A DNA stretch of 64,000 nucleotides from Psychroserpens burtonensis DSM 12212 (GTDB lineage Bacteria; Bacteroidota; Bacteroidia; Flavobacteriales; Flavobacteriaceae). Below are positions 1-64,000 of the stretch, one piece after another. The stretch's first letter is position 1. Every line of letters begins with the position of its first letter. A model generated the notes under the pieces. The model was not told the origin of the DNA. It saw only the letters and a program-made list of their open reading frames with translations, and made no database searches. The stretch is taken from assembly GCF_000425305.1 (NCBI RefSeq), contig NZ_AUDE01000023.1:26121-90120 (forward strand), in the 5' to 3' direction. The translations under genes and the position numbers were made by a program.

Positions 1-957
1 CCCATTTATCATCGATACATTTCTTGTGTTTTGAGGATATCCAGTTGGTGTTAAGGCATTAATATTAGCATCAAAAACGAGTTTATAGGGATGAGGTTCT
101 GGTAACAACTTTGTTGGATCAAAATTAACATCACTACCAGCTAATAAATGTGATTCAAAATGATCAACTAATAATTGTCTTGCTGCTGGAGATTTTAAAA
201 GTCCGTTGACAACAGGTTGCAATGCTTCAACGTTTAACCCGTCACCGAGACCAAAGCCAAGGAAGTTAAATTGATGTTGAAACGCTAAGGGAACATTAGC
301 TCCTAGGTGAGGTGAGTCAAAAGAAATCCAAAGTCGTGTTTCATGATCTTGAGCATTGTTTTCCATGTAATTTAGAGCAAAACGTGAAATTAATCCACCC
401 ATACTTGGGCCGATAATGACCAGGTCTTCATCTCCCACTTTATTTGTGTTAAGTGTGTTGATTAAATCTACAAGTAACATGGAGTTGCGCTCAATAAAAT
501 CTGCACCGCCATTAACAAGAGTGCTTCCTGGATAGTCTATTTCATCAATTACTAAATCGCCATTGACATCAGTAGCATCATCGATATTTAAAAGTGTATT
601 ACCGGTGTCATCAAGTCTAAAATAAGAAGGGAAATTGAGTACAACGATGTCAAACCCTTCTGCTCTTACAAGATCTCCTAAATTTTGATTTCCTTCAGAC
701 CCTGTGAAATCTAATAAGTCATATAAACCAGAAATCGTTCTTGTGTCACCTGGATCAAACCCATCAATAAGAATTATAGGTTTATCTAGAATACCAGTAT
801 CTGTATCTAAAAACAGTTCATACTCACCTAAACCTGCAAATTCTGTAATACCAGTATATCCAGATAAATCTGCCGCAATAGTTGATTCAAACTCAATAGT
901 TTGAGATTGACCGAGTAAAGGAAGTATTAATAGAAGTAAAATGTAATGTTTTTTCAT
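1..957 (-). CDS. Secreted lipase-like alpha/beta hydrolase, C-terminus cut by window edge
   Basis: The frame is open from the ATG at 957 to base 1 (319 codons), so the 3' end is missing. Residues 1-19 (MKKHYILLLLILPLLGQSQ) form a signal peptide. A strand followed by IIGPSMGG is a nucleophile elbow (G-x-S-x-G) with candidate catalytic Ser185, followed by WISFDSPHLGANVP, as seen in secreted PGAP1/lipase-like hydrolases. An earlier IILIDGFDPGD segment could supply the oxyanion region. The catalytic Asp and His are not confidently placed and may lie beyond the window. Substrate unknown; T9SS export is possible but the C-terminal signal is not visible. Confidence 0.75.
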   Translation of the reverse strand, partial: MKKHYILLLLILPLLGQSQTIEFESTIAADLSGYTGITEFAGLGEYELFLDTDTGILDKPIILIDGFDPGDTRTISGLYDLLDFTGSEGNQNLGDLVRAEGFDIVVLNFPSYFRLDDTGNTLLNIDDATDVNGDLVIDEIDYPGSTLVNGGADFIERNSMLLVDLINTLNTNKVGDEDLVIIGPSMGGLISRFALNYMENNAQDHETRLWISFDSPHLGANVPLAFQHQFNFLGFGLGDGLNVEALQPVVNGLLKSPAARQLLVDHFESHLLAGSDVNFDPTKLLPEPHPYKLVFDANINALTPTGYPQNTRNVSMING

Positions 958-1042
958 TGTATATGAATTGAATTGATTTCGCCTCACAAGATACAACGTT
1001 TCAGTAAGTTAATTATGTGTTCCTAATGTTTTAGGGTGAAAA

Positions 1043-1080
1043 GCAAAAAAAAATCCTCAAACTGTTAAGTCTGAGGATTT
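1043..1080 (-). terminator. Rho-independent terminator of pruA
   Basis: On the minus strand a 9-bp perfect stem (AAATCCTCA / TGAGGATTT, bases 1051-1059 and 1072-1080) with a 12-nt loop is followed by a run of T residues (complement of the A-run at 1045-1053). It lies about 20 bases after the pruA stop. Confidence 0.8.
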
Positions 1081-1101
1081 ATAAATAGAATTAAGTTTTA
1101 A

Positions 1102-2727
1102 TTAACCTAAAAATGGATAACGATACTCCGTAGGTGTTACAAATGTTTCTTTAATCATTCTTGGTGAGACCCAACGTAATAAGTTAAGAACACTTCCTGC
1201 TTTGTCATTTGTTCCAGATGCTCTTGCTCCTCCAAATGGTTGTTGACCAACAACTGCTCCAGTAGGTTTGTCGTTAATATAGAAGTTTCCTGCGCAGTTT
1301 TGTAACACATTTGTAGCTTCCTGTATTGCATATCTATCACTTGATAAAATAGCACCAGTTAATGCATATTCACTAGTTTCATCCACAAGTTTCAATGTTT
1401 CAGAAAAATCATTTTCATCATAAACGAATATCGTCATTACAGGACCAAATAACTCTGTATACATGGTTGTGTATTTTGGATTAGTGGTCACTATCACTGT
1501 AGGCTCTATGAAGTAACCTTTACTTTTATCATAGTTTCCACCTACAATAATTTCAGCATCAGTATCCGTCTTAGCTTGGTCAATAAATTTTGCTAGTTTA
1601 TCAAAAGAGCCTTCATGAATTACTGCGGTAATAAAGTTGTTGGTGTCTTCTGGAGAACCCATTTTAAAAGATTTCACATCTTTAATAACACGTTCCTTTA
1701 CCGTCTCCCACATATTTGAAGGGACATAAGCTCTTGAAGCAGCACTACATTTTTGACCTTGAAACTCAAATGCACCTCTGGAAATAGCGGTTGCTACTTG
1801 TATTGGGTTGGCGCTTTTGTGAGCAACAATAAAATCTTTACCACCAGTTTCTCCTACAATTCTTGGATATGTTTTATAATTATGAATGTTATTCCCGATT
1901 TTTTTCCAGAGCTCTTTAAAGATAAACGTAGATCCGGTGAAGTGTAATCCAGAAAAATCTGGACTATCCATAACCGTATCTGTAATCATTTCTGGATCAC
2001 CAAAGACAACATTAATAACACCAGCAGGAACACCAGCTTCTCTAAAAACATCCATTATGATTTTTGCCGAAAATATCTGACTATCACTAGGTTTCCAAAC
2101 CACAACGTTACCCATCATCGCCATACAAGCAGGAAGATTTCCAGCAATTGCAGTAAAATTAAAAGGTGTTACCGCGTATACAAACCCTTCTAATGGACGA
2201 TATTCTAATCTGTTCCAAGCGTCACTTGTACTATCTGGTTGTTCATGATAAATATCTGTCATGAACTGTACATTAAATCTTAAGAAATCTATCAATTCAC
2301 ATGCAGCATCAATTTCTGCTTGATGAACTGTTTTAGATTGTGCAATCATTGTAGCTGCATTTATTTTTGCTCTATAAGGTCCAGCGATTAATTCGGCAGC
2401 TTTTAAGAAAATACCAGCACGTTGTTCCCAAGGTAATTGAGACCATTCTTTTCTAGCTTCTAAAGCTGTAGCAATAGCATCATCTATATTAGATTTTTCT
2501 GCTACATGATAGGTTCCAACAACATGTTGATGATCGTGAGGTGCAGACATGGTTTTTGTGTTTCCTGTCGTTACATCCTTCCCGTTGATGTACAAGGGCA
2601 CATCGATAGTTTCATTAAACATCTTTTTGTATGCCTGTAAAACTTCATCGCGTTCAGGAGACCCTGGAGCATACGATTTAACAGGCTCATTTATAGCTAC
2701 TGGTACGTTGAAAAATCCTTTTCCCAT
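1102..2727 (-). CDS. pruA: L-glutamate gamma-semialdehyde dehydrogenase (P5C dehydrogenase)
   Basis: 541-aa aldehyde dehydrogenase that oxidises glutamate gamma-semialdehyde/P5C to glutamate with NAD+, the second step of proline catabolism, in the cytoplasm. Seen: the cofactor-binding TPFNFTAIAGNLP stretch, WKPSD, FTGS, general-base Glu293 in VGETGGKDF and catalytic Cys327 in FQGQKCSAASR. The length and the N-terminal extension before the ALDH core match the monofunctional P5CDH family common in Bacteroidota rather than the PutA fusion. No proline dehydrogenase gene is adjacent in this window. A strong terminator follows and an inverted repeat sits 32 bases upstream of the ATG. Confidence 0.95.
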   Translation of the reverse strand: MGKGFFNVPVAINEPVKSYAPGSPERDEVLQAYKKMFNETIDVPLYINGKDVTTGNTKTMSAPHDHQHVVGTYHVAEKSNIDDAIATALEARKEWSQLPWEQRAGIFLKAAELIAGPYRAKINAATMIAQSKTVHQAEIDAACELIDFLRFNVQFMTDIYHEQPDSTSDAWNRLEYRPLEGFVYAVTPFNFTAIAGNLPACMAMMGNVVVWKPSDSQIFSAKIIMDVFREAGVPAGVINVVFGDPEMITDTVMDSPDFSGLHFTGSTFIFKELWKKIGNNIHNYKTYPRIVGETGGKDFIVAHKSANPIQVATAISRGAFEFQGQKCSAASRAYVPSNMWETVKERVIKDVKSFKMGSPEDTNNFITAVIHEGSFDKLAKFIDQAKTDTDAEIIVGGNYDKSKGYFIEPTVIVTTNPKYTTMYTELFGPVMTIFVYDENDFSETLKLVDETSEYALTGAILSSDRYAIQEATNVLQNCAGNFYINDKPTGAVVGQQPFGGARASGTNDKAGSVLNLLRWVSPRMIKETFVTPTEYRYPFLG

Positions 2728-2758
2728 CTTAATATGTATTTTTAATTTGGTTATTATT

Positions 2759-2778
2759 TTGTAACTGTAAAGTTACAA
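2759..2778. promoter_or_regulatory. Inverted repeat upstream of pruA (possible operator)
   Basis: Perfect 8-bp inverted repeat TTGTAACT-GTAA-AGTTACAA, located 32-51 bases upstream of the pruA ATG. Read on the minus strand it contains TAACTTTA, which resembles the Bacteroidota -7 box TAnnTTTG. It may be an operator over the pruA promoter; the function is inferred from position and symmetry only. Confidence 0.4.
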
Positions 2779-2865
2779 TTTTTTGACGACTAACGAATTT
2801 CAAAGTATTAAAACAAGGTTAAAATAACCGGTAATTTTTTGTAAGTTGTCACCTTAATTATTACC

Positions 2866-3876
2866 ATGAACGACGGAATAATCATAATCCTCGCCTATCC
2901 AGAAACCATTGTCTCACATGCAGAAGAATGGTACTCAAAGTTTTTAAGTTTTTTTTTCATCGGAAATAGAAAACACGTAAGAGCTGGTCATGCGGCTTTG
3001 GTTTTAGTTAATAAGTCAACAGGTGTTCTAGAATATCATGATTTTGGGAGATATATTGCGCCTGTTCCTAGCGGAAGGCTTCGTGGTAAAGAGACCGATT
3101 TTGAATTGCGTTTTCCAATTTCCGCAGAAATAAAGGATAATAGAATTGTAAATTTAGACGAGATCTTGAAGTTTTTGGCAACACATCCAACATTAACACA
3201 TGGTAACGGAAATATGTATGCTTCGGTTTGTGATGTCATAAATTATAAAAAAGCGAGAGGGTATATAGAATCGATACAAAATCAGGGATTTATAAGGTAT
3301 GCAGCTTTTGTAAAAGACGCGTGTAATTGTGCTCGTTTTGTGACAAATGTTTTGATTGCTAGCGTTACAAATACGTCTATAAAATCTAAACTTATTAAAT
3401 CTAAAGGTTTTACGCCTAGTACAGTTGGTAATGTTGTTATTGCTGATACTGCGAACTATGTTTATATAGTATCTGACATTGGCAAAATCTCAAAGTTTAA
3501 CTCTACAGTTAGTAGATTGAATAGACAGATGTTTCTAGATACTCTGAAAGGTCATGACAGAGGTTTGACTGGAAATCTAGAACCAGCGCACAACCATGTT
3601 AAAGGTGATCAAGCGCAATGGCTTGGTGGTATTGGAGTTGGAGCCTGGTTTGAAGTTTATAATCTAGATTCTAAAACCGAATACAGATTTCGACGAATTT
3701 CACCTGACGGACATGTGCATTGCGACGGGATCTATAAACTTACTTCAGAAGGTTTTGACTATAATTCAAACTATAAATTTTTGCATTATTCTAATTGTAA
3801 ATTTTTTCAAATCAAACAAAACGAAACAACTTACAGATTTGAGTACCTGAAAAATTTTGACTTGGACAGAGAGTAG
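2866..3876 (+). CDS. DUF6695-like protein with papain/NlpC-like His and Cys motifs
   Basis: 336 aa with no signal peptide. The first half has RAGHAALVLVNKSTG followed by YHDFGRY, and later DACNCARFVTNVL. A His in an AGHA strand and a Cys before a helix in NCARF resemble a permuted papain-like (LRAT/YiiX-type) hydrolase arrangement. I recall this layout as the DUF6695 family of Bacteroidota. The second half (about 215-336) is beta-rich, with LGGIGVGAWFEVYNL and many aromatic residues. It stands alone between pruA and convergent apaG. Enzymatic function and substrate are not known. Confidence 0.65.
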   Translation: MNDGIIIILAYPETIVSHAEEWYSKFLSFFFIGNRKHVRAGHAALVLVNKSTGVLEYHDFGRYIAPVPSGRLRGKETDFELRFPISAEIKDNRIVNLDEILKFLATHPTLTHGNGNMYASVCDVINYKKARGYIESIQNQGFIRYAAFVKDACNCARFVTNVLIASVTNTSIKSKLIKSKGFTPSTVGNVVIADTANYVYIVSDIGKISKFNSTVSRLNRQMFLDTLKGHDRGLTGNLEPAHNHVKGDQAQWLGGIGVGAWFEVYNLDSKTEYRFRRISPDGHVHCDGIYKLTSEGFDYNSNYKFLHYSNCKFFQIKQNETTYRFEYLKNFDLDRE

Positions 3877-3924
3877 TACCGATAGAAGATTGCAAAACGA
3901 GAGGCTAAAAAGAAAGATTATTGG

Positions 3925-3941
3925 AAAACAATTGGTTTTTT
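3925..3941 (+). terminator. Weak hairpin with T-run between convergent genes
   Basis: AAAAC-AATTG-GTTTT followed by TT lies between the ends of the DUF6695-like gene and apaG. The stem is only 5 bp, so this is a tentative terminator. Confidence 0.25.
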
Positions 3942-3951
3942 ACTGAACACT

Positions 3952-4338
3952 TTAGTTTAGCGCAAAAGGAGCACTTAATTTAAATGAAGGTATAGTTACC
4001 TTGAATTTTTTAGAATCTGTGAAATTAATCATATTGTAATGACCATGCATTGCACCAAAGGGAGAGGTGAGTAAGCATCCAGAATTATAGGTATGAGATT
4101 CACCAGGTTTTAAGACTGGTTTTTTACCGATTACACCTTCACCATCAACAATTTCATCATTATTAAGAGCATCTAAAATTCTCCAGTGCCTTGAGTTTAA
4201 TTGAACAGAAACCTTACTTTGGTTCTCAATAGTTACTTTATAGCCAAACGCAAAATGCACCTTATAATTTTTATAAAATGTACCCTCGAAAGATGTTTCG
4301 ACAGAGATTTTGATTCCGCATGTAACTTGTTGTACCAT
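3952..4338 (-). CDS. apaG: ApaG domain protein
   Basis: 128 aa, the normal size for single-domain ApaG, a fibronectin-III-like beta sandwich linked in enterobacteria to Co2+/Mg2+ homeostasis and Ap4A metabolism. Seen: the conserved NSRHWRI strand, the GEGVIGKKPVLKPGE loop with the glycine-rich turn typical of the family, and SPFGAMHGHY. It starts at the ATG at 4338 and reads MVQQVTCGIKISVET. Monocistronic here; the biochemical role in Bacteroidota is not established. Confidence 0.9.
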   Translation of the reverse strand: MVQQVTCGIKISVETSFEGTFYKNYKVHFAFGYKVTIENQSKVSVQLNSRHWRILDALNNDEIVDGEGVIGKKPVLKPGESHTYNSGCLLTSPFGAMHGHYNMINFTDSKKFKVTIPSFKLSAPFALN

Positions 4339-4451
4339 TAAATTGTTAAAATAATTTATAATTATAGATTAATTTTTAGACTAATTTCCACCCTTTTTTA
4401 GAATTAAGCAAATTTTTAACACTTTAAGGAGGTGCCTATCGATTAATTGAA

Positions 4452-5813
4452 TTATAAATCGGTTGAACTCGTGAATTTTTCGATTGTTTTAAAGAAATGC
4501 ATAATATCTTTTTCTTGTAAGAGGCTATTAATAGTGACCATTCTCACAAATTCTTGATTTTTAAAATTTCCGAAGCCAACCATAAGTTGCGAATCTTCAT
4601 ATAGTGCTGTGCATAATGTATGTGCAGGAATATCTTTGTAATTAAAACATATGGATATCGAGTCGTCAAAACTATATAAAGTATAATCTGGATGCTGATT
4701 GATATAGTCTCTAGCTATTTGAGCAAGATTGAATTGATGGTCAACAATCGTTTTTAATCCGTTACTTCCAACCGATTTCCATAAGGTCCAAAATTTTAAA
4801 GCATCATTTCTACGACCACATTGCAAAGAGGTTTTTCCTAAATTAAAATCGTCGTCATCTGTTTGGTATAGATATTCTGCATCGTTAGAAAACGATTGGT
4901 TTAAATGCTTTTTATCTTTTGCTACTATAATTGAACAGCTTAAAGGTGTGCCAAGCATTTTGTGAGCATTGACACTAAAAGAATTAGTGTGTTCAATACC
5001 TTTTACTAAATGCTTATACTCATCGCTAAAAATAACGGCACCACAATAGGCACCATCTAAATGAAGCCATACATCATGTTTTTTACAAACTTTACTAAGG
5101 CGTTCTACATCATCAAAAGCGCCTAAAACTGTCGTTCCTGCGGTAGCATTTACAAAAAAGGGTTGGTAGCCTTGTTCAATATCTTTTGAGATTTGCTGGT
5201 CTAGATCTGCTGCCAACATTTCACCCTTATCATTCGTTTTTACTCGTCTTACTTGATCTCTTCCAACACCAATAAATGACGCGTTTTTAGCGATGGAGTA
5301 ATGCGAAGCTTCCGAAGTGTAAAGCGTCATTTTATTTGAAACTCCTGCTGTTCTCGCCGAAGGATTATATTTGTCTCTAGCCATTAATACAGCCATATAA
5401 TTACTCATTGATCCTCCAGGTGCAAACGTGCCATCTGCAGAATCTGGATATCCAATCATGTCACAAATGGTTTTGAGTATAGTTTTCTCAATCCCAACTT
5501 GTGGTCCCGCAACTTTATAAGTGTACATGCTATTATTTAACATGACTGCTAATAAATCACCAAGTGTAGCTCTATCAATTCGACCGCCAAATAATTGATT
5601 GTAAAAGGAGGTAGAAGCGGTTTTAGGTGTGCTTTTTATAATTCCCTTCAATGTTTTTATAAAATCTTCGTCAATAGTTGGCTTATCATTTAAGCTGAGG
5701 TCTAATGTTTTGTAGAGTTTAGAAGTGTCAATAGGTGTGGCAACAGGATTGTTTTTCTCTTCGGAAATGAGATATTCTACTAGCTCAGTAAATAACTTTA
5801 GGTCTTTATGCAT
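4452..5813 (-). CDS. Group II PLP decarboxylase, cysteine sulfinate/glutamate decarboxylase-like
   Basis: 453-aa fold-type I PLP enzyme. Seen: FYNQLFGG, FAPGGSMSNYMA (phosphate-binding loop), SEASHYSI (ring-stacking His), NATAGTTVLGAFD, HLDGAYCGA with Asp253 for the pyridine nitrogen, and NAHKMLG with Schiff-base Lys285. The stretch LQCGRRNDALKFWTLWKS closely resembles animal CSAD/GAD rather than bacterial GadB. It is divergent from a cysteine dioxygenase gene 94 bp away, which favours cysteine sulfinate as substrate and hypotaurine as product. Glutamate, aspartate or diaminobutyrate remain alternatives because substrate specificity cannot be read directly. Confidence 0.8.
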   Translation of the reverse strand: MHKDLKLFTELVEYLISEEKNNPVATPIDTSKLYKTLDLSLNDKPTIDEDFIKTLKGIIKSTPKTASTSFYNQLFGGRIDRATLGDLLAVMLNNSMYTYKVAGPQVGIEKTILKTICDMIGYPDSADGTFAPGGSMSNYMAVLMARDKYNPSARTAGVSNKMTLYTSEASHYSIAKNASFIGVGRDQVRRVKTNDKGEMLAADLDQQISKDIEQGYQPFFVNATAGTTVLGAFDDVERLSKVCKKHDVWLHLDGAYCGAVIFSDEYKHLVKGIEHTNSFSVNAHKMLGTPLSCSIIVAKDKKHLNQSFSNDAEYLYQTDDDDFNLGKTSLQCGRRNDALKFWTLWKSVGSNGLKTIVDHQFNLAQIARDYINQHPDYTLYSFDDSISICFNYKDIPAHTLCTALYEDSQLMVGFGNFKNQEFVRMVTINSLLQEKDIMHFFKTIEKFTSSTDL

Positions 5814-5907
5814 GTGTTAAGTTGATTCTTTAATTTTGACTTTTGTAAATTTATCCCTATTTTATCGAACATATTACTAAAAAATCCTTAAATCTTAAAA
5901 ACGCATC

Positions 5908-6429
5908 TTGGAAACTCCTGAAAACATTCAAAAACTTGTAGACCTTTTAGCTAATAATTCAAATGAAGAGTATAATGCAGTGCTCAATGATTTTGATTTT
6001 AGTACTATAGATTTTAAACCTTACCAAAGTTGGTCTAGTAAAAAATACACCCGTAATTGCCTGTATAAGGATTTAAATTTTGAGCTCATATTATTGTGTT
6101 GGGAGCATGGTCAAGAAACTCCAATTCACGGTCATGATGGAGAGGATTGTTGGGTCTATTTATTGGAAGGGGAGATGAAAGAAGTGTTTTTTAACATGGA
6201 CGACAATGATAACTTAATTGCAGATGATTCTCAAACCGTAGAGACCAATCAAGTCACATTTATGGATGATAGTCAAGGGTTTCACAAGTTGAAAAATGGT
6301 CATGATGGGCGATCTATGAGTTTACATCTTTACGCTAAGCCTATAGAGAATTGTGAATCTTTTGACGAAAAGTCACAGCAGTTTGTAAAAAGATCTCTAA
6401 ATTTTGATACCAACAGCGATAAGTATTAG
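5908..6429 (+). CDS. Cysteine dioxygenase
   Basis: 173-aa cupin that should oxidise L-cysteine to cysteine sulfinate with a non-haem Fe(II). The residues match the mammalian enzyme: Fe ligands His74 and His76 (PIHGHDG) and His126 (DDSQGFHKL), substrate Arg49 (YTRN), and both members of the Cys-Tyr cofactor pair, Cys81 (EDCWVYLLEG) and Tyr142 (SLHLYAKP). Many bacterial homologues have Gly at the cysteine position, so this is the eukaryote-like form. It is divergent from the decarboxylase that would use its product. The 3' end overlaps the convergent plug-protein gene by 4 bases. Confidence 0.9.
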   Translation: METPENIQKLVDLLANNSNEEYNAVLNDFDFSTIDFKPYQSWSSKKYTRNCLYKDLNFELILLCWEHGQETPIHGHDGEDCWVYLLEGEMKEVFFNMDDNDNLIADDSQTVETNQVTFMDDSQGFHKLKNGHDGRSMSLHLYAKPIENCESFDEKSQQFVKRSLNFDTNSDKY

Positions 6430-7679
6430 TTGGATATATTTACAGAAGTCGCTTCACCAAATCCAATGAGTTTATCAAAACGAGCCCCTAAGTCTCTGTA
6501 ATACACTAATACTTTATAATTATTTTCTGTTTGCCAAAAATCACCACTAATTTTACCTTCGTCTAAATTACCTTTACTATCAACAATAACATACTTGTAA
6601 TTATAAAATCCTTGTTTGAGTTTCATAATAGACTCATAGTTTCCGCTTTCAGAGTTAAATATTAGCTGGTTGCCTTTTTCTAGAGCATAATTATTATAGT
6701 TTCCATAAATATAAATTTTACTACCATCTGTCAATTTGGGATGTAAAAGAGAAAAATGAATATTTGTATAATCGGCTTCGATATCTACGTTGTCTCGATC
6801 TATTGCGGTTATTTTAAAATTTCCATTAATGTCAGGATTATAAGTATACGGTCTATCAAACCTCGGGATGTCAGTAAACAAATAACCATGATAAATGTCT
6901 TTTAAATCAATAAACTGAATACCAATATTAGCTGCTCTAACATCTTTATTTTCAAAAAACCGAAACTCATTACTTCCCCAAAACGATGTTTCGTTGAGAT
7001 ATCTGTAGATGAGTTCTTTTCCAATAATATATTGTGGTTTTACATTTTTTATAGCAGTATTGAGATTATTATTCTGAATGATAACTGTTTTAATCGTTTC
7101 CATTGGATTATTTAAATTGAGGCTACCCGAATTAATGATAATATCAACCGTTTGCTTTTCGTCAATAAAACGGACATCTCGTTTGCGCTTTATTTGTACT
7201 CCTACGCCAACTTCTTCTTTGTAGATCATGAATTTTCGTGTGAACATGAGTTCCTCATTTTCATCAAAAATAGAGATCAAATAATTACCTGTTTTTGTTA
7301 ACGCTCTTGTTTGTCTATTAGGAATAGGTAGTTTATAATGTGAATACAGTTGAAAGGCATTGAATGAATTTTGATAATCTACAATTCTAAAATTATCAAA
7401 TCCCTCCATATATTCCATTTTCACCAAGTTTGATTCGGTCCAATCATAATTATAGTGTTCAATAACATAGTAGAAATCTGGCTCATTAGCAGTTAGGACG
7501 TCAAATTCTAAATAAAAGGCTTCACCAAGTCTCAAAATAGGAAGTTGACCTTGTGGTGAGCTTCTACTTTTAAAGGTGATGGTTTTGATGTGTTCTGGAG
7601 GGTTGATTTCTTCGACTTGTGAAAATCCTTGAAAAGCAAATAATACTAGTAATAAGTGAATGGAAAACGTTTTAGTCAT
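6426..7679 (-). CDS. Type IX secretion system plug protein (formerly DUF5103)
   Basis: 417 aa from the ATG at 7679. An upstream in-frame ATG at 7712 would prepend 11 residues, but MTKTFSIHLLLVLFAFQGFSQ is a clean signal peptide, so 7679 is chosen. The mature part is beta-rich: an N-terminal domain with FYYVIEHYNYDW, then IQFIDLKDIYHGYLFTDIPRF, and a C-terminal immunoglobulin-like region with FKITAIDRDN and YKYVIVDSKG. This is the DUF5103 layout, now named T9SS plug domains after the protein found blocking the SprA translocon. It should act in the periplasm or outer membrane. The window also contains T9SS substrates and PorE/PorP homologues. Confidence 0.8.
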   Translation of the reverse strand: MTKTFSIHLLLVLFAFQGFSQVEEINPPEHIKTITFKSRSSPQGQLPILRLGEAFYLEFDVLTANEPDFYYVIEHYNYDWTESNLVKMEYMEGFDNFRIVDYQNSFNAFQLYSHYKLPIPNRQTRALTKTGNYLISIFDENEELMFTRKFMIYKEEVGVGVQIKRKRDVRFIDEKQTVDIIINSGSLNLNNPMETIKTVIIQNNNLNTAIKNVKPQYIIGKELIYRYLNETSFWGSNEFRFFENKDVRAANIGIQFIDLKDIYHGYLFTDIPRFDRPYTYNPDINGNFKITAIDRDNVDIEADYTNIHFSLLHPKLTDGSKIYIYGNYNNYALEKGNQLIFNSESGNYESIMKLKQGFYNYKYVIVDSKGNLDEGKISGDFWQTENNYKVLVYYRDLGARFDKLIGFGEATSVNISN

Positions 7680-7802
7680 CGTATTTTTGTTTATAACTGT
7701 AAATATAAACAAAATCTGTGCCTTAAAATTATAGAGCTTATTTAGAATCGTTAAAAATAATAAACTTAAAATATAGGGCTATTATATTACTCAATAAATT
7801 CG

Positions 7803-7810
7803 TAAATTTG
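7803..7810 (+). promoter_or_regulatory. Predicted -7 box of the nqr operon
   Basis: TAAATTTG matches the Bacteroidota -7 consensus TAnnTTTG exactly and is followed by GCAC; transcription would start about 30 bases before the nqrA ATG. No clear -33 TTG was seen at the ideal spacing. Confidence 0.5.
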
Positions 7811-7847
7811 CACGGATTTTTAGTCAACTAATTTCAATATAAAGCGT

Positions 7848-9197
7848 ATGTCAAAAGACATTAAGATTAAAAAAGGTCTGGATATAAAACTTGTAGGTGA
7901 AGCTGATAAAACAGTTGAACAAGCCATTATAAGTAATTTCTGTACAATACGGCCTGAAGATTTTCATAGTGTTATTCCTAAACTTGTAGCAAAAGAAGGA
8001 GCTACTTTACAAGCAGGCGATGTTATTTTTTATAATAAGTCAAATGAAGATGTGAAGTTTGTGTCTCCGGTTTCTGGTAAAGTCGTAGAGGTGCAAAGAG
8101 GACCAAAACGTCGCATAGATGCTGTTAAGATTCAAGCAGATAAAACTCAGTCTCACAAAGATTTTGGTGTATTCGATATGAATTCTGGTGCCGCAACAAC
8201 CAAGGCACATTTATTAGCCTCAGGATGTTGGGTTTTTATCAAGCAGAGACCTTATGATGTGATTGCAAATCCAGAGAAATTACCTAAGGCGATTTTTATT
8301 TCTGGATATTCTACTGCGCCATTAGCTGCAGATTTAGATTTTGTGCTTGCAGGAAAAGAAGAGGCGTTACAAGCAGCCGTATCTGCTTTATCGAAATTAA
8401 CTGAAGGTCAAGTTCATATTGGTGTTGGGTCGAGTAACTCACCATTGGCCAATATGAAAGATGCTACGGTTCACAAAATATCTGGTCCACATCCAGCCGG
8501 AAATGTTGGTACACATATTAACAAATTAGATCCCGTTAACAAAGGAGAAACGGTTTGGACGGTGAATGCACAAGATCTTGTGATTATTGGAGAATTGTTA
8601 CTTACTGGGAAATTTAATGCTGAGCGTTTAGTAGCTCTTGCAGGTTCTTCTGTAAAAAAGCCAAGATACTTTAAAACGGTAATTGGTAGTGAAATAGCAA
8701 CAATGATTTATGATAATGGCGTTGATAAAGAGGGTAATGATCGTATTATCTCTGGGAATGTGCTGTCAGGAAAGCAATTGAATCCAGATGGAAGCTTAGG
8801 CTTTTATGATAACTTGATTTCTGTAATTCCTGAAGGTGATGATTATGAATTTTTTGGCTGGAACAAACCAATATTTAATAAAATTTCGACGTCTAGAGCC
8901 TTAACATTTTCTTGGTTAAATCCTAAGAAAAAGTATGAGTTGAATACGAATACAAATGGTGAACATCGTGCTTTTGTAATTACAGGATCTTATGAGCAAG
9001 TATTTCCATTGGATATATTTCCAATGCAAATTTTAAAAGCTTGTAAATATGAAGATTTAGATGAAATGGAAGCTCTTGGAATGTACGAAGTTGCACCAGA
9101 GGATTTTGCATTGACAGAATTTATTTGTGTGTCTAAACAACCACATCAAGATATTATTAGAAAAGGATTAGACTTAATGCTTAAGGAAATTGGATAA
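7848..9197 (+). CDS. nqrA: Na+-translocating NADH:quinone reductase subunit A
   Basis: 449 aa, the normal NqrA length. This is the cytoplasmic-side, non-flavin subunit of the sodium-pumping NADH:ubiquinone/menaquinone oxidoreductase, implicated in quinone interaction. Seen: KKGLDIKLVGEAD at the N-terminus, the biotinyl-lipoyl-like fold PKLVAKEGATLQAGDVIFY with VSPVSGKVVEVQRGPKR, and GPHPAGNVGTHINKLDPV. It is first of six co-directional genes in canonical order, preceded by a TAAATTTG promoter box. Confidence 0.95.
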   Translation: MSKDIKIKKGLDIKLVGEADKTVEQAIISNFCTIRPEDFHSVIPKLVAKEGATLQAGDVIFYNKSNEDVKFVSPVSGKVVEVQRGPKRRIDAVKIQADKTQSHKDFGVFDMNSGAATTKAHLLASGCWVFIKQRPYDVIANPEKLPKAIFISGYSTAPLAADLDFVLAGKEEALQAAVSALSKLTEGQVHIGVGSSNSPLANMKDATVHKISGPHPAGNVGTHINKLDPVNKGETVWTVNAQDLVIIGELLLTGKFNAERLVALAGSSVKKPRYFKTVIGSEIATMIYDNGVDKEGNDRIISGNVLSGKQLNPDGSLGFYDNLISVIPEGDDYEFFGWNKPIFNKISTSRALTFSWLNPKKKYELNTNTNGEHRAFVITGSYEQVFPLDIFPMQILKACKYEDLDEMEALGMYEVAPEDFALTEFICVSKQPHQDIIRKGLDLMLKEIG

Positions 9198-9273
9198 TTA
9201 TTAAATTTTCTTTAAAAAATGAAAAATAGTAAAAGAGTATTCGTTTTTCAAAGTAAAATGAAACATATAAAAG

Positions 9274-10497
9274 ATGAGTTTAAAAAGTAACTTACATACC
9301 CTAAAGGAAAAATATAAAGGAACTAAAATGGCGCCGGCGTTTAACGCACTCCACACCTTTTTATATTTACCAAACGAGACCACTCATAATGGAACTCATA
9401 TCAAAGCTGCCGATGATTTAAAGCGTACAATGAACATCGTCATTATGGCCTTGTTACCTTGTTTAGTCTTTGGTATGTATAACGCGGGCTACCAACATTA
9501 TGTAGCTTTAGGTGAAATTGAAAGATCGACTGGTTTTTTAGCGTCTACATTTTGGACGATGGATAACTTAATTGTAGGTATGTGGCAAGTATTACCATTG
9601 GTAATCGTGTCTTATGGAGTTGGTCTTGCTGTTGAGTTTTTATTCGCAGTAATCAAAGGTCACGAAGTAGAAGAAGGATACTTAGTAACGGGTATGCTAG
9701 TGCCTTTAATTGTTCCAGTAGATATTCCGTTATGGATGTTAGCTGTGGCAGTAGTATTTGGTGTTGTTATTGGTAAAGAGGTGTTTGGAGGTACAGGAAT
9801 GAATATTCTAAATCCTGCATTAACCATTAGAGCTTTTTTATTCTTTGCTTATCCAACATGGATGTCTGGAGATAAAGTTTGGGTTCATGGAGCAGTTGAA
9901 CGTGATCAAATGATCGCAAATGGTTCTAATTTAGATGCTATTTCGGGGGAAACAATATTGGGAAGTTATGCACAGAGTAATATGGTAGACTTTAGTTTTT
10001 TAGATATGTTTTGGGGATTAATTCCTGGTTCTGTTGGAGAGACCTCAAAGTTCTTAATTATTATAGGTGCACTATTCTTAATCTTTACTAAAATAGGAAG
10101 TTGGAGGATTATTGCATCGACATTGATTGGAGCACTTACAATGGGATTAATTTTTAACGGAGTTGTTTCTGCAGAATGGATTGGAGAAACAAGCAAATTC
10201 TATGGATTAATGAATGTACCATTCTGGCAACATTTAATTATTGGTAGTATTTTATTTGGAGCAGTATATATGGCAACAGATCCAGTAACCGCCTCTCAAA
10301 CAAATAAAGGAAAATGGATTTACGGGTTCTTAATTGGTTTCATATCCATTATGATTCGTGTATTTAATCCGGCATATCCAGAAGGCGTATTCTTGGCAAT
10401 CTTGTTAATGAATGTATTCGCACCTACAATTGACCACTATGTGGTTCAAGGAAATGTAAAGCGTCGTATGAGACGTTTAAAACTTAAAACTGCGTAA
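9274..10497 (+). CDS. nqrB: Na+-NQR subunit B, covalent-FMN membrane subunit
   Basis: 407-aa polytopic membrane protein, RnfD/NqrB family. Seen: PNETTHNGTHIKAADDLKR, GKEVFGGTGMNILNPAL and VYMATDPVTASQT, all typical of NqrB. The ApbE flavinylation site normally reads SGAT; here the matching segment is DAISGETILG, with Thr227 as predicted FMN acceptor and Glu replacing the usual Ala. The start at 9274 is 76 bp after nqrA. It should carry part of the Na+ channel and a quinone site. Confidence 0.95.
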   Translation: MSLKSNLHTLKEKYKGTKMAPAFNALHTFLYLPNETTHNGTHIKAADDLKRTMNIVIMALLPCLVFGMYNAGYQHYVALGEIERSTGFLASTFWTMDNLIVGMWQVLPLVIVSYGVGLAVEFLFAVIKGHEVEEGYLVTGMLVPLIVPVDIPLWMLAVAVVFGVVIGKEVFGGTGMNILNPALTIRAFLFFAYPTWMSGDKVWVHGAVERDQMIANGSNLDAISGETILGSYAQSNMVDFSFLDMFWGLIPGSVGETSKFLIIIGALFLIFTKIGSWRIIASTLIGALTMGLIFNGVVSAEWIGETSKFYGLMNVPFWQHLIIGSILFGAVYMATDPVTASQTNKGKWIYGFLIGFISIMIRVFNPAYPEGVFLAILLMNVFAPTIDHYVVQGNVKRRMRRLKLKTA

Positions 10498-10499
10498 TT

Positions 10500-11300
10500 A
10501 TGGAAAAAAGAACAGATAAAAACGGATACACAATAATCTTTGCCATAATTATGGTAGTGGTTGTTGGGTCTTTATTAGCTTTTACAGCATCGTCTCTAAA
10601 ACCAAATATAGCAGAAAACGAACGTATTGAGAAGCAACAAAATATTTTGTATGCTTTAGGTGTCAATGACAACGAGGGTGATGGTGATATTACATTTGTA
10701 TCTACTAAAGAAGTTGCAGCGTTGTTTAAGACAAAAGTTTCAGAGCAATTAGTGTTAGAGTCTAAGGATGGTAAAATTATTAAAACAATGACCAGACAAG
10801 AATTTATGGATGCTAATAATGGTAAAGAACCTTACCTAATTGATGTCAAAAAACAACAGGCTAACGCCAAAGCTGGTGAATCTCGTTTGTTGCCTTTATT
10901 TGTTGGACAATCAAAAGATGGAGAAACACAATATGTCGCTCCAATTAGAGGTAAAGGTCTTTGGGATGCCATTTGGGGATACGTTGCAGTAGACAAAGAT
11001 ATGATTGTTAGAGGTGCATTTTTTGATCATGCAGCAGAAACACCGGGTTTAGGTGCGAACATTAAGCAACGGTACTTTATGGATGATTTTGATGGAGAGC
11101 ATTTATTGACAGATGCTGGAGTCTTTAAAGGTATTAAGGTTGCTAAAGGAAATGCAGATCCTAAAAATATGGATAAGACAGATTATGAGGTTGATGCTTT
11201 AGCTGGTGCAACCATTACAGGTGACGGTGTATCTGCCATGATAAAGGCTGATTTTAAATTATATATGCCTTACTTCCAAAACTTAAAAAAAGTGAACTAA
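10500..11300 (+). CDS. nqrC: Na+-NQR subunit C, covalent-FMN periplasmic subunit
   Basis: 266 aa. One N-terminal membrane helix (about residues 10-28, YTIIFAIIMVVVVGSLLAF) is followed by a periplasmic FMN-binding domain. Seen: GLWDAIWGYVAVDKD, FFDHAAETPGLGANI, and the ApbE flavinylation motif DALAGATITG around Thr238. It begins 2 bases after the nqrB stop, indicating tight coupling. Confidence 0.95.
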   Translation: MEKRTDKNGYTIIFAIIMVVVVGSLLAFTASSLKPNIAENERIEKQQNILYALGVNDNEGDGDITFVSTKEVAALFKTKVSEQLVLESKDGKIIKTMTRQEFMDANNGKEPYLIDVKKQQANAKAGESRLLPLFVGQSKDGETQYVAPIRGKGLWDAIWGYVAVDKDMIVRGAFFDHAAETPGLGANIKQRYFMDDFDGEHLLTDAGVFKGIKVAKGNADPKNMDKTDYEVDALAGATITGDGVSAMIKADFKLYMPYFQNLKKVN

Positions 11301-11303
11301 ACT

Positions 11304-11948
11304 ATGGGACTACTTTCAAAAAAAGACGCTAAGTTAATAACAGATCCGTTAGCAGATAATAATCCAATTACGATTCAAGTATTAGGGATATGCTCAGCCT
11401 TAGCAATAACAGCAGAACTAAAAGCGTCCTTAGTAATGGCCATTGCAGTACTTTTTGTAATGGGTGTTGGTAACGTTGTGATATCATTAATTCGTAACTT
11501 GATTCCTTCAAAAATTAGAATTATTGTACAGCTTATTGTCGTTGCTTCTTTAGTGATTATTGTAGATCAAGTACTTAAAGCTTATGCTTATGAGTTGAGT
11601 AAAACACTCTCTGTGTTTGTTGGACTAATTATAACAAATTGTATCATTATGGGACGTTTTGAGGCTTTTGCCCTCGGAAATGGGCCTTGGAGAGCATTTC
11701 TTGACGGAATAGGAAACGCTGTAGGATATGGTGTGATTTTGATTATTGTTGGATTCTTTAGAGAACTATTAGGATCTGGGACGCTATTCGGAATACCAGT
11801 ATTAGGTGATGCTATTGAAAAAACAGGTTTGTACTCAACAGGTTATGAAAACAACGGATTCATGTTAATGCCACCAATGGCTTTAATTATTGTTGGGTTA
11901 TTAATATGGGTACAACGTAGTAGAAATAAGGATTTAATAGAAGACTAA
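11304..11948 (+). CDS. nqrD: Na+-NQR subunit D
   Basis: 214-aa polytopic membrane protein of the NqrD/NqrE (RnfE/RnfA) pair. Cys30 ([11 protein letters not shown]) and Cys113 ([10 protein letters not shown]) are in the two half-helix turns that, with the matching NqrE cysteines, hold the intramembrane 2Fe-2S cluster in the Vibrio enzyme. Also typical are [18 protein letters not shown] and [10 protein letters not shown]. It starts 3 bases after nqrC. Confidence 0.95.
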
Positions 11949-12029
11949 AAAAGGTATTCAGTTTCAAGTAGTCTCGTTCTAGTAACACGCAAACGGATAA
12001 CAAAACTGAAGTATTAAAAATAAAAGACA

Positions 12030-12746
12030 ATGATAGAACACATCGAATTATTTTTCAAGGCTATTTTTATCGATAATATGGTATTTGCAGTATTCTTAGG
12101 TATGTGCTCATACCTAGCAGTATCTAAAAAAGTGACTACAGCAGTAGGTTTAGGAGCAGCAGTGATTTTCGTTTTAGCGATTACAGTGCCTTTAAACTGG
12201 TTGTTGGATCAATACCTTTTACAACCAGGAGCCTTAATATGGTTAGGTCCTGAATATGCAGATTATGATTTAGGTTTTTTATCTTTTATCATGTTTATTG
12301 CTACCATAGCAACAATGGTGCAACTAGTGGAAATAGTAGTTGAGAAATTCTCACCTTCATTATACAACTCACTTGGTATTTTCTTACCACTTATTGCCGT
12401 AAACTGTGCTATTTTGGGAGGCTCTTTATTTATGCAATCTAGAGAAATTGAAACACTAGGTTTAGCATTAAATTATGGAGTATCTTCTGGTATTGGATGG
12501 TTTTTAGCAATTCTTGCAATTGCGGCTATTCGTGAGAAAATAAGATATTCTAACGTGCCAGCTCCTTTAAGAGGTTTAGGAATTACATTTATTATTACAG
12601 GTTTAATGGGTATTGGTTTCTTAAGTTTTGGTGGTATGTTAACAGGTGGAGATGAAGAAATAGTCGAGGAAGAGAAAACGGTTGAAGTTCAACAAACAAC
12701 TGAAGATAATAAAGAGTTAGCTAATAATACTAAAATAATTGAATAG
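12030..12746 (+). CDS. nqrE: Na+-NQR subunit E with acidic C-terminal tail
   Basis: 238 aa. Membrane core as in NqrE, with cluster cysteines Cys26 (FLGMCSYLAV) and Cys126 (IAVNCAILGG) and SGIGWFLAILAIAAIREK. The family core ends near MLTGG; here about 32 further residues, mostly Glu, Asn, Gln and Thr (EEIVEEEKTVEVQQ), form an acidic tail. It is separated from nqrD by 81 bp, the longest gap in the operon, which contains an 8-bp inverted repeat (TTCAGTTT 11957-11964, AAACTGAA 12003-12010). Confidence 0.95.
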   Translation: MIEHIELFFKAIFIDNMVFAVFLGMCSYLAVSKKVTTAVGLGAAVIFVLAITVPLNWLLDQYLLQPGALIWLGPEYADYDLGFLSFIMFIATIATMVQLVEIVVEKFSPSLYNSLGIFLPLIAVNCAILGGSLFMQSREIETLGLALNYGVSSGIGWFLAILAIAAIREKIRYSNVPAPLRGLGITFIITGLMGIGFLSFGGMLTGGDEEIVEEEKTVEVQQTTEDNKELANNTKIIE

Positions 12747-12747
12747 T

Positions 12748-14061
12748 ATGATACTTTTAGAAGCAGGTACAATAGGGACAGTAGTAGCAACTGTAGCAGC
12801 GTTTTTAATAATTTCGCTTATACTCATAAGTCTATTATTATTTGTGAAACAAAAACTATCACCATCGGGTCCAGTAACGATCACAATTAATGGTGAACGA
12901 GAAATAGAAGTGGCATCTGGTAGTACATTACTAACGACTTTGAGTGCAGAGAAAATATTCCTACCATCTGCATGTGGTGGTGGTGGTACATGTATTCAAT
13001 GTGAATGTCACGTCCTTGAGGGAGGTGGAGAAGCTTTACCTACAGAGACTCCTCACTTTAGTAGAAAAGAATTAGCAAATGGAGCACGTTTATCTTGCCA
13101 AGTGAAAGTTAAACAGAATATGGAAATTACAATTCCAGAAGAGGTCTTCGGAATTAAAAAATGGGAAGCTACTGTAGTTTCAAATTATAATGTGGCGACG
13201 TTTATAAAGGAGTTTGTTGTTGAAATTCCTGAAGACATGAACTACAAAGCTGGTGGATATATTCAAATTGAAATCCCTGAGTGTGAAATCAAATATTCAG
13301 ATATGGATGTTGAAGCACATCCAGATGATCATCCTGGTGAACCAAATAAGTTTAAAGCTGATTGGGAGAAATTTGGCTTATGGCCTTTAGTTATGAAAAA
13401 TAACGAAACGATTGAGAGAGCTTATTCTATGGCTTCTTTCCCTGCTGAAGGACGTAAAATCATGCTTAATGTACGTATTGCAACGCCTCCTTTTGATCGT
13501 GCGAAAGGCGGTTGGATGGATGTGAATCCTGGTATCGCGTCGTCTTATATATTTGATCAAAAGATTGGAGATAAAGTAACAATTTCAGGCCCTTATGGAG
13601 AATTCTTTATCAATGAGTCTGAAAGTGAAATGTTGTACGTAGGTGGTGGTGCAGGTATGGCTCCAATGCGTTCACATTTATATGAATTATTTAGAACCAT
13701 AAAGACGGGACGTAAAGTAACGTATTGGTACGGAGGACGATCTAAAGCCGAGTTATTTTACATTCACTACTTTAGAGCATTAGAGAAAGATTTTCCAAAC
13801 TTTAAATTCTATATGGCACTCTCTGAACCTATGGAACAAGACAACTGGAAAGTAAAAGAAGATCTTGATGCGCCTGGAGATGGTTTTGTTGGATTCATTC
13901 ACAATTGTGTAATTGATAATTATTTGTCTAAACACGAAGCTCCAGAAGATATAGAATTATATTTCTGTGGACCTCCATTAATGAATCAAGCGGTTCAAAA
14001 AATGGGTGAAGATTTCGGTATTGCCGATGAGCACATTAGATTTGATGATTTTGGAGGTTAG
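12748..14061 (+). CDS. nqrF: Na+-NQR subunit F, NADH dehydrogenase
   Basis: 437 aa from the ATG at 12748; a TTG at 12739 inside nqrE is a possible but less likely start. Domains in order: one N-terminal membrane helix, a plant-type 2Fe-2S ferredoxin domain with Cys76, Cys82, Cys85 (SACGGGGTCIQCEC) and Cys117 (LSCQVKV), an FAD domain with RAYSMASFP and GPYGEFF, and an NAD domain with GGGAGMAPMRSHL and YFCGPPLMNQAV. It ends RFDDFGG. It receives electrons from NADH and passes them through FAD and the cluster. It begins 1 base after the nqrE stop; a terminator follows. Confidence 0.96.
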   Translation: MILLEAGTIGTVVATVAAFLIISLILISLLLFVKQKLSPSGPVTITINGEREIEVASGSTLLTTLSAEKIFLPSACGGGGTCIQCECHVLEGGGEALPTETPHFSRKELANGARLSCQVKVKQNMEITIPEEVFGIKKWEATVVSNYNVATFIKEFVVEIPEDMNYKAGGYIQIEIPECEIKYSDMDVEAHPDDHPGEPNKFKADWEKFGLWPLVMKNNETIERAYSMASFPAEGRKIMLNVRIATPPFDRAKGGWMDVNPGIASSYIFDQKIGDKVTISGPYGEFFINESESEMLYVGGGAGMAPMRSHLYELFRTIKTGRKVTYWYGGRSKAELFYIHYFRALEKDFPNFKFYMALSEPMEQDNWKVKEDLDAPGDGFVGFIHNCVIDNYLSKHEAPEDIELYFCGPPLMNQAVQKMGEDFGIADEHIRFDDFGG

Positions 14062-14111
14062 AATTACTTCGAAAACAGTAATGTCATAGTCGATATTTTA
14101 AAAATTTGAAT

Positions 14112-14142
14112 AAAAAACCAGCTCCTTAAGAGTTGGTTTTTT
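14112..14142 (+). terminator. Rho-independent terminator after nqrF
   Basis: The hairpin AAAAAACCAGCTC-CTTAA-GAGTTGGTTTTTT (one G-T wobble) ends in a T-run about 50 bases after nqrF. Its A/T symmetry could also serve the convergent gene ending at 14188. Confidence 0.85.
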
Positions 14143-14187
14143 GTATTTAATAAAGTGATTAAAGAATAAGAATGCTATTGTAAAGCA

Positions 14188-14640
14188 TTAATAGGTTAGG
14201 GTGTACTTTGGTTGGTTGTTTTTGACCTCAAATAGTTTGGTGTAATCCATAACGTTTGTCACATTATCTAATTGACACAATAATGTAATAACTGCGCAGA
14301 GGCCATTAAATAATACTTCTTTGTCTTGTGGATTTTCTGGTCTTTTATGATATCGTTTAAATGGTAATTGGTAACCACATGCGCTTAGAAAAGTAGCTTC
14401 AACCTGTAATAATTCTTGAGGTGTATAGCCATTAAAACGCCTATTTAGCATTTGGTGTACATTTCCGAGGTAATTCAGTTTAAGAGATCCGTGATGGTCA
14501 GAGAGGTGCTGCCAAGAATCTGTGCGGTCTAATATATTACCTACTGCACAACTTTTACAGCATTCAGGATGTAGTTCGTTATCATGATAAGCGAGATAGA
14601 GTTTTTTAATGGCTTCTTCTAGTCGTTGAGGCGTTTTCAT
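14188..14640 (-). CDS. Conserved small cysteine-rich protein found near nqr genes in Bacteroidota
   Basis: 150 aa with no signal peptide or membrane helix. Seen: NELHPECCKSCAVGN (Cys27, Cys28, Cys31), DSWQHLSDHHGSLKLNYLG, and SACGYQLPFKRYHKRP, then FNGLCAVITLLCQLDN. I recall relatives of this protein in flavobacterial genomes labelled, probably wrongly, as an NQR subunit F; it has no ferredoxin, FAD or NAD motif. The Cys and His clusters suggest metal or cofactor binding. It converges on nqrF, so it is not in the operon. Function unknown. Confidence 0.7.
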   Translation of the reverse strand: MKTPQRLEEAIKKLYLAYHDNELHPECCKSCAVGNILDRTDSWQHLSDHHGSLKLNYLGNVHQMLNRRFNGYTPQELLQVEATFLSACGYQLPFKRYHKRPENPQDKEVLFNGLCAVITLLCQLDNVTNVMDYTKLFEVKNNQPKYTLTY

Positions 14641-14663
14641 AGTATCACTTGTTGAAGTTTCTA

Positions 14664-14696
14664 CAAAAGATACAAAAAAAATAAAAGTGAATACAA
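14664..14696 (-). promoter_or_regulatory. Predicted promoter of the 150-aa gene
   Basis: On the minus strand TTG (14694-14696) is followed after 21 bases by TATCTTTTG (14664-14672), close to the TTG-N19/20-TAnnTTTG pattern, about 24 bases before the ATG at 14640. Confidence 0.45.
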
Positions 14697-14718
14697 AACT
14701 TTAACAGTGTATTACCCG

Positions 14719-14850
14719 TTAGAGATTATCTAAGTCTTGTTGATTTTCTTTGCTTTCTTTTTTCATCTTTATGTAACCCGTCACTAAACGTACTCCTAAT
14801 CTTGCAAAAAGTATAATGGCAATTACCATCACGATATTAAATCCGTCCAT
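14719..14850 (-). CDS. Small 43-aa single-helix membrane protein
   Basis: ATG at 14848-14850 and TAA at 14719-14721 give 43 codons. Residues 5-24 (NIVMVIAIILFARLGVRLVT) form a hydrophobic segment, followed by a basic then polar tail (MKKESKENQQDLDNL). It starts 4 bases after the cupin gene stop on the same strand, so it is probably translated from the same mRNA. No family recognised. Confidence 0.5.
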   Translation of the reverse strand: MDGFNIVMVIAIILFARLGVRLVTGYIKMKKESKENQQDLDNL

Positions 14851-14854
14851 AATA

Positions 14855-15250
14855 TTATTTATATTCCATGATTAAAAATACAGCAGTGCTATCTCCAATA
14901 TTAAGTACTTCGTGTGTAGAAATTTCAACTTTGCTAAAACTATAACCAGTTGGAACAGTAACCTCTCGAGTTCCTGTGGTATCTTTTATTCTGAATTTAC
15001 TTCCAGCCAGTGTATAAGCAAAGTGCGGATTGTGATAATGTTTCTCGTGACCAACATTAGGAGCAAATGAACATTTTAAAACTCTTAAGTTCTCGTTGTC
15101 TTCTATAACTTCGCACACAGCTTCATTATTCCAGCCAGCTTCTAAAGGATCTGGTAAGCCACTTTGGTTTTCGCAATGTAGCAGTATTAACGACAGAAAA
15201 CAGATAAATGTTACCTGATAAAGTATTTTTAGAGGAAGTTTAATACGCAT
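14855..15250 (-). CDS. Cupin-domain lipoprotein
   Basis: 131 aa. The N-terminus is basic then hydrophobic and ends LILLHC, a lipobox-like site with Cys26. The remainder is a single cupin: KCSFAPNVGHEKHYHNPHFAYTL supplies His ligands, and VPTGYSFSKVEISTHEVLNIG gives the second motif. Small envelope cupins of this type are usually metal binding, but a ligand or reaction cannot be assigned. It is followed by the 43-aa membrane ORF. Confidence 0.7.
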   Translation of the reverse strand: MRIKLPLKILYQVTFICFLSLILLHCENQSGLPDPLEAGWNNEAVCEVIEDNENLRVLKCSFAPNVGHEKHYHNPHFAYTLAGSKFRIKDTTGTREVTVPTGYSFSKVEISTHEVLNIGDSTAVFLIMEYK

Positions 15251-15581
15251 TTAATTGGGGTTTATTTATGCCCATGAAGGTAATGAATTTTTGCCTAAAA
15301 AAAGGGACTCACCTATTTGTCGTCTTACGAGTTGTGATTACAATATGTGCAGCATCAAAATATTTTCAAAGTTCCTAACCCTCTTTTGTGAGGCGTGATA
15401 CTAATTATGATGTTATTATCTCTGATATTTTTATATAGAGTCTATTCATTAATGTGTTGTGCAATCTAAATCCTAGTCATTACAATATTGATTTTGCCAA
15501 TATCATAGCGCAGCTACTTTTTATATTCTTATTTCGGAAATGAGCAGTTGATGAATAGGAATAAAAAGGTTAACCTTATTT
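15251..15581. other. Intergenic stretch between the cupin gene and the DUF6090 array
   Basis: 331 bases without a supported gene. Stop codons are frequent in all frames. Apart from the short palindrome at 15566-15577 and a small hairpin with stem CCTC/GAGG near 15380-15400, I see nothing here. Confidence 0.5.
15566..15577 (-). terminator. Palindrome with T-run at the end of the DUF6090 array
   Basis: AAGGTTAACCTT is a 12-bp perfect palindrome; on the minus strand it is followed by TTTTA. It lies 4 bases after the last array gene. The stem is short, so the terminator call is weak. Confidence 0.35.
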
Positions 15582-16367
15582 TCAATCTTTGTTTAAATCG
15601 TCTTGTATCAATTGATTCAATTTGTGAAGAAGCTGTATCATCTCTTTGTGAGCGGCCGCAATTCCTGTATTGTTCATTACTGAAAGTTTTAGTCCATTTC
15701 TAAATTCGTTTTTCTTTAGCAATTGGTTCAATTCAGGGATTACTGTAGCGGTATGTATTTGTGATGGGTGAATAGGTGTGGCCACTCCAGTTGCAGCTGT
15801 TTTTTGAAAGTCCAATGCATTGAGCATTTTGCCATTTTTTATGGAAACATTGTATAGATACTCCTCGTACTCCCGATACATGTGATGCTCACCATTATTT
15901 ATGTATACATACATTTTATCTAGTTCTAATAATTGATTTTTAATAGAATCATTAGTGATGTAATTGAGATTACCTGAGCTCACTAATTCTTTGTAAGTAT
16001 TGTTTGTAGGAATGAAGATTAATCTTTGAAAAACTTGGTTTATAGTCATTTCTAGTGAGATGATATCACCTGCTGTTTCCAGAGTTTTAAAATCGAGCAT
16101 GCGAGCAGCAGCTTGAGCTGTTGCTGCCCTATATTTCATGATACTGTCGTTGTTTTTAAATTCTATTGTGATATCTGTTTGCACGTTTTTTAGGTATTTT
16201 ATTTCTTGCTTGCGAGACTTTCTGTCCTCATTACTATTATTAATGGTCAGGGCGATTAAAATCCCAATAACCACAAGAATGATTTCGCCCAAGGCATAGA
16301 GTAAGTACCTACTCACTTTGTTTTCTTTAATCATATTTTGGCGTAGGTTTCTGAAGAATTTTATCAT
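15582..16367 (-). CDS. DUF6090 paralogue 1 (last of the array)
   Basis: 261 aa from the ATG at 16367, matching the MIKFF start of its relatives; an ATG two codons upstream (16373) is possible. Basic head, membrane helix at about 24-42, then a helical domain probably outside the membrane. The usual NNWNE after the helix reads NNSNE, losing a nearly invariant Trp. The family core motif is present as YKELVSSGNLNYITNDSIKN. The C-terminus (RNGLKLSVMNNTG) pairs it with the neighbour upstream and with the pseudogene at 21940-22742. Gap to the upstream gene is short (about 10 bases). Confidence 0.9.
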   Translation of the reverse strand: MIKFFRNLRQNMIKENKVSRYLLYALGEIILVVIGILIALTINNSNEDRKSRKQEIKYLKNVQTDITIEFKNNDSIMKYRAATAQAAARMLDFKTLETAGDIISLEMTINQVFQRLIFIPTNNTYKELVSSGNLNYITNDSIKNQLLELDKMYVYINNGEHHMYREYEEYLYNVSIKNGKMLNALDFQKTAATGVATPIHPSQIHTATVIPELNQLLKKNEFRNGLKLSVMNNTGIAAAHKEMIQLLHKLNQLIQDDLNKD

Positions 16368-16377
16368 TTTCAATATT

Positions 16378-17139
16378 TTATTTATCGAGCTCTTGGTTTA
16401 TCAATATAATAATTTGCTCTGTCGTATTCATCATGTTTTTGTATTCTACAATAAGATCTTCACTATTAAATTGAGCGAGAACAAAGCCATTTTTAAAAGT
16501 TCTGTTTTCTAAAAGGGTTTTAACTTCTGTTAATTCTAATTCTGGAAGTGTTTCACTTTTACTAACTTGTGCTTTTAAGTTCTCTATAGAGGTGTCTAAA
16601 TCAATAATTTCAAAAAATTTGTCGTAGAGATAGCGTTCATAATCTTCTTCCATTTCACTTTCAATAAAACGTATAATGCTGAGATTGTTTTGTAGATTTT
16701 GCAAGCTATCTTTCATTGTTTTATTAGATAGGATAGAAAGTTGTCCAGAGTTTAAGAGCTCTTGGTAGGTATTGTCATTGTTCTCAAAAGGATACCATTC
16801 CATAACTGTCAAGGAATGAAAATTAAATGCATCTACATCCAATGTTTTTTTTGCATTGAAAAAATCTAATACTAACTCAACAGACGTAATTGTATTGTTT
16901 CTTTCAGCTATAAAATTTTTGAGTGATTTCAAATTGAGTTTTAAGTCTATTTTTATGTTTTCTATATAGACCTTCTCGATAGTTCTTTGCTTTCGGTTTT
17001 CGCTCCAATTATTAATTTGCAAGGCTATTAAAATACCAAAAACCACTAAGATTATTTCGCCAAGAGCATAGAGGAGGTATTTCGTAGTTTGATTTTCCTT
17101 AATCAAGGATTTACGGGTGTTTCTAAAGAGTTTAATCAT
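16378..17139 (-). CDS. DUF6090 paralogue 2
   Basis: 253 aa, head MIKLFRNTRK, then membrane helix with VVFGILIAL (Phe instead of Ile) and NNWSENRK. The core reads YQELLNSGQLSILSNKTMKD. The C-terminal segment FKNGFVLAQFNSEDLIVEY resembles NGFVMAIYEFSVINKQ in the pseudogene at 21940-22742, defining a subgroup with paralogue 1. About 114 non-coding bases separate it from the deletion pseudogene upstream. Confidence 0.9.
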   Translation of the reverse strand: MIKLFRNTRKSLIKENQTTKYLLYALGEIILVVFGILIALQINNWSENRKQRTIEKVYIENIKIDLKLNLKSLKNFIAERNNTITSVELVLDFFNAKKTLDVDAFNFHSLTVMEWYPFENNDNTYQELLNSGQLSILSNKTMKDSLQNLQNNLSIIRFIESEMEEDYERYLYDKFFEIIDLDTSIENLKAQVSKSETLPELELTEVKTLLENRTFKNGFVLAQFNSEDLIVEYKNMMNTTEQIIILINQELDK

Positions 17140-17253
17140 ATTTGTTTTCTGAGAAAGTAAATGTCTTTATGGTTTTGATGAAAGTGCAACAGAAATCAAT
17201 TTAAAGTATAACTTTTATTACATGTTTATTGATGTCTAATTCTTATACTGTTG

Positions 17254-17545
17254 TTATTGTATCAAAGTTCTTAATTTATTTTCAATTGATGTATTCAGTT
17301 CTTCTGTTTTTTCGAATAATTGCTTGTAGAAGCTATATTTAATAGCGTTAATAAATAGACTCTCTACTAATGGTAGCTTAAATTCTTCATCCTTTTGTAG
17401 TGTTTTCATTCCAATTGTTGATCTGCAACGCAATCAAGATACCAAGAACTACAAGGATGATTTCGCCAATGGCATATTTGAAGTATTTACCTGTTTTATT
17501 CTCCATAAGTAGGTTTTGACGTATTTTTCTAAATATTGTAATCAT
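17254..17545 (-). pseudogene. DUF6090 pseudogene with large internal deletion
   Basis: Starting at the ATG at 17545 the head is intact (MITIFRKIRQNLLMENKTGK, then KYFKYAIGE, helix and QINNWNEN) but translation ends after about 54 codons. In another frame the typical C-terminal end follows at once (LQKDEEFKLPLVESLFINAI to ENKLRTLIQ-stop at 17254). The central 150 or so codons are missing and the join is out of frame. This is a remnant of a recombination or deletion inside the array. Confidence 0.85.
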
Positions 17546-17554
17546 AAGCTAGTG

Positions 17555-18343
17555 TTATTTAAGAACAACCAACGCTTTGTCTATTTCATTAGTCAACTCA
17601 TTTATCCTAGTGATCATATTTATATAAAAATCGATGGTTACTTGTCTAAAGAATATACTTTCGTTTAAAATAATTTTAAAGGCATCATCTTGTTTTGCTT
17701 CGTCAAACTTGTGTAATACAATAGCTTTTTTTTTAAATTCTGGATTATAATAATCCTTGCTGTCTGGATTAGAAAGGATCATCTCTGGTGCATTGGGATC
17801 CAATTTACAATATTTTAGAAAATAAGGTAGTTTTACATTATACGTCTCATAAGCAGGTAAATCATTTTCGATTTTCTTAATAGCTGTGCTAAAAAAATCG
17901 TAAAATCTTGAAATATCATTTCGTAAAGAATTATTAGTTAAAATACCAATGTCGTTATTTTGAAGATTTGCAAATGTAGATTCATGTAGCACAATTATTA
18001 AAGGTGTTGTGAGTGCAGCATTGTAATCTATGACTGTTGCTGGATAATCTAAGTCGCTTGTCAAAAAGTTTAATAATTTTTTTTCCTCATTGATAAACGT
18101 AGAATGATACTTAATATTAAAATTAATATCTAGTGTATCTAATGTGAGGTCTTTTTTTAGGTTTTCTAAAAGAACGATTTCTAAAGTTCTAGCTTTGCGT
18201 TCTTCTTTCCAATTATTTACTTGTAACGCAATCAAAATTCCAATAACCACAAGGATAATTTCTCCAATGGCGTAGAGTAAATATTTTGAAGTTGTATTTT
18301 CTTTAATCATGGATTTACGTATATTTCTAAAGACTTTAATCAT
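17555..18343 (-). CDS. DUF6090 paralogue 3
   Basis: 262 aa, head MIKVFRNIRKSMIKENTTSK, membrane helix, then QVNNWKEERK. The core motif is degenerate (FANLQNNDIGILTNNSLRND). A proline-rich stretch near the middle (KYCKLDPNAPEMILSNPDS) is not seen in the others. The gene starts 1 base after the MBOAT stop, so it is translated with the acyltransferase pair, and it is followed 9 bases later by the deletion pseudogene. Confidence 0.9.
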   Translation of the reverse strand: MIKVFRNIRKSMIKENTTSKYLLYAIGEIILVVIGILIALQVNNWKEERKARTLEIVLLENLKKDLTLDTLDINFNIKYHSTFINEEKKLLNFLTSDLDYPATVIDYNAALTTPLIIVLHESTFANLQNNDIGILTNNSLRNDISRFYDFFSTAIKKIENDLPAYETYNVKLPYFLKYCKLDPNAPEMILSNPDSKDYYNPEFKKKAIVLHKFDEAKQDDAFKIILNESIFFRQVTIDFYINMITRINELTNEIDKALVVLK

Positions 18344-18344
18344 C

Positions 18345-19760
18345 TTAAAATTGAAAATAAATGAACTGTTCGCTATGGCCTTGAGAAATAGAAATTAGAA
18401 AAATCATTATAGCCCAAGTTACGCCTAATATTAGTGGTGATATTTTATGAGACATTTCTTTTAACGATGATTTTCTCATTATCCAATGACAGATAAACAA
18501 CAGGCTAATAAGTACAAGAACCTTAATGATATCAAACGATTGTAGGATTTTATCACCATCTGGATTCATGAAAAACATGGAGCTAATCATGTTTTTTGCA
18601 GTTGAAAACTCCCGAGCTCTAAAAAATACCCATGTAAAGTTGACTAAGATATAAGTAAGTAGCGCAAATAGTACTCCATTAAAAGCATTAATTTTTATAT
18701 GAATGCGTTGTTTTAAAACACGCTCAGCCACTAGGTATAATCCATGTAAAGCACCCCAAATGACAAAAGTCCATGCTGCGCCATGCCACAAACCACCCAA
18801 TAACATGGTAATCATTAAAGCGACATATAATCTTGTAATGCCATGCTTATTTCCTCCTAATGGAATATATAAGTAATCCCGTAGCCATGTGGATAATGAA
18901 ATATGCCAACGTTTCCATAAATCGGAAAAACCAATAGAAGCATAAGGATATTTAAAATTGTCTGGTAAAATGATGCCTAGCATCAATGCAATACCAATAG
19001 CACAGGTAGAATAGCCTGCAAAATCAAAGAATATTTGTCCAGAAAATGCTAACGTACCTGTCCATGCATCTAAACCATGCAGGATGCTTTTTGAACCAAA
19101 AATTTTATCTGCAGTTCCCGAAAGTAATGTGTCTGCTAAAACAACTTTTTGAAAAAGGCCTATAGTCAATAGGAAGAAGCCCCAAATAAACTGTTGTGTA
19201 GTTGCTTTTTTCTCTTCGTAAAATTGGGTAATTAAATCTTGAGCACGCACAATTGGACCAGCAACTAATTGAGGAAAAAAAGTGACATACAATGCAAAGT
19301 CTAAAAACGTTCGAGCGGGTTGAATCTTTTTTTTATAGAGATCAATAGTGTAAGACATGGTTTGGAACGTGTAGAATGAAATACCCATTGGTAAAATAAT
19401 ATCCATTGGTAAGGCTTCATAATCAAGACCGATTGAACTCATTACTAAGGTAAAATTCTCCAACAGAAAATTTCCGTATTTAAAAAATGCTAAAAACCCT
19501 AAATTTACGACCATACTCAATAGCAACCATAATTTCCGTTTACCTTGACGTTCTTCGACTGCTAGTTTTTTTCCGGCTGTGTAATCAACAATGGTTGAAA
19601 TCCAGAGCAGAATGACCAACGGTGGATTCCAAAGGCCATAAAAAATATAACTTGCCAATAATAGAATGCGTTTTCTATTATTCCAACTAAAAATATTGGC
19701 ATAATACAGTACTAAAACAATAACTAAGAATACGATAAAGCTCAATGAATTGAATAACAT
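18345..19760 (-). CDS. MBOAT-family O-acyltransferase (AlgI/DltB type)
   Basis: 471-aa polytopic inner-membrane protein. Seen: LPMGISFYTFQTMSYTIDLY, FFPQLVAGPIVRA, RWHISLSTWLRDYLYIPLGG, and GGLWHGAAWTF with the invariant catalytic His326. The family moves acyl groups, usually acetyl, across the membrane to a cell-surface polymer. The SGNH-type gene 2 bases upstream is the expected extracytoplasmic partner (compare AlgI with AlgJ/AlgX, or DltB with DltD). Both are inserted within the DUF6090 array. The acceptor polymer is unknown. Confidence 0.92.
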   Translation of the reverse strand: MLFNSLSFIVFLVIVLVLYYANIFSWNNRKRILLLASYIFYGLWNPPLVILLWISTIVDYTAGKKLAVEERQGKRKLWLLLSMVVNLGFLAFFKYGNFLLENFTLVMSSIGLDYEALPMDIILPMGISFYTFQTMSYTIDLYKKKIQPARTFLDFALYVTFFPQLVAGPIVRAQDLITQFYEEKKATTQQFIWGFFLLTIGLFQKVVLADTLLSGTADKIFGSKSILHGLDAWTGTLAFSGQIFFDFAGYSTCAIGIALMLGIILPDNFKYPYASIGFSDLWKRWHISLSTWLRDYLYIPLGGNKHGITRLYVALMITMLLGGLWHGAAWTFVIWGALHGLYLVAERVLKQRIHIKINAFNGVLFALLTYILVNFTWVFFRAREFSTAKNMISSMFFMNPDGDKILQSFDIIKVLVLISLLFICHWIMRKSSLKEMSHKISPLILGVTWAIMIFLISISQGHSEQFIYFQF

Positions 19761-19762
19761 AA

Positions 19763-20800
19763 TTAGTTGGTTTTAGAATTAGTAAACGCATCATCTTTTG
19801 TTAAAATCGAGACTAAGGTTTTTGTGAAATAGATAGCATCTTCATACGAAAGGTGAGACTCTTCTGGGCATTTAAGATCTTTAAGTGTATCATAATCTTC
19901 AAAGTGATAACTTTTTACGCGTGCTTGTTTTACTAAGTCATCCCAAAACTCGGTTCTTGGTAATACTTCATGTTCTCCAACGCGTGTGGCTCCACTTGAG
20001 GGTAATCGCACTAATATGACATTTCCGTTTCTTGCTTTGAAGGTATTGAGGTCTTTTAGAAAAAAGGCCATTGTAGAAGCCTTGTCAGGTGGTGGTACTC
20101 CGTTTCCGAAGAATTCCCAAACTTTTATAATGGTATTTGCAAAAGCGGTGTCAGTTGCGGTGCGAGAGGTCATGGCCATATTCCGGTTGGTATCGACATC
20201 TCCAAAATAGTAAAATGGTGGTGCAATGGGAGCGCCCGTTCTGTTACCGATTTTTACTTGACGTAATAATGATTTCAAATCGATATCATCATCCCATTCT
20301 TCTTCATCTGCAGATACAAAAGCAAAGCTTTTTTGTAACGGAACAGATAATTCGTAATTAATACGCTGTGCATAGGTTCTGTCTTGATAATGATTAACTT
20401 TAGACTGCGACCTTTTCCATGGAAAAGCCTCTGGAAATGTTGTAGAAAAAAATAGTCCAGGTGTAACGCCTATGATTATGGAACCATTATAAGTTGTGTT
20501 ATTGACGATATCATGAAATGTAGGTAAAGGCGAAGACCCTGTGGATGCGAGTTGAATAAGCTTTTTTCCTGTGAGTTGTTCAAATGGTTTTAGTTGAATA
20601 TCAAAAAAAGCACGTGAAGATCCTAAAACGATAATATCCTCTTTTGTTGCAGTTTCTACATTTGCACGATGTTTTGCCCATAAAGCTTTTTCGTCATTTA
20701 GTGTTGGGTAATAACCTTGTAGTCTCCAGTAAATTTCCCATGAACTCAATAGCACGAGGCTTAATGCTATTGTAATGACTAAAGATTTTTTTAAATTCAT
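19763..20800 (-). CDS. SGNH-hydrolase-like membrane-anchored partner of MBOAT (DltD/AlgJ-like)
   Basis: 345 aa. An N-terminal hydrophobic segment (about 7-24) is a signal anchor. IIVLGSSRAFFD (Ser61/Ser62) is the SGNH block I nucleophile region, IIIGVTPG is a later block, and PEESHLSYEDA near the C-terminus supplies the paired acidic residue and His. It probably transfers the acyl group delivered by the adjacent MBOAT protein to a periplasmic or surface glycan. 183 bases separate it from the TerB-like gene upstream. Confidence 0.75.
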   Translation of the reverse strand: MNLKKSLVITIALSLVLLSSWEIYWRLQGYYPTLNDEKALWAKHRANVETATKEDIIVLGSSRAFFDIQLKPFEQLTGKKLIQLASTGSSPLPTFHDIVNNTTYNGSIIIGVTPGLFFSTTFPEAFPWKRSQSKVNHYQDRTYAQRINYELSVPLQKSFAFVSADEEEWDDDIDLKSLLRQVKIGNRTGAPIAPPFYYFGDVDTNRNMAMTSRTATDTAFANTIIKVWEFFGNGVPPPDKASTMAFFLKDLNTFKARNGNVILVRLPSSGATRVGEHEVLPRTEFWDDLVKQARVKSYHFEDYDTLKDLKCPEESHLSYEDAIYFTKTLVSILTKDDAFTNSKTN

Positions 20801-20983
20801 GATGGTTGGTGTTTAGTTAGTGCTTAGGAGCTTCACTTCGGTAACTGTCAAAAAGCGTCTTCGTATGCATTTGATCAAATTGTTTGGTGTCTTCATAGTG
20901 TCGAAAGAGCCATAGTTAAAAGATAAGAGCAGTTAAAAATTTTAATACCTTCAATTAGATATGTTTTTAGTGGTTTCTAATTT

Positions 20984-21319
20984 TTAGTATAAAATATTAT
21001 CAAATACTCGTTCTAAGTAGCGCTCTTTTGGTGAGAAATTTTTGTCGGAGAGAAATACTTCAAGAATTTCTTGCTTTAACTTATTGAGTTCTGTTGGTGT
21101 ATATTCATGATGATTAATAGCATCTTCTATTTTTTCAAAACAATCATCTTCCTCGTCACAACAAAACTCATTGTATAATTTGTCAAAGGTTTCTGGATCG
21201 GTTTTAGATTTAATTAAATTAATTTCTGCTTCAGATTGTTCTTGGTCTATTTTAGCACTGAGTAAAAGAATATAAATTTTCAACTCTGATTTTGACCATT
21301 TTGCTAATTTGTTTTTCAT
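20984..21319 (-). CDS. Small helical protein, possibly TerB-like, copy A
   Basis: 111 aa, all-helical, no signal peptide. Seen: WSKSELKIYILLLSAKID, NEFCCDEEDDCFEKIEDAINHHEY, and a C-terminal ERYLERVFDNILY. The shape resembles TerB-like domains, but this is tentative. It is about 77% identical by eye (85 of 111) to the gene at 49976-50311. The operator-plus-promoter at 21445-21491 points at this gene, making it the first gene of a unit that continues into the SGNH/MBOAT pair and array genes 3 to 1. Confidence 0.7.
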   Translation of the reverse strand: MKNKLAKWSKSELKIYILLLSAKIDQEQSEAEINLIKSKTDPETFDKLYNEFCCDEEDDCFEKIEDAINHHEYTPTELNKLKQEILEVFLSDKNFSPKERYLERVFDNILY

Positions 21320-21939
21320 AATTTAATTTAATGAGTTGTATTCTTTTAATGTAAATTATATTGATTTTTTTAAAAAGCCAATGCTAGGGAGAAAGGAATT
21401 CTCTTAGTCAAAAACTTCTATAAAAGTATGTTGTTTAACTTATGTCAAGTTAATCGACAGTGGGCTTATTGTCAACCACATATTCATGTGGTATTAAAAA
21501 GACTATTTGTGATGTTATGCTTTACTAATTTTGTGAGTAATTTGATTATGAAAGGTTTTATTCAAGAGGAAAGTTGAGTCTTTTGTTAATACGCGTTGCT
21601 TTTTTATAATAGCAGAAGAATCATCAAAAAAAAACATAGGATTTTCATTTGTGACTACTATTCTAATTTTTTGTCTTGTATCGAATTCTTCGTATTCTCC
21701 TTATAAAAGTTTTACAAATAATGAATATTAACTGATTTGGGCTTTATTTAAATTATTTTAAATCAAGAAGAGGCTCTTTAAATAGTCGAAATTCTTGCTT
21801 ATTTACTTTTGTAGCTAGTGTTCTTTATATGTAAAGTAATTAAAGGAAAACCAGTGCCGGTCCAAGGCCATAGATGTTTACTTGTTCTATTTGGAGTACT
21901 AGGTTTTAACGGTTATTTCTAAAGCATTCTAGGATTTAT
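21320..21939. other. Long leader/intergenic stretch upstream of the TerB-like gene
   Basis: 620 bases. It contains the regulatory palindrome and promoter at 21445-21491. On the minus strand 21515-21700 is open for 61 codons (GEYEEFDTRQ, later NENPMFFFDD, ending KISKA-stop), without a start near its beginning and preceded directly by a stop; it looks like the tail of a lost beta-rich protein, but I cannot confirm it. Nothing recognisable in 21700-21939. Confidence 0.4.
21445..21491 (-). promoter_or_regulatory. Palindromic operator joined to a Bacteroidota promoter (site 1)
   Basis: CCACAT-ATTC-ATGTGG (21476-21491) is a perfect 6-bp inverted repeat. On the minus strand TTG (21473-21475) follows directly, and 20 bases later TAACTTGA (21445-21452). 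It is about 125 bases from the ATG of the gene at 20984-21319. Palindrome centre to -7 box is 31.5 bp, the same as sites 2 and 3. Confidence 0.7.
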
Positions 21940-22742
21940 TTAGAGTTCATTATCAATTAATACAATAAGTTGTTCGCAATAAGTTTTCATTTGTTCTAAT
22001 TGCTTGTTGATAACGCTGAATTCGTATATAGCCATAACAAAGCCATTTTTCTGTTTGGTATCTTTTAACATGGCTTCAAATTGCTCTTTAATTAAATCTC
22101 TATTTTCGCCAGCTTCACCGTTACTCACGTAGTACATGTAATTTTGAACAATTGAATTCATATCCATCGTATTAAATGAGAGCTCGTACAACTACGTTTC
22201 TGGATCATACCTAAAATGTGCTTCTTCATCTTTCATGATTTTATAAAGCGATTCCATATTAAGTAAAGTGTTTTTGATGGAGTCGTTTGAAAGTAAAGCT
22301 AGGTTGCCAGAATTCATTAATTCTTGAAAAGTGTTATTAATTGGAATCCAGAGGTCTTTAAATCTTCATAAAAAGCCCTATTCACCTTTATGACTTTCAT
22401 TCCATATACAGGGCCAAATAACGAATCAAGTTTAGGACTGTACTCGTAATTTGGGTTTTCCATAAGTTTCTCCAACTGTTTGATAGACTTTTGGATATGG
22501 ACTAAATTTTTAAGTTCAGCTTTCATCTTATTTCTATCTACTGTTAAACCTTCTTTCGATTGAAGCAGGATTTTGATTTCTTGAATGTCATCTTTTTGAT
22601 TGCTATTCCAATTATTGATTTGTACAGCAATTAAAATACCAACGACTACCAGTACAATTTCGCCGATTGCTTAGATGAAATATTTGGATGTTCGATTTTC
22701 TTTAATCATATTTTGGCGGATTTTTCGAAAGAATTTTATCAT
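21940..22742 (-). pseudogene. DUF6090 pseudogene with stops and a frameshift
   Basis: From the ATG at 22742 the head reads MIKFFRKIRQNMIKENRTSK then YFI-stop-AIGEIVLVVV, so Leu of YLLYAIGE has become TAA. The frame continues to EDLKTSG near 22350, shifts, resumes as LWIPINNTFQELMNSGNLAL, meets a TAG after YDPET, and ends LYELSFNTMDM to IDNEL-stop at 21940. At least three disabling lesions in an otherwise full-length copy. The C-terminus groups with paralogues 1 and 2. Confidence 0.88.
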
Positions 22743-22745
22743 TGG

Positions 22746-23510
22746 TTATTTTGAGTCTATTTCGTTATCAATCAATTTTAGCATAGCATCCAATTCCGTT
22801 TTCAATTCTTCGTAGTAATTTTGATTAAGATATCTAGCGGTTAAAATAAAATCCGTCAGTTCATTTTCTAATTTTTGAGATTGCAGTAAATGAAGATTTC
22901 CAAGTTTAAATTTGCTTTCTTTTATATCGAAGGTGTCTCCTTGGGCATCTGTAATCATTTTTTTCGCATTGCCATCAGCATTCATAATTGCTATTATATC
23001 TCTTCTGACAACAGCATGTTCATCTTCTTGAAACCTAATTTTAGATAGTAGCCCTTTACTTGACGATAAAGCAAATTTTAATTTAGCATTACTAAAAATA
23101 GAAAGTTTTCCCGAACTAATTATTTCGTCCAATACCGCTTGATTTGGATGGTATATTACCTCCCAATTTGTCATTTCCATAGCTAAAGTGGAAAATTCCT
23201 TTTCGGTAATTGCGGGAATATCGGGACCCATGAGATCAGAAATTTTTAAAGCATAATCGGCATTACTTTTATTGACAGCTATCACCTGTTCTAGTTTTTG
23301 GTGACTGTATTTAAACTCTTCTTTTAAAGCAACGAGATACTGTTGCTCAATACGACTTTGTTTAGAATCCTCATTCCAATTGTTAATTTGAAGGGCAATC
23401 AAAATACCAATAACCACAAGGAAGATTTCGCCAATGGCGTAGAGTAGGTATTTACTAGCTTTATTTTCTTTAATCATATTTTGACGAATTTTTCGGAAGA
23501 ATTTAATCAT
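22746..23510 (-). CDS. DUF6090 paralogue 4
   Basis: 254 aa, head MIKFFRKIRQNMIKENKASK, helix with GEIFLVVIG, then NNWNEDSKQ. Core LDEIISSGKLSIFSNAKLKF. A distinctive charged segment follows (RFQEDEHAVVRRDIIAIMN). The start shares its last base with the stop of paralogue 5; the stop lies 3 bases before the pseudogene head at 22742. Confidence 0.9.
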   Translation of the reverse strand: MIKFFRKIRQNMIKENKASKYLLYAIGEIFLVVIGILIALQINNWNEDSKQSRIEQQYLVALKEEFKYSHQKLEQVIAVNKSNADYALKISDLMGPDIPAITEKEFSTLAMEMTNWEVIYHPNQAVLDEIISSGKLSIFSNAKLKFALSSSKGLLSKIRFQEDEHAVVRRDIIAIMNADGNAKKMITDAQGDTFDIKESKFKLGNLHLLQSQKLENELTDFILTARYLNQNYYEELKTELDAMLKLIDNEIDSK

Positions 23511-24322
23511 CAGTTAGTAGTTGTTAAATCATATTCCTTTTGAATGTCAACAATGAGACTTTTGGCGTTTCCTTTTGCCCAAGACATATAAAACATATAG
23601 GTTTTTAAATCTATGGTACATTGGGCAATCTCATTGTAATAGTCTGTTAATGTCAAAACTTGCGGTTGTAATAATTGTAAATGTTCCATTTTTTGAATCG
23701 CGCCAAAATCGTAATCAACTGAAAACGTATCAGAATTCATAGCATCGTAAGATTGAATATACCCATCAAACGCTTTAAAACTGATAATTTTTTTTCTGAT
23801 GGTTTGCAAATTTTCAAAAGCTCTTTTAGGATTAAACTCTGGCACTGTAAATGCTATTCTTTCGTAATAATCGGAAAGCTCTTGTACTAGTGCTCTATTA
23901 GCAATACCTTTTACTGAACCAGAATTTATGAGTTCGTCATAAGCTGATTTATTTAAAACTGCCTTACTATAATCTGTAGCATATTTAAACGAATAGTAAT
24001 ATATATTCGCTGTCTCATCTTTTCCGTCTATAGTATTACTTATGGACGCTCTTAAAGAATCTAGACCTTGAACAATAAAGGTATTAGTTTTAATGTTGTT
24101 TTCACATCTAAGGATATCATAATTTAAATTTTCAATAATTTCTTTCATAGATGCCAATTGATGTGCTTTTGTCTTTCTGTTTTCATTCCAATTATTGATG
24201 TTCAAGGCAATCAAAATCCCAATGACCACGAGGATGATTTCTCCAATGGCGTATTTGAAGTATTTGGTTGTTTTTCCTTCGGAAATGTAACGTTGTCTAA
24301 TATGTCTAAAGAATTTTATCAT
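23510..24322 (-). CDS. DUF6090 paralogue 5
   Basis: 270 aa, head MIKFFRHIRQRYISEGKTTK of the KYFKYAIGE type, helix, then NNWNENRKTK. Core YDELINSGSVKGIANRALVQ and SDYYERI. The last third is rich in Tyr and Met (DLKTYMFYMSWAKGN). It overlaps paralogue 4 by 1 base and begins 2 bases after paralogue 6. Confidence 0.9.
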   Translation of the reverse strand: MIKFFRHIRQRYISEGKTTKYFKYAIGEIILVVIGILIALNINNWNENRKTKAHQLASMKEIIENLNYDILRCENNIKTNTFIVQGLDSLRASISNTIDGKDETANIYYYSFKYATDYSKAVLNKSAYDELINSGSVKGIANRALVQELSDYYERIAFTVPEFNPKRAFENLQTIRKKIISFKAFDGYIQSYDAMNSDTFSVDYDFGAIQKMEHLQLLQPQVLTLTDYYNEIAQCTIDLKTYMFYMSWAKGNAKSLIVDIQKEYDLTTTN

Positions 24323-24324
24323 GG

Positions 24325-25077
24325 TTATGGTGTATTCAATTCATTTTCTATCACACGGATTAATTTCGCATTTTGCTTTATTAATAGCTCTAAAACATCA
24401 ATGTTGTTTACAATTTTTAGAGAGGCTTCAAAGAGTATTTGCTGGAATTCCGTGTCTTTTGAAAGTGCTATGAGTTCTGCGCTATCAATAAAATCGTAAG
24501 ATAAGTCCTGTACGGTTGTATTTTTATATTTATTTTCAAACCAATTGGTAAGCTTGTACATTTTTTTAGTTCCTAAAAAAATGCGCATTTTATTTTTTAT
24601 AACGTCCTCTAGATCAGAGTAGATATCGTCCATATCTTTCATTTTCCTGAAATAGATTAATATTTCTTTTCTAATGCTTTCATTGGTGATTTTTGTCGCT
24701 AAAAAGGGATCATTTTCTTTTGTTATTGGATTGTAATAAGGCAAAAATCTAATAATGCTAGGGTTCTCTATGACAATTGTGCTATCATTTTTTACACCTA
24801 TTTTATATAACTGTTCCTGTAAAAAATCGACGTCTTTAAGTTCTTTAAGGTTTTTACCATAGGAAACGGAATCTGATTTGATGTCCAATAATAGATTGCT
24901 ATAAACATCCCGAAGATTACGATTTTGTTTTCGTTGTTCATTCCAATTATTAATTTGAAGCGCAATCAAAATACCAATAACTACGAGGATGATTTCGCCA
25001 ATGGCGTATTTGAAGTACTTGGTGGTTTTGCCTGTTTTCATAAGGTTGTATCTTATTTTTCTAAAGAACTTTATCAT
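24325..25077 (-). CDS. DUF6090 paralogue 6 (lacks the NSG core motif)
   Basis: 250 aa, head MIKFFRKIRYNLMKTGKTTK and KYFKYAIGE. The usual ELxNSGxL core is missing; the matching place reads FLATKITNESIRKEILIYFR. The remainder is helical with a basic patch (NKMRIFLGTKKMYKLTNWFE). A 17-base gap separates it from paralogue 7 upstream. Confidence 0.88.
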   Translation of the reverse strand: MIKFFRKIRYNLMKTGKTTKYFKYAIGEIILVVIGILIALQINNWNEQRKQNRNLRDVYSNLLLDIKSDSVSYGKNLKELKDVDFLQEQLYKIGVKNDSTIVIENPSIIRFLPYYNPITKENDPFLATKITNESIRKEILIYFRKMKDMDDIYSDLEDVIKNKMRIFLGTKKMYKLTNWFENKYKNTTVQDLSYDFIDSAELIALSKDTEFQQILFEASLKIVNNIDVLELLIKQNAKLIRVIENELNTP

Positions 25078-25094
25078 TTGCTAGTCTAGTTTTA

Positions 25095-25856
25095 TCAATC
25101 TCTAAGTACTAATTCTTTATCAATGGCTACCAAAAGCGTATCGCCTGCTGTTAAAATGCGCCTAAATACTTCACGTCTATAGACATTATTTAAAGCTTGT
25201 GTAGAATTTAAATAATTATCTAAAGATAGGTAGGTTGCCGATTTTGGATTGTTTATCCAAGTGGTATCTATGGTTTTTAAATCTAGTCGTGGATTTTTAA
25301 TCTGCCTTATCAAAAGTTTGTAGGGATGCATAGCTGGGTCTAACTCATATAATTCGGATAGTGCTGTGTTTACACTTCTAATATATTCTATATGTGCTTC
25401 TACCAGTAAATAGTATTTATTAATCCTTTTTTTTAGTTCTTTATTCTTCATAGCATACATACTGCCAGAATTAATCATTTCAGTATAGGTATTCTGGTTG
25501 ATAAATAATTCATTCCAAAAAGTACTATTTAAGCGAGTTACCGAATCTATGTCTTTAACGGTCTTGGCTTTGTAGAATAAGTCTAAACCAAGTTCTAAAT
25601 CTTTTTCATACGTTGCAAATAGAGAGTCCTGATTCTGTAAATTTGAAATATCCGCTTGTAAATCATTTTTTATATTTACCAGTAAGGCGACTTCTTTTTT
25701 TGATGCGTTTTGTGTTTCTTTCCAAGTGTTAAGCTGCAACGCAATTAAAATCCCAATAACTACAAGGATAATTTCGCCAATGGCATAGAGTAAATATTTT
25801 GAAGCTTTATTCTCTGTAATCATTTTTTGTCTAATTTTTCTAAAAATCTTAATCAT
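25095..25856 (-). CDS. DUF6090 paralogue 7
   Basis: 253 aa, head MIKIFRKIRQKMITENKASK, helix, then QLNTWKETQN (Thr-Trp instead of Asn-Trp). Core YTEMINSGSMYAMKNKELKK and NKYYLLV. The segment IDTTWINNPKSATYLSLDNY closely matches paralogue 9 (IDTTWVHNVNAPTYLAFYKS), so the two are sisters from a duplication that jumped over gene 8. The 5' end overlaps paralogue 8 by 8 bases. Confidence 0.9.
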   Translation of the reverse strand: MIKIFRKIRQKMITENKASKYLLYAIGEIILVVIGILIALQLNTWKETQNASKKEVALLVNIKNDLQADISNLQNQDSLFATYEKDLELGLDLFYKAKTVKDIDSVTRLNSTFWNELFINQNTYTEMINSGSMYAMKNKELKKRINKYYLLVEAHIEYIRSVNTALSELYELDPAMHPYKLLIRQIKNPRLDLKTIDTTWINNPKSATYLSLDNYLNSTQALNNVYRREVFRRILTAGDTLLVAIDKELVLRD

Positions 25857-26583
25857 AGGTAGATAATTTTGCTTCTATATGTTGTAAAATTTTTGTTTGT
25901 ATGTCATAAAGTGTCGTAGCTCGTTTTACAATAAAAAATGTATTAAGACTTCTTGAATGAATATAATTTTCGAAGATGGGACTTGTTAAAATGTTTTGCT
26001 CATCCGTATCAAAAGCACTTTTAGTAGGTTGAATTAGGGCGTTTTTAAAATTTTTAGATTGATAATTTTCAATGATAAATGAAGCTTGTTGCGTTTGGTT
26101 ATCATAGATTAGTTTTGTGCTTAACTTATAATAGTCATAATTTAATTGCCAGTCGGCTATATAATTTTTGAGTTCATCATCTACAAGTACTAATTTTTCT
26201 GACGCTAATGTGGCTATGGAAGCATTAAATTCTGGTACGTATATCGTTGAAAACATAAGCGAATCGAGTTTATGCTTCTCAACTTCTATTGGATTAGGGC
26301 TTATTAAACTTGATAATTCAGCCGTACTCGCCTTGACAAATTTATGCTGTTCTAACTTTAGTTGTAATTCGGTTTGGTTTCTCGAAAATTCATCTTTCAT
26401 TTGTAAGAGCACCTTGTAGGCCTCTTTTTCTAATTTATTATTTTCGTTCCAGTTATTAATTTGTAGGGCTATTAAAATCCCTATAACTACTAGGATGATT
26501 TCGCCAATGGCGTAGAGTAGGTATTTTGAAGTTCTGTTTTCCTTAATCATATTTTGTCTAATTTTTCGGAAGAATTGTATCAT
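25849..26583 (-). CDS. DUF6090 paralogue 8
   Basis: 244 aa, head MIQFFRKIRQNMIKENRTSK (Gln at position 3), helix and NNWNENNK. The core is altered to ATLASEKLVLVDDELKNYIA. The placement of Phe-Asn before the core (VPEFNASIATLASE) and the C-terminal PIFENYIHSRSLNTFF suggest kinship with paralogues 20 and 22. It overlaps paralogue 7 by 8 bases and paralogue 9 by 1. Confidence 0.88.
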   Translation of the reverse strand: MIQFFRKIRQNMIKENRTSKYLLYAIGEIILVVIGILIALQINNWNENNKLEKEAYKVLLQMKDEFSRNQTELQLKLEQHKFVKASTAELSSLISPNPIEVEKHKLDSLMFSTIYVPEFNASIATLASEKLVLVDDELKNYIADWQLNYDYYKLSTKLIYDNQTQQASFIIENYQSKNFKNALIQPTKSAFDTDEQNILTSPIFENYIHSRSLNTFFIVKRATTLYDIQTKILQHIEAKLSTYD

Positions 26584-27362
26584 TATATTTTTCTTTCTAA
26601 TTCGGAATCAATTAATTTAACGAGTTCTTTGCAAACTAAAATTTGTCTTGCCATTAATTCACGTCTTGACGTATTACTAAATCCTTGAATATAATTTGCG
26701 CTTTTATAAAATGCCAAATAGGTTGGTGCGTTTACGTTATGAACCCACGTTGTATCGATATCTTTTATATGTATAGGTTTCGTTTTAAGTCTATCCCTGA
26801 GAAGTCCATACCGAAACAAATCGGGAAGGTTTGCTATGTTTATTACTGAATTATTGATTTGAATAAATGCTAAAGAATAATTGTTTGCTTCGGCATAAAA
26901 CCGCGTAATTTTTGTTTTGAGTGTTTTATTTTTAAGATTATAAAACTTTCCTGTATTGAGCATTTCGTCATAGGTGCTTGATGTTAGTGGAAACACCTTC
27001 AATTGGGTAACAATCAGTGTGTCAATTTGTATAAAATCTTCAACGTTTGGGTTGTCATTAAATAGTTTTAAACCATAGGCAGTTTTTTTCTCGAAAGTTG
27101 CATAAAGTGAATCTAGACTTTTAAAATCTACAATGTTGGTTTGGATTTCTTCTTTTAAGTTTTCTAGGTCATCGCGTTCCTGAACAATTTTGATTCGGTT
27201 TTGATTCCAATTATTAATTGCCAAAGCAATCAAAATACCAATGACTACTAAAATGATTTCGCCAATGGCATATTTGAAGTACCTGCCTGCCGGCAAGGCA
27301 GGTTTGCCTGTTTTTCCTGTTTCCATGAGGTTATATCTTATTTTTCTGAAGAATTTTATCAT
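26583..27362 (-). CDS. DUF6090 paralogue 9 with an in-frame palindromic insertion
   Basis: 259 aa. The head reads MIKFFRKIRYNLMETGKTGK, then an extra PALPAGR, then YFKYAIGE. The seven extra residues are encoded by a GC-rich 21-bp palindrome at 27282-27302; paralogue 13 has the same head without it. Core YDEMLNTGKFYNLKNKTLKT. The C-terminal half is closest to paralogue 7. It overlaps paralogue 10 by 4 bases. Confidence 0.9.
   Translation of the reverse strand: MIKFFRKIRYNLMETGKTGKPALPAGRYFKYAIGEIILVVIGILIALAINNWNQNRIKIVQERDDLENLKEEIQTNIVDFKSLDSLYATFEKKTAYGLKLFNDNPNVEDFIQIDTLIVTQLKVFPLTSSTYDEMLNTGKFYNLKNKTLKTKITRFYAEANNYSLAFIQINNSVINIANLPDLFRYGLLRDRLKTKPIHIKDIDTTWVHNVNAPTYLAFYKSANYIQGFSNTSRRELMARQILVCKELVKLIDSELERKI
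27282..27302. repeat. 21-bp GC-rich palindromic insertion in a DUF6090 gene (copy 1)
   Basis: The 21 bases begin CCTGCC and end GGCAGG around an inner TGCC/GGCA, 16 of 21 being G or C in a low-GC region. Comparison with the near-identical head at 32520-32593 shows that exactly 21 bases are extra, adding seven codons without breaking the frame. Confidence 0.8.
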
Positions 27363-28393
27363 AGCTTTTTAAAAATAATTTTACTATTGCTCTCAATAAT
27401 CGTATCATTTTCTCTTGCAAAATATGTAAAGAAATTTCTGCCTCGAGTAACCATTTGATTTTTAGAAAATGGAATCACTTCAACAGCGACACTATCGCCT
27501 TCAATTTTTAAAAAAAGGTTTTCGTTTTCCTTGTAGATTTTAAATTTGTTAGGTAAGGTTGTACTCTTAATTAAGGAATCATTTACTGTATTTGCGATGG
27601 CTTCATAGCTACCTATAAATGGTTGTAACTGGTCGTTTGTATATGTAAAACTGGGATTTACGTCAGCTTTATTTAATAATGTGGCAATTTCAGTATAGTA
27701 ATTAATAGCGTTTGAGCGGTATGCGAGTGCTACGCCAAGGTGATTTCTAATTGCCAGCGAATTAAAAAAGTAAACTTTATTTTTATAACCGTAGTCTTCT
27801 AACATGTAGTTGTAATAATTTTCATCTCCAACTGCTGTATCGTCTGAGAACCAGGAATAGTTATCTGAATAGAATTTTATGTTGGTCTTGACGGCATCCA
27901 ATAATTCTTTATCAAAGTCATCAAGACTTGCTTTAAGTTTTGAATCTAAGGTGTTTAATTTCTTTATTATGGGCTTATAGATTATAGGCGTGTTTTCCCT
28001 ATTTGCAATTAAAAGCTGATAGGCATCATTAGTTAATTGAAATTGGGTGAATAGCGTAGTCATATTAATAAATTCTGGGTGCATTGGGTCTGCATAAGTT
28101 TCTTTAGTTACGCGGTTTTGTTTGACAGCCCAAAAGACACTGTCCTTTTTATGGAAAAAGTCTATTTCATTTTCAATAGTCGCAATGTTGACATTGAGCT
28201 CATTTAAGACCTCTTCTAATAGGATGTCAATTTTTGCTTGTGAATTATGGATTTCATTAAGATTATTTAAATACAAAGCAATTAAAATACCAATGACCAC
28301 AAGGATAATTTCGCCGATAGCATATTTAAAATACTTTCCAGTTTTGTTTTCCATTAGCAAGTTTTGTCTAATTATTCTAAAAAATTTTATCAT
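27359..28393 (-). CDS. DUF6090 paralogue 10, long form with C-terminal beta domain
   Basis: 344 aa. Head MIKFFRIIRQNLLMENKTGK, helix, then YLNNLNEIHN (Leu instead of Trp). Middle region carries the long-form marks DSVFWAVKQNRVTKETY, NYSWFSDDTAV and YNYMLEDYGYKNKV. The extra last 90 or so residues begin FIGSYEAI and continue FKIYKENENLFLKIEGD and EVIPFSKNQMV, alternating strands like DUF3471 or lipocalin-like add-on domains. Closest relative is paralogue 13. Confidence 0.9.
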   Translation of the reverse strand: MIKFFRIIRQNLLMENKTGKYFKYAIGEIILVVIGILIALYLNNLNEIHNSQAKIDILLEEVLNELNVNIATIENEIDFFHKKDSVFWAVKQNRVTKETYADPMHPEFINMTTLFTQFQLTNDAYQLLIANRENTPIIYKPIIKKLNTLDSKLKASLDDFDKELLDAVKTNIKFYSDNYSWFSDDTAVGDENYYNYMLEDYGYKNKVYFFNSLAIRNHLGVALAYRSNAINYYTEIATLLNKADVNPSFTYTNDQLQPFIGSYEAIANTVNDSLIKSTTLPNKFKIYKENENLFLKIEGDSVAVEVIPFSKNQMVTRGRNFFTYFARENDTIIESNSKIIFKKL

Positions 28394-28421
28394 CTTAATG
28401 AATTGAGATTGTTACCATCAT

Positions 28422-29459
28422 CTATTTTGAATCTATTTTCTCGTAAATCGCAAAAACGTTGATACCACGAGAGATATAAAGCTGGTCTTTTTTTTGTCTA
28501 TCAAACACAAAAAAAGCATTATATGAATCTATGAAAAAAGTATTTTTATCATAGTATAATAAATTTATCTGAAAATTGCTTTCACTTGGTTCGAATTCCA
28601 ATTGACCGTCTTTTAAGGTAATATTTACTGTTTCGTCCCATATGTCTGTATTTATAGTTTCCTTTAATTTGTAAGTACCAACGTAATTCTTTGAAAAAGT
28701 GGTGTCCTTATATGTATAACTCACACTATCTGGAATGTCATCTGTACTGCCAATAACCTCTTGAATTTTGAGATATAGGTCGATAGTTTTTACTCTATAC
28801 TGATTACTTAATGCAAAAATATTTATCCTGTAACTCATGTAATTGCCCACAAGATTTTTATAGTTTTTATCATTAAGGTAATAGTCGATTTGTGCATCAT
28901 TTTTTATGCCTTTTAACTCATCTTGATACCAATCAAAATTACTTTCATCATCTATATTTTTGTAAACCGTACTTCTAATTTTATCGTTGGCAACGTCGAT
29001 ATTTGTTTTTAGAGTAACATACAAATCTTTAATTTCAGGAAGTAAGTCTGCATATTTTTCTGGCACATTATCTATGTTTCCTTTGAGGTTATCAAAACCA
29101 TTGGTCACAATTTTAAAGTCGCGATAGTTATAGCCTATTCTGTAAAATCCGGATTTTTTAATATCTTCTGCGGTGTATTTATTGTTTAGAAAAGCCTTTG
29201 AAATAGAATCTGTTCTTACGTGATAATCAAAAATCCTATTAGAGGCTTTTAAATCGGTTACAATATCATTTTGTATTTCTTTTAAAATGCTTGTAATTTT
29301 TGCGTCGTTGTTTTTTTGCTGATTCCAATTGTTGATGCTCAACGCAATCAAAATCCCAATCACCACTAGGATGATTTCGCCAATGGCATAGAGTAGATAT
29401 TTGGAAGTTCTGTTTTCTTTAATCATACTTTGGCGAATTTTTCTAAAAATTTTTATCAT
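28422..29459 (-). CDS. DUF6090 paralogue 11, long form
   Basis: 345 aa. Head MIKIFRKIRQSMIKENRTSK, helix and NNWNQQKNN. Middle NFDWYQDELKGI and IDYYLNDKNYKNLVGNYMSY correspond to the long-form signature. The C-terminal domain begins YVGTYKLKETINTDI and continues EFEPSESNFQINLLYYDKN, INVFAIYEKI. It differs strongly from paralogue 10 outside the head. It lies 19 bases after the embedded DUF418 gene. Confidence 0.9.
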   Translation of the reverse strand: MIKIFRKIRQSMIKENRTSKYLLYAIGEIILVVIGILIALSINNWNQQKNNDAKITSILKEIQNDIVTDLKASNRIFDYHVRTDSISKAFLNNKYTAEDIKKSGFYRIGYNYRDFKIVTNGFDNLKGNIDNVPEKYADLLPEIKDLYVTLKTNIDVANDKIRSTVYKNIDDESNFDWYQDELKGIKNDAQIDYYLNDKNYKNLVGNYMSYRINIFALSNQYRVKTIDLYLKIQEVIGSTDDIPDSVSYTYKDTTFSKNYVGTYKLKETINTDIWDETVNITLKDGQLEFEPSESNFQINLLYYDKNTFFIDSYNAFFVFDRQKKDQLYISRGINVFAIYEKIDSK

Positions 29460-29478
29460 AAATAGAATACGTTATAGT

Positions 29479-30738
29479 TTACGTTTTTAGTATTTTCAAT
29501 ACTTTACCGTAAGTTAATTGTCGCCAAATCCATTCCACAGGTCCAAATTTGAAATGCTTTAACCACAGTTTACTTAGTACTATTTGAAGTAGAAAAACAC
29601 CAATGGCAATAGCCATAATAATTGAGAATCCAAATTTACCAGCATACCCTAATCCAATTCCGTAGAAAAATGAGACTCCAAAAAAGGTTTGAAATAAATA
29701 ATTAGATAACGCCATTTTTCCAACAGGCGCAAATGCATTTAATAGCTTTGGTTTTTTTCTGTACAGCAATGCTAATCCTGAGGCAATTGCTATAGCTAAT
29801 GGTACAGTTCCAAGGGCGTAAGAAACCGTTTTAATGAAATCCCAAAGCGGTTCTTGGCTTCCGAAAAACACAACATAAGTTCTAAAGGTGCTTATTGGAA
29901 GTCCGATAACAAACCCCCAGATTGTCACTTTTTTCAGAAATTTGGTGTCGTTTAATACATCTTCTTTTAATAGTTTCCGTCCTGCCCAAAGCCCTAGTAA
30001 AAAGATACCCAGTACTTTGAAAACACGTCCTTCGTCTAAGATGGCACCAATGCGACCAAAGGTGTTACCTATATTATATTTAAAATAATCCAATAAAATT
30101 TCGTTGGATTGAAACTGCTTAAAATCAGGATATATTTTGCCATTCCACACTTCTGTAGCGAAGCCACGTTGTTCGTAATAAGCACTGGATAATTCGAAAA
30201 AAAAGTCGGCATAATTTAGTTTGGTAACATAGACAAAAAGCCAATTTGCTATCGGAAACAAAATGAGAATACTACCAAACACGATTAGTTTTCTATCAGA
30301 AAAATTCACGAAGCCAATTAAAACAAAGCCAAGCAATGCATATAAAGTGAGGATGTCTCCTAACCAAAAAAGACACAGATGAATTAATCCAATAACCAAA
30401 AGCCAAAACATGCGTCTTCTAAAAAAGGGCGCAAAGGGTTTATTACTAACATCTAATTTATAAAACTGCATGGCACAACCAATACCGAATAAAAGCGAGA
30501 AAACGGTATAGAATTTCCCATCGACTAAGGTGTGCATTATAAAATCGAAAGTTCCATCAAAGGCAAATGTTGTACCTGTAAAACGATCTTCTAACGGAAA
30601 GGAAAAATAACCTGAAAAGGTTAAAATATTTGCCATAAATATGAATAAGATAGCAATACCACGAAGCACATCTAAAAAATCGATGCGATGCTCCTTTTGT
30701 ACTGGTATTATTTTGGTTGGGTTGGTTGGTGTTATCAT
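29479..30738 (-). CDS. DUF418 family polytopic membrane protein (embedded in the array)
   Basis: 419 aa with about ten hydrophobic segments. Seen: RIDFLDVLRGIAILFIFMAN at the N-terminus, DGKFYTVFSLLFGIG, and the C-terminal DUF418 signature PVGKMALSNYLFQT and WLKHFKFGPVEWIWRQLTYG. The family (YeiB type) is of unknown function, sometimes discussed as transporters or acyltransferase relatives. It interrupts the DUF6090 run between paralogues 11 and 12; a second DUF418 gene lies at 42940-44247. Confidence 0.9.
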   Translation of the reverse strand: MITPTNPTKIIPVQKEHRIDFLDVLRGIAILFIFMANILTFSGYFSFPLEDRFTGTTFAFDGTFDFIMHTLVDGKFYTVFSLLFGIGCAMQFYKLDVSNKPFAPFFRRRMFWLLVIGLIHLCLFWLGDILTLYALLGFVLIGFVNFSDRKLIVFGSILILFPIANWLFVYVTKLNYADFFFELSSAYYEQRGFATEVWNGKIYPDFKQFQSNEILLDYFKYNIGNTFGRIGAILDEGRVFKVLGIFLLGLWAGRKLLKEDVLNDTKFLKKVTIWGFVIGLPISTFRTYVVFFGSQEPLWDFIKTVSYALGTVPLAIAIASGLALLYRKKPKLLNAFAPVGKMALSNYLFQTFFGVSFFYGIGLGYAGKFGFSIIMAIAIGVFLLQIVLSKLWLKHFKFGPVEWIWRQLTYGKVLKILKT

Positions 30739-30771
30739 TATAAGCTATTGTGCAGTGGTTAATTTTTAGTT

Positions 30772-31548
30772 TTATTCATTTCCCAATTCTTGTTTAATAC
30801 TGTCTAAAATAGACTGGATCTGATTTCGCATGTCTTCTTGTCGTTTTAATCTATTAAACTCATCAAAAGATTTTAGAAACAAATTGCCAAAGTAGCTATC
30901 ATTTGTAAAGAAAGATTCAGAAATAGCAAGGCTGTCAATTGATATAGGTTTATAATCAAATTTATCCCTAAAATAACTACCTGCTATTTTTAAAAAGAGA
31001 TGATTTGTTTCTTTATTAAGCTCTTGTAATAAATGCATAGAATTCTCTTGATCTTCAAATCCAAGCTCATAGTCTGCCATAAACTGTGCTAATAAATTTC
31101 TTAAGTTTTCATTTTGTATGAGGTCAATTTTACCAGCACTGGTTAACGAGTTGTATGCTCCCGTCACCAGTTCTTCACGGTGCCAAGATGTACCATAACC
31201 GATAAGGTAAGTTAAGGAATCTAAATGCGTATCATAATAGTGGAATTCCGTTTTGTCCTGTCTTTCATGAATATTTATTAAGGTTTTACTGTAGCGCATT
31301 ACTTTAGACTGCGACTTTATGGTGCCCTCAATTCTGTCTTTAGATACCATAAAATCTGCTTGCAACGCTTTTAGGATTTTAATTTCTTCATTTTTTGCTT
31401 TTCGGTTTTCATTCCAAGTATTGATTTGAAGAGCTATCAAAATTCCAATGACCACGAGGATAATTTCGCCTATGGCATATTTAAGGTATTTACCTGTTCT
31501 GTTTTCCATAATTTGTTTTTGACGAATATGTCTAAAAAATTTAATCAT
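30772..31548 (-). CDS. DUF6090 paralogue 12
   Basis: 258 aa, head MIKFFRHIRQKQIMENRTGK with KYLKYAIGE, a blend of the two head types, then INTWNENRKAK. Core YNSLTSAGKIDLIQNENLRN, preceded by an unusual IGYGTSWHREELVTG. Long helical C-terminus ending QSILDSIKQELGNE. It overlaps paralogue 13 by 8 bases and ends 33 bases before the DUF418 gene. Confidence 0.9.
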   Translation of the reverse strand: MIKFFRHIRQKQIMENRTGKYLKYAIGEIILVVIGILIALQINTWNENRKAKNEEIKILKALQADFMVSKDRIEGTIKSQSKVMRYSKTLINIHERQDKTEFHYYDTHLDSLTYLIGYGTSWHREELVTGAYNSLTSAGKIDLIQNENLRNLLAQFMADYELGFEDQENSMHLLQELNKETNHLFLKIAGSYFRDKFDYKPISIDSLAISESFFTNDSYFGNLFLKSFDEFNRLKRQEDMRNQIQSILDSIKQELGNE

Positions 31549-32593
31549 TTTCGGGTGCTAATTTAATGTAATTCACTTCACTATTTGTTTGTAGAATAGT
31601 ATCTTTTTCCTTTACGGATAAGGTGAAGAAATCTGCTGGATTTACCACTATCTGGTGTTTTGAAAACGGTATCACTTCCTGTTTTGTACTATCGCCAATT
31701 GCACTAAAATATAGGCGATTATTTACTTGAAAAATTTTAAATTGTTTATATCTTTTCAATTCTTCGAAGAATGAATCCTTTCTTATCTCTGTTATTAATT
31801 TATAGCTTCCAACAAAGGGTTTTGAACGTTCTTTAGAGATAGAAAAACCGTTTTCTAAGTTCTGTTTATTTAAGAATTTTTGGATGGTCATATAGCAACC
31901 AATAGCCTTAGAACGGTATCGCATCGCATTAGCAAAATGATTATCTACTACTAAATTGTGCGTAAAAGCAACCTGGTTTCGATAGCGAAAGTCCGTTAAC
32001 ATATAATTGAATTCACCATCATAGCCCGCTTTTGTGTTATCCGAAAACCAAGGGAAGTTATTGGCTTTGTAGGTAATATTATATTTTGCGCTCAGAAAAA
32101 CTTCATTTTCAAAACGTTCCAAGTTTTTTTTCACGGTGGTGTTTAAAAATTTTAAGTCGGCAAGTATTGGTTTATATTTTAGAGGTAAATCTGCGCTATT
32201 GGTTATTAATAGGCTGTAGGCATCGTTAGCCAATTCAAATGCCTTTGATTTTGTAGTCATAGACCAAAATGTAGAACGTGTTTTAGGATTTAAAAAGGTT
32301 TCTTTAGTTACCTTATTAAATTGTGTAACCCAATAAACCGTATCCTTACGATGGTAGTAGGCTATTTCATCGTCTATTTTTTTAATATTTACCGTAAGTT
32401 CGTTTAAAACATCTTCTAAAATAATATCTGTCTTTGCTTGTGTTGCAAGCTGTTCATTTAGATTGTTTAAATATAAAGCAATCAAAATCCCAATCACCAC
32501 GAGGATGATTTCGCCAATGGCATATTTGAAGTATTTACCTGTTTTTCCTGTTTCCATGAGGTTATATCTTATTTTTCTAAAGAATTTTATCAT
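31541..32593 (-). CDS. DUF6090 paralogue 13, long form
   Basis: 350 aa, head MIKFFRKIRYNLMETGKTGK as in paralogue 9 but without the insertion. YLNNLNEQLATQ, DTVYWVTQFNKVTKETF, NFPWFSDNTKA and FNYMLTDFRYRNQV mirror paralogue 10 through the whole length. C-terminal domain: FVGSYKLITEIRKD, FKIFQVNNRLYFSAIGD, EVIPFSKHQIV. The final codons encoding END-stop contain the ATGATTAA start of paralogue 12. Confidence 0.9.
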   Translation of the reverse strand: MIKFFRKIRYNLMETGKTGKYFKYAIGEIILVVIGILIALYLNNLNEQLATQAKTDIILEDVLNELTVNIKKIDDEIAYYHRKDTVYWVTQFNKVTKETFLNPKTRSTFWSMTTKSKAFELANDAYSLLITNSADLPLKYKPILADLKFLNTTVKKNLERFENEVFLSAKYNITYKANNFPWFSDNTKAGYDGEFNYMLTDFRYRNQVAFTHNLVVDNHFANAMRYRSKAIGCYMTIQKFLNKQNLENGFSISKERSKPFVGSYKLITEIRKDSFFEELKRYKQFKIFQVNNRLYFSAIGDSTKQEVIPFSKHQIVVNPADFFTLSVKEKDTILQTNSEVNYIKLAPEND

Positions 32594-33330
32594 CGGTTTT
32601 CAATTTTTCGCAGTTCTACAAGTAAGGCAGAGTTTTCTTTTAGTAGATCTTCTAAACCAGCTTTCCTTTCATAGCCTATTCGCTTACTAACCGTAAGTTT
32701 ATTGAATTTAGCAATCAACTCTTTGGCGTTTACATCTTGCCATAACATATCTTGTAAAGGACCATTTATGGTATTATTTCTATTTTTAATTGGAAAGCTC
32801 TCCTGATAGTTTTGTATGGCTTCAACATACGATTTAAAATTATCTTCACTTATGGTTTCAAAGTACTCATGTTTTCTATAAAGGTCATAGATGGCTTGAG
32901 TAAGATCGCTATCAAATAGATTGATCTCGCCAGAAAGCACCATTGTTTTGTACGCATTTTCATTTTTAAAATTAATTGTCACAGTAAGAGGATTAAACTC
33001 ATACCGTGCAATTTTTAAAAGGGTGTCTACCGTTGCTTCTCTACTCGATAAGCGCTCTTGAAGATTAAACAGTTCATCCTCTTGTGTCTGTATCTTTTGC
33101 ATTCTATCTTTAATATAAACGCTGTCTTTTTTAAGATTTTGAATTAAGGTCATACTGTTTTTGTGAACGATCTTTTTGTTAGCGTTATCCGTATTCCAAT
33201 TATTTAAGGAAAGTGCTATCATTATCCCAATGACCACAAGAACTATTTCGCCTATGGCGTAAAGAAGATATGTACTGAACTTATTTTCAGTCAATAATTG
33301 TTGTCTAATTTTTCTGAAGAATTTTATCAT
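32590..33330 (-). CDS. DUF6090 paralogue 14
   Basis: 246 aa from the ATG at 33330; an ATG at 33345 would add MWKTY, which no relative has. Head MIKFFRKIRQQLLTENKFST, helix with VLVVIGIMIAL, then NNWNTDNANK. The segment EATVDTLLKIARYEFNPL is shared with paralogue 16 (EATLDTLIHVMRYEFNPN), marking a sister pair. Core YKTMVLSGEINLFDSDLTQA. It overlaps paralogue 13 by 4 bases. Confidence 0.88.
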   Translation of the reverse strand: MIKFFRKIRQQLLTENKFSTYLLYAIGEIVLVVIGIMIALSLNNWNTDNANKKIVHKNSMTLIQNLKKDSVYIKDRMQKIQTQEDELFNLQERLSSREATVDTLLKIARYEFNPLTVTINFKNENAYKTMVLSGEINLFDSDLTQAIYDLYRKHEYFETISEDNFKSYVEAIQNYQESFPIKNRNNTINGPLQDMLWQDVNAKELIAKFNKLTVSKRIGYERKAGLEDLLKENSALLVELRKIENR

Positions 33331-33382
33331 ATATGTTTTCCACAAAAGTGAATCTGTTTTTAAATCGTGATGTTGTTTTAGT

Positions 33383-34150
33383 TCAATCTGAATTGCACTC
33401 TTTTTTTAGTTGATTGAAGGTGGTCTCCATTGCTTTTAAAATATTATTAAAATGTTGTTTTTCCCTTTCGCTCATCGTTACAAAAAAGACCAAATCATTC
33501 TGAAACTGCTTATAATATGAAGATTCACTATCAAATTGCCAATTATAAACAGGTAGTGTTTCTAATATTTCAGTCCCTAATGAATTATTAACATAGTCAA
33601 AATTTTGCATACCAAATAACAAAACATCATCATAGGAAAAAGCTTTTTCCAGACTTTTCGAGCGATTGATTTCTAGCTGATACAGTAATTTATCTAATTC
33701 TACATAGTATCGAATTAAGTTATTTTTTAAAGCATCGTTTGTCAATAAGTTTAATTTGCCAGATGAGGTGATTTCTGTAAAGGTTACTTTACTAGGCACA
33801 AATTCATTGGTTCTTAAGGCTTGTAAATAGGTATTTAATAAGTATGATTTGTCTTTGTCTTTTTTGTTTAAATCCAACAAAAGTCGTTTACTGGTTTCTA
33901 TTTTATATTCCGATTCTTTATAGAGTTCTTCAATATTTTGACGGTCTAACTCAAAGTCTGCAAGAAACTTACAATAGTATTCAGATTCAGTTACTCTGTT
34001 TTTTCGGTTTTCGTTCCAATTATTAATCTGTAAAGCAATCAATATCCCAATAACCACAAGTACTATTTCGCCAATGGCGTATTTGAAGTATTTTGTAGTT
34101 TTACCTTCGTTGAGAAGGTTTTGGCGGATGTTTCTGAAGAGTTTTATCAT
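33383..34150 (-). CDS. DUF6090 paralogue 15
   Basis: 255 aa, head MIKLFRNIRQNLLNEGKTTK, KYFKYAIGE, helix, NNWNENRKNR. Core FTEITSSGKLNLLTNDALKN and RYYVELDKLL. The region right after the helix has heptad-like Leu spacing (FELDRQNIEELYKESEYKIE) suggesting a coiled coil. It ends KKECNSD and its start overlaps paralogue 16 by 4 bases (ATGA). Confidence 0.9.
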   Translation of the reverse strand: MIKLFRNIRQNLLNEGKTTKYFKYAIGEIVLVVIGILIALQINNWNENRKNRVTESEYYCKFLADFELDRQNIEELYKESEYKIETSKRLLLDLNKKDKDKSYLLNTYLQALRTNEFVPSKVTFTEITSSGKLNLLTNDALKNNLIRYYVELDKLLYQLEINRSKSLEKAFSYDDVLLFGMQNFDYVNNSLGTEILETLPVYNWQFDSESSYYKQFQNDLVFFVTMSEREKQHFNNILKAMETTFNQLKKECNSD

Positions 34151-34896
34151 AGGTCTTTTATATAAAAGTCAAGTTGTTGTAGAAGACGTTTTGAGCCTTC
34201 AAGTGAATACTCTAATTCTACTTGAGTTTCTGTAAATAGAATTCTCTTAAAGTTACTAATACCTTGGAAGGTGGCAGCAAGATGGCTACTGTTAATATGT
34301 TCCCAAACCAAAGAATCGATTAAGTGTCCCTGATCATGAATAGGCGTGGAACCAAAAGTATAGGTGTTGACATAAGACGTAATCTTCTCTCTATAATCGT
34401 TAGTGGTTTTTTCAACCCTATTTTTTTGAAAGAATTTTTGATTGTAGAAATTTTTGATCCTTGTCTTTAAAGAATCTGATACGTTTTCTACTAGTCCTGT
34501 TTGGATGAGACTGTAATAGGCGTTTGTATTGTAAATAATTTGTTCGCTCCAATTTGGATTAAATTCATAGCGCATAACGTGTATCAAAGTGTCTAAGGTT
34601 GCCTCAGGTTTTGCTACTTTGGTTCTTAAGGATTCATTTAATTGGTGTTGCTCTTTAATAAATGGTAATCGTTCTTTTATTAAAACAGTGTCTTGGGCAA
34701 GATCATTATATAAGGCTACAAGCGCATTTTTAATTTGTATTTCTTTTTGTTTGTGCTCTTTCCAATTATTAATCTGCAAAGCAATTAATATCCCAATCAC
34801 CACAAGTACTATTTCGCCAATGGCGTATTTGAAGTACTTTGTGTTTTTGCCTTCGCTGAGTAATTGTTTTCGAATATTTCTAAATAACTTTATCAT
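34147..34896 (-). CDS. DUF6090 paralogue 16
   Basis: 249 aa, head MIKLFRNIRKQLLSEGKNTK, KYFKYAIGE, NNWKEHKQKE. EATLDTLIHVMRYEFNPN pairs it with paralogue 14. Core YYSLIQTGLVENVSDSLKTR and KNFYNQK. 4-base ATGA overlaps with the genes on both sides make translational coupling of 15, 16 and 17 likely. Confidence 0.9.
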   Translation of the reverse strand: MIKLFRNIRKQLLSEGKNTKYFKYAIGEIVLVVIGILIALQINNWKEHKQKEIQIKNALVALYNDLAQDTVLIKERLPFIKEQHQLNESLRTKVAKPEATLDTLIHVMRYEFNPNWSEQIIYNTNAYYSLIQTGLVENVSDSLKTRIKNFYNQKFFQKNRVEKTTNDYREKITSYVNTYTFGSTPIHDQGHLIDSLVWEHINSSHLAATFQGISNFKRILFTETQVELEYSLEGSKRLLQQLDFYIKDL

Positions 34897-35615
34897 TCTG
34901 ATTCTTTTAAAATTTCATCTATTTCGTCCTGAAATTCGGTTAGACCTTTTATTAAAGCTTTAAGCATTCTGGTATACTCTTCAATTCGATTGTAAATAAA
35001 TATAACCCGATTGCGATAGGTGTGGTTTGTCAAAAAATAGTTGTGTAATTCTTTGCTACCTAAATCTTGCGTGATGGTATTTTCCATCCATTCTGCATAC
35101 CATTTATAATTATCTCTCACGTATTTTTGATGATCAATGAATTCTGCTGAAATACTATTTTCAAGCGGAAGCATTTTAGTATCCATCCACTCATATATGT
35201 CATTGAGATAAAAGGTTAACGTATCGTTTACTTGCAATTCTCTTAATTGGGAGACCCCTTTTTTGTTTAATATCATAGCTGGACCATCAAATAGTAATCT
35301 TGAAAGTCCTTTATCCAGTAAGTCAGGTGTTATCGAGTCGTTTACTACTTTTTCAAAAACAGGTTTTTTTTCCATGTAGAAGTCCACACTCCTTTGCAAA
35401 TCTCCTATATCGTTTTTAATATCATTATTAATAAGCGCATAGACGTTTATAAGTTTAATGGCGTCTTTTCGTTCTTCATTCCAATTATTAATTTGTAGCG
35501 CAATCAAAATTCCAATAACCACCAGAATAATCTCACCAATGGCGTATTTGAAGTATTTTGTAGTTTTGCCTTCGTTGAGAAGGTTTTTTCGGATATTTCT
35601 AAATAGTTTTATCAT
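34893..35615 (-). CDS. DUF6090 paralogue 17, long-form body without the beta domain
   Basis: 240 aa, head MIKLFRNIRKNLLNEGKTTK. The body lacks the ELxNSGxL core and instead resembles the long forms: RDNYKWYAEWMENTI and LHNYFLTNHTYRNRV match NYSWFSDD and YNYMLEDYGYKNKV of paralogue 10. It stops where the long forms continue into the C-terminal beta domain, so it looks like a short member of that subgroup. Twenty bases separate it from paralogue 18. Confidence 0.88.
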   Translation of the reverse strand: MIKLFRNIRKNLLNEGKTTKYFKYAIGEIILVVIGILIALQINNWNEERKDAIKLINVYALINNDIKNDIGDLQRSVDFYMEKKPVFEKVVNDSITPDLLDKGLSRLLFDGPAMILNKKGVSQLRELQVNDTLTFYLNDIYEWMDTKMLPLENSISAEFIDHQKYVRDNYKWYAEWMENTITQDLGSKELHNYFLTNHTYRNRVIFIYNRIEEYTRMLKALIKGLTEFQDEIDEILKESE

Positions 35616-35635
35616 TTGGATTAGTAGTTTGTGCT

Positions 35636-36403
35636 TCAGTTATTTTTTGTTCTTATTTCAGATTCTAAAAGTTGAAGTATTTCCGTGTTCAATTTGATGC
35701 AAGTCTTATATTTATTTGCTGAAATGTCACATAAAATGATTTGATTTTCAACTCTATTTTCAAATTCAGGTAATTTTAGTAAGTGGTTATTATTAATCTC
35801 GAAACCGGATTCTGGCAACGTAATATTTAAACTGGAGTTGTAATTGCGTGCTTGGTCAGCATTAAGAAAACTACCGTTTTTTATTATAAAATCAATTGTA
35901 TCGACATTGTTTTTTTGTGTAGAATTTTCGCTCTCTTTCAAATCAATTAATTCGGAAAGCCAAGATGATAAAAGATTACGCAAAACATTATTTTTTATTA
36001 AACCAAGGTTTCCAGAATTTATTAAATCATTAAGAAAACCGTTTTTAGCAACATAAGTTGTTGCTGAAACAGCGTCATTTAAGTAGGTATCCAAAACAAA
36101 CGCTTCCGTATATCTTTTACCAGTGTGGTTGAGTATTTGTACACAAGATTTAATGTTAAGCGTATTAAAACTATCTGTACGAATTAAAGTTAACAGATTA
36201 TAGTTAAAATCCTCTTTTAAGTTTTTTAAGGCTTCTAGTTCCAATTTATTTTGTTTAGAATTTTCATTCCAATTATTAATGGATAAGGCAATCAAAATCC
36301 CAATGACCACAAGCACAATCTCGCCTATTGCGTATTTGAAATACTTGGTAGTTTTTCCCTCTGCGAGTAATTGTTTTCTAACATTTTTAAATAACTTTAT
36401 CAT
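35636..36403 (-). CDS. DUF6090 paralogue 18
   Basis: 255 aa, head MIKLFKNVRKQLLAEGKTTK, KYFKYAIGE, helix, INNWNENSKQ. Core LNDLINSGNLGLIKNNVLRN and SWLSELIDL, a good family consensus. Its upstream gap of 107 bases is the widest between adjacent intact array genes and holds three hairpins and a vestigial gene start. Confidence 0.9.
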   Translation of the reverse strand: MIKLFKNVRKQLLAEGKTTKYFKYAIGEIVLVVIGILIALSINNWNENSKQNKLELEALKNLKEDFNYNLLTLIRTDSFNTLNIKSCVQILNHTGKRYTEAFVLDTYLNDAVSATTYVAKNGFLNDLINSGNLGLIKNNVLRNLLSSWLSELIDLKESENSTQKNNVDTIDFIIKNGSFLNADQARNYNSSLNITLPESGFEINNNHLLKLPEFENRVENQIILCDISANKYKTCIKLNTEILQLLESEIRTKNN

Positions 36404-36429
36404 AGTTTAAAATTTTTTACTAGTTAAGT

Positions 36430-36489
36430 CCGCAAGCGGCTATCTCCACCAAATGTCCACTGGACATTTAATTTTGCAAAAGCAAAATT
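36430..36489. repeat. Three consecutive palindromes in an array gap
   Basis: CCGC-AA-GCGG (36430-36439), AAATGTCC-ACT-GGACATTT (36451-36469) and AATTTTGC-AAAA-GCAAAATT (36470-36489) follow each other within 60 bases. The two larger ones have perfect 8-bp stems. They look like a small palindromic intergenic element. It sits at the point where a DUF6090 head is cut off. Confidence 0.65.
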
Positions 36490-36518
36490 GTGTTTCGATA
36501 ACTAAAGAGTTTAATCAT
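36468..36518 (-). pseudogene. Vestigial DUF6090 gene start
   Basis: Overlapping the stop of paralogue 19, ATGATTAAACTCTTTAG encodes MIKLF, the standard array start, and then diverges to SYRNTILLLQN-stop inside the hairpin element. Five family codons remain; the rest of this copy is gone. Confidence 0.6.
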
Positions 36519-37290
36519 GCTGTAATTCGGTTTTGATGAACTCCTTTAATTTTTTAGTCTCGATAATAACGTGCTTCATTTTTCCCATATTTTGCTTTTG
36601 ACCTCCAACTACTAAATCCATTCCTATTTGGTAATCGTTATATTCTTTTGAGTTTTTATTAGTATAAAACGGATAATTATTTAAGTTGAAATTGAGGGAG
36701 TCTCTATTATAATCCATCATCAGTTTCCCAAAGCCATCTTCAAATTTTATAAATCCATCTTTTACGTCCTTAGAATTTTGGACATTATAAAACGATTCGC
36801 GTTCCCCACGTTTATAGTACGCTGTTATGGCTTCCACTAAAGTGTCTGAACCCAATGAATATAATTTACCCGTATTGCTTAATTCAGAATAGGTATTATC
36901 ATTTAAATTTAAAAGCGAACCTCCTGCAGAAAATGGCGCTGATGTTATGTAGTCTAAATGTGATTCGTTCAATCCCAAATAAGTCAGTTTTATAATGGAG
37001 TCACTTACCTCTACAGCTTCTTCCAGTGATGGATAGCTAGAATCATTTAAAGAATCATAAACGATGCGACCTAATCGCTTCTCATTAGCATCAAGGTCTT
37101 TTAGCATTTTATTTAAAAACACATTATTGCTTTTCTTTAATTGTCGCTGGCTATTCCAATCATTGATGGACAATGCCAAAAGAATACCAATAACGACAAG
37201 GACAATCTCACCAATGGCGTATTTGAAATATTTGGTGGTTTTGCCTTCTGAGAGCAGGTTTTTACGGATGTTTCGGAAGAGTTTAATCAT
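36511..37290 (-). CDS. DUF6090 paralogue 19
   Basis: 259 aa, head MIKLFRNIRKNLLSEGKTTK, helix with GILLALSINDWNSQRQ (Asp replaces Asn). Core YSELSNTGKLYSLGSDTLVE and AYYKRGE, preceded by a Gly/Ser-rich SAPFSAGGSLLNLNDN. It ends TELQHD; the stop overlaps the vestigial start. Three bases separate it from paralogue 20. Confidence 0.9.
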   Translation of the reverse strand: MIKLFRNIRKNLLSEGKTTKYFKYAIGEIVLVVIGILLALSINDWNSQRQLKKSNNVFLNKMLKDLDANEKRLGRIVYDSLNDSSYPSLEEAVEVSDSIIKLTYLGLNESHLDYITSAPFSAGGSLLNLNDNTYSELSNTGKLYSLGSDTLVEAITAYYKRGERESFYNVQNSKDVKDGFIKFEDGFGKLMMDYNRDSLNFNLNNYPFYTNKNSKEYNDYQIGMDLVVGGQKQNMGKMKHVIIETKKLKEFIKTELQHD

Positions 37291-37293
37291 TTC

Positions 37294-38106
37294 TTAGTTA
37301 TTTTTATGGTCTTCTACTTCTGATGTAATGATATCTATAATGCTTTCAGTTTTTATTTTTACTCCGTCTGATTGGTCATTTGTATAGGCTGTATAGCTGA
37401 TAAATTGCATGAGATAATCTTCAAAATCAGGATTATTTAGTAAGGGTTTGTAATCTGACTGTAATACTGTATTCTTCAAAGTATTATAATTGCCAAGACT
37501 TCCCATCGTGAATTTAGCTCTGAGTTTTTTATCTTCTAACATAATCATCTGCATCCTGCCAATCTGATAATTCTTAATCAAAAAAGGTATTAACCAATTT
37601 TCGGTTAAATTTAAAATGATTTGCTCTTCTTCCTTAAGTTCACTTAAAGAACTAGAATATGAGGAAATTTCATTTCTCAATGTGATGTCATCTAATAGAT
37701 AAAGCTTTCCTGAGTTAATTAACTCATTGGTAACGCTTAGTTCTGGGTCAAAAGTGGGTCTTATTGATATTCTAAAAAGATGTGCATCTAGGCTATCAGC
37801 CACGATTTGGTTATTAGTTTCTGTTCTATAACCTAAAAGACTATAGCACGAATTGAGCATTTCATTTCTAATATCAATTTTTTGGTTTATCTGTTCGAGA
37901 TTACTCGTATACTCTTTTAATAATTGCGCTAATATTTGCTTTTCTTGCTCTTTGTTTTGAGTTGTAATGTTCCAATTATTAATTTGTAGTGCAATTAAAA
38001 TTCCAATAACCACTAGGATAATTTCGCCTATTGCATAAAGAAGATATTTAGAAGTTCTGTTATCTTTAATCATATTTTGTCTAATTCTCCGGAAGAATTT
38101 AATCAT
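37294..38106 (-). CDS. DUF6090 paralogue 20
   Basis: 270 aa, head MIKFFRRIRQNMIKDNRTSK, KYLLYAIGE, NNWNITTQNK. Core TNELINSGKLYLLDDITLRN. The pattern PTFDPELSVTNELI and the C-terminal NPDFEDYLMQFISYTAYTND correspond to PTFDPITNDLISGG and NPKLADILSSVVSSSLFAKT in paralogue 22. Together with gene 8 they form a subgroup. It overlaps paralogue 21 by 8 bases. Confidence 0.9.
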   Translation of the reverse strand: MIKFFRRIRQNMIKDNRTSKYLLYAIGEIILVVIGILIALQINNWNITTQNKEQEKQILAQLLKEYTSNLEQINQKIDIRNEMLNSCYSLLGYRTETNNQIVADSLDAHLFRISIRPTFDPELSVTNELINSGKLYLLDDITLRNEISSYSSSLSELKEEEQIILNLTENWLIPFLIKNYQIGRMQMIMLEDKKLRAKFTMGSLGNYNTLKNTVLQSDYKPLLNNPDFEDYLMQFISYTAYTNDQSDGVKIKTESIIDIITSEVEDHKNN

Positions 38107-39097
38107 TTTCAGGAATTTTTTTAAAAATCGGTTTTTGAGCTTCCATTAAAAAATAAAACTCAGATGTATCGGTAGTGAATTCTAGGTCCGCTCCGTTTAA
38201 ATTTAATGTTAGTGAATCCCTTATTCTTAATTTATCAGAAAAGTTATATTTAGACGCATATCCTAAAAATTCTTTATTTTGAAAATAGATACGTATCGTA
38301 TCTACCGTATTGGTGTAGCTCCCTATAAATGGTTCAGCCATTTTTGGCGTAACATCTTGGTACATAGTTTTTAAAACAGCGCTACCATCGTTTGGAAAAC
38401 CAAGTGCTACCATTTGATTGTAGAGGGTAATTGCATCATATTTTTTATCCACTAGTTCTGGTGCTAAGTCATCCAGTGTCCAGCTAAATCGACCCAACCT
38501 GTTTTTGTAATCTTTACTAGTGAGTAAAAATTCGAAATAAGCATCAAAATCTTTACGATATAGGGATTCAGAAAACCCTGAAATAATTTCGAAGGACTGA
38601 TTTTGTAGCACTCTTAAATTATCATACGAATTTTCAAACCTTGAATGATTGTATAGGTTCTTTAACTCTATAACTAACGATTTATAATTATCTGGTAAAT
38701 TATCGGCATTTTGTATGAGTTTATTATAAGCTTCATTCTGCGTTACTATGTTTGGGCCAGATAGCATAATCCGACGTAAACTTCTACTGTTTTGATAATC
38801 CTCTAGAGTTAAGGTGTCAGCAAATACCCGTCTTACATCTCGTAATTTTTCAAAATAATACGTGCCTTTTTCATCAAACTCTATACTATTATTCAGTATT
38901 TCTTTTTGCACTTCTAGCAACTGGTTATAAGCTTCTTTTTCATTGGCTTTGTTAGTGTTCCAATTATTAATTTGTAGTGCAATCAAAATCCCAATAACCA
39001 CGAGGAAAATCTCACCTATGGCGTATTTAAAATACTTGATTTTATTTCCTGATTCCATAAGGTCTTTTCTTATATGTCTGAATAATTTTAGCATCAC
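38099..39097 (-). CDS. DUF6090 paralogue 21, long form
   Basis: 332 aa, starting MMLKLFRHIRKDLMESGNKI, a divergent head, with KYFKYAIGE and NNWNTNKANE. Middle DAYFEFLLTSKDYKNRLGRF is the long-form signature. C-terminal domain: FIGSYTNTVDTIRIYFQNKE, LTLNLNGADLEFTTD, FYFLMEAQKPIFKK. The terminal END-stop codons again contain the next gene's start. Confidence 0.9.
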   Translation of the reverse strand: MMLKLFRHIRKDLMESGNKIKYFKYAIGEIFLVVIGILIALQINNWNTNKANEKEAYNQLLEVQKEILNNSIEFDEKGTYYFEKLRDVRRVFADTLTLEDYQNSRSLRRIMLSGPNIVTQNEAYNKLIQNADNLPDNYKSLVIELKNLYNHSRFENSYDNLRVLQNQSFEIISGFSESLYRKDFDAYFEFLLTSKDYKNRLGRFSWTLDDLAPELVDKKYDAITLYNQMVALGFPNDGSAVLKTMYQDVTPKMAEPFIGSYTNTVDTIRIYFQNKEFLGYASKYNFSDKLRIRDSLTLNLNGADLEFTTDTSEFYFLMEAQKPIFKKIPEND

Positions 39098-39888
39098 TTC
39101 GCTTTTAGTTCAGAATCTATTAATGCTAATATGACTGTAATATTTTTCCGTAAAGATTCACTTTGGGTTTTTGCAAAAAGCGAACTGGAAACCACGCTAG
39201 ACAATATATCTGCTAATTTGGGATTGGCAAGGAATGCCTCCAAATCGACCGGTTCTTTGGAACTCCTAAAAATATTAGGTGTTGTACTTGTTTTATCCAT
39301 CAACAAAGTCTGGACCACGTCAAGGCGGTTCCATTTGGCGGCGTTTATGTTTCTTACTGGATAATTTTGATATAAAAACGGTATATAATTATTTCTTAAT
39401 ATAAAAATCCAAGCAGTTTCTTCTTCTGTGACTTGCACCAAATCACTCGGCCATTTTGAGAGTTTGCTGCGAAGTTCTAGGTTTCGAATAAGATACAGTC
39501 TTCCTCCACTTATAAGGTCGTTGGTAATTGGGTCAAAGGTTGGTGCTACCGTTGTTCTTGCCAAATAAACAACAACCGAATCAGGGATTATTATGGATGG
39601 GTCGTCGTGATACGTTAAGAGCATAGTGCCTGCATTGACCATGGCAGCTCGCATAGAAATCTTTTCATCTAATTGTGCAAGATTTGCACTAAATTCTTCA
39701 CGAATCTGTCGCAACGTTTGCAGTTCTTCTTTATGTTGCACAGTAGCATCTTTCCAATTATTTAAAGACAACGCAATTAAAATCCCAATAACCACGAGGA
39801 TGATTTCTCCTATGGCATAGAGCACATACTTTTTTGTTTTTCCTTCGGAAATGTAACCTTGCCTAAAATGTCTAAAAAATTTAATCAT
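39094..39888 (-). CDS. DUF6090 paralogue 22
   Basis: 264 aa from the ATG at 39888 (MIKFFRHFRQGYISEGKTKK); an ATG at 39918 would add ten atypical residues. KYVLYAIGE, NNWKDATVQH. Core TNDLISGGRLYLIRNLELRS. Sister to paralogue 20 by the PTFDPIT segment before the core. Its 3' end overlaps paralogue 21 by 4 bases. Confidence 0.88.
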   Translation of the reverse strand: MIKFFRHFRQGYISEGKTKKYVLYAIGEIILVVIGILIALSLNNWKDATVQHKEELQTLRQIREEFSANLAQLDEKISMRAAMVNAGTMLLTYHDDPSIIIPDSVVVYLARTTVAPTFDPITNDLISGGRLYLIRNLELRSKLSKWPSDLVQVTEEETAWIFILRNNYIPFLYQNYPVRNINAAKWNRLDVVQTLLMDKTSTTPNIFRSSKEPVDLEAFLANPKLADILSSVVSSSLFAKTQSESLRKNITVILALIDSELKAK

Positions 39889-39947
39889 AGTTATGTTTCG
39901 TATTTCGATTCTGCTCACTGTAACTTACAGTGGGAATCTTAATTATG

Positions 39948-40667
39948 TTAATGAGATTGCAGTAGTCTAAGTAACTCCTCTGATTTTTCAGTGGCTTGCG
40001 TCTGTCTTTCATCACAATAGTATTGCAAATCGTTTTTCATATTAATTAAACCTAAAAGTTGCTTCTTACTATAACTGCCTAATTCAATATCTTTAATTTT
40101 AATTAATGGGTCTTGAGACGTGTATGATTCAAATGAAAATCCGCAGGCTACGAAAAAGTCAACTATTTTTGAATTCCATAATTCATCTAAAAAGTATTCC
40201 GCTTTTTTCATTCTAAGATAGGCTTGTTTTAGATCTCTTAAATCCTTAATCAATGCTTTCTTTTCAATTAAAACGTTTGAATTAGATTCAATAATGGCGT
40301 CTAAAACAGGGGAATCAATGGTATAACTGTAATAATTAAATGTACCACTCATTTCTTCGTTAGTAATTAAAATGGTGTCCTCAGCTAATTTTGCTTTCAC
40401 ATCTTTTGAGGCATTCTTGTATGCCTTATTTTTACTATTGATTATGGATAAAAGTTGAATATTTGCACTTAATTCTTTTTCTAAAGACTTTAATAATTCT
40501 ACTTCATTAGTCTTGGCTTTTTGATGTTCATTCCAATTGTTTATGGAAAGCGCAATCAAAATACCAATGACCACGAGGATGATTTCGCCAATGGCGTATT
40601 TGAAGTACTTTGATGTTTTACCTGTTGCCATAAGGTTATATCTTATTTTACGGAAGAATTTTATCAT
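39948..40667 (-). CDS. DUF6090 paralogue 23
   Basis: 239 aa, the shortest intact copy. Head MIKFFRKIRYNLMATGKTSK, KYFKYAIGE, NNWNEHQKAK. Core is weak (LDAIIESNSNVLIEKKALIK), and the C-terminal half has two cysteines (FFVACGFSF, LQYYCDERQ) unusual for the family. Gaps of about 60 and 44 bases separate it from its neighbours. Confidence 0.88.
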   Translation of the reverse strand: MIKFFRKIRYNLMATGKTSKYFKYAIGEIILVVIGILIALSINNWNEHQKAKTNEVELLKSLEKELSANIQLLSIINSKNKAYKNASKDVKAKLAEDTILITNEEMSGTFNYYSYTIDSPVLDAIIESNSNVLIEKKALIKDLRDLKQAYLRMKKAEYFLDELWNSKIVDFFVACGFSFESYTSQDPLIKIKDIELGSYSKKQLLGLINMKNDLQYYCDERQTQATEKSEELLRLLQSH

Positions 40668-40711
40668 TGGTCGATAGTTTGTTAGATGTTAAAAAAGCAC
40701 TCAATCCTTTA

Positions 40712-41479
40712 TCAGCCTTTTTTATTGTTTTCTAATACAGCTTTAAGTGCTTTGGTTTCTTTTGCTATGCTTTTATAGATCCGCCCTTGTTTTTCATATA
40801 ATCTTAAATAATAGGCAAGCCTATTATTACGTAATCTCATTTGTGGTGCATCTATATTGTATTCCCAGTTTTTAACTGTGCTGTGCTCTTTTTTACTATA
40901 GTCATAGTCATAGTCATATAAAATATCAATTTCTTTTTTAAAATCTAAACTCACTTTATCAACTGCCTCTAGACTTTTAAACTCTGCAACAGCAAGTCCA
41001 TCCGTATAATTTTTATATTTTAATATGGCATTTCTCTTTTGAGTTGAGAATAATTTAAGATTACCTGTGGTAACTAAATCTTGAATAGAGTATGTAGATG
41101 TGCTAAAGAAACCTAAGAAAGTACGGGTACTGTCTGCCTTAGTCTTTAGAATAGTCATGTCAAGGCTGTCCTTGTTGTAGTACACAACATAGTCCTCAAT
41201 AGTTGCGATACGAATTTTAATAAGACTATCCCTTTCCTTCAGTTGCAATAAGTCCGTCTTTAATTCTGAAATAATATTGAGCTCATAGGATTTATATAAA
41301 TTATTTGATTTTCTGAGTTCGTTTTGGTTATTCACTTGCAATGCCAGTAAAATACCTATCATTACTAATGCAATTTCGCCTACTGCATAAAGCAAATATT
41401 TACTGAACTTACCTGCCCGTCTGGCAGGCGGGTTTTCAGTCAATAAGCGTTGTCTAATTTTTCGGAAGAATTTTATCAT
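40712..41479 (-). CDS. DUF6090 paralogue 24 (first of the array) with an in-frame palindromic insertion
   Basis: 255 aa. Head MIKFFRKIRQRLLTEN is followed by an extra PPARRAG and then KFSKYLLYAVGE; paralogue 14 has TENKFS without it. The extra seven codons are at 41411-41431. Helix ends LALQVNNQNELRK (Gln replaces Trp). Core IQDLVTTGNLKLFSTQKRNA. An unusual DYDYDYSKKEHS tract follows. This is the array gene nearest the M20 pseudogene, 75 bases downstream of its original stop. Confidence 0.9.
   Translation of the reverse strand: MIKFFRKIRQRLLTENPPARRAGKFSKYLLYAVGEIALVMIGILLALQVNNQNELRKSNNLYKSYELNIISELKTDLLQLKERDSLIKIRIATIEDYVVYYNKDSLDMTILKTKADSTRTFLGFFSTSTYSIQDLVTTGNLKLFSTQKRNAILKYKNYTDGLAVAEFKSLEAVDKVSLDFKKEIDILYDYDYDYSKKEHSTVKNWEYNIDAPQMRLRNNRLAYYLRLYEKQGRIYKSIAKETKALKAVLENNKKG
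41411..41431. repeat. 21-bp GC-rich palindromic insertion in a DUF6090 gene (copy 2)
   Basis: CCTGCC (41412-41417) and GGCAGG (41423-41428) form the stem; 16 of 21 bases are G or C. It adds PPARRAG between the basic head and the helix, four residues away from the equivalent insertion point in paralogue 9. Confidence 0.75.
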
Positions 41480-41554
41480 AATTTATGCCTGACTTTTTAA
41501 TTTATTACCTCTCCTTTCTATTTATATCAGATAAAAAATTGGACGTTATATGTT

Positions 41555-42901
41555 TTATGGCGTATGTAACTCCATATAATCAAACACCAAATTACTCATG
41601 GCATTGACTCCAGTCTTAAATGCATTATCATCCATCAGAAACTGCGGTGTATGATGGTCTCCAACAGTCTTTGGATCTTTACCTTTGGTCATTGCACCAA
41701 CGAAAAATTAAAGTCCTGGTACTTTTTGAGCAAAATATGAAAAGTCCTCTGCTCCTGTAATAGCAGGAATCAAAATCACATGGTCCTTTCCTTCCGATTT
41801 TTCTAAAGTGGGTAGCATCAACTCCGTTAAGGTTTCATCATTGAAGGTTACTGTAAAACGCATAGAGTAAGGCAGTTCTAATGTGGCCGTCGCTCCAGCG
41901 GCTTTTGCAGTATAGTCTACAATCTCTCGGATTCTTTTAAGCACCAAAGCTTCATCCTCATTGGTAAATGTTCTAATCGTACCCAACATTTCTACTTGTT
42001 CTGGTATGATGTTGCTGCGATTTCCTCCATTGATGGCGCCTATAGTTACAACAGCTGCGTTATCAGTCAATACAACATTGCGACTTACAATAGTTTGTAA
42101 ACTATTAATAATTTGAGCAGAAACGACGATTGGGTCAACACCAGACCAAGGCGCAGAACCATGTGCTGGCTTTCCTTTAACGGTAATTTTCATATCATTA
42201 ACGCTTGCCATAATACCTGCTGGTCTATAGGCTATTGTACCAACTTCGTAAAAAGCATCTAGATGTAGACCAAAAATCACATCAACCTTTGGATTTTCTA
42301 AGACACCTTCTTTTACCATTAATTCCGCTCCCCCTTCTTCACCTTTTGGCGGTCCTTCTTCGGCGGGTTGAAAGATAAATTTTACCGTACCTTTTAAGTC
42401 AGCCTTCATTCCCGAAAGCAGCTCCGCTACCCCCATTAAAATGGCGACGTGCCCATCATGTCCACAAGCATGCATTACAGAAGTTTCAACACCATTATAA
42501 ATGGTTTTCACTTTCGATGCAAATGGTAAATCGTTCTTCTCTTCAACAGGCAAGGCGTCCATATCTGCTCTAAGTGCGACAACAGGGCCAGGTTGATCTC
42601 CTTTGAGAATACCAACAATACCTGTCACACCCACTTTTGTCTGGACGTCTATGCCAAGTGATTCTAAGTGTTTGGCGATGAGTGCCGCCGTACGAAATTC
42701 ACGATTCCCCAATTCTGGATTTTGGTGGATATCGTGTCTCCAGGCGATAACTTTCTGCTCAATCTTATCTGCTGCTTTACTGACGGCTGCGCTGTGGTCT
42801 TTGGTTTGTGCGAAAGTTATACTCGTAAATAGCATTAAAATGAACAGTGACAAAACTTTCAGAGTGTCTTTAAGGTTTAATTTGTCGGTTTTAGATTTCA
42901 T
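41555..42901 (-). pseudogene. M20 amidohydrolase (amino-acid/N-acyl hydrolase) interrupted by a nonsense codon
   Basis: The frame from 42901 encodes a signal peptide (FILMLFTSITFAQ) and a typical M20 dimetal amidohydrolase: WRHDIHQNPELGNREF, LRADMDALP, MHACGHDGHVA (Cys and His ligands), FQPAEEGPP with the catalytic Glu, and the dimerisation domain PAHGSAPWSGVDPI. At 41708 a TAA follows VPGL. In the same frame the expected end continues for 50 codons, FFVGAMTKG to HHTPQFLMDDNAFKTGVNAM, stopping at 41555. The lost part carries the last conserved His. So either a pseudogene or a truncated, probably inactive protein. Confidence 0.85.
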
Positions 42902-42939
42902 TTTTTTAATGTATTATACATTATTTATTTTTAAGGATT

Positions 42940-44247
42940 TTATTCTGAACGTTTCTTTTTTAAAGCATGCTTTTTGTTATAACTCAAATTACGCCATAGC
43001 CATTCTAACGGACCAAAATTGTGATACTTAAGCCAAAGCGGACTCGCAATGAGCTGAAAAATCCAGATAGCGAATACGATGTATAACAATTGGTGACGGC
43101 TAAATTCTCCAAACAGCCCAAATCCTGCACCCGTAAAAATAAACATGGCAAAGACCGAGTGCATTACATAATTGGTCAGGGCCATTTTACCAACGGCTCC
43201 AAGGGCTTTTTTTAATACTAATAAAATAGGTAATTTGCAGAATAGCATTATCGCACCTATGTGCCCCATGGCAACGAATAAACGACCTAAGTCATAGGTG
43301 AGATAAGATTTTGAAAAACTCAAAAACGAAAAGTTGTTGTCCATTATCATTTGAACCTCATAATAATTAACACTCAAGCCGATGCCATAGCCCACTCCCA
43401 TCATAATCCCATAAAAGCGATAGGATTTTACAGCAGATAATATATTCAGTTTAAAAAACGCAATACCTAAGAGCATCATGCTTAAAATATCCCAAACATC
43501 ATAACGGTATAAATAATACGTTTCAATATGCATATTAATAGGTGCCAAAAAAGCAACCACCCCAAAATAATCTTTTTTCATGTTTGCATTGTATTCCTCA
43601 ATAGCTTCTGGTGAACGCTCTTTCTGTAATTCTTCCCATTTTACATGAGCTGTTTTTAGATCGTCTGTAAGTTCTTTTCCATCCGTTTTAAATTGTTCCG
43701 CCATAGCGACGTTTTCCATCATTTTAACATTAGATTTATAATCGGCATAATTCCAAATAGTACCTAAAGAAAATAAAACTAGAGCAATAATAATTAACTT
43801 TTTAGGTAACATATTTCGAAAGGAATACACCAAAAAACCCATAAGTGCATAATTGAATAAGATCTCTCCTGTCCAAACTAAAAGATAACCATGTATGAGA
43901 CCAAAAACTAAAAGCCAAGTTAACCTTCTAAAATAAATATCTGCAGCCTTGATGCCAGCGCCTTTCTTTTCCATACGGTCCAAAAGAATGAACATACCTG
44001 CTCCAAATAACAGTGAAAATAAGGCTCTCATCGTACCTTCAAAAAGCATGTTTGTAGTGATCCATGTGTAGAGATTCCAGCCCGCGGCACCACCTGATAC
44101 TGTTGGGTCACCGTAGGCATTTGCCAATGCCATTCCATTGATGTTCATTAATAAAATTCCGAAAAGAACAATGCCACGCATGACGTCTATAGATTGAATA
44201 CGGTTAAGTGCTTTTAATGGTGTTAATGATGTTTGAGTTGATAGCAT
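42940..44247 (-). CDS. DUF418 family polytopic membrane protein, second copy
   Basis: 435 aa, many membrane segments. RIQSIDVMRGIVLFGILLMN at the N-terminus, FEGTMRALFSLLFGAGMFIL, and C-terminal GKMALTNYVMHSVFAMFIF with LKYHNFGPLEWLWRNLSYNK. Only distantly like the DUF418 protein at 29479-30738. It lies 38 bases upstream of the M20 gene. Function of the family unknown. Confidence 0.9.
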   Translation of the reverse strand: MLSTQTSLTPLKALNRIQSIDVMRGIVLFGILLMNINGMALANAYGDPTVSGGAAGWNLYTWITTNMLFEGTMRALFSLLFGAGMFILLDRMEKKGAGIKAADIYFRRLTWLLVFGLIHGYLLVWTGEILFNYALMGFLVYSFRNMLPKKLIIIALVLFSLGTIWNYADYKSNVKMMENVAMAEQFKTDGKELTDDLKTAHVKWEELQKERSPEAIEEYNANMKKDYFGVVAFLAPINMHIETYYLYRYDVWDILSMMLLGIAFFKLNILSAVKSYRFYGIMMGVGYGIGLSVNYYEVQMIMDNNFSFLSFSKSYLTYDLGRLFVAMGHIGAIMLFCKLPILLVLKKALGAVGKMALTNYVMHSVFAMFIFTGAGFGLFGEFSRHQLLYIVFAIWIFQLIASPLWLKYHNFGPLEWLWRNLSYNKKHALKKKRSE

Positions 44248-44433
44248 TTTTGATTGGTTTTGGTGGTTGGTTAAAATTTATAATAATCAATCTGTTTACT
44301 GTTACTTTGTAATAAGGAAATTAAAAAAGGACCGAAGCCAAAAAAATGTTTGATTATAATATTGAAAACAAGAATTTTTAGTTTCGATTTTTTAGACGTA
44401 AGGTTTCATATCATAACTAGTATTATATTTTCT

Positions 44434-45186
44434 CTAATTCCCTCTATGTTGCTCTCCATCTGCAGATAAGCAAGTTCCAGTAACCCAACTTGCACAAGGC
44501 GAAACCAAATAGGCAGCTACCTTTCCTATTTCATCTGGTCTTCCTAGTCTGCCTGAGGGAATGGTATCGACTGTATGATCATAAAAAGGTTTGTCATGTT
44601 CTTTGACTATTTTCCAAAGTCTACCGCTAAATTCAACAGAGCCTGGTGCAATCGTATTTACTCGTATGTTTTTAGGTGCCAATTGAGCAGACAAAGTTTT
44701 AGAATAACTAATAAGTGCCGCCTTTGCTGCAGCATAAGCAGCTGGGGAATCAGCTTCAAGTCCAGATACGGAAGAGATAAATAAAACACTTCCACTACCA
44801 GATGCAATCATCCATGGAACTACCTTTCTAGTCCCCTTTACACTGGCTAATAGATCAATATTTATAGATGTTTCCCAGGCGGTATATTCTTCACATAGGC
44901 TTAATGCTGATGCATTATTAACCAAAATGTCTACCGTACCAAAGGTACTCTTGACCGTGTCAAGAAAAGCATCAAACTTTTTAGTATCACCTAAATCGCA
45001 TGACTCAGCATAGACTTTTATTTCTTTTTCAAGAAGTTGTTCTTTAGCATCTTGAAGTGCTTCCTCGCCACGGGCACAAATAGCAACATTGATACCTTCT
45101 TCAACAAGTGCTAACGCAATACTTCTTCCTATCCCTTTACTCGCTCCTGTAATTATTGCATTTTTTCCTTTCAGTACTAAATTCAT
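44434..45186 (-). CDS. SDR-family NAD(P)-dependent oxidoreductase
   Basis: 250 aa classical SDR. Cofactor loop ITGASKGIGRS (TGxxxGIG) with a following ICARGEE that favours NADP(H), VNNASALS, catalytic Ser in LFISSVSG and the YxxxK pair as YAAAKAAL, then NTIAPGSVEF and a C-terminal WVTGTCLSADGEQHRGN typical of FabG-like members. Substrate cannot be assigned. Flanked by gaps of 186 and 43 bases. Confidence 0.9.
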   Translation of the reverse strand: MNLVLKGKNAIITGASKGIGRSIALALVEEGINVAICARGEEALQDAKEQLLEKEIKVYAESCDLGDTKKFDAFLDTVKSTFGTVDILVNNASALSLCEEYTAWETSINIDLLASVKGTRKVVPWMIASGSGSVLFISSVSGLEADSPAAYAAAKAALISYSKTLSAQLAPKNIRVNTIAPGSVEFSGRLWKIVKEHDKPFYDHTVDTIPSGRLGRPDEIGKVAAYLVSPCASWVTGTCLSADGEQHRGN

Positions 45187-45229
45187 GGTATTTTATGTAA
45201 AGTGGTTTATAAATATCGTTTTATTTAGT

Positions 45230-46432
45230 TCATACAGTTTTAATTTGAGACCTTACTTGAGTTTCTTTGATGTCGGATAGTTTTCTGGTGTATTTTCTAC
45301 CGTTTAAAAATTTTCCTATAAAAGTGCCTCTAACGAGATAGTGGTAACTTGTAAAGCATATCACTCCAGTAGAAATTAATACTACTAAAAATTTCAAAGT
45401 GCCTGGAATTGCCCAATTCACTATAAAACCGGGAATGATAGCAGTAAGCGAGAGATGTATTAGGTATACCCAATAGGACGCATCAGAGATGTATCGCATT
45501 TTTGAAGAATGACGACTACCATAACGAATAAATAGACCTGTAACGCCAATAACAAAGCACCAAACCATGAGAGATTTAAGAAGGATAAGCCCTTCATAAC
45601 TAAAGGAGTTATTCATTAAAATGTATAGTAAAAATAACATAAGGCCTAATATAGTACTTAGCCAATCATAGTTAAGGAAGGTGTCTAATAAGTGCTTAGA
45701 TTTAAATAAAATCCACCCTATGATATAAAACACAAAGTAATAGATAAAGGTATTGAAATCGGGTGTAAGCGAATTTGATGTTGCCACTTCATAAGTCCCC
45801 ATTATGAAGTAAACCATAGCTGTAATGCTAGCAAAGATTACAATGCGTAATATGGATTTTTGAATAACCCAACTAAAGGCTTTGGAAATATAACTGGATA
45901 ACACAGGTAGTTTTTTAAATACTAAACCAAGACTTACCGAGACAAAAGTTATTATGGCTAAGTAATACAAAAACCATAGATGAAATGTAGCTTTTGGAAT
46001 TAGAACATCTAAACTAGAAAAATTAACAAGTGTCTCTGCTAATGCGTTTGAACTACCCGCAAAAATTAAACGGGTATAATCGAAAGTAAAAACGACGGTT
46101 GGCCAGAGTAAAAACAAAAATACTAGAAAGGGAAAAACAATTCTTGCTGTTCTGTTTTTAACCATTTTAAGGGGGTTTCGCTCGTAAAACAACATTGCTC
46201 CAAAAAAACCAGCCACTAAGAAAAAAGTTTGCATTCTAAAGGCATGGATAAAGACGACAATAACATCGTTAGAGAAGTGAGTTGCACTAGTATCTTTTAA
46301 AGACCAACTATTTCCATAATCTATTGTACCATAAGTTATAGCAGAATGTATTACTAAGCCTAACATCATCATTATAGCACGTAAGGAATCTAAAGAATGT
46401 ATGCGTTCTGTTTTGTGTGGCTGTGTTATCAT
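45230..46432 (-). CDS. Acyltransferase family 3 membrane protein (OafA/MdoC-like)
   Basis: 400 aa with about ten membrane helices. N-terminal RIHSLDSLRAIMMMLGLVIH has the family's RxxxLDxLRxxxxxxxxxxH with the proposed catalytic His, followed by FRMQTFFLVAGFFGAMLFY and WFLYYLAIIT. These proteins O-acylate surface glycans or related molecules from the cytoplasmic acyl-CoA pool. It is the third acyl-transfer-type protein in the block, besides MBOAT and the SGNH protein. Confidence 0.88.
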   Translation of the reverse strand: MITQPHKTERIHSLDSLRAIMMMLGLVIHSAITYGTIDYGNSWSLKDTSATHFSNDVIVVFIHAFRMQTFFLVAGFFGAMLFYERNPLKMVKNRTARIVFPFLVFLFLLWPTVVFTFDYTRLIFAGSSNALAETLVNFSSLDVLIPKATFHLWFLYYLAIITFVSVSLGLVFKKLPVLSSYISKAFSWVIQKSILRIVIFASITAMVYFIMGTYEVATSNSLTPDFNTFIYYFVFYIIGWILFKSKHLLDTFLNYDWLSTILGLMLFLLYILMNNSFSYEGLILLKSLMVWCFVIGVTGLFIRYGSRHSSKMRYISDASYWVYLIHLSLTAIIPGFIVNWAIPGTLKFLVVLISTGVICFTSYHYLVRGTFIGKFLNGRKYTRKLSDIKETQVRSQIKTV

Positions 46433-46496
46433 TTTGGTTGGTTTTTATTGCATATCAATCAAAGACTGTATATAGTTTTGAATTAAATGACATCAT

Positions 46497-47546
46497 TTAA
46501 AATGAGCCATTATCCACATCTTTTATGAATTTTATCAATCCAGAAAAGTAGGTTTCTGGGTCGTCAAATTGGGAACAATGGCTTCCGTTCGTAGTTACAC
46601 TTCTGCCGTTTTGCACCTCTGTAGCCATCCACTCCATATATTTTGGATCCATCGTATCGTATTTAGCTCCAAGCATTAAGGTAGGTGTTTTGATTTCTTT
46701 AAGTCTAGTAGACACATCCCAATTTTTTAGGGATGCATTACCTGTCATTCCAAACTCACTATGACCTTGCATATAAATATAAATATTTGGGTTTAGATGT
46801 TCGAAGGCTAAGTTGATTGATTTTGGCCATTCTTCTACAGGCTTTCTCAAAAGATGTTCTGTATAATAATGATTCATTAAAAGTTCGCTATACCTCGGAT
46901 TGTCAAAGTCGTTATTCGCCTCCATATCCATAATTTCTTTTAAAACTTCAGGATTCATTTGTGGACCTAAAACCTCATTGGCATATTTGGTGTATTCTGG
47001 AGCACTCGCCATCATATTTGAAATGATTAAACCTTTTAAATTATCTTGATATTTTAAGGCGTATTCCATTGCCAACATTCCGCCCCACGATTGACCGAGT
47101 AGGTAAAAGTTATCTTTGTTAAGATTTAAGGCTATACGTACTTGCTCTACTTCTTCCACAAAATGTTCGGTAGTCCAAAGTGTAGAATCGTTAGGTTTAT
47201 CGCTGTAATAGGAATCGAGTTGATCGTAGTAGATGTACTCAATTTCTTCATTAGGAAGATAGCCGTCAAAATTCTCAAATATTTCATGTGTTGCACCAGG
47301 ACCTCCATGAAGAAGCAATACACGCATTTTAGGGTTGTTACCCATACGTTTTGTATAGACGTTAAAAGTGCCTTTTGGTGTTTCAATAGGAATCATTTTG
47401 ATACCACCTGTATTTTGGTCATCACTATTTGAATAATAAAAATAAGAAGATTTAGTTTCCTTTTCTGCAGTTGTAGTATTGGTTTTGTCAGTGCAAGAAA
47501 AAAATAAACAAATGACTGCGACGCTTAGTATAATGTTAGTTTTCAT
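46497..47546 (-). CDS. Proline iminopeptidase-family alpha/beta hydrolase, lipoprotein
   Basis: 349 aa. The signal MKTNIILSVAVICLFFSC ends in a lipobox Cys18. LLLHGGPGATHE is the HGGPG oxyanion motif of the S33 family, GQSWGGMLAMEYAL carries the nucleophile Ser, LGAKYDTMDP the Asp, and NGSHCSQFDDP the His. S33 enzymes of this type remove N-terminal proline or other residues from peptides. It is probably anchored in the outer or inner membrane facing the periplasm. Confidence 0.88.
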   Translation of the reverse strand: MKTNIILSVAVICLFFSCTDKTNTTTAEKETKSSYFYYSNSDDQNTGGIKMIPIETPKGTFNVYTKRMGNNPKMRVLLLHGGPGATHEIFENFDGYLPNEEIEYIYYDQLDSYYSDKPNDSTLWTTEHFVEEVEQVRIALNLNKDNFYLLGQSWGGMLAMEYALKYQDNLKGLIISNMMASAPEYTKYANEVLGPQMNPEVLKEIMDMEANNDFDNPRYSELLMNHYYTEHLLRKPVEEWPKSINLAFEHLNPNIYIYMQGHSEFGMTGNASLKNWDVSTRLKEIKTPTLMLGAKYDTMDPKYMEWMATEVQNGRSVTTNGSHCSQFDDPETYFSGLIKFIKDVDNGSF

Positions 47547-47603
47547 AGTATTGTATTTAAAAAATTAATGAAAATTCAAAAGTGCCAAACAAGACCCTTC
47601 AGC

Positions 47604-49349
47604 TTATTCTTGTTTTCTAACAAAATAAACCTTTTTTATTTTTTCGTTTTCAATAGTATAAATCACTGTTGCGTCAATAAATTTATCGCCACGTTGCACG
47701 CGTTCTTGGTCAATGACGGTATTGCCTTGAACGATGCGATTTACTAATTCACAATGTAGGTTCGGCGTGTTTTCGAACATTTGAGAATAGTTTTGTCGCA
47801 TAGCTTCTTTTCCTTTTCCAAGTAACGTATCTGGAAAACCATACAATTCAACATCTTCGGCATAGGGTTCTAAAAAAGCTTCAATGTTTCTGAAGTTATA
47901 GCCATTTAATTGGCGTTGTACTAAAATCTCGGGTGTGTCCTGCACCAAGTCTTTCGGGTCAAAAACAACTCCTTTGTTAATGACTTTATTAATTTTAGTT
48001 AAATTTTCGAGATTTTGAATAGGGTTTTCATCCAATAAAATTAGGTTTGCTTTTTTACCAATAGCAATACTTCCAAACTGATTTTCTTTGTTTAAAATTT
48101 TTGCTCCATTGATGGTGGAAGCTACAAGAATTTGCCAATTACTCATGCCGCTTGCTTGCATAGCTTTTAATTCCGCTTGATAAGAAGATACGTGCAGCGT
48201 GCCTAAATTTCCGGCATCTGTTCCTGTAGCAATCGTTACACCCGCATCTAATAAGATTTTTAGGTTAACCCTACTTATGGAGTCCTCTCTTCTTAGACCT
48301 TCCAATCTTTCATTTGAATTGCCCATCGCTTTGTACCTATTCACCAATAACGTATCTGATAAATGCTTGAGATCAAGTAATGTTCCTAATTGAAAGGGAT
48401 TCGCAGTTTTTAAATCATAAGGTGAAAAGTTAAGATTCTGTCCAAAAGTGTTTGCATAGCCGCTGCTCACTATTAAAGTAGGGCAGAGCACCACCTTATT
48501 CTTTTTCATTAATTGTACAAAACCGGGTTTTAGGATTTCGTCATCAACGCTATGTACTAAAAAATCGGCTCCATTTTCTACAGCTAACTGGGCTGTTATG
48601 CGTTGAGTGGCATGAACAGCTATTTTTAAATTATTTTTATGTGCTTCATCAATAATAGCTTTAACAATCGGTAAATTTTTTCGAGCACTTTCTTCTACCG
48701 ATAATCCATCAGCACCAACGATATACCAGATTTTGATAAAATCAGGTTTATATGGCAACTGATCTTGTACAGATTTAATACCTTCTTCAATCGTTTGGGT
48801 TAATGCAAATGGTGAGTCATCAGGGAAATCTTTATAAATTTCAGGTTTGTAAGTAGTGGATAATGGGCCAGTCATATATATCGTTGGCGCAAAATATTTG
48901 TCTTCAAAGGTCTTACTTTTTTCTAGATAGTACAACGGAGATCCAACATCAAAAACGGTGGTGATCCCGTTTTTTAAATAGCGTCGTAATTTGTTTTCCA
49001 TTGTGGTTTTTGAAGTGGTAATTTCATCTCCATAAGGCACGAATTCTTGTAAATTAATAGCGTCTGGTCGTGTGTACAACCCACCGTTTTGGGAAAAGTG
49101 CATGTGTGCATCGGTTAATCCCGGTGCTAGATATTTTCCAGTACCGTCAATAGCGATTGCATTTTCTGGAACTTTTATATTTTTACTTGATTGGATATCA
49201 CTAATTAAATCATTTGTAATAACCACGGTTTGATTGGGAATCAATTTTTGGTTTTCAACATCTGTAATTGTGACGTTAGTAATATAGGTTTGTGAGGAAA
49301 TTGTTATAGAGAAAGCTAAGGCAATACTAGTAAGAAAAAATATTTTCAT
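47604..49349 (-). CDS. Secreted amidohydrolase fused to a SnoaL/NTF2-like domain
   Basis: 581 aa with a signal peptide (FFLTSIALAFSITISSQ). Residues about 20-450 form an imidazolonepropionase/prolidase-like amidohydrolase: YLAPGLTDAHMHFSQ (HxH metal ligands), VHATQRITAQLAVENGADFL, VHSVDDE, TGTDAGNLG (Asp ligand) and IGKKANLILLDENPIQNL. The last 120 residues (FLEPYAEDVELYGF to IKKVYFVRKQ) are an NTF2-like domain. The fusion of the two is unusual. A separate secreted SnoaL-like protein lies at 53985-54503. Confidence 0.88.
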   Translation of the reverse strand: MKIFFLTSIALAFSITISSQTYITNVTITDVENQKLIPNQTVVITNDLISDIQSSKNIKVPENAIAIDGTGKYLAPGLTDAHMHFSQNGGLYTRPDAINLQEFVPYGDEITTSKTTMENKLRRYLKNGITTVFDVGSPLYYLEKSKTFEDKYFAPTIYMTGPLSTTYKPEIYKDFPDDSPFALTQTIEEGIKSVQDQLPYKPDFIKIWYIVGADGLSVEESARKNLPIVKAIIDEAHKNNLKIAVHATQRITAQLAVENGADFLVHSVDDEILKPGFVQLMKKNKVVLCPTLIVSSGYANTFGQNLNFSPYDLKTANPFQLGTLLDLKHLSDTLLVNRYKAMGNSNERLEGLRREDSISRVNLKILLDAGVTIATGTDAGNLGTLHVSSYQAELKAMQASGMSNWQILVASTINGAKILNKENQFGSIAIGKKANLILLDENPIQNLENLTKINKVINKGVVFDPKDLVQDTPEILVQRQLNGYNFRNIEAFLEPYAEDVELYGFPDTLLGKGKEAMRQNYSQMFENTPNLHCELVNRIVQGNTVIDQERVQRGDKFIDATVIYTIENEKIKKVYFVRKQE

Positions 49350-49418
49350 GTTTCTGTGTTTTGGACGATTAGTCTTTTTTATAGGGTTGGGCCCTTGTCT
49401 TTGTAACTATTAATTTGG

Positions 49419-49940
49419 TTATTTAGATTTATGTACTTCTAGCTCTATCTCAATCATAAACTCAGGTAGTGCTAACTCCTTAATACCAAGCCAAGATCCA
49501 GTCGGAAATTGCTTTTTATAGATTTCAGTTCTATATCCAGCAAATTCTAAGAATTTAGGCATGTCTGTAGTGAATATGTTTTCTACAACGACGTCATCAA
49601 ATGTACAGCCATAATGCTTTAATACTTTATCTAAATCTGCATAACAGTTTTTCATCTGTTGTTTAAAATTACTAACAGCAGTTGGATTGCCTTCATCATC
49701 CATGCTTACAGCGCCAGATATTTTAATAGAATTGCCAATTTTTACGGCATGAGAGTAGCCATAAGCCTTTTCAACTTCTGGTCGAAGTAAAAAGTATTCT
49801 GGTGTTTCGTCAACTTTTCTGTGTTCAATAATCTCAGATTTTTCTATTACAGTCTCTGTTTTGGCTTTTTCGTCGCAATTGGATAGTGAAGCAGCGACAA
49901 AAAAGACGAGTAGTGTCGTTGAAATTTTTGATGTGTTCAT
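49419..49940 (-). CDS. RidA-family lipoprotein
   Basis: 173 aa. MNTSKISTTLLVFFVAASLSN then Cys22 is a lipoprotein signal; the YjgF/YER057c/UK114 fold follows: YSHAVKIGNSIKISGAVSMD, FKQQMKNCYADLDKVLKHYG, DVVVENIFTTDMPKF and LPEFMIEIELEVHK. The deaminase Arg of true RidA is not evident. It lies between the amidohydrolase and the TerB-like copy B and could act on a shared small metabolite, but that is inference. Confidence 0.85.
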   Translation of the reverse strand: MNTSKISTTLLVFFVAASLSNCDEKAKTETVIEKSEIIEHRKVDETPEYFLLRPEVEKAYGYSHAVKIGNSIKISGAVSMDDEGNPTAVSNFKQQMKNCYADLDKVLKHYGCTFDDVVVENIFTTDMPKFLEFAGYRTEIYKKQFPTGSWLGIKELALPEFMIEIELEVHKSK

Positions 49941-49975
49941 TTCGATGAGTTTTAATGGTTACTGATTTTAATGTT

Positions 49976-50311
49976 TTAGTATAAAATATTATTAAATACT
50001 TTTTCTAAGTAGCGTTCTTTCATTACAAATTTTTTGTCTGAATGAAATACATCAAGAATTTCCTGCTTTAGTTCATCTAATTCTTTTGGTGCGTATTCGT
50101 GATGATTAACAGCATCTTCTATTTTTTCAAAACAACCGTTTTCTTCGTCGCAACAAAATTCATTGTACAATTTATTAAAAGTTGCTTCATCTGTTTTAGA
50201 TTTTATTAGAGCGATTTCTTCCTCAGATTCTTCGTTGTCAATTTTTGCACAGAGCAACAGGATATAAATTTTGAGATCTGCTTTAGACCAATTAGCCATT
50301 TTGTTTTTCAT
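49976..50311 (-). CDS. Small helical protein, possibly TerB-like, copy B
   Basis: 111 aa, co-linear with copy A at 20984-21319 and about 77% identical by eye without gaps; the differences are mostly conservative. WSKADLKIYILLLCAKID, NEFCCDEENGCFEKIEDAVN, ERYLEKVFNNILY. The DNA after the stop also matches (TAGTATAAAATATTAT), so the duplication included flanking sequence. It begins 10 bases after the epimerase stop. Confidence 0.72.
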   Translation of the reverse strand: MKNKMANWSKADLKIYILLLCAKIDNEESEEEIALIKSKTDEATFNKLYNEFCCDEENGCFEKIEDAVNHHEYAPKELDELKQEILDVFHSDKKFVMKERYLEKVFNNILY

Positions 50312-50321
50312 GGTTTAATTA

Positions 50322-51260
50322 TTATGAGTTATACTGGTCTAAAGTTTCATGTACCGATTGAAACGTTATTCCCAATTCTCGCTCTGCTAACTTATTTTGA
50401 TAGATCACTTTTGCTTGATTTTTTGGTGCTTTGTTATTGAGCATTAAGTTCACATCAGATACTGGATAGGTTTCACTAGATAATAAGTAATTTTTACCGT
50501 GTAAGCCCGAAATGTTGGCTGCTTTATAAACACTATGTGCAACATCATTTACGTTAACGATCGCCATCTCTGCATCAGTATCATAAAGCATTTGTACAAA
50601 CGGATTGGGTGCAAGCTTGTTTTTTATTAAAAACTGCAAACCTGTAGAAACAGAATCTTCTCTTTTTGACAAGGACTTTCCAAAAACGGCAACTGGGGAT
50701 ACGCTCGTAATTTCAACATTAAGTTTCGGATGCTGACTTATAAAAGTATTTACCGTTTCATTAGCTATAAATTTCGCTTGTGCATACGGATGACTTTCTT
50801 CGCTCGTAAAAGGTGTGTCGTTTTCACTAAAATGATCACTTGGTTCTTTTTCACCAGGAGGTAAGGGGAAATTTGTATTATAAGCAGCGACAGAAGCAAT
50901 TAAAACCACCTTTTTAACTTTTGGCGCATTGTGGACAACGTCCAAAAAGTTCTCTGTTCCTTTTATAGTTGGATCGAATAAATCGCGCTTTGGATCTTCA
51001 ACATCTAACTGAAACGGTGTACCACCATGGATAACGATATCACAATCGTCAACAAAGGTTTTTAGCTGTGCTTTGTTTTCAATATTAAGCTCGCTAATGG
51101 TTAAGTGATTGGCATTATCGAGTTGTTTTAAATGTTGGTATTTCTCTTCTTTAGAAAGGTCGGTTGCAGATACTTTGACCTCAAATCCATTGTCTAAAAA
51201 TTGTTTGGTAATATAGCTTCCTATAAAGCCCGAACCACCAATTACACCTACTTTTTTCAT
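50322..51260 (-). CDS. NAD(P)-dependent epimerase/dehydratase-family (extended SDR) protein
   Basis: 312 aa. N-terminal GVIGGSGFIGSYI (GxxGFIG), DIVIHGGTPFQLDVEDP, LIASVAAYNTN, and YAQAKFIANE as the YxxxK active site. Similar to dihydroflavonol reductase/cinnamoyl-CoA reductase-like members. The real substrate is unknown. It is the first large gene after the operator at 51920-51967. Confidence 0.85.
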   Translation of the reverse strand: MKKVGVIGGSGFIGSYITKQFLDNGFEVKVSATDLSKEEKYQHLKQLDNANHLTISELNIENKAQLKTFVDDCDIVIHGGTPFQLDVEDPKRDLFDPTIKGTENFLDVVHNAPKVKKVVLIASVAAYNTNFPLPPGEKEPSDHFSENDTPFTSEESHPYAQAKFIANETVNTFISQHPKLNVEITSVSPVAVFGKSLSKREDSVSTGLQFLIKNKLAPNPFVQMLYDTDAEMAIVNVNDVAHSVYKAANISGLHGKNYLLSSETYPVSDVNLMLNNKAPKNQAKVIYQNKLAERELGITFQSVHETLDQYNS

Positions 51261-51420
51261 GATTTATTGATTTTAAATTGTTTTATATAACTCTTGTTAT
51301 CTGTGTAAAGCCAACACTCTAATGGTTTTTTGTGTGATACAATATTCTTAATATTTAACATCAAATACTTAGAGTAAAATGGCGACCACGTTTAATCTTA
51401 ATTATTGGTTTTGGATAAAC

Positions 51421-51543
51421 TCACTTTCTGTATATCTCAACGTTGCTTAAGATCAAATTATCCGAATTGCTGTCATCTATATTTTTTAATTTAATTGGCT
51501 GATTAAAATCAAAGGAACACTTACCATTTAAATCCAATTGCAT
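51421..51543 (-). CDS. Small 40-aa ORF
   Basis: ATG at 51541-51543, TGA at 51421-51423: MQLDLNGKCSFDFNQPIKLK and then NIDDSNSDNLILSNVEIYRK. The ATG lies immediately after the stop of the 78-aa ORF upstream. It has ordered-looking beta-type composition but no recognised family; it may be the displaced end of a decaying gene. Confidence 0.3.
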   Translation of the reverse strand: MQLDLNGKCSFDFNQPIKLKNIDDSNSDNLILSNVEIYRK

Positions 51544-51544
51544 T

Positions 51545-51781
51545 TTAAGCAACGTCTTTCGTTCGCCGTGAAGACATCGCTTGATTTAAGGCCTCTGGCG
51601 AATCAAAAGTTTGATAGAATGGCAGTGTCTCGTAAAAACCCTTCAAAAACCGGTTAATAGCGTAAGGTTTTAGATCAACAGATATTCTCGTTTTCTTGTA
51701 AAGTAATTCAATGTGAGCAGTATAATGTGCTTTGAGTTTTTTTACTTCTTTAGGTTGAGGACACATTGCAATTAAATTCAT
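51545..51781 (-). CDS. Hypothetical 78-aa protein at the head of the 51.8-kb unit
   Basis: MNLIAMCPQPKEVKKLKAHY, YKKTRISVDLKPYAINRFLK, FYETLPFYQTFDSPEALNQA. Basic, no signal peptide, no family recognised. It is the first ORF after the palindromic operator and promoter at 51920-51967, with a leader of about 130 bases. Could be a fragment of a larger gene, since this stretch contains other remnants. Confidence 0.45.
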   Translation of the reverse strand: MNLIAMCPQPKEVKKLKAHYTAHIELLYKKTRISVDLKPYAINRFLKGFYETLPFYQTFDSPEALNQAMSSRRTKDVA

Positions 51782-51919
51782 TATGTATTGAAATTTTTAA
51801 ATTCCCCATACTTTAATGGGTTTTTAGAATCTCCGTTTATCAAACTGTTTTCTAATAGTCTTCTTATAGATTAACAAACTTTTAAAATGTATACTTAAAA
51901 GATTGTTTTTCAATAGTCT

Positions 51920-51967
51920 CAAAGTTACATTTGTAATTAGGAATTGTCAACCACATCTTCATGTGAT
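51920..51967 (-). promoter_or_regulatory. Palindromic operator joined to a Bacteroidota promoter (site 2)
   Basis: CCACAT-CTTC-ATGTGA (51951-51966), then on the minus strand TTG (51948-51950), 20 bases, and TAACTTTG (51920-51927), a perfect -7 box. The surroundings GTCAACCACAT and GTGATATTA match site 1 and site 3 beyond the palindrome. It drives toward the 78-aa ORF and the epimerase operon. Confidence 0.78.
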
Positions 51968-52398
51968 ATTAAGCTGTTAATTTTGTGCATATTAATAGAT
52001 TTACTTTTTCAAATCAAAATTGCTTAGCAATAACATAAAGAGTTTAATTATCTGCATTGCTCTTTAAAGGGAGACTCTTTTTGTTAGTGTTTTTCACAGA
52101 GCACCTTGTTGTATTTTCGTTATTTCTTTAAACTTTATTTTGAATCGTTTTATCAGGTATCCAATTCAAAGATGATTTGAACAGATGTAGATCATTTATC
52201 ATCGTCATCATTAATAGTATTCCATTCCATCTATTTTGCATCAGTCATTTGAGGTAAAAAAATCGATAAATGCTGGTACATTTAGATTATAGAACTTTTA
52301 ATATTTGATCTACTATGAGTCACGTTGGTGTTTTTAATATGGCTATAAAAATACCATCTTGTTGCTTTTGAATGTGGATAGATAGAGTGAACATCAAC

Positions 52399-52530
52399 TT
52401 AATTATCAGTAGATATTTCAGTAGTAATGAAGCTTGGTTCTAAGACGGAAACTCGAATGTTAAATGTTTTGTCTTCTTGTGCCAAAGCCAAACTAAGAGC
52501 TTCAAGAGCCTATTTGCTTTCATCAACACA
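52399..52530 (-). pseudogene. Remnant of an SDR oxidoreductase gene
   Basis: Reading down from 52530 the frame gives CVDESK-stop-ALEALSLALAQE, then RVSVLEPSFITTEIS and a stop. This matches the active-site helix and following strand of classical SDRs (YxxSKFALEGLSxxLAxE ... VxVxEPGFxxT), with the Phe after SK changed to TAG and the catalytic Tyr changed to Cys. Nothing convincing of the Rossmann part remains. Confidence 0.7.
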
Positions 52531-52692
52531 GTGCAGTCTGAAACCCTTCGCTATATCTATGAAATAATTATAGCCATTTAACTTTTTAAACTGACTTTCT
52601 GGTATTTTTATGAATTTTTCCTTACGTGTTTTAAATTGCTAAAAAGAGTTCATAGGCTTTATGTTTTGGTTTTTTAATATGATAATCAAGCT

Positions 52693-53355
52693 TCATTCTT
52701 TGTTTTTATGTATTAAACTGGATACAACGACTTCTTTGTTATAGGGTAATGTTGACGCTTCAAATTCATCGCGAAACTCTTTTCCAATGCTATCACATGC
52801 ATTGGTTACTAAATCAATATAAGATTGGTGGAGAACGCTGGTGTTCTCTTCTTGATAGTCGTAGGTGTGATCTTGTTTTGCTTTGTAGACAAATACACTC
52901 CCACCTTTAAATGAGAGCTCTTCGACTTTATCAGTCACATCTATTCTTTCATAACCAAATTCACGCTTGTCAAGTTGAACTAATTCTTCAGGTGTTACAA
53001 AGAATAGCATACAATTTATCTTTTTATTTTCAGCCGCCATGATATTTAATGCGCGTATATTATTAAAAGGGAGTGTATCGTTCCCCCGTAAACAAAACCA
53101 CTCTGCAGAACTATTTTTCATTGAAGTGTGCCAATTCCATTCTCTGTTATAGTCTTTTAGATAAACATGATAGACCGAATCTTGATACGTTCTTTTTAAT
53201 GTCCTTTCCATACTAGTTTTAGACATCAAGGATCCATAACCAATGATGCCTATTTTACCATCTTCAATAGTGATCGTTGTATTATTTTGAGTTTTATTAC
53301 AGCTAAATAAAAGCACTGTTAGTAAAATTATAATAATGGATTGAATTGATTTCAT
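52693..53355 (-). CDS. Gamma-glutamylcyclotransferase-like lipoprotein
   Basis: 220 aa. Signal peptide IIIILLTVLLFSC with lipobox Cys19. The fold's entry motif is GIIGYGSLMS (YGSL), followed by YLKDYNREWNWHT and MLFFVTPEELVQLDKREFGY, where the Glu before the YERIDV strand is placed like the catalytic Glu of GGCT/AIG2-like proteins. The substrate is unknown. It sits between two decayed genes. Confidence 0.75.
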   Translation of the reverse strand: MKSIQSIIIILLTVLLFSCNKTQNNTTITIEDGKIGIIGYGSLMSKTSMERTLKRTYQDSVYHVYLKDYNREWNWHTSMKNSSAEWFCLRGNDTLPFNNIRALNIMAAENKKINCMLFFVTPEELVQLDKREFGYERIDVTDKVEELSFKGGSVFVYKAKQDHTYDYQEENTSVLHQSYIDLVTNACDSIGKEFRDEFEASTLPYNKEVVVSSLIHKNKE

Positions 53356-53373
53356 AGTGTTTTTATTTAATTA

Positions 53374-53780
53374 TTATGTGATGCTTTTAATGATGTCATA
53401 ATCACTTTCAAACATGTTTAAGATTTTTGAAGATAAATTCATTTCTGTTTGTTCAACTCCACAAGCCCTTAATGTTTTGGCATATCCTGTGCTTTTTTAT
53501 CTTCCCAAAAAGCAATTTTGGTAAACCCAATATCAAACACTTCATCTTTATGGTTAAAGGTTTGTCTATGATAGCCCCAAGTGTCATCCCAGCCTTCTAA
53601 AACTGGCGTGATATTAAATGTAGTCCATCGCTTTAAAGGTTTTTTAAAGATGAATTTTGTGAACGAATGACTGCAAACAATCTTTTTTTAATAGTATGGT
53701 TGTAAAGTTTAGATCTGAAAAGCACTTCAAATCTTATGAAATCCATGTGATAGAAATATTTAGAATTCGCCATATACATC
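53374..53780 (-). pseudogene. Remnant of an acyl-CoA thioesterase (4HBT_2/THEM6-like)
   Basis: Three frames joined by frameshifts give a continuous hot-dog thioesterase: DVYMANSKYFYHMDFIRFEV and FAVIRSQNSS, then FKKPLKRWTTFNITPVLEGW and IGFTKIAFWEDKKAQDMPK, then LRACGVEQTEMNLSSKILNM with a stop at 53374. The N-terminal residues upstream of 53780 are not clearly readable. The break points are near 53655 and 53480. Region 53781-53984 shows nothing further. Confidence 0.75.
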
Positions 53781-53984
53781 AGGGAATCACAGCTAGAATG
53801 CTAACCCTTCTATGACGTATGAGGTCTGCTTGTAATGCTGCTTATTTCCATAAATATCTTGAACTTATAAAAAGGTGCATCATTTGTAACCAATAGTATA
53901 TCATAATAGACATGGGTTAAACACAAAAGACAATACCGATCCATATCTAATGGGTTTTTAGTATTGCCTTTTGATTTTGGTTAT

Positions 53985-54503
53985 TTATTCCTTCTTAGCT
54001 GTTAACTCGTAACCCATTGCTTCACTAATAGCTAATTTATCATAGTAGATGGCTGATCTAGCAATTTTGCCATTATCAATCATTGCTGTATATTGATAAG
54101 GTAGATTGATAGTGACATCATTTACAGTATAAGTGTACGTGCCCCAAACAGATACCCAATCGCCGGTTAAGTCTCCTTCTAGTACCCTAAATGTTTGACT
54201 CACATAACTATTTTTTTGATTTGTTCTTGCCAGGTGAGATTCCTTCCAGTTTGCAAGATGCTCTAACTTTGTTTCGGTTTCTTGGTAGCCAGGGCCAGCA
54301 CCTGTATAATTATCTGCAAGTAAGCTTGCAGCCTCTGTCATTTTGTTGCTCATTAAGGCATCCAAATAATCAGCTACTACTTTTAGGTCATCCTCTGAAG
54401 TAGGGTTTTCTGTAACGGTTTCTTTGTAACTCTGGTCTTGGGCGAAGGTGATTTGCCCAATAATTAAAAGTAATACAAAGGCACTTGTTTTTAATGTTTT
54501 CAT
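53985..54503 (-). CDS. Secreted SnoaL/NTF2-like protein
   Basis: 172 aa from the ATG at 54503; upstream ATGs at 54551 and 54533 would precede the signal peptide (MKTLKTSAFVLLLIIGQITF AQ) with polar sequence. The mature domain has VVADYLDALMSNKMTEAASL, LADNYTGAGPGYQET and VSVWGTYTYTVNDVTINLPY, a cone-shaped NTF2-like fold. It is divergent from the sensor kinase and directly downstream of operator site 3, so is probably a target of the two-component system. Confidence 0.82.
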   Translation of the reverse strand: MKTLKTSAFVLLLIIGQITFAQDQSYKETVTENPTSEDDLKVVADYLDALMSNKMTEAASLLADNYTGAGPGYQETETKLEHLANWKESHLARTNQKNSYVSQTFRVLEGDLTGDWVSVWGTYTYTVNDVTINLPYQYTAMIDNGKIARSAIYYDKLAISEAMGYELTAKKE

Positions 54504-54555
54504 AATGGTTTGTTTTAAAATTAATAGCTTCATAATGTTATGTATTAACATGCTA

Positions 54556-54603
54556 CTAAATTAAAGTACATTTAGCACTTTATCAATCACATCTTCATGT
54601 GAT
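54556..54603 (-). promoter_or_regulatory. Palindromic operator joined to a promoter (site 3), between SnoaL gene and sensor kinase
   Basis: ATCACAT-CTTC-ATGTGAT (54586-54603) is a perfect 7-bp inverted repeat. On the minus strand TTG (54584-54586), 20 bases, and TAATTTAG (54556-54563) follow, giving the same geometry as sites 1 and 2. It lies 83 bases upstream of the SnoaL-like ATG. Confidence 0.72.
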
Positions 54604-54604
54604 A

Positions 54605-54630
54605 TTGACTGATAACTTTTTGTATATTTG
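54605..54630 (+). promoter_or_regulatory. Candidate promoter of the sensor kinase
   Basis: TATATTTG at 54623-54630 is a perfect -7 box about 30 bases before the kinase start. A TTG lies at 54605-54607 next to the site 3 palindrome, but the 15-base spacing is shorter than usual, so the operator may serve both directions unequally. Confidence 0.5.
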
Positions 54631-54659
54631 AGACTTAGCTATTAATCGCATCTGTTATT

Positions 54660-57600
54660 TTGAAATTATTTAAAACGCTGTCTGCTTCTCCTTTGCAAAT
54701 TGGTCTACTTTTAGTATGCTACAATGTCTATGCTCAAAATCCGTCACAAGTTGATGTGTTAACGACAGATCAAGGACTTTTGTTCAGAGATGTTCGGGCA
54801 ATTGCTCAAGATAGTTCGGGGCACATGTGGTTTGGAACGTCGCAAGGTCTTAATCGCTATGATGGCTACCAATTTAAAACTTACAATAGCGATAAGAAAA
54901 ACCCCAATTTTATTGAAGAGGAACATTTTACAGCTGAAATGGTCATAAATGGCGCAGAAGATGCGCTTTGGTTTATGGCAAATGACCGCCTGTTCAATCT
55001 GCATCTATCTACAGATTTAACAAAGGAATACAATGAAGCCCAAAATATAAAAGGCAAGGTATTGCGACTTCTCAAAACGGCAGACAATGGCATTTGGATT
55101 ATTACAGATGATTTTTGGAAAAACCAAAGTCAAGATTCCAAACAATATCTTCAAAAATTTGAGGATGGAAACTTTAAAGTCATGGCATCCATTCCTAGAA
55201 CTAATCGAGGGTTTAGTCGTTTGCTCCAAGATGCTGAGGGTTTTTTGTGGTGGAGTACGCCTAATGGTAACTTAAAGTTCAACACTGAAGGTAAATTGGA
55301 GGCATCCTACGATTTAGGTAACTATGAGTGGTTCGGTTCAGAGATGCATTTTGTGACGTCTTTTTTTGACCATAAGAATACGCACTATTATTTTCCACAT
55401 TTAGGTGGTATTAAAGTTTTTGATGAACAAAGTCAAATTTCAAAACAAGTTTTGGATGTTGATAATGAGTTTGCCTATGCTATTGAAGATAAGCAAAACC
55501 ACGTTTGGTTTGCTGGCCATCAAACCTTATATAGGATGAGTCCTAAAGGCGATTTTACAGATTATACCGAAATTCTTAAAGCAAGATTTGATTTTACCCA
55601 AATCAATCGGCTCTTTATTGATGCAAATAACTTGCTATGGGTTGCGACTGATAACGGTCTATTCAAAATTAGAACAGGGGAGCAAATGTTCAATAATCTT
55701 CTTAATTCTAATAAAAATGGCTGGGGTAATACTATGCGAGGTATTTTTGAAGATAGTCAAGGCTTTATTTACGCACTCTGTGAAAGTGAAGGCCAATTGC
55801 TATACCAAAATTTAAACGGGAAATTAGATACTCTAAAATTGTTTACAGCAGATAATAGTAAGATTGAGCTTAATTATGCTGCAAGTTTTTTCGTGACTAA
55901 TAAAGATAAAAACGTTGTCTTTACTGTAGGAAAGACTATGTATAAAATCAATTTGGAAACTGGTGAAACAAAATGTTATAACCAGTTTATTCCAAAGTTA
56001 AAAGTATATGGGCCTAACCCAATGATTAGACTCAGTGACGGACGTTTACTTTTTGGTTACACTCTAGCCAGGTTAACGATGTTCAATCCCGAAACAGAAG
56101 AGAGCGAATTGGTTTTCAAAGACCCCTCTATTTTTTCTGAAATTTCAGATTTAACCTATTTCTTTCAGGATGATGAAAATAACACAGTATGGGTAGGCAC
56201 TCAAAACGATGGATTACTAAAAATTAATATCAACGGTACCATTGAGCAACGCTATTCCATAAATACAAAACCTAATATTTCAAAAAATCGAATTTTAGTT
56301 CTTGAGGGAGATACAGATGGTAGTTTATGGATTGGTACTTATGGTGGCGGATTAAATCATCTTTCAGCAGATGGTCAAACAAATATAGTTTATACCAGAG
56401 CAGAAGGTCTGGCAGATAATAACGTTGTTGGAATTATGCGCGATGAACTGAGTAATCTATGGATTAGCACTTATAATGGTATTTCCAACATGGATAAGCA
56501 AAGCGGGCATTTTCAAAATTTTTATGCTGAAGATGGACTCTCCCATAACGAGTTTAATTATTCTTCCTCGTTTAAGGATAGCAAAAATAATTATTATTTC
56601 GGAGGAATGAATGGTCTGAATAGTTTTAAACCGGAACAGATATTTAAAACGTCTGAACAGTCTCACCTGCGCTTTACAGGAATATCAAGATACAATAGCA
56701 AGCTTAAAAGCCGTTTTAATAGTGACTATAGTTATTTGGAAAACAAGAAATTGGAAATTTCGCCTTACGACCAATACTTTGAAATTAACTGGACAATGCC
56801 AAGCTATTTTCAGAATAACAAAAACACCTATAGTACAAAATTAGAAGGCTTTGAAGACCAGTGGTTTTATCAAGGTAATTCGGCATCTATACGGTATAAT
56901 CAATTGCCAGCAGGCGATTATGTGTTGAAAGTAAAAGGTAAAGATTCTAGAGGTAACGAAGCCACATCAATTTTGTCTATTCCCATTACAGTGCGACAAA
57001 TATTTTATAAAAAATGGTGGTTTATAGTGCTTGTTTTACTCTTAATTATAGGTATTATGTATTCGATTTTTCGATATAGATTTCAACAAGCATTGGCTAT
57101 GGAGCGCTTACGTACTAAAATTTCAAGCGATTTGCATGATGATGTGGGCTCCTTATTATCTGGTCTCGCTATGCAAACTGAACTCATGGAAATTAATGCG
57201 AGTGAAGCCGATAAATTTAAACTTCAAAAAATTGCAGGAATAAGCAGAAATGCTATTTCACAAATGCGAGATTTAGTTTGGAGTATTGATAGCAGACGGG
57301 AAACTATTGAAGATTTAATTGAACGTATGCACGAGTTGGCTGAAGAGTTGTTATTACCAAAGAATATTTCGTTTCAAATAGATAATTCAACCATTAAAAA
57401 TCCTAATAAAAAGTTACCAGCTCAAACCAAACAAAATATTTTTTTAATCTATAAAGAATCCATTACCAATGTTTTGCGTCATTCAGACGCTACAAACGTC
57501 ACTATTGTAATTTCCAATCAGGCAACAGGTTGTCAATTGTTTATTCAAGATAATGGTAGCAAAAAAGAGTGCTATAAATCTACAGGTTTGGGATTGTCTA

Positions 57601-57695
57601 ATATGGAAATGCGTGCAAAACACATTAAAGGAAGTTTGAGCTTTCAAAAGGAGAACGGATTTGGAGTTCTATTAAATTTACCATTTCAACTCTAA
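54660..57695 (+). CDS. Propeller-type sensor histidine kinase (HisKA_3)
   Basis: 1011 aa starting at TTG (54660); a stop lies 8 codons upstream, no ATG occurs before residue 50, and LFKTLSASPLQIGLLLVCYN followed by VYAQ is a fitting signal peptide. Domains: two-component propeller repeats (about 30-690; DSSGHMWFGTSQGLNRYDG, NLLWVATDNGLFKI, GSLWIGTYGGGLNHL), Y_Y_Y domain (about 700-780), one membrane helix (about 785-805), HisKA_3 with phospho-acceptor His826 in SSDLHDDVGS, and HATPase_c (YKESITNVLRH, QDNG, GLGLSNM). No fused receiver or AraC domain, so it is not the full HTCS type. The partner is the LuxR-type regulator 70 bases downstream. Confidence 0.93.
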   Translation: MKLFKTLSASPLQIGLLLVCYNVYAQNPSQVDVLTTDQGLLFRDVRAIAQDSSGHMWFGTSQGLNRYDGYQFKTYNSDKKNPNFIEEEHFTAEMVINGAEDALWFMANDRLFNLHLSTDLTKEYNEAQNIKGKVLRLLKTADNGIWIITDDFWKNQSQDSKQYLQKFEDGNFKVMASIPRTNRGFSRLLQDAEGFLWWSTPNGNLKFNTEGKLEASYDLGNYEWFGSEMHFVTSFFDHKNTHYYFPHLGGIKVFDEQSQISKQVLDVDNEFAYAIEDKQNHVWFAGHQTLYRMSPKGDFTDYTEILKARFDFTQINRLFIDANNLLWVATDNGLFKIRTGEQMFNNLLNSNKNGWGNTMRGIFEDSQGFIYALCESEGQLLYQNLNGKLDTLKLFTADNSKIELNYAASFFVTNKDKNVVFTVGKTMYKINLETGETKCYNQFIPKLKVYGPNPMIRLSDGRLLFGYTLARLTMFNPETEESELVFKDPSIFSEISDLTYFFQDDENNTVWVGTQNDGLLKININGTIEQRYSINTKPNISKNRILVLEGDTDGSLWIGTYGGGLNHLSADGQTNIVYTRAEGLADNNVVGIMRDELSNLWISTYNGISNMDKQSGHFQNFYAEDGLSHNEFNYSSSFKDSKNNYYFGGMNGLNSFKPEQIFKTSEQSHLRFTGISRYNSKLKSRFNSDYSYLENKKLEISPYDQYFEINWTMPSYFQNNKNTYSTKLEGFEDQWFYQGNSASIRYNQLPAGDYVLKVKGKDSRGNEATSILSIPITVRQIFYKKWWFIVLVLLLIIGIMYSIFRYRFQQALAMERLRTKISSDLHDDVGSLLSGLAMQTELMEINASEADKFKLQKIAGISRNAISQMRDLVWSIDSRRETIEDLIERMHELAEELLLPKNISFQIDNSTIKNPNKKLPAQTKQNIFLIYKESITNVLRHSDATNVTIVISNQATGCQLFIQDNGSKKECYKSTGLGLSNMEMRAKHIKGSLSFQKENGFGVLLNLPFQL

Positions 57696-57696
57696 T

Positions 57697-57743
57697 ATCA
57701 CATTTTAATGTGATTGTGTAACTATTTTAATGTCATAACTTTG
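57697..57743 (+). promoter_or_regulatory. Palindromic operator joined to a promoter (site 4), before the response regulator
   Basis: ATCACAT-TTTA-ATGTGAT (57697-57714) is a perfect 7-bp repeat whose last T begins TTG (57714-57716); 19 bases later TAACTTTG (57736-57743) is a perfect -7 box. It lies between the kinase stop and the regulator ATG, suggesting autoregulation of the regulator independently of the kinase. Confidence 0.75.
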
Positions 57744-57765
57744 CCAGTAGAAGATTATTTTAAAC

Positions 57766-58398
57766 ATGACTACTATTTCTTTAGCAATTATTGAAGATGA
57801 TGTGTTGATTCAAGAAAGCCTGAACGACTTTTTTGGAGCACAGCCTCATGTAGAATGTTTACAGATTTCAGCTTCCGTTGAAACGTTTCTTACAGATTTA
57901 AAAAGATTAGAAACGTTACCAAGTATTCTACTGCTTGATATTAATTTGTTGGGAATGTCTGGGATTAAAGGTATTCCGCTCATATTAAATGAGCTGCCAA
58001 AAGTAGACATTATTATGCTCACCACATTTGAAGATAATGATAGTATTTATAAAGCATTATGCGCAGGTGCTTGTTCTTATTTATCAAAAACAACACCACT
58101 AAAAAAAATTCTGGAAACTGTAGAAATCGTTCATAATGGAGGTTCCTATATGTCACCTTCTATAGCCCGAAAATTAGTCAATCAATTTGCACCAAAACAG
58201 AATCACAGCGATTTACTTACACCAAGGCAAAAGGATATAGTTGCAGGTATTGTAGACGGTAAAAGTTATAAAATGATAGCTGATGATTTGTTTGTATCGC
58301 TAGATACCGTTCGCAGTCATATTAAAAATATTTACAAGGCCTTAGAAATTAACTGCAAGGCAGAGTTGATTAAGAAATCTTATGATAACGAGCTTTAA
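57766..58398 (+). CDS. NarL/FixJ-family response regulator
   Basis: 210 aa. Receiver domain with IIEDD acidic pair, phospho-acceptor Asp58 (LLLDINLLGMSG), Thr in MLTTFED and Lys in YLSKTT; LuxR-type HTH at about 147-205 (LTPRQKDIVAGIVDGKSYKM, FVSLDTVRSHIKNIYKAL). LuxR-type regulators of this class bind palindromes as dimers, and its own promoter carries one, shared with three other promoters here. Expected to be phosphorylated by the kinase upstream. Confidence 0.94.
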   Translation: MTTISLAIIEDDVLIQESLNDFFGAQPHVECLQISASVETFLTDLKRLETLPSILLLDINLLGMSGIKGIPLILNELPKVDIIMLTTFEDNDSIYKALCAGACSYLSKTTPLKKILETVEIVHNGGSYMSPSIARKLVNQFAPKQNHSDLLTPRQKDIVAGIVDGKSYKMIADDLFVSLDTVRSHIKNIYKALEINCKAELIKKSYDNEL

Positions 58399-58446
58399 TT
58401 AGATGTTCTAAATACCAAAACTTTTATTTTTATCGTTATTCAAGGT

Positions 58447-59310
58447 ATGAAGAAAGTTTTACTCAACATTCTAATTTTAAGCTCACTGGTCGTTTTAGCA
58501 TTTCAGTTTAAACCTGTAAAACAAGTTGTAAATGCAGTCAATACAAGTGAAAGAACAAGTCTTGTTGATAAAGATAGCTTAACGATACAGTCTAGAGTAA
58601 ATGTCCCCGAGGGTTACAAACGAGTTGTTTATGCCAAAGGGAGTTATGAGGAGTATCTTCGGAATTATAAGCTAAAACCCTTCAGTAGTAAAATAATAAA
58701 TTATGATTCTTCGGAATACTTTTGGCAAGGTGGACACATAGGTATTTTAGAAGTTCCTGTACCTAAAAACGGATTACAACAATGTGCAGATGCATTGATC
58801 AGAATTAGAAGCGAATACCTTTGGGTAAATAATAGAAAAGATGAAATAGGCTTTAATTTCACGTCTGGTCATTACTGCTCTTGGAAAAAATATAAAGAAG
58901 GTTATCGTCCAAAAATTAGTGGTAATAAAGTATCATTTCATAAGACAGCTAGGGCAAGTCCTTCCGAAGAAAACTTTTATAAATACCTCAATTTAATTTA
59001 TATGTATTCTGGAACATTATCATTATATAATGAATTAAAATCTATGGACTCCAAAGATTTAAAAATTGGAGATATGCTTATTAAAGGTGGTTCTCCTGGC
59101 CATATTGTAATGATTGGAGATGAAGTTGTCAATGAAAATGGTGATAGGCTTTATGTGTTGTTTCAAGGTAATACGCCAGCTCAAAGTGTTCATTTGGTTA
59201 AAAATATTGAAGATTCTTTAATCTCTCCATGGTATGAACTCAAAAATAATGCCATTATTCCTGTGTCCAATTACACATTTAGTGATGCAGAATTTGTAAG
59301 ATTTAAATAG
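58447..59310 (+). CDS. DUF4846 domain protein
   Basis: 287 aa with an N-terminal hydrophobic anchor (VLLNILILSSLVVLAFQF). Seen: VNVPEGYKRVVYAKGSYEEY, QCADALIRIRSEYLW, FTSGHYCSWKKYKEGYRP and LKIGDMLIKGGSPGHIVMIG. The GSPGHIVMI with an upstream GHYCSW recalls papain-like His and Cys positions but catalytic activity is not established for this family. Probably periplasmic. It is 48 bases after the response regulator on the same strand; co-transcription is possible. Confidence 0.8.
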   Translation: MKKVLLNILILSSLVVLAFQFKPVKQVVNAVNTSERTSLVDKDSLTIQSRVNVPEGYKRVVYAKGSYEEYLRNYKLKPFSSKIINYDSSEYFWQGGHIGILEVPVPKNGLQQCADALIRIRSEYLWVNNRKDEIGFNFTSGHYCSWKKYKEGYRPKISGNKVSFHKTARASPSEENFYKYLNLIYMYSGTLSLYNELKSMDSKDLKIGDMLIKGGSPGHIVMIGDEVVNENGDRLYVLFQGNTPAQSVHLVKNIEDSLISPWYELKNNAIIPVSNYTFSDAEFVRFK

Positions 59311-59330
59311 CAAGTTTGTATCTTTACCAG

Positions 59331-59708
59331 ATGAGCAAAGTATTAACATTACAAGAACTTCATAACTTGGCGATGAACCATGTTGGAAAGGATTTAGAAA
59401 ATCGTGGTTTTGAGTTTGTAGCTATAAATAGTAAGTTAAAAAAGCATCCTCAATTTGTATGTATAGACAAAAATAGCGAGTATTTTTTTGTGATTGTTAG
59501 AGCTGTTTTGTTACCCGACAACCCTAATAATTACGATGTGGTTTGGATGGAAACCTTCAAAAAACACGCTTTTGACAAGGATGCTAAAGTATTATATGCT
59601 GGAGTGGGATTAGGTAACCCAAATGGAGAGGGTTTACCAGTGTATTTAAATGAAGAATACCTTATTGAGTATAACGGTATTCAATTTTTAGAAATACCTT
59701 TAAATTAG
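59331..59708 (+). CDS. Conserved hypothetical protein, 125 aa
   Basis: ATG at 59331 (MSKVLTLQELHNLAMNHVGK); the frame could begin at a TTG 15 bases upstream but the ATG is preferred. Soluble alpha/beta composition: NRGFEFVAINSKLKKHPQFV, YFFVIVRAVLLPDN, VLYAGVGLGNPNGEGLPVYL. No motif recognised. It starts 20 bases after the DUF4846 gene and converges on the PorE-like gene. Confidence 0.65.
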   Translation: MSKVLTLQELHNLAMNHVGKDLENRGFEFVAINSKLKKHPQFVCIDKNSEYFFVIVRAVLLPDNPNNYDVVWMETFKKHAFDKDAKVLYAGVGLGNPNGEGLPVYLNEEYLIEYNGIQFLEIPLN

Positions 59709-59735
59709 TGTCTTTGATAGGAGTGGACGACTTTA

Positions 59736-61604
59736 TTATTTAAGGATAATAAACTCGCAACGCCTGTTAATAGAGTGCTCTACCTCAGAGCAATTGTCAT
59801 CGCAGTCTACCAAAGGTTGAGTTTCTCCAAAGCCCTTAGATTTTAAACGTACGTTATCAACGCCTCTTGAGGCGATATAATTTAATGTCGATTTAGCACG
59901 ATTGTTAGAAAGCACTAAGTTATAACTATCACTACTTCTAGAGTCTGTGTGAGCTCCTAGTTGTACTTCCATTCTAGGATATTTTTTTAGAAGATTAACT
60001 AGAATGTCGAGTGTTTTTGCTGCTTTTGGTTTGATAGCCCATTCATCTAAATCAAAGTAGATGTTTTCCAATTCTATATAAATGTAACCATCAGTTTTGG
60101 TGACTACAATATCTTCGGCATCGTCATAAGATTCAATTTCAAGTTCTATATCAAATTCAATTTTGCCTTCCTCATTGGTGTTGATGTCCTCAAGAGTAGG
60201 GATATAAAAACTTCTATATCCTTCAATTTTATACGCTTTGTTTGGTTCGGTTTCAAATTTATATTTAGCGTCATCTCCAACGATTATTTGCTTTACAATA
60301 TTTCCATCTTCATTAAATAAGGTGACCAAAGATCCTGGTAAAATTTCTTTTGAGTTTTTATCGCGTACTTCTCCTTCTAGGAAGTACGTTTTAACGTTTG
60401 GCTCTCTAGTAAACACGTATAAACGATCTTTTCCATCTCTATTAGATGAGAAAAATCCTTCTTGAATAGAATCTTGCAATACAAAACCAAAATCGTCCAT
60501 GCCAGAGTTTATAGTATGTCCCAGATTTAAAGCTTCTTCAAACTGTGCGTCTTTATAAGTTGAAAGATATAAATCTAAACCGCCTAAACCCTTGTGTCCA
60601 TTAGATGCAAAATAGAGTGTTTCTTCATTTGTAATAAAAGGAAATTGCTCTCTATGTTTAGTGTTTATTGTGCCTCCTAAATTAATTGGATTACTATAAT
60701 TTTCACCTGTGATATCTACATAATAAATATCAAAAGATCCTGAAGTGCTTGGCATATCACTTGAGAAATATAATTTAGTGTTGTCTTTATTTAATGTAGG
60801 ATGTTGAGTAGAGTAAAAGTCACTTGAAAAAGGCATTACAGTTATTTTTGTCCATGCGCTATCAATCAATTTGGCACGATATATTTTAACTACAGCAATC
60901 TTTTCGTCACCAATTTTGACACGTTTTTTATTAGTTCTAGAAAAGTACATTGTTTTTCCGTCGCTACTAAATGTCGCATTACTTTCGTGAGTTTTGCTGT
61001 TTATTTCTTCGGAAAAAGGCTCTACGTTTTCAAGGTTTTTATCTTCAGAAACCGAAGCTTTATACAAATCTAAATAGGGGTTTTCATTCCACGCATATTT
61101 AGGATTATCTGAATTTCGTAACGATGCAAACACGACTTTATCCTTAAAATAAGTAATCCCAAAATCACCAATATTAGAACCGCTTTTTATTTGGTTAACT
61201 TTATAGAGATAGGGCGTTAACGAGGTTAGTTCTTCTATTAATTGAGGAGTATTTTCGGGAAGGTTAGAGTAATCACTCATTATTCTATCTCCAGTGTCAT
61301 AATCTTCAATCCCTTTTAAAGCATTTGCGTATCTAAAATAAACCTCTAAATCTAGACTGTCCTTATAATTTTCAAATAATTTTTTATAAGCATCTTTTGC
61401 TTTTTTCATTTGAAAATTAAAATAATAAGAATCTCCAAGTTTCTCAAGTGATTCTTGAGTATCCTCTAACTGTTTGTATAGTTTTGCTGCTTCAACATAA
61501 GCTTTATTGTCAAATAGTTTATTAGCTCGTTTTAAACTTTTCTTTTGACCAAAGCTTAAACTGCAAACACATAAAAGATATATAAGAATATAATTTTTGT
61601 TCAT
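59736..61604 (-). CDS. PorE-like OmpA-family protein of T9SS/gliding (TPR, propeller, OmpA)
   Basis: 622 aa from the ATG at 61604, where MNKNYILIYLLCVCSLSFGQ is a signal peptide; the open frame upstream overlaps PorP/SprF and is not used. Domains: TPR-like helices (about 20-130), WD40-like PD40 propeller (about 150-410; ATFSSDGKTMYFSRTN, PTLNKDNTKLYFSSDM, EETLYFASNGHKGLGGLDLY), a carboxypeptidase-regulatory beta domain (about 415-500), and an OmpA C-terminal peptidoglycan-binding domain (VQLGAHTDSRSSDSYNLVLS, NRAKSTLNYI). This order is that of PorE, which tethers the T9SS complex to peptidoglycan. Ten bases downstream of PorP/SprF. Confidence 0.88.
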   Translation of the reverse strand: MNKNYILIYLLCVCSLSFGQKKSLKRANKLFDNKAYVEAAKLYKQLEDTQESLEKLGDSYYFNFQMKKAKDAYKKLFENYKDSLDLEVYFRYANALKGIEDYDTGDRIMSDYSNLPENTPQLIEELTSLTPYLYKVNQIKSGSNIGDFGITYFKDKVVFASLRNSDNPKYAWNENPYLDLYKASVSEDKNLENVEPFSEEINSKTHESNATFSSDGKTMYFSRTNKKRVKIGDEKIAVVKIYRAKLIDSAWTKITVMPFSSDFYSTQHPTLNKDNTKLYFSSDMPSTSGSFDIYYVDITGENYSNPINLGGTINTKHREQFPFITNEETLYFASNGHKGLGGLDLYLSTYKDAQFEEALNLGHTINSGMDDFGFVLQDSIQEGFFSSNRDGKDRLYVFTREPNVKTYFLEGEVRDKNSKEILPGSLVTLFNEDGNIVKQIIVGDDAKYKFETEPNKAYKIEGYRSFYIPTLEDINTNEEGKIEFDIELEIESYDDAEDIVVTKTDGYIYIELENIYFDLDEWAIKPKAAKTLDILVNLLKKYPRMEVQLGAHTDSRSSDSYNLVLSNNRAKSTLNYIASRGVDNVRLKSKGFGETQPLVDCDDNCSEVEHSINRRCEFIILK

Positions 61605-61614
61605 AATTAAGTGT

Positions 61615-62553
61615 TTAGAAAAATCGTGGTGATTTATCGTATCCGTTTCCTGGTTTTCCAATATCAAAGAGTAGAATGATTTCATGTGAACCAGTATTAA
61701 AGTTACCAAGATTAGAGAGGGTGTAATCATAAGCATAACCAATGCGCAACGAGTCAATAACCCTAAAGTTGACTAATCCACTTATAGAATCATCAAAACG
61801 ATAACCAACACCTATTTCAAAAACATCATTTATTAAGACATTAGTTGTTAAATCTAAAGATAGTGGCGAGCCAGAAACTGCTTTTGCCATCATGGCTGGT
61901 TTTAGTTTTATTTTTTCGTTTATATTGTACACATATCCTGCAGTAAAAAACAGATGCGTTTCTTCTTTTCTTGACGTTACAATTCCACTATCATTATCTA
62001 GATGTTCTGATTCTAATAGATTAGGAGCAGAAAAACCTAAATAAAATTGTTTTCCGAAGTAAAAAGCACCGACTCCTATATTAGGATAGGTTTTACTCAG
62101 GTTATTGGCAAATGCAGGATCAGGTAAATCATCAGAATAGACAAATCCATTAAAGTTAGTACTAAAAAATGTAGCACCAGCCTTTACTCCAAAAGAGAGT
62201 TTTGTGTTTTCACTGAGTGGAATAGCGTAAGCAAAATCAGCAAATAAATTTGTTTCTTTAACGACGTCTCCAATTTGATCGTGAACTGCAGAAATCCCAC
62301 CTTCCATTTTGTTACCCAATGAGGTGTGAGCGAAAAAGCTACTTGTAGTTGGTCCTCCAACAGATCCAACCCATTGTGCACGGTGTAAAAGTCCTAGATT
62401 TATGAGGTCTGGATCATCTGTAGCGTACCCAGGATTAATAACACTCATATTATACATATAGTGCGTATATTGAGCATCTTGTTGCGAATATCCAAGTACA
62501 CCTACAAAAAGTAGGATGATTTTTATGCTATATGTTATGAGTTTCTTAGTCAT
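61615..62553 (-). CDS. PorP/SprF family outer-membrane protein
   Basis: 312 aa. Signal peptide (KIILLFVGVLGYSQ), then the family hallmark QQDAQYTHYMYNMSVINPGY and LGLLHRAQWVGSVGGPTTSS. The rest is a beta-barrel pattern with repeated Gly-aromatic strands (YPNIGVGAFYFGKQFYLGFS, FEIGVGYRFDDSISGLVNFR). PorP/SprF proteins are encoded beside large T9SS adhesins with type B C-termini and are needed to export or anchor them; here the adhesin gene ends 15 bases upstream. Confidence 0.93.
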   Translation of the reverse strand: MTKKLITYSIKIILLFVGVLGYSQQDAQYTHYMYNMSVINPGYATDDPDLINLGLLHRAQWVGSVGGPTTSSFFAHTSLGNKMEGGISAVHDQIGDVVKETNLFADFAYAIPLSENTKLSFGVKAGATFFSTNFNGFVYSDDLPDPAFANNLSKTYPNIGVGAFYFGKQFYLGFSAPNLLESEHLDNDSGIVTSRKEETHLFFTAGYVYNINEKIKLKPAMMAKAVSGSPLSLDLTTNVLINDVFEIGVGYRFDDSISGLVNFRVIDSLRIGYAYDYTLSNLGNFNTGSHEIILLFDIGKPGNGYDKSPRFF

Positions 62554-62568
62554 AATATTTTCAAATTA

Positions 62569-64000
62569 CTACCTGCTTAAATATACTCTCCCTTGGATTG
62601 GGTTTTTATTGTTTTCGTCATTAAATTCTAAAATAAAGAAGTACACGCCAACTGGTAGTAAAGATTCTCCTAGAGTTAGACCTTTTTTAGAAGTACCGTC
62701 CCAGTCAGAGGTGTTTATATCTCCTTTATATAAAATATTTCCGTAGCGATTATAAATCTCTAGAGTAAAATCAGGATATAAGTCTCTTAAATTTTCAATT
62801 GTAAATTCATCGTTTATGGAATCATTATTGGGTGAAAATCCATCTGGGATTACAATCTCTTCAGGACAGTCTTCAAGTAGCACCGTGATTTCTAATCTGT
62901 TTATACTTTCACAACCATTATCTGTTAAAGCAGATGCGTAATATGTTTCACCATCTACTAATGTATCAATATTAGAATAACTATTACCATTAATGGGAGC
63001 GTCAAACCACGTAATGTCATCTGTACTTGTTATATTATTTGATAAATTTTCTATTGTTGGTTCATCTTGAGTACAAAAGATATTTCCATTTTGAATAATT
63101 TGAGGCGTAACATTATCAAAAATTATAAAGTCAGAAGTGGTAATTGTAGATACGTCAGCGCTACATATTGAGCCTATTGATATAATTGAAGTTATAGTTA
63201 CAGTTGTTAATCCAGGAGTTGTTAGCAGATTGGCAGGTATATTAAAAATAGAGATTCCATTAGTAATATTAATTGTTATCGTGTTGTCAGATTGATTTGC
63301 TCCCGATAGATTATAAGTCAAAATAAAGGACCCATCAGGTAAAAGGGTGGCATTTGAAATGGAGATATCAATTGAAAGTCCTAAACAGATATCTTCGGAA
63401 GAAATTTCTAAACCAGTTGTGTTTGGATTTATCTCTATTGTTACAGTTACTGCGGAAGTATCTGTTTGGTTGCAGACTATTGGACCTGTAACCGTATACG
63501 TGTAAGTGCCAGCTATATCTAGATTAGGATCAAAAATCCCAGTTCCACTGGCGGTTGCAGGACTCCATGTGCCGCCTAAGTCAGGCGTACCATCTAAATA
63601 ATTAAATAAATCTTGAGTGCCATCATCGCTACAAATTATAGCGTTGCTATCTTCTCCAGCATTTGGAGTTGGAACAAAAGTCACAGTAACTGTAGCCGAT
63701 GCATCATCACAAGGTAGCGTTCCAATTAAAGTGTACGTATAAACGCCTTCGGAATCTACAGCAGGATCAAAAAGGCTTGTTCCACTAGCGAGAGTAGGAC
63801 TCCAAGTACCACCAGTTTCTGGAGAACCACCAAGTATGGTAAATAAATCTATTGGATCATTATTAGTACACAAATCTACTGAGCTATTGGTTCCAGCATT
63901 AAGAGGTGTATTCGTTGTTACAGTAACGCTTGCTGATATGTCATCGCAAGGTGGCGTTCCAGTAACCGTATAGGTGTAAACTCCAGCTACATCTTGACTA
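62569..64000 (-). CDS. T9SS type B (gliding motility-associated) adhesin, N-terminus beyond the window
   Basis: Open from base 64000 to the stop at 62569 (about 477 codons), so the start is outside. At least two complete and one partial repeats of about 80 residues are visible, each with Cys-xx-(N/D)-D, DLF, GGTWSP, SGT-FDP, GxYTYTVTG and a second Cys. After a linker the last 90 residues are the CHU_C/type B sorting domain: GFSPNNDSINDEFTIENLRD, FTLEIYNRYGNILYKG, SDWDGTSKKG, LPVGVYFFILEF, and final GRVYLSR. Exported by T9SS to the cell surface with PorP/SprF. Confidence 0.93.
   Translation of the reverse strand, partial: SQDVAGVYTYTVTGTPPCDDISASVTVTTNTPLNAGTNSSVDLCTNNDPIDLFTILGGSPETGGTWSPTLASGTSLFDPAVDSEGVYTYTLIGTLPCDDASATVTVTFVPTPNAGEDSNAIICSDDGTQDLFNYLDGTPDLGGTWSPATASGTGIFDPNLDIAGTYTYTVTGPIVCNQTDTSAVTVTIEINPNTTGLEISSEDICLGLSIDISISNATLLPDGSFILTYNLSGANQSDNTITINITNGISIFNIPANLLTTPGLTTVTITSIISIGSICSADVSTITTSDFIIFDNVTPQIIQNGNIFCTQDEPTIENLSNNITSTDDITWFDAPINGNSYSNIDTLVDGETYYASALTDNGCESINRLEITVLLEDCPEEIVIPDGFSPNNDSINDEFTIENLRDLYPDFTLEIYNRYGNILYKGDINTSDWDGTSKKGLTLGESLLPVGVYFFILEFNDENNKNPIQGRVYLSR

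Follow-up and report, generated by a model that had tools for sequence, protein, structure and literature searches.

A likely collected repertoire of DUF6090 membrane proteins in Psychroserpens burtonensis, possibly of orphan-immunity type

The window analyzed here, a 64,000-nucleotide stretch of Psychroserpens burtonensis DSM 12212, carries an array of 24 intact DUF6090-type open reading frames (ORFs), all on the minus strand between positions 15582 and 41479, in lineage-specific DNA at a chromosomal hotspot. Judged from sequence, the array looks like a collection rather than a local duplication burst. We tentatively favor, at somewhat short of an even chance, a likely collected repertoire of proteins with predicted inner-membrane anchors, in which each body, predicted to be periplasmic, likely neutralizes a distinct toxin or phage factor arriving from outside. 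An orphan-immunity-type function is suggested because of an analogy with the rAID (recombinase-associated acquired interbacterial defense) arrays of Bacteroidales. DUF6090 genes are also carried one at a time within integron-like cassette arrays, both in this genome and in others of the genus.

The initial annotation had described 24 intact, tightly packed paralogues on one strand, and this holds: the ORF list of the window gives the same number, and 23 of 27 gaps between successive array genes measure −8 to +44 bases (Table 1). The profile search against Pfam DUF6090 that it proposed was run on the own genome, and 22 of the 24 copies passed the PF19578 cut-off of 23.5 bits; the other two (17.0 and 21.3 bits) have the same head, and the copies match one family. 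Sixteen further DUF6090 ORFs lie elsewhere in the genome, outside the window. Of 26 traces of DUF6090 copies in the array, 24 are intact; instead of the two pseudogenes and one head first described, we found one disrupted copy (~21.9 to 22.7 kb) and one vestigial head (~17.5 kb). Nor is the row purely DUF6090, as four other genes—encoding MBOAT, 345-aa, 111-aa, and DUF418 proteins—are embedded in it.

Table 1. Features of the window (positions are those of the window)
Feature	Position	Strand	Basis
nqrF, left border of insertion hotspot	12739..14061	+	Pfam Fer2, FAD, NAD domains
150-aa conserved border gene	14188..14640	-	adjoins nqrF in 4/10 congeners
131-aa conserved border gene	14855..15250	-	adjoins nqrF in 7/10 congeners
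Lineage-specific 43-kb stretch holding array	15251..58446		congener comparison
DUF6090 copy, 263 aa	15582..16373	-	PF19578, 49.8 bits
DUF6090 copy, 253 aa	16378..17139	-	ORF, profile match
Vestigial DUF6090 head, then stops	17380..17555 (ends approximate)	-	conserved head at ~17476
DUF6090 copy, 262 aa	17555..18343	-	ORF, profile match
MBOAT acyltransferase, within array	18345..19760	-	PF03062, 6e-32
345-aa protein adjoining MBOAT gene	19763..20800	-	Pfam scan: no match
111-aa protein, array-linked	20984..21319	-	recurs near DUF6090
Disrupted DUF6090 copy (stops, frame breaks)	21940..22746 (ends approximate)	-	head match; tail ORF 21940-22191
DUF6090 copy, 254 aa	22746..23510	-	ORF, profile match
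DUF6090 copy, 270 aa	23510..24322	-	ORF, profile match
DUF6090 copy, 250 aa	24325..25077	-	ORF, profile match
DUF6090 copy, 253 aa	25095..25856	-	ORF, profile match
DUF6090 copy, 244 aa	25849..26583	-	ORF, profile match
DUF6090 copy, 259 aa, GC-rich palindromic insert in head	26583..27362	-	profile match, palindrome
GC-rich palindrome inside head	27281..27303		pattern search
DUF6090-type copy, 344 aa, longer C-terminus	27359..28393	-	17.0 bits, sub-cut-off
DUF6090 copy, 345 aa, predicted C-terminal beta domain 261-342	28422..29459	-	36.1 bits; model pLDDT 84.3
DUF418 protein, within array	29479..30738	-	PF04235, 1.4e-43
DUF6090 copy, 258 aa; body 66% identical to congener's cassette copy	30772..31548	-	profile match, BLASTP
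DUF6090-type copy, 350 aa	31541..32593	-	21.3 bits, sub-cut-off
DUF6090 copy, 251 aa	32590..33345	-	ORF, profile match
DUF6090 copy, 255 aa; structure predicted; proteins elsewhere up to 90% identical	33383..34150	-	profile match
DUF6090 copy, 249 aa	34147..34896	-	ORF, profile match
DUF6090 copy, 240 aa	34893..35615	-	ORF, profile match
DUF6090 copy, 255 aa	35636..36403	-	ORF, profile match
DUF6090 copy, 259 aa	36511..37290	-	ORF, profile match
DUF6090 copy, 270 aa	37294..38106	-	ORF, profile match
DUF6090 copy, 332 aa, longer C-terminus	38099..39097	-	36.2 bits
DUF6090 copy, 274 aa	39094..39918	-	ORF, profile match
DUF6090 copy, 239 aa	39948..40667	-	ORF, profile match
DUF6090 copy, 255 aa, second GC-rich palindrome in head (41412-41428)	40712..41479	-	profile match, palindrome
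Second 111-aa gene, 77% identical to 20984-21319	49976..50311	-	sequence comparison
287-aa conserved right border gene	58447..59310	+	present in 10/10 congeners examined

The proposed architecture of basic head, near-identical helix, and divergent body is confirmed: all 24 heads have a net charge of +5 to +8, and mean pairwise identity among array copies is 80% over the 26 residues of the helix versus 14% over aligned bodies. Each head consists of a basic part followed by the helix, in which a Glu is invariant and small residues line one face. The bodies had been described as ~200-aa helical domains with an ELxNSG core. Their divergence stands; the length does not suit four copies of 332 to 350 aa, one of which was modeled with an extra beta domain, and the core is not general, with a loose (S/T)G-x-hydrophobic motif after residue 60 in 14 of 24 copies. 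Structures were predicted, as had been suggested, for two copies. The model of copy 33383-34150 is a helical bundle that runs on from the membrane helix (pLDDT 92.8), and that of the 28422 copy has the extra domain at its C-terminus; each has one predicted membrane helix and no cytoplasmic signaling part. Fold searches with the DUF6090 models returned generic bundles, sensor domains among them, and the predicted beta domain could be aligned with the Rv0907 C-terminal domain (4whi, probability 1.00, E 0.076), a likeness that is suggestive only. Prepilin cleavage needs a Gly preceding the helix. A type IV pilin-like head, an idea taken from the helix Glu, was dropped, since this Gly is absent and pilin-type matches, all below the cut-off (12.9 to 13.5 bits), came from one of four scanned copies.

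The left border of the hotspot, nqrF, is 85 to 93% identical across 21 other congeneric genomes. Both borders were found in 7 of 10 congeners, where they lie 85 bp to 7.4 kb apart, and in locus L095 the 131-aa gene is ~180 bp from the 287-aa gene. None of the 10 congeners examined has the window array at the same nqrF site. Among the embedded genes, the 111-aa protein has 16 matches in the loci searched, 11 of which have a DUF6090 gene within 300 bp, and 28 of 111 columns are invariant in an alignment of 11 sequences; a suspected resemblance to TerB gained no support from Pfam or PDB and was dropped. Some relatives in conserved loci adjoin a metallopeptidase, not defense genes.

Array size in related genomes, a check raised at the outset, was followed through 11 Psychroserpens genomes, with 40 DUF6090 matches in the own genome and 2, 25, 2, 3, 16, 12, 6, 10, 4, and 21 in the others; the DUF6090 places fetched exclude some of these matches (e.g., one of G296 and one of G299). 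Among 141 bodies from the 11 genomes, compared through BLASTP matches with coverage of ≥70%, none had a same-genome partner at ≥50% identity (highest, 42.4%), and 45 had a match of ≥60% in another genome. Relatives of copy 33383 include proteins from a Psychroserpens sp. (86%), a Winogradskyella sp. (76%), and Aquiflexum, which belongs to another class (61%); full-length matches in fetched congeneric loci reach at most 41%. The 80 loci picked by similarity to this copy give biased neighbor counts, ORFs in the loci were called by a simple script, and the set includes overlaps (L133 with L169; L119, L151, and L173 with G300, G303, and G304). The diverse repertoire proposed in the initial annotation is supported: it is non-redundant, no same-genome bodies exceed 43%, and congeners lack the same conserved orthologues. 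Its expansion within one locus, taken as tandem duplication, is not supported, given bodies at ≤43%, relatives in other genera, and cassette travel; recent duplicates occur in none of the 11 genomes, and tandem duplication is rejected. A phage- or plasmid-borne family was also set aside, as no relative came up when one copy was compared with phage and plasmid records or when one copy and one alignment were run on viral contigs.

Heads appear, from patterns of divergence, to have been exchanged between bodies by recombination. Synonymous divergence in the head exceeded that in the body for 20 of the 23 mobile-type orthologue pairs (8 at P < 0.01) versus 2 of 15 pairs of other head types (none at P < 0.01), where head classes were set by pattern and the control pair L029/L054 has one missed mobile-type head with a GTG start. 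Among 13 non-overlapping mobile-type pairs, the head exceeded the body in 11 (7 at P < 0.01). The excess was not seen in 3 of the 23 mobile-type pairs, and the two pairs that include a window copy showed no significant difference. The GC-rich palindrome pattern occurs in the own genome only in the two heads listed in Table 1; congener G305 has a palindromic insert at the same site in six heads, and the bodies under these gave no match in 13 of 15 pairs and 21% in the other 2. Bodies are under purifying selection, with orthologous dN/dS of 0.02 to 0.34 for the 33 estimable pairs out of 38, and a whole-body test detected no positive selection. Because of these ratios, body diversity looks ancient and assembled, not quickly made in place. 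Antigenic-type rapid diversification is not favored, with the 5 inestimable pairs aside. An arms race would be expected to leave a stronger signal than this constraint on the bodies with positive selection undetected.

In fetched regions outside the window, 43 of 122 DUF6090 ORFs lie within 300 bases of an attC-like site and 79 do not. Canonical attC ends are RYYYAAC/GTTRRRY, which the attC-like sites keep only in part. An alignment of 40 sites, chosen by patterns at both ends so that their outer bases are conserved by construction, gave imperfect inverted repeats with an attC-type stem of 16 pairs, 7 with two-sided changes of the compensatory kind. Across the gene, cassette ends agreed in 79% of 125 comparisons; the corresponding figures were 7% (of 143) within a site, 9% (of 125) with the next site, and 7% at random, a pattern that is the signature of fixed-core exchange in integron cassettes. 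For DUF6090 cassettes alone, 13 of 17 had at least 5 of 6 end matches versus 73% under random pairing, a comparison that does not discriminate because most share ends. At least one site is present in at least 56 of 60 Flavobacteriaceae genomes, at least 10 in at least 40 of 60, and at least 267 in one congener; these are lower bounds (150 of 6337 candidates scored in one search, ≤58 per genome in the survey). Sites are lacking in 94 of 168 fetched loci (1.75 Mb). In one complete congener, a superintegron-like array of ~255 kb adjoins a tyrosine recombinase of a kind without the extra IntI segment, and sites lay downstream of the recombinase in all six loci checked. The 253 cassettes of G297 are mostly co-oriented and single-ORF (149 with one ORF, 38 with more, and 66 without an ORF of ≥70 aa; 234 ORFs on the plus strand versus 4 on the minus), and some of the 140 scanned, out of 187 bearing ORFs, match toxin-antitoxin and antiphage-type families. 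None of 23 congeneric genomes has an IntI integrase over the TIGR02249 cut-off. The G000 recombinase aligned to IntI4 (2a3v) at chain positions 13 to 199 and 248 to 313 and not between, and the IntI-specific segment (patch III) was not found; the recombinases of G297, G300, G302, G303, and G305 align to that of G000 nearly end to end (34 to 60%). A filters-off covariance search found no significant attC-like site in the window array (two matches, E 0.24 to 0.25), and because of this we can only infer its cassette origin.

In the collected repertoire that we favor, the near-constant head, predicted in the inner membrane, would carry mutually dissimilar bodies, each predicted to project into the periplasm. 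The head would anchor every copy alike, perhaps by binding a common partner or other copies, and may double as a homology arm by which bodies enter the array or change head. Cassette-captured copies would move into site-free operon-like arrays and be co-expressed there, giving standing, non-redundant protection, by analogy with rAID orphan immunity genes; the repertoire is predicted to shield the cell envelope from many different attackers. More speculatively, it is possible that Flavobacteriaceae have a second kind of integron, with an Xer-type recombinase rather than IntI, near-universal and superintegron-sized, of which DUF6090 would be a signature cargo, the head a swap handle, and the ancient bodies a stock banked in site-free operons as standing immunity.

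The main rival to an immunity repertoire is sensing via a shared partner, in which periplasmic bodies would sense different ligands and the head and helix would relay the signal to a single transducer in the membrane or cytoplasm, possibly the 111-aa protein. We hold it to be rather unlikely. A receptor-transducer system would account for the conserved helix face just as well, and the common helical bundle fold also matches sensor domains. Selfish or near-neutral accumulation, with DUF6090 as common cassette cargo and arrays growing by head-to-head recombination at little benefit to the cell, would suit the range of 2 to 40 matches across the genus, the absence of DUF6090 from 24 of 60 Flavobacteriaceae genomes, and the existence of a disrupted copy and a vestigial head. 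The low dN/dS of orthologous bodies, the intactness of nearly all array traces, and the absence of the near-duplicate bodies that neutral duplication would yield nevertheless make this account improbable. Least probable, at a slim chance, is that the proteins are envelope accessory factors for O-acylation of surface polymers by MBOAT and its partner, each body suited to a different glycan or enzyme. MBOAT and the 345-aa partner do occur again next to or close to DUF6090 in Winogradskyella pelagia (L133), a Pukyongia MAG (L112), and congener G320 (L096), and DUF418 and acyltransferase genes lie inside the same 43-kb stretch as the array, but MBOAT has only seven matches in all fetched loci, four of them within 300 bp of DUF6090, the window's own counted.

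On the favored reading, an abundant unknown family gains a biology, as a horizontally assembled, head-swapping repertoire and not a tandem duplication. The results also suggest that Flavobacteriaceae have a very large integron-like system, for which sites, recombinase, and model give a direct route to finding and testing cargo, so that the genes marine Bacteroidota store against competitors and phages can be listed. The host genus is likely marine. Pfam gives no function for PF19578, our literature search found no paper naming DUF6090, and, as far as that search shows, its head swapping and cassette carriage are new. Compared with the four-helix-bundle periplasmic sensors Vc1313-LBD and NarQ, DUF6090 proteins share a helical bundle rising from a membrane helix, a similarity at the level common to bundles, and have no cytoplasmic signaling part. 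The cassette arrays resemble integrons and sedentary chromosomal integrons, as portrayed in the parts of PMC11023631, PMC9668308, and PMC9024848 drawn on here, in their hairpin attC-like sites ending in AAC/GTT, a neighboring tyrosine recombinase, and cassettes that number in the hundreds, mostly hold a single ORF, and run in the same direction; they differ in the absence of IntI above the model cut-off in congeneric genomes and in a recombinase without the IntI-specific segment. In its portion consulted, one survey names a single complete Bacteroidetes integron, that of Salinibacter ruber (PMC9024848). The likeness to rAID arrays, as outlined in part of PMC12247911, concerns these cassette arrays of Flavobacteriaceae and not the window array: they combine a tyrosine recombinase, co-oriented short genes, and intergenic motifs as rAID arrays do, but they have a Flavobacteriaceae host, show the cassette-end signature at their sites, and carry, unlike rAID, defense-type and toxin-antitoxin-type genes together with DUF6090.

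ORF calling and profile search recovered a total of 24 intact, co-oriented DUF6090-type genes from the window, which covers 64 kb of a 90-kb contig in a 3.98-Mb draft genome. The copies belong to one family, as the initial annotation had proposed: 22 of 24 exceeded the PF19578 cut-off, and the remaining two scored 17.0 and 21.3 bits. Its count of 24 full-length copies also held, but in place of two pseudogenes and one vestigial head we saw one disrupted copy and one vestigial head. Four other genes (MBOAT, a 345-aa protein, a 111-aa protein, and DUF418) lie inside the array. The 111-aa protein showed no Pfam match above cut-off and no significant match in a PDB search. The expected pairing of a near-identical membrane helix with divergent bodies was borne out by mean identities of 80% over the 26 residues of head and helix versus 14% for aligned bodies. 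The heads proved basic, as anticipated, with a charge of +5 to +8, which predicts a periplasmic location for the body. In a model of copy 33383 (pLDDT 92.8), a short basic helix precedes a single helix (residues 18 to 96) that would cross the membrane and that runs into a bundle closed by residues 211 to 253; fold matches stayed at the level common to bundles. The membrane helix has most of its invariant residues on a single face, judging from their spacing. Four copies have an extended C-terminus, with eight beta strands there in the sole copy modelled.

Features and their locations (window coordinates unless a locus or genome is named)
Feature	Location	Remarks
DUF6090 array	15582-41479	minus strand
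Copy 33383	33383-34150
111-aa protein	20984-21319; 49976-50311	C-terminal end NNILY or DNILY; conserved, repeatedly adjoins DUF6090; also in L022, L030, L047, L111, L133, L160, L161, L164, L183
GC-rich palindrome, ~21 bases	27281-27303; 41412-41428	in-frame insertion in DUF6090 heads, also in L041, L044, L045
nqrF-downstream hotspot	12739-15250; 58447-59310	DUF6090 arrays sit here in at least two genera (also in L156, L149)
Superintegron-like array	G297:C1 ~1838-2092 kb	L077-L081, L032, L033, L087-L090, L034-L036; ~6% of chromosome
Site-associated recombinase	L009:2231-3361; L086:4486-5616	window's genome; two 96% identical copies, separate contigs
1187-aa FG-GAP protein with type IX sorting tail	L041:8927-12490	congener G305; directly adjoins DUF6090 gene
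Metallopeptidase-adjoining relatives	L023, L027, L048, L060, L063, L065, L066	neighbour is DUF5117/DUF4953 in L065, 80-99% identical in the other six
Shorter relative, ~212-225 aa	L055, L057, L064, L067, L046, L028	conserved neighbourhood
DUF6090 cassettes with identical ends	L032, L033, L035, L042, L050, L052, L015, L016	same six bases at both ends, 11 of 17 tested

The bodies do not support tandem duplication as the route to the one-locus expansion first supposed. Most DUF6090 regions from 11 genus genomes were compared (147 ORFs, 141 with a body of ≥150 aa), counting within-genome partners from hits with coverage of ≥70%. At that coverage, none of the 141 bodies had a same-genome partner at ≥50% identity (maximum, 42.4%), and 43 had no same-genome partner at all. 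Between genomes, identity reached ≥60% for 45 of 141 bodies and >90% for 10, the top values including conserved single-locus members. DUF6090 matches varied from 2 to 40 per genome. For copy 33383, 7,985 of 7,999 scored proteins were relatives, the best at 90%; matches of 61 to 82% came from records titled as other genera or at family level only, and congeneric loci gave no full-body match above 41%. Judged from these sequences, the array does not look like a local duplication burst. Multicopy rows also occur in Winogradskyella ouciana (19 matching ORFs in 20 kb) and in Aquiflexum sp. TKW24L of the class Cytophagia (17 within 21 kb). Single-locus relatives lie 34 to 151 bases from a conserved metallopeptidase gene in seven congeners, perhaps the ancestral setting; this neighbor was absent from the G297 locus L031. 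A GroEL/Cpn60-type gene lies no more than ~500 bases from the shorter relative in five of six congeners; in L028 the distance is 3.9 kb.

The array was not found at nqrF in any of the 10 congeners examined. In seven of the 10, both border genes were located, 85 bases to 7.4 kb apart; in G301 they are ~180 bases apart versus 43 kb in the window. G320 carries a reduced counterpart comprising MBOAT and its partner, the 111-aa gene, and a stretch that resembles DUF6090 (42% to copy 15582). DUF6090 occupies the nqrF site in Formosa maritima (L156, seven ORFs) and a Flavobacteriaceae MAG (L149, four ORFs). Nqr is related to the Rnf complex. The latter is required by a T6SS pore-former of Bacteroidales, according to the text available (PMC12718326). 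A second hotspot lies next to a pyridine-nucleotide-disulphide oxidoreductase gene; in six congeners it contains between 3 and 11 DUF6090 ORFs.

Elsewhere, some DUF6090 genes are flanked by attC-like sites. Repeats of ~125 bases separate many of them in G300, and an alignment of 40 sites, preselected by patterns at both ends, yielded a stem of 16 pairs with two-sided changes at seven. Cassette exchange at a fixed core point would leave matching ends across a gene and not within a site. Among 125 neighboring pairs, 79% agreed at the variable bases outside the AAC/GTT ends (5 or 6 of 6) on the two sides of the gene between them; agreement was 7% within single sites (n = 143), 9% with the next site along (n = 125), and 7% under random pairing. 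In the complete genome of congener G297, 267 sites were found along ~255 kb, with 253 cassettes (median, 648 bases), ORFs oriented 234 to 4, and 66 cassettes without an ORF of ≥70 aa. The DUF6090 cassettes with shared ends look as if they formed one lineage whose content can be exchanged. At least 67 sites occur in the window's genome, many on short contigs, with one within 300 bases of 13 of the 16 DUF6090 ORFs outside the window; across all 11 genomes the figure outside the window was 43 of 122, with sites on both sides in 19. A covariance search found no significant site in the window array, and 94 of 168 loci (1.75 Mb) had none. Among 60 Flavobacteriaceae genomes, at least 56 had one or more sites, at least 40 had ten or more, and 36 had DUF6090 (up to 43 matches).

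Heads appear to have been swapped among bodies. Synonymous codon differences were compared in 38 intergenome pairs with bodies of ≥60% identity. For mobile-type heads, a pattern-defined class, the head exceeded the body in 20 of 23 pairs (eight at P < 0.01) and in 11 of 13 nonoverlapping pairs (seven at P < 0.01). For other heads, mostly from single conserved loci, this was so in 2 of 15 pairs (none at P < 0.01). The head-body difference did not reach significance in either of the pairs that include a window copy. Codon match was 0.53 in the helix versus 0.44 predicted from base context, and 0.454 in bodies versus 0.452 by chance; dN/dS of orthologous bodies could be estimated for 33 of 38 pairs and was 0.02 to 0.34. 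The GC-rich palindrome serves as a natural tracer. In G305 such a palindrome sits at the same site in six heads, three of the six being identical to the letter, and the carriers' bodies had no match in 13 of 15 pairs and 21% identity in the other two, in agreement with head swapping. Its pattern occurs at only two places in the window's genome, both in heads, and at 99 in G324, so it is probably a dispersed repeat persisting in heads.

Nonredundant bodies, a constant swappable anchor, and hotspot banking, together with toxin-antitoxin and antiphage-type cassettes as company, make a collected immunity-type repertoire the best fit, we infer. Among the matches listed for 140 scanned G297 cassettes, ParE and DUF6090 each had four, and single members matched PADLOC models such as AriA, PtuA, SduA, and AbiGi. 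The main rival reads the same proteins as a receptor repertoire sharing one transducer. Our literature search, with most subscription journals outside its scope, found no paper naming DUF6090.

A tyrosine recombinase accompanies the sites, which lay downstream of its 3' end in six of six loci checked (one additional upstream site in two); in a seventh, from G305, the contig ends just past the gene. The 376-aa protein of the window's genome is XerA-like, and those of G297, G300, G302, G303, and G305 align with it nearly end to end (34 to 60% identity). The window-genome protein also resembles IntI4, except that a segment present in IntI4 is missing between the two matching parts, and the IntI model cut-off was passed in 0 of 23 genomes. 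On this sequence evidence, the cassette system works like an integron minus one defining feature. Titles and abstract openings on integrons of Flavobacteria or Bacteroidota gave no description of it. For Bacteroidetes, IntegronFinder 2.0 (PMC9024848) names, in the text available, a single complete integron, that of Salinibacter ruber; Bacteroidota are included among integron-bearing phyla in a review (PMC8618304), and a term search of an attC-site study (PMC8352920) returned neither Flavobacteria nor Bacteroidetes. Of the systems described in the literature covered, the closest is the rAID (recombinase-associated acquired interbacterial defence) arrays of Bacteroidales (PMC12247911), with a recombinase, co-oriented short genes, intergenic motifs, and orphan immunity cargo.
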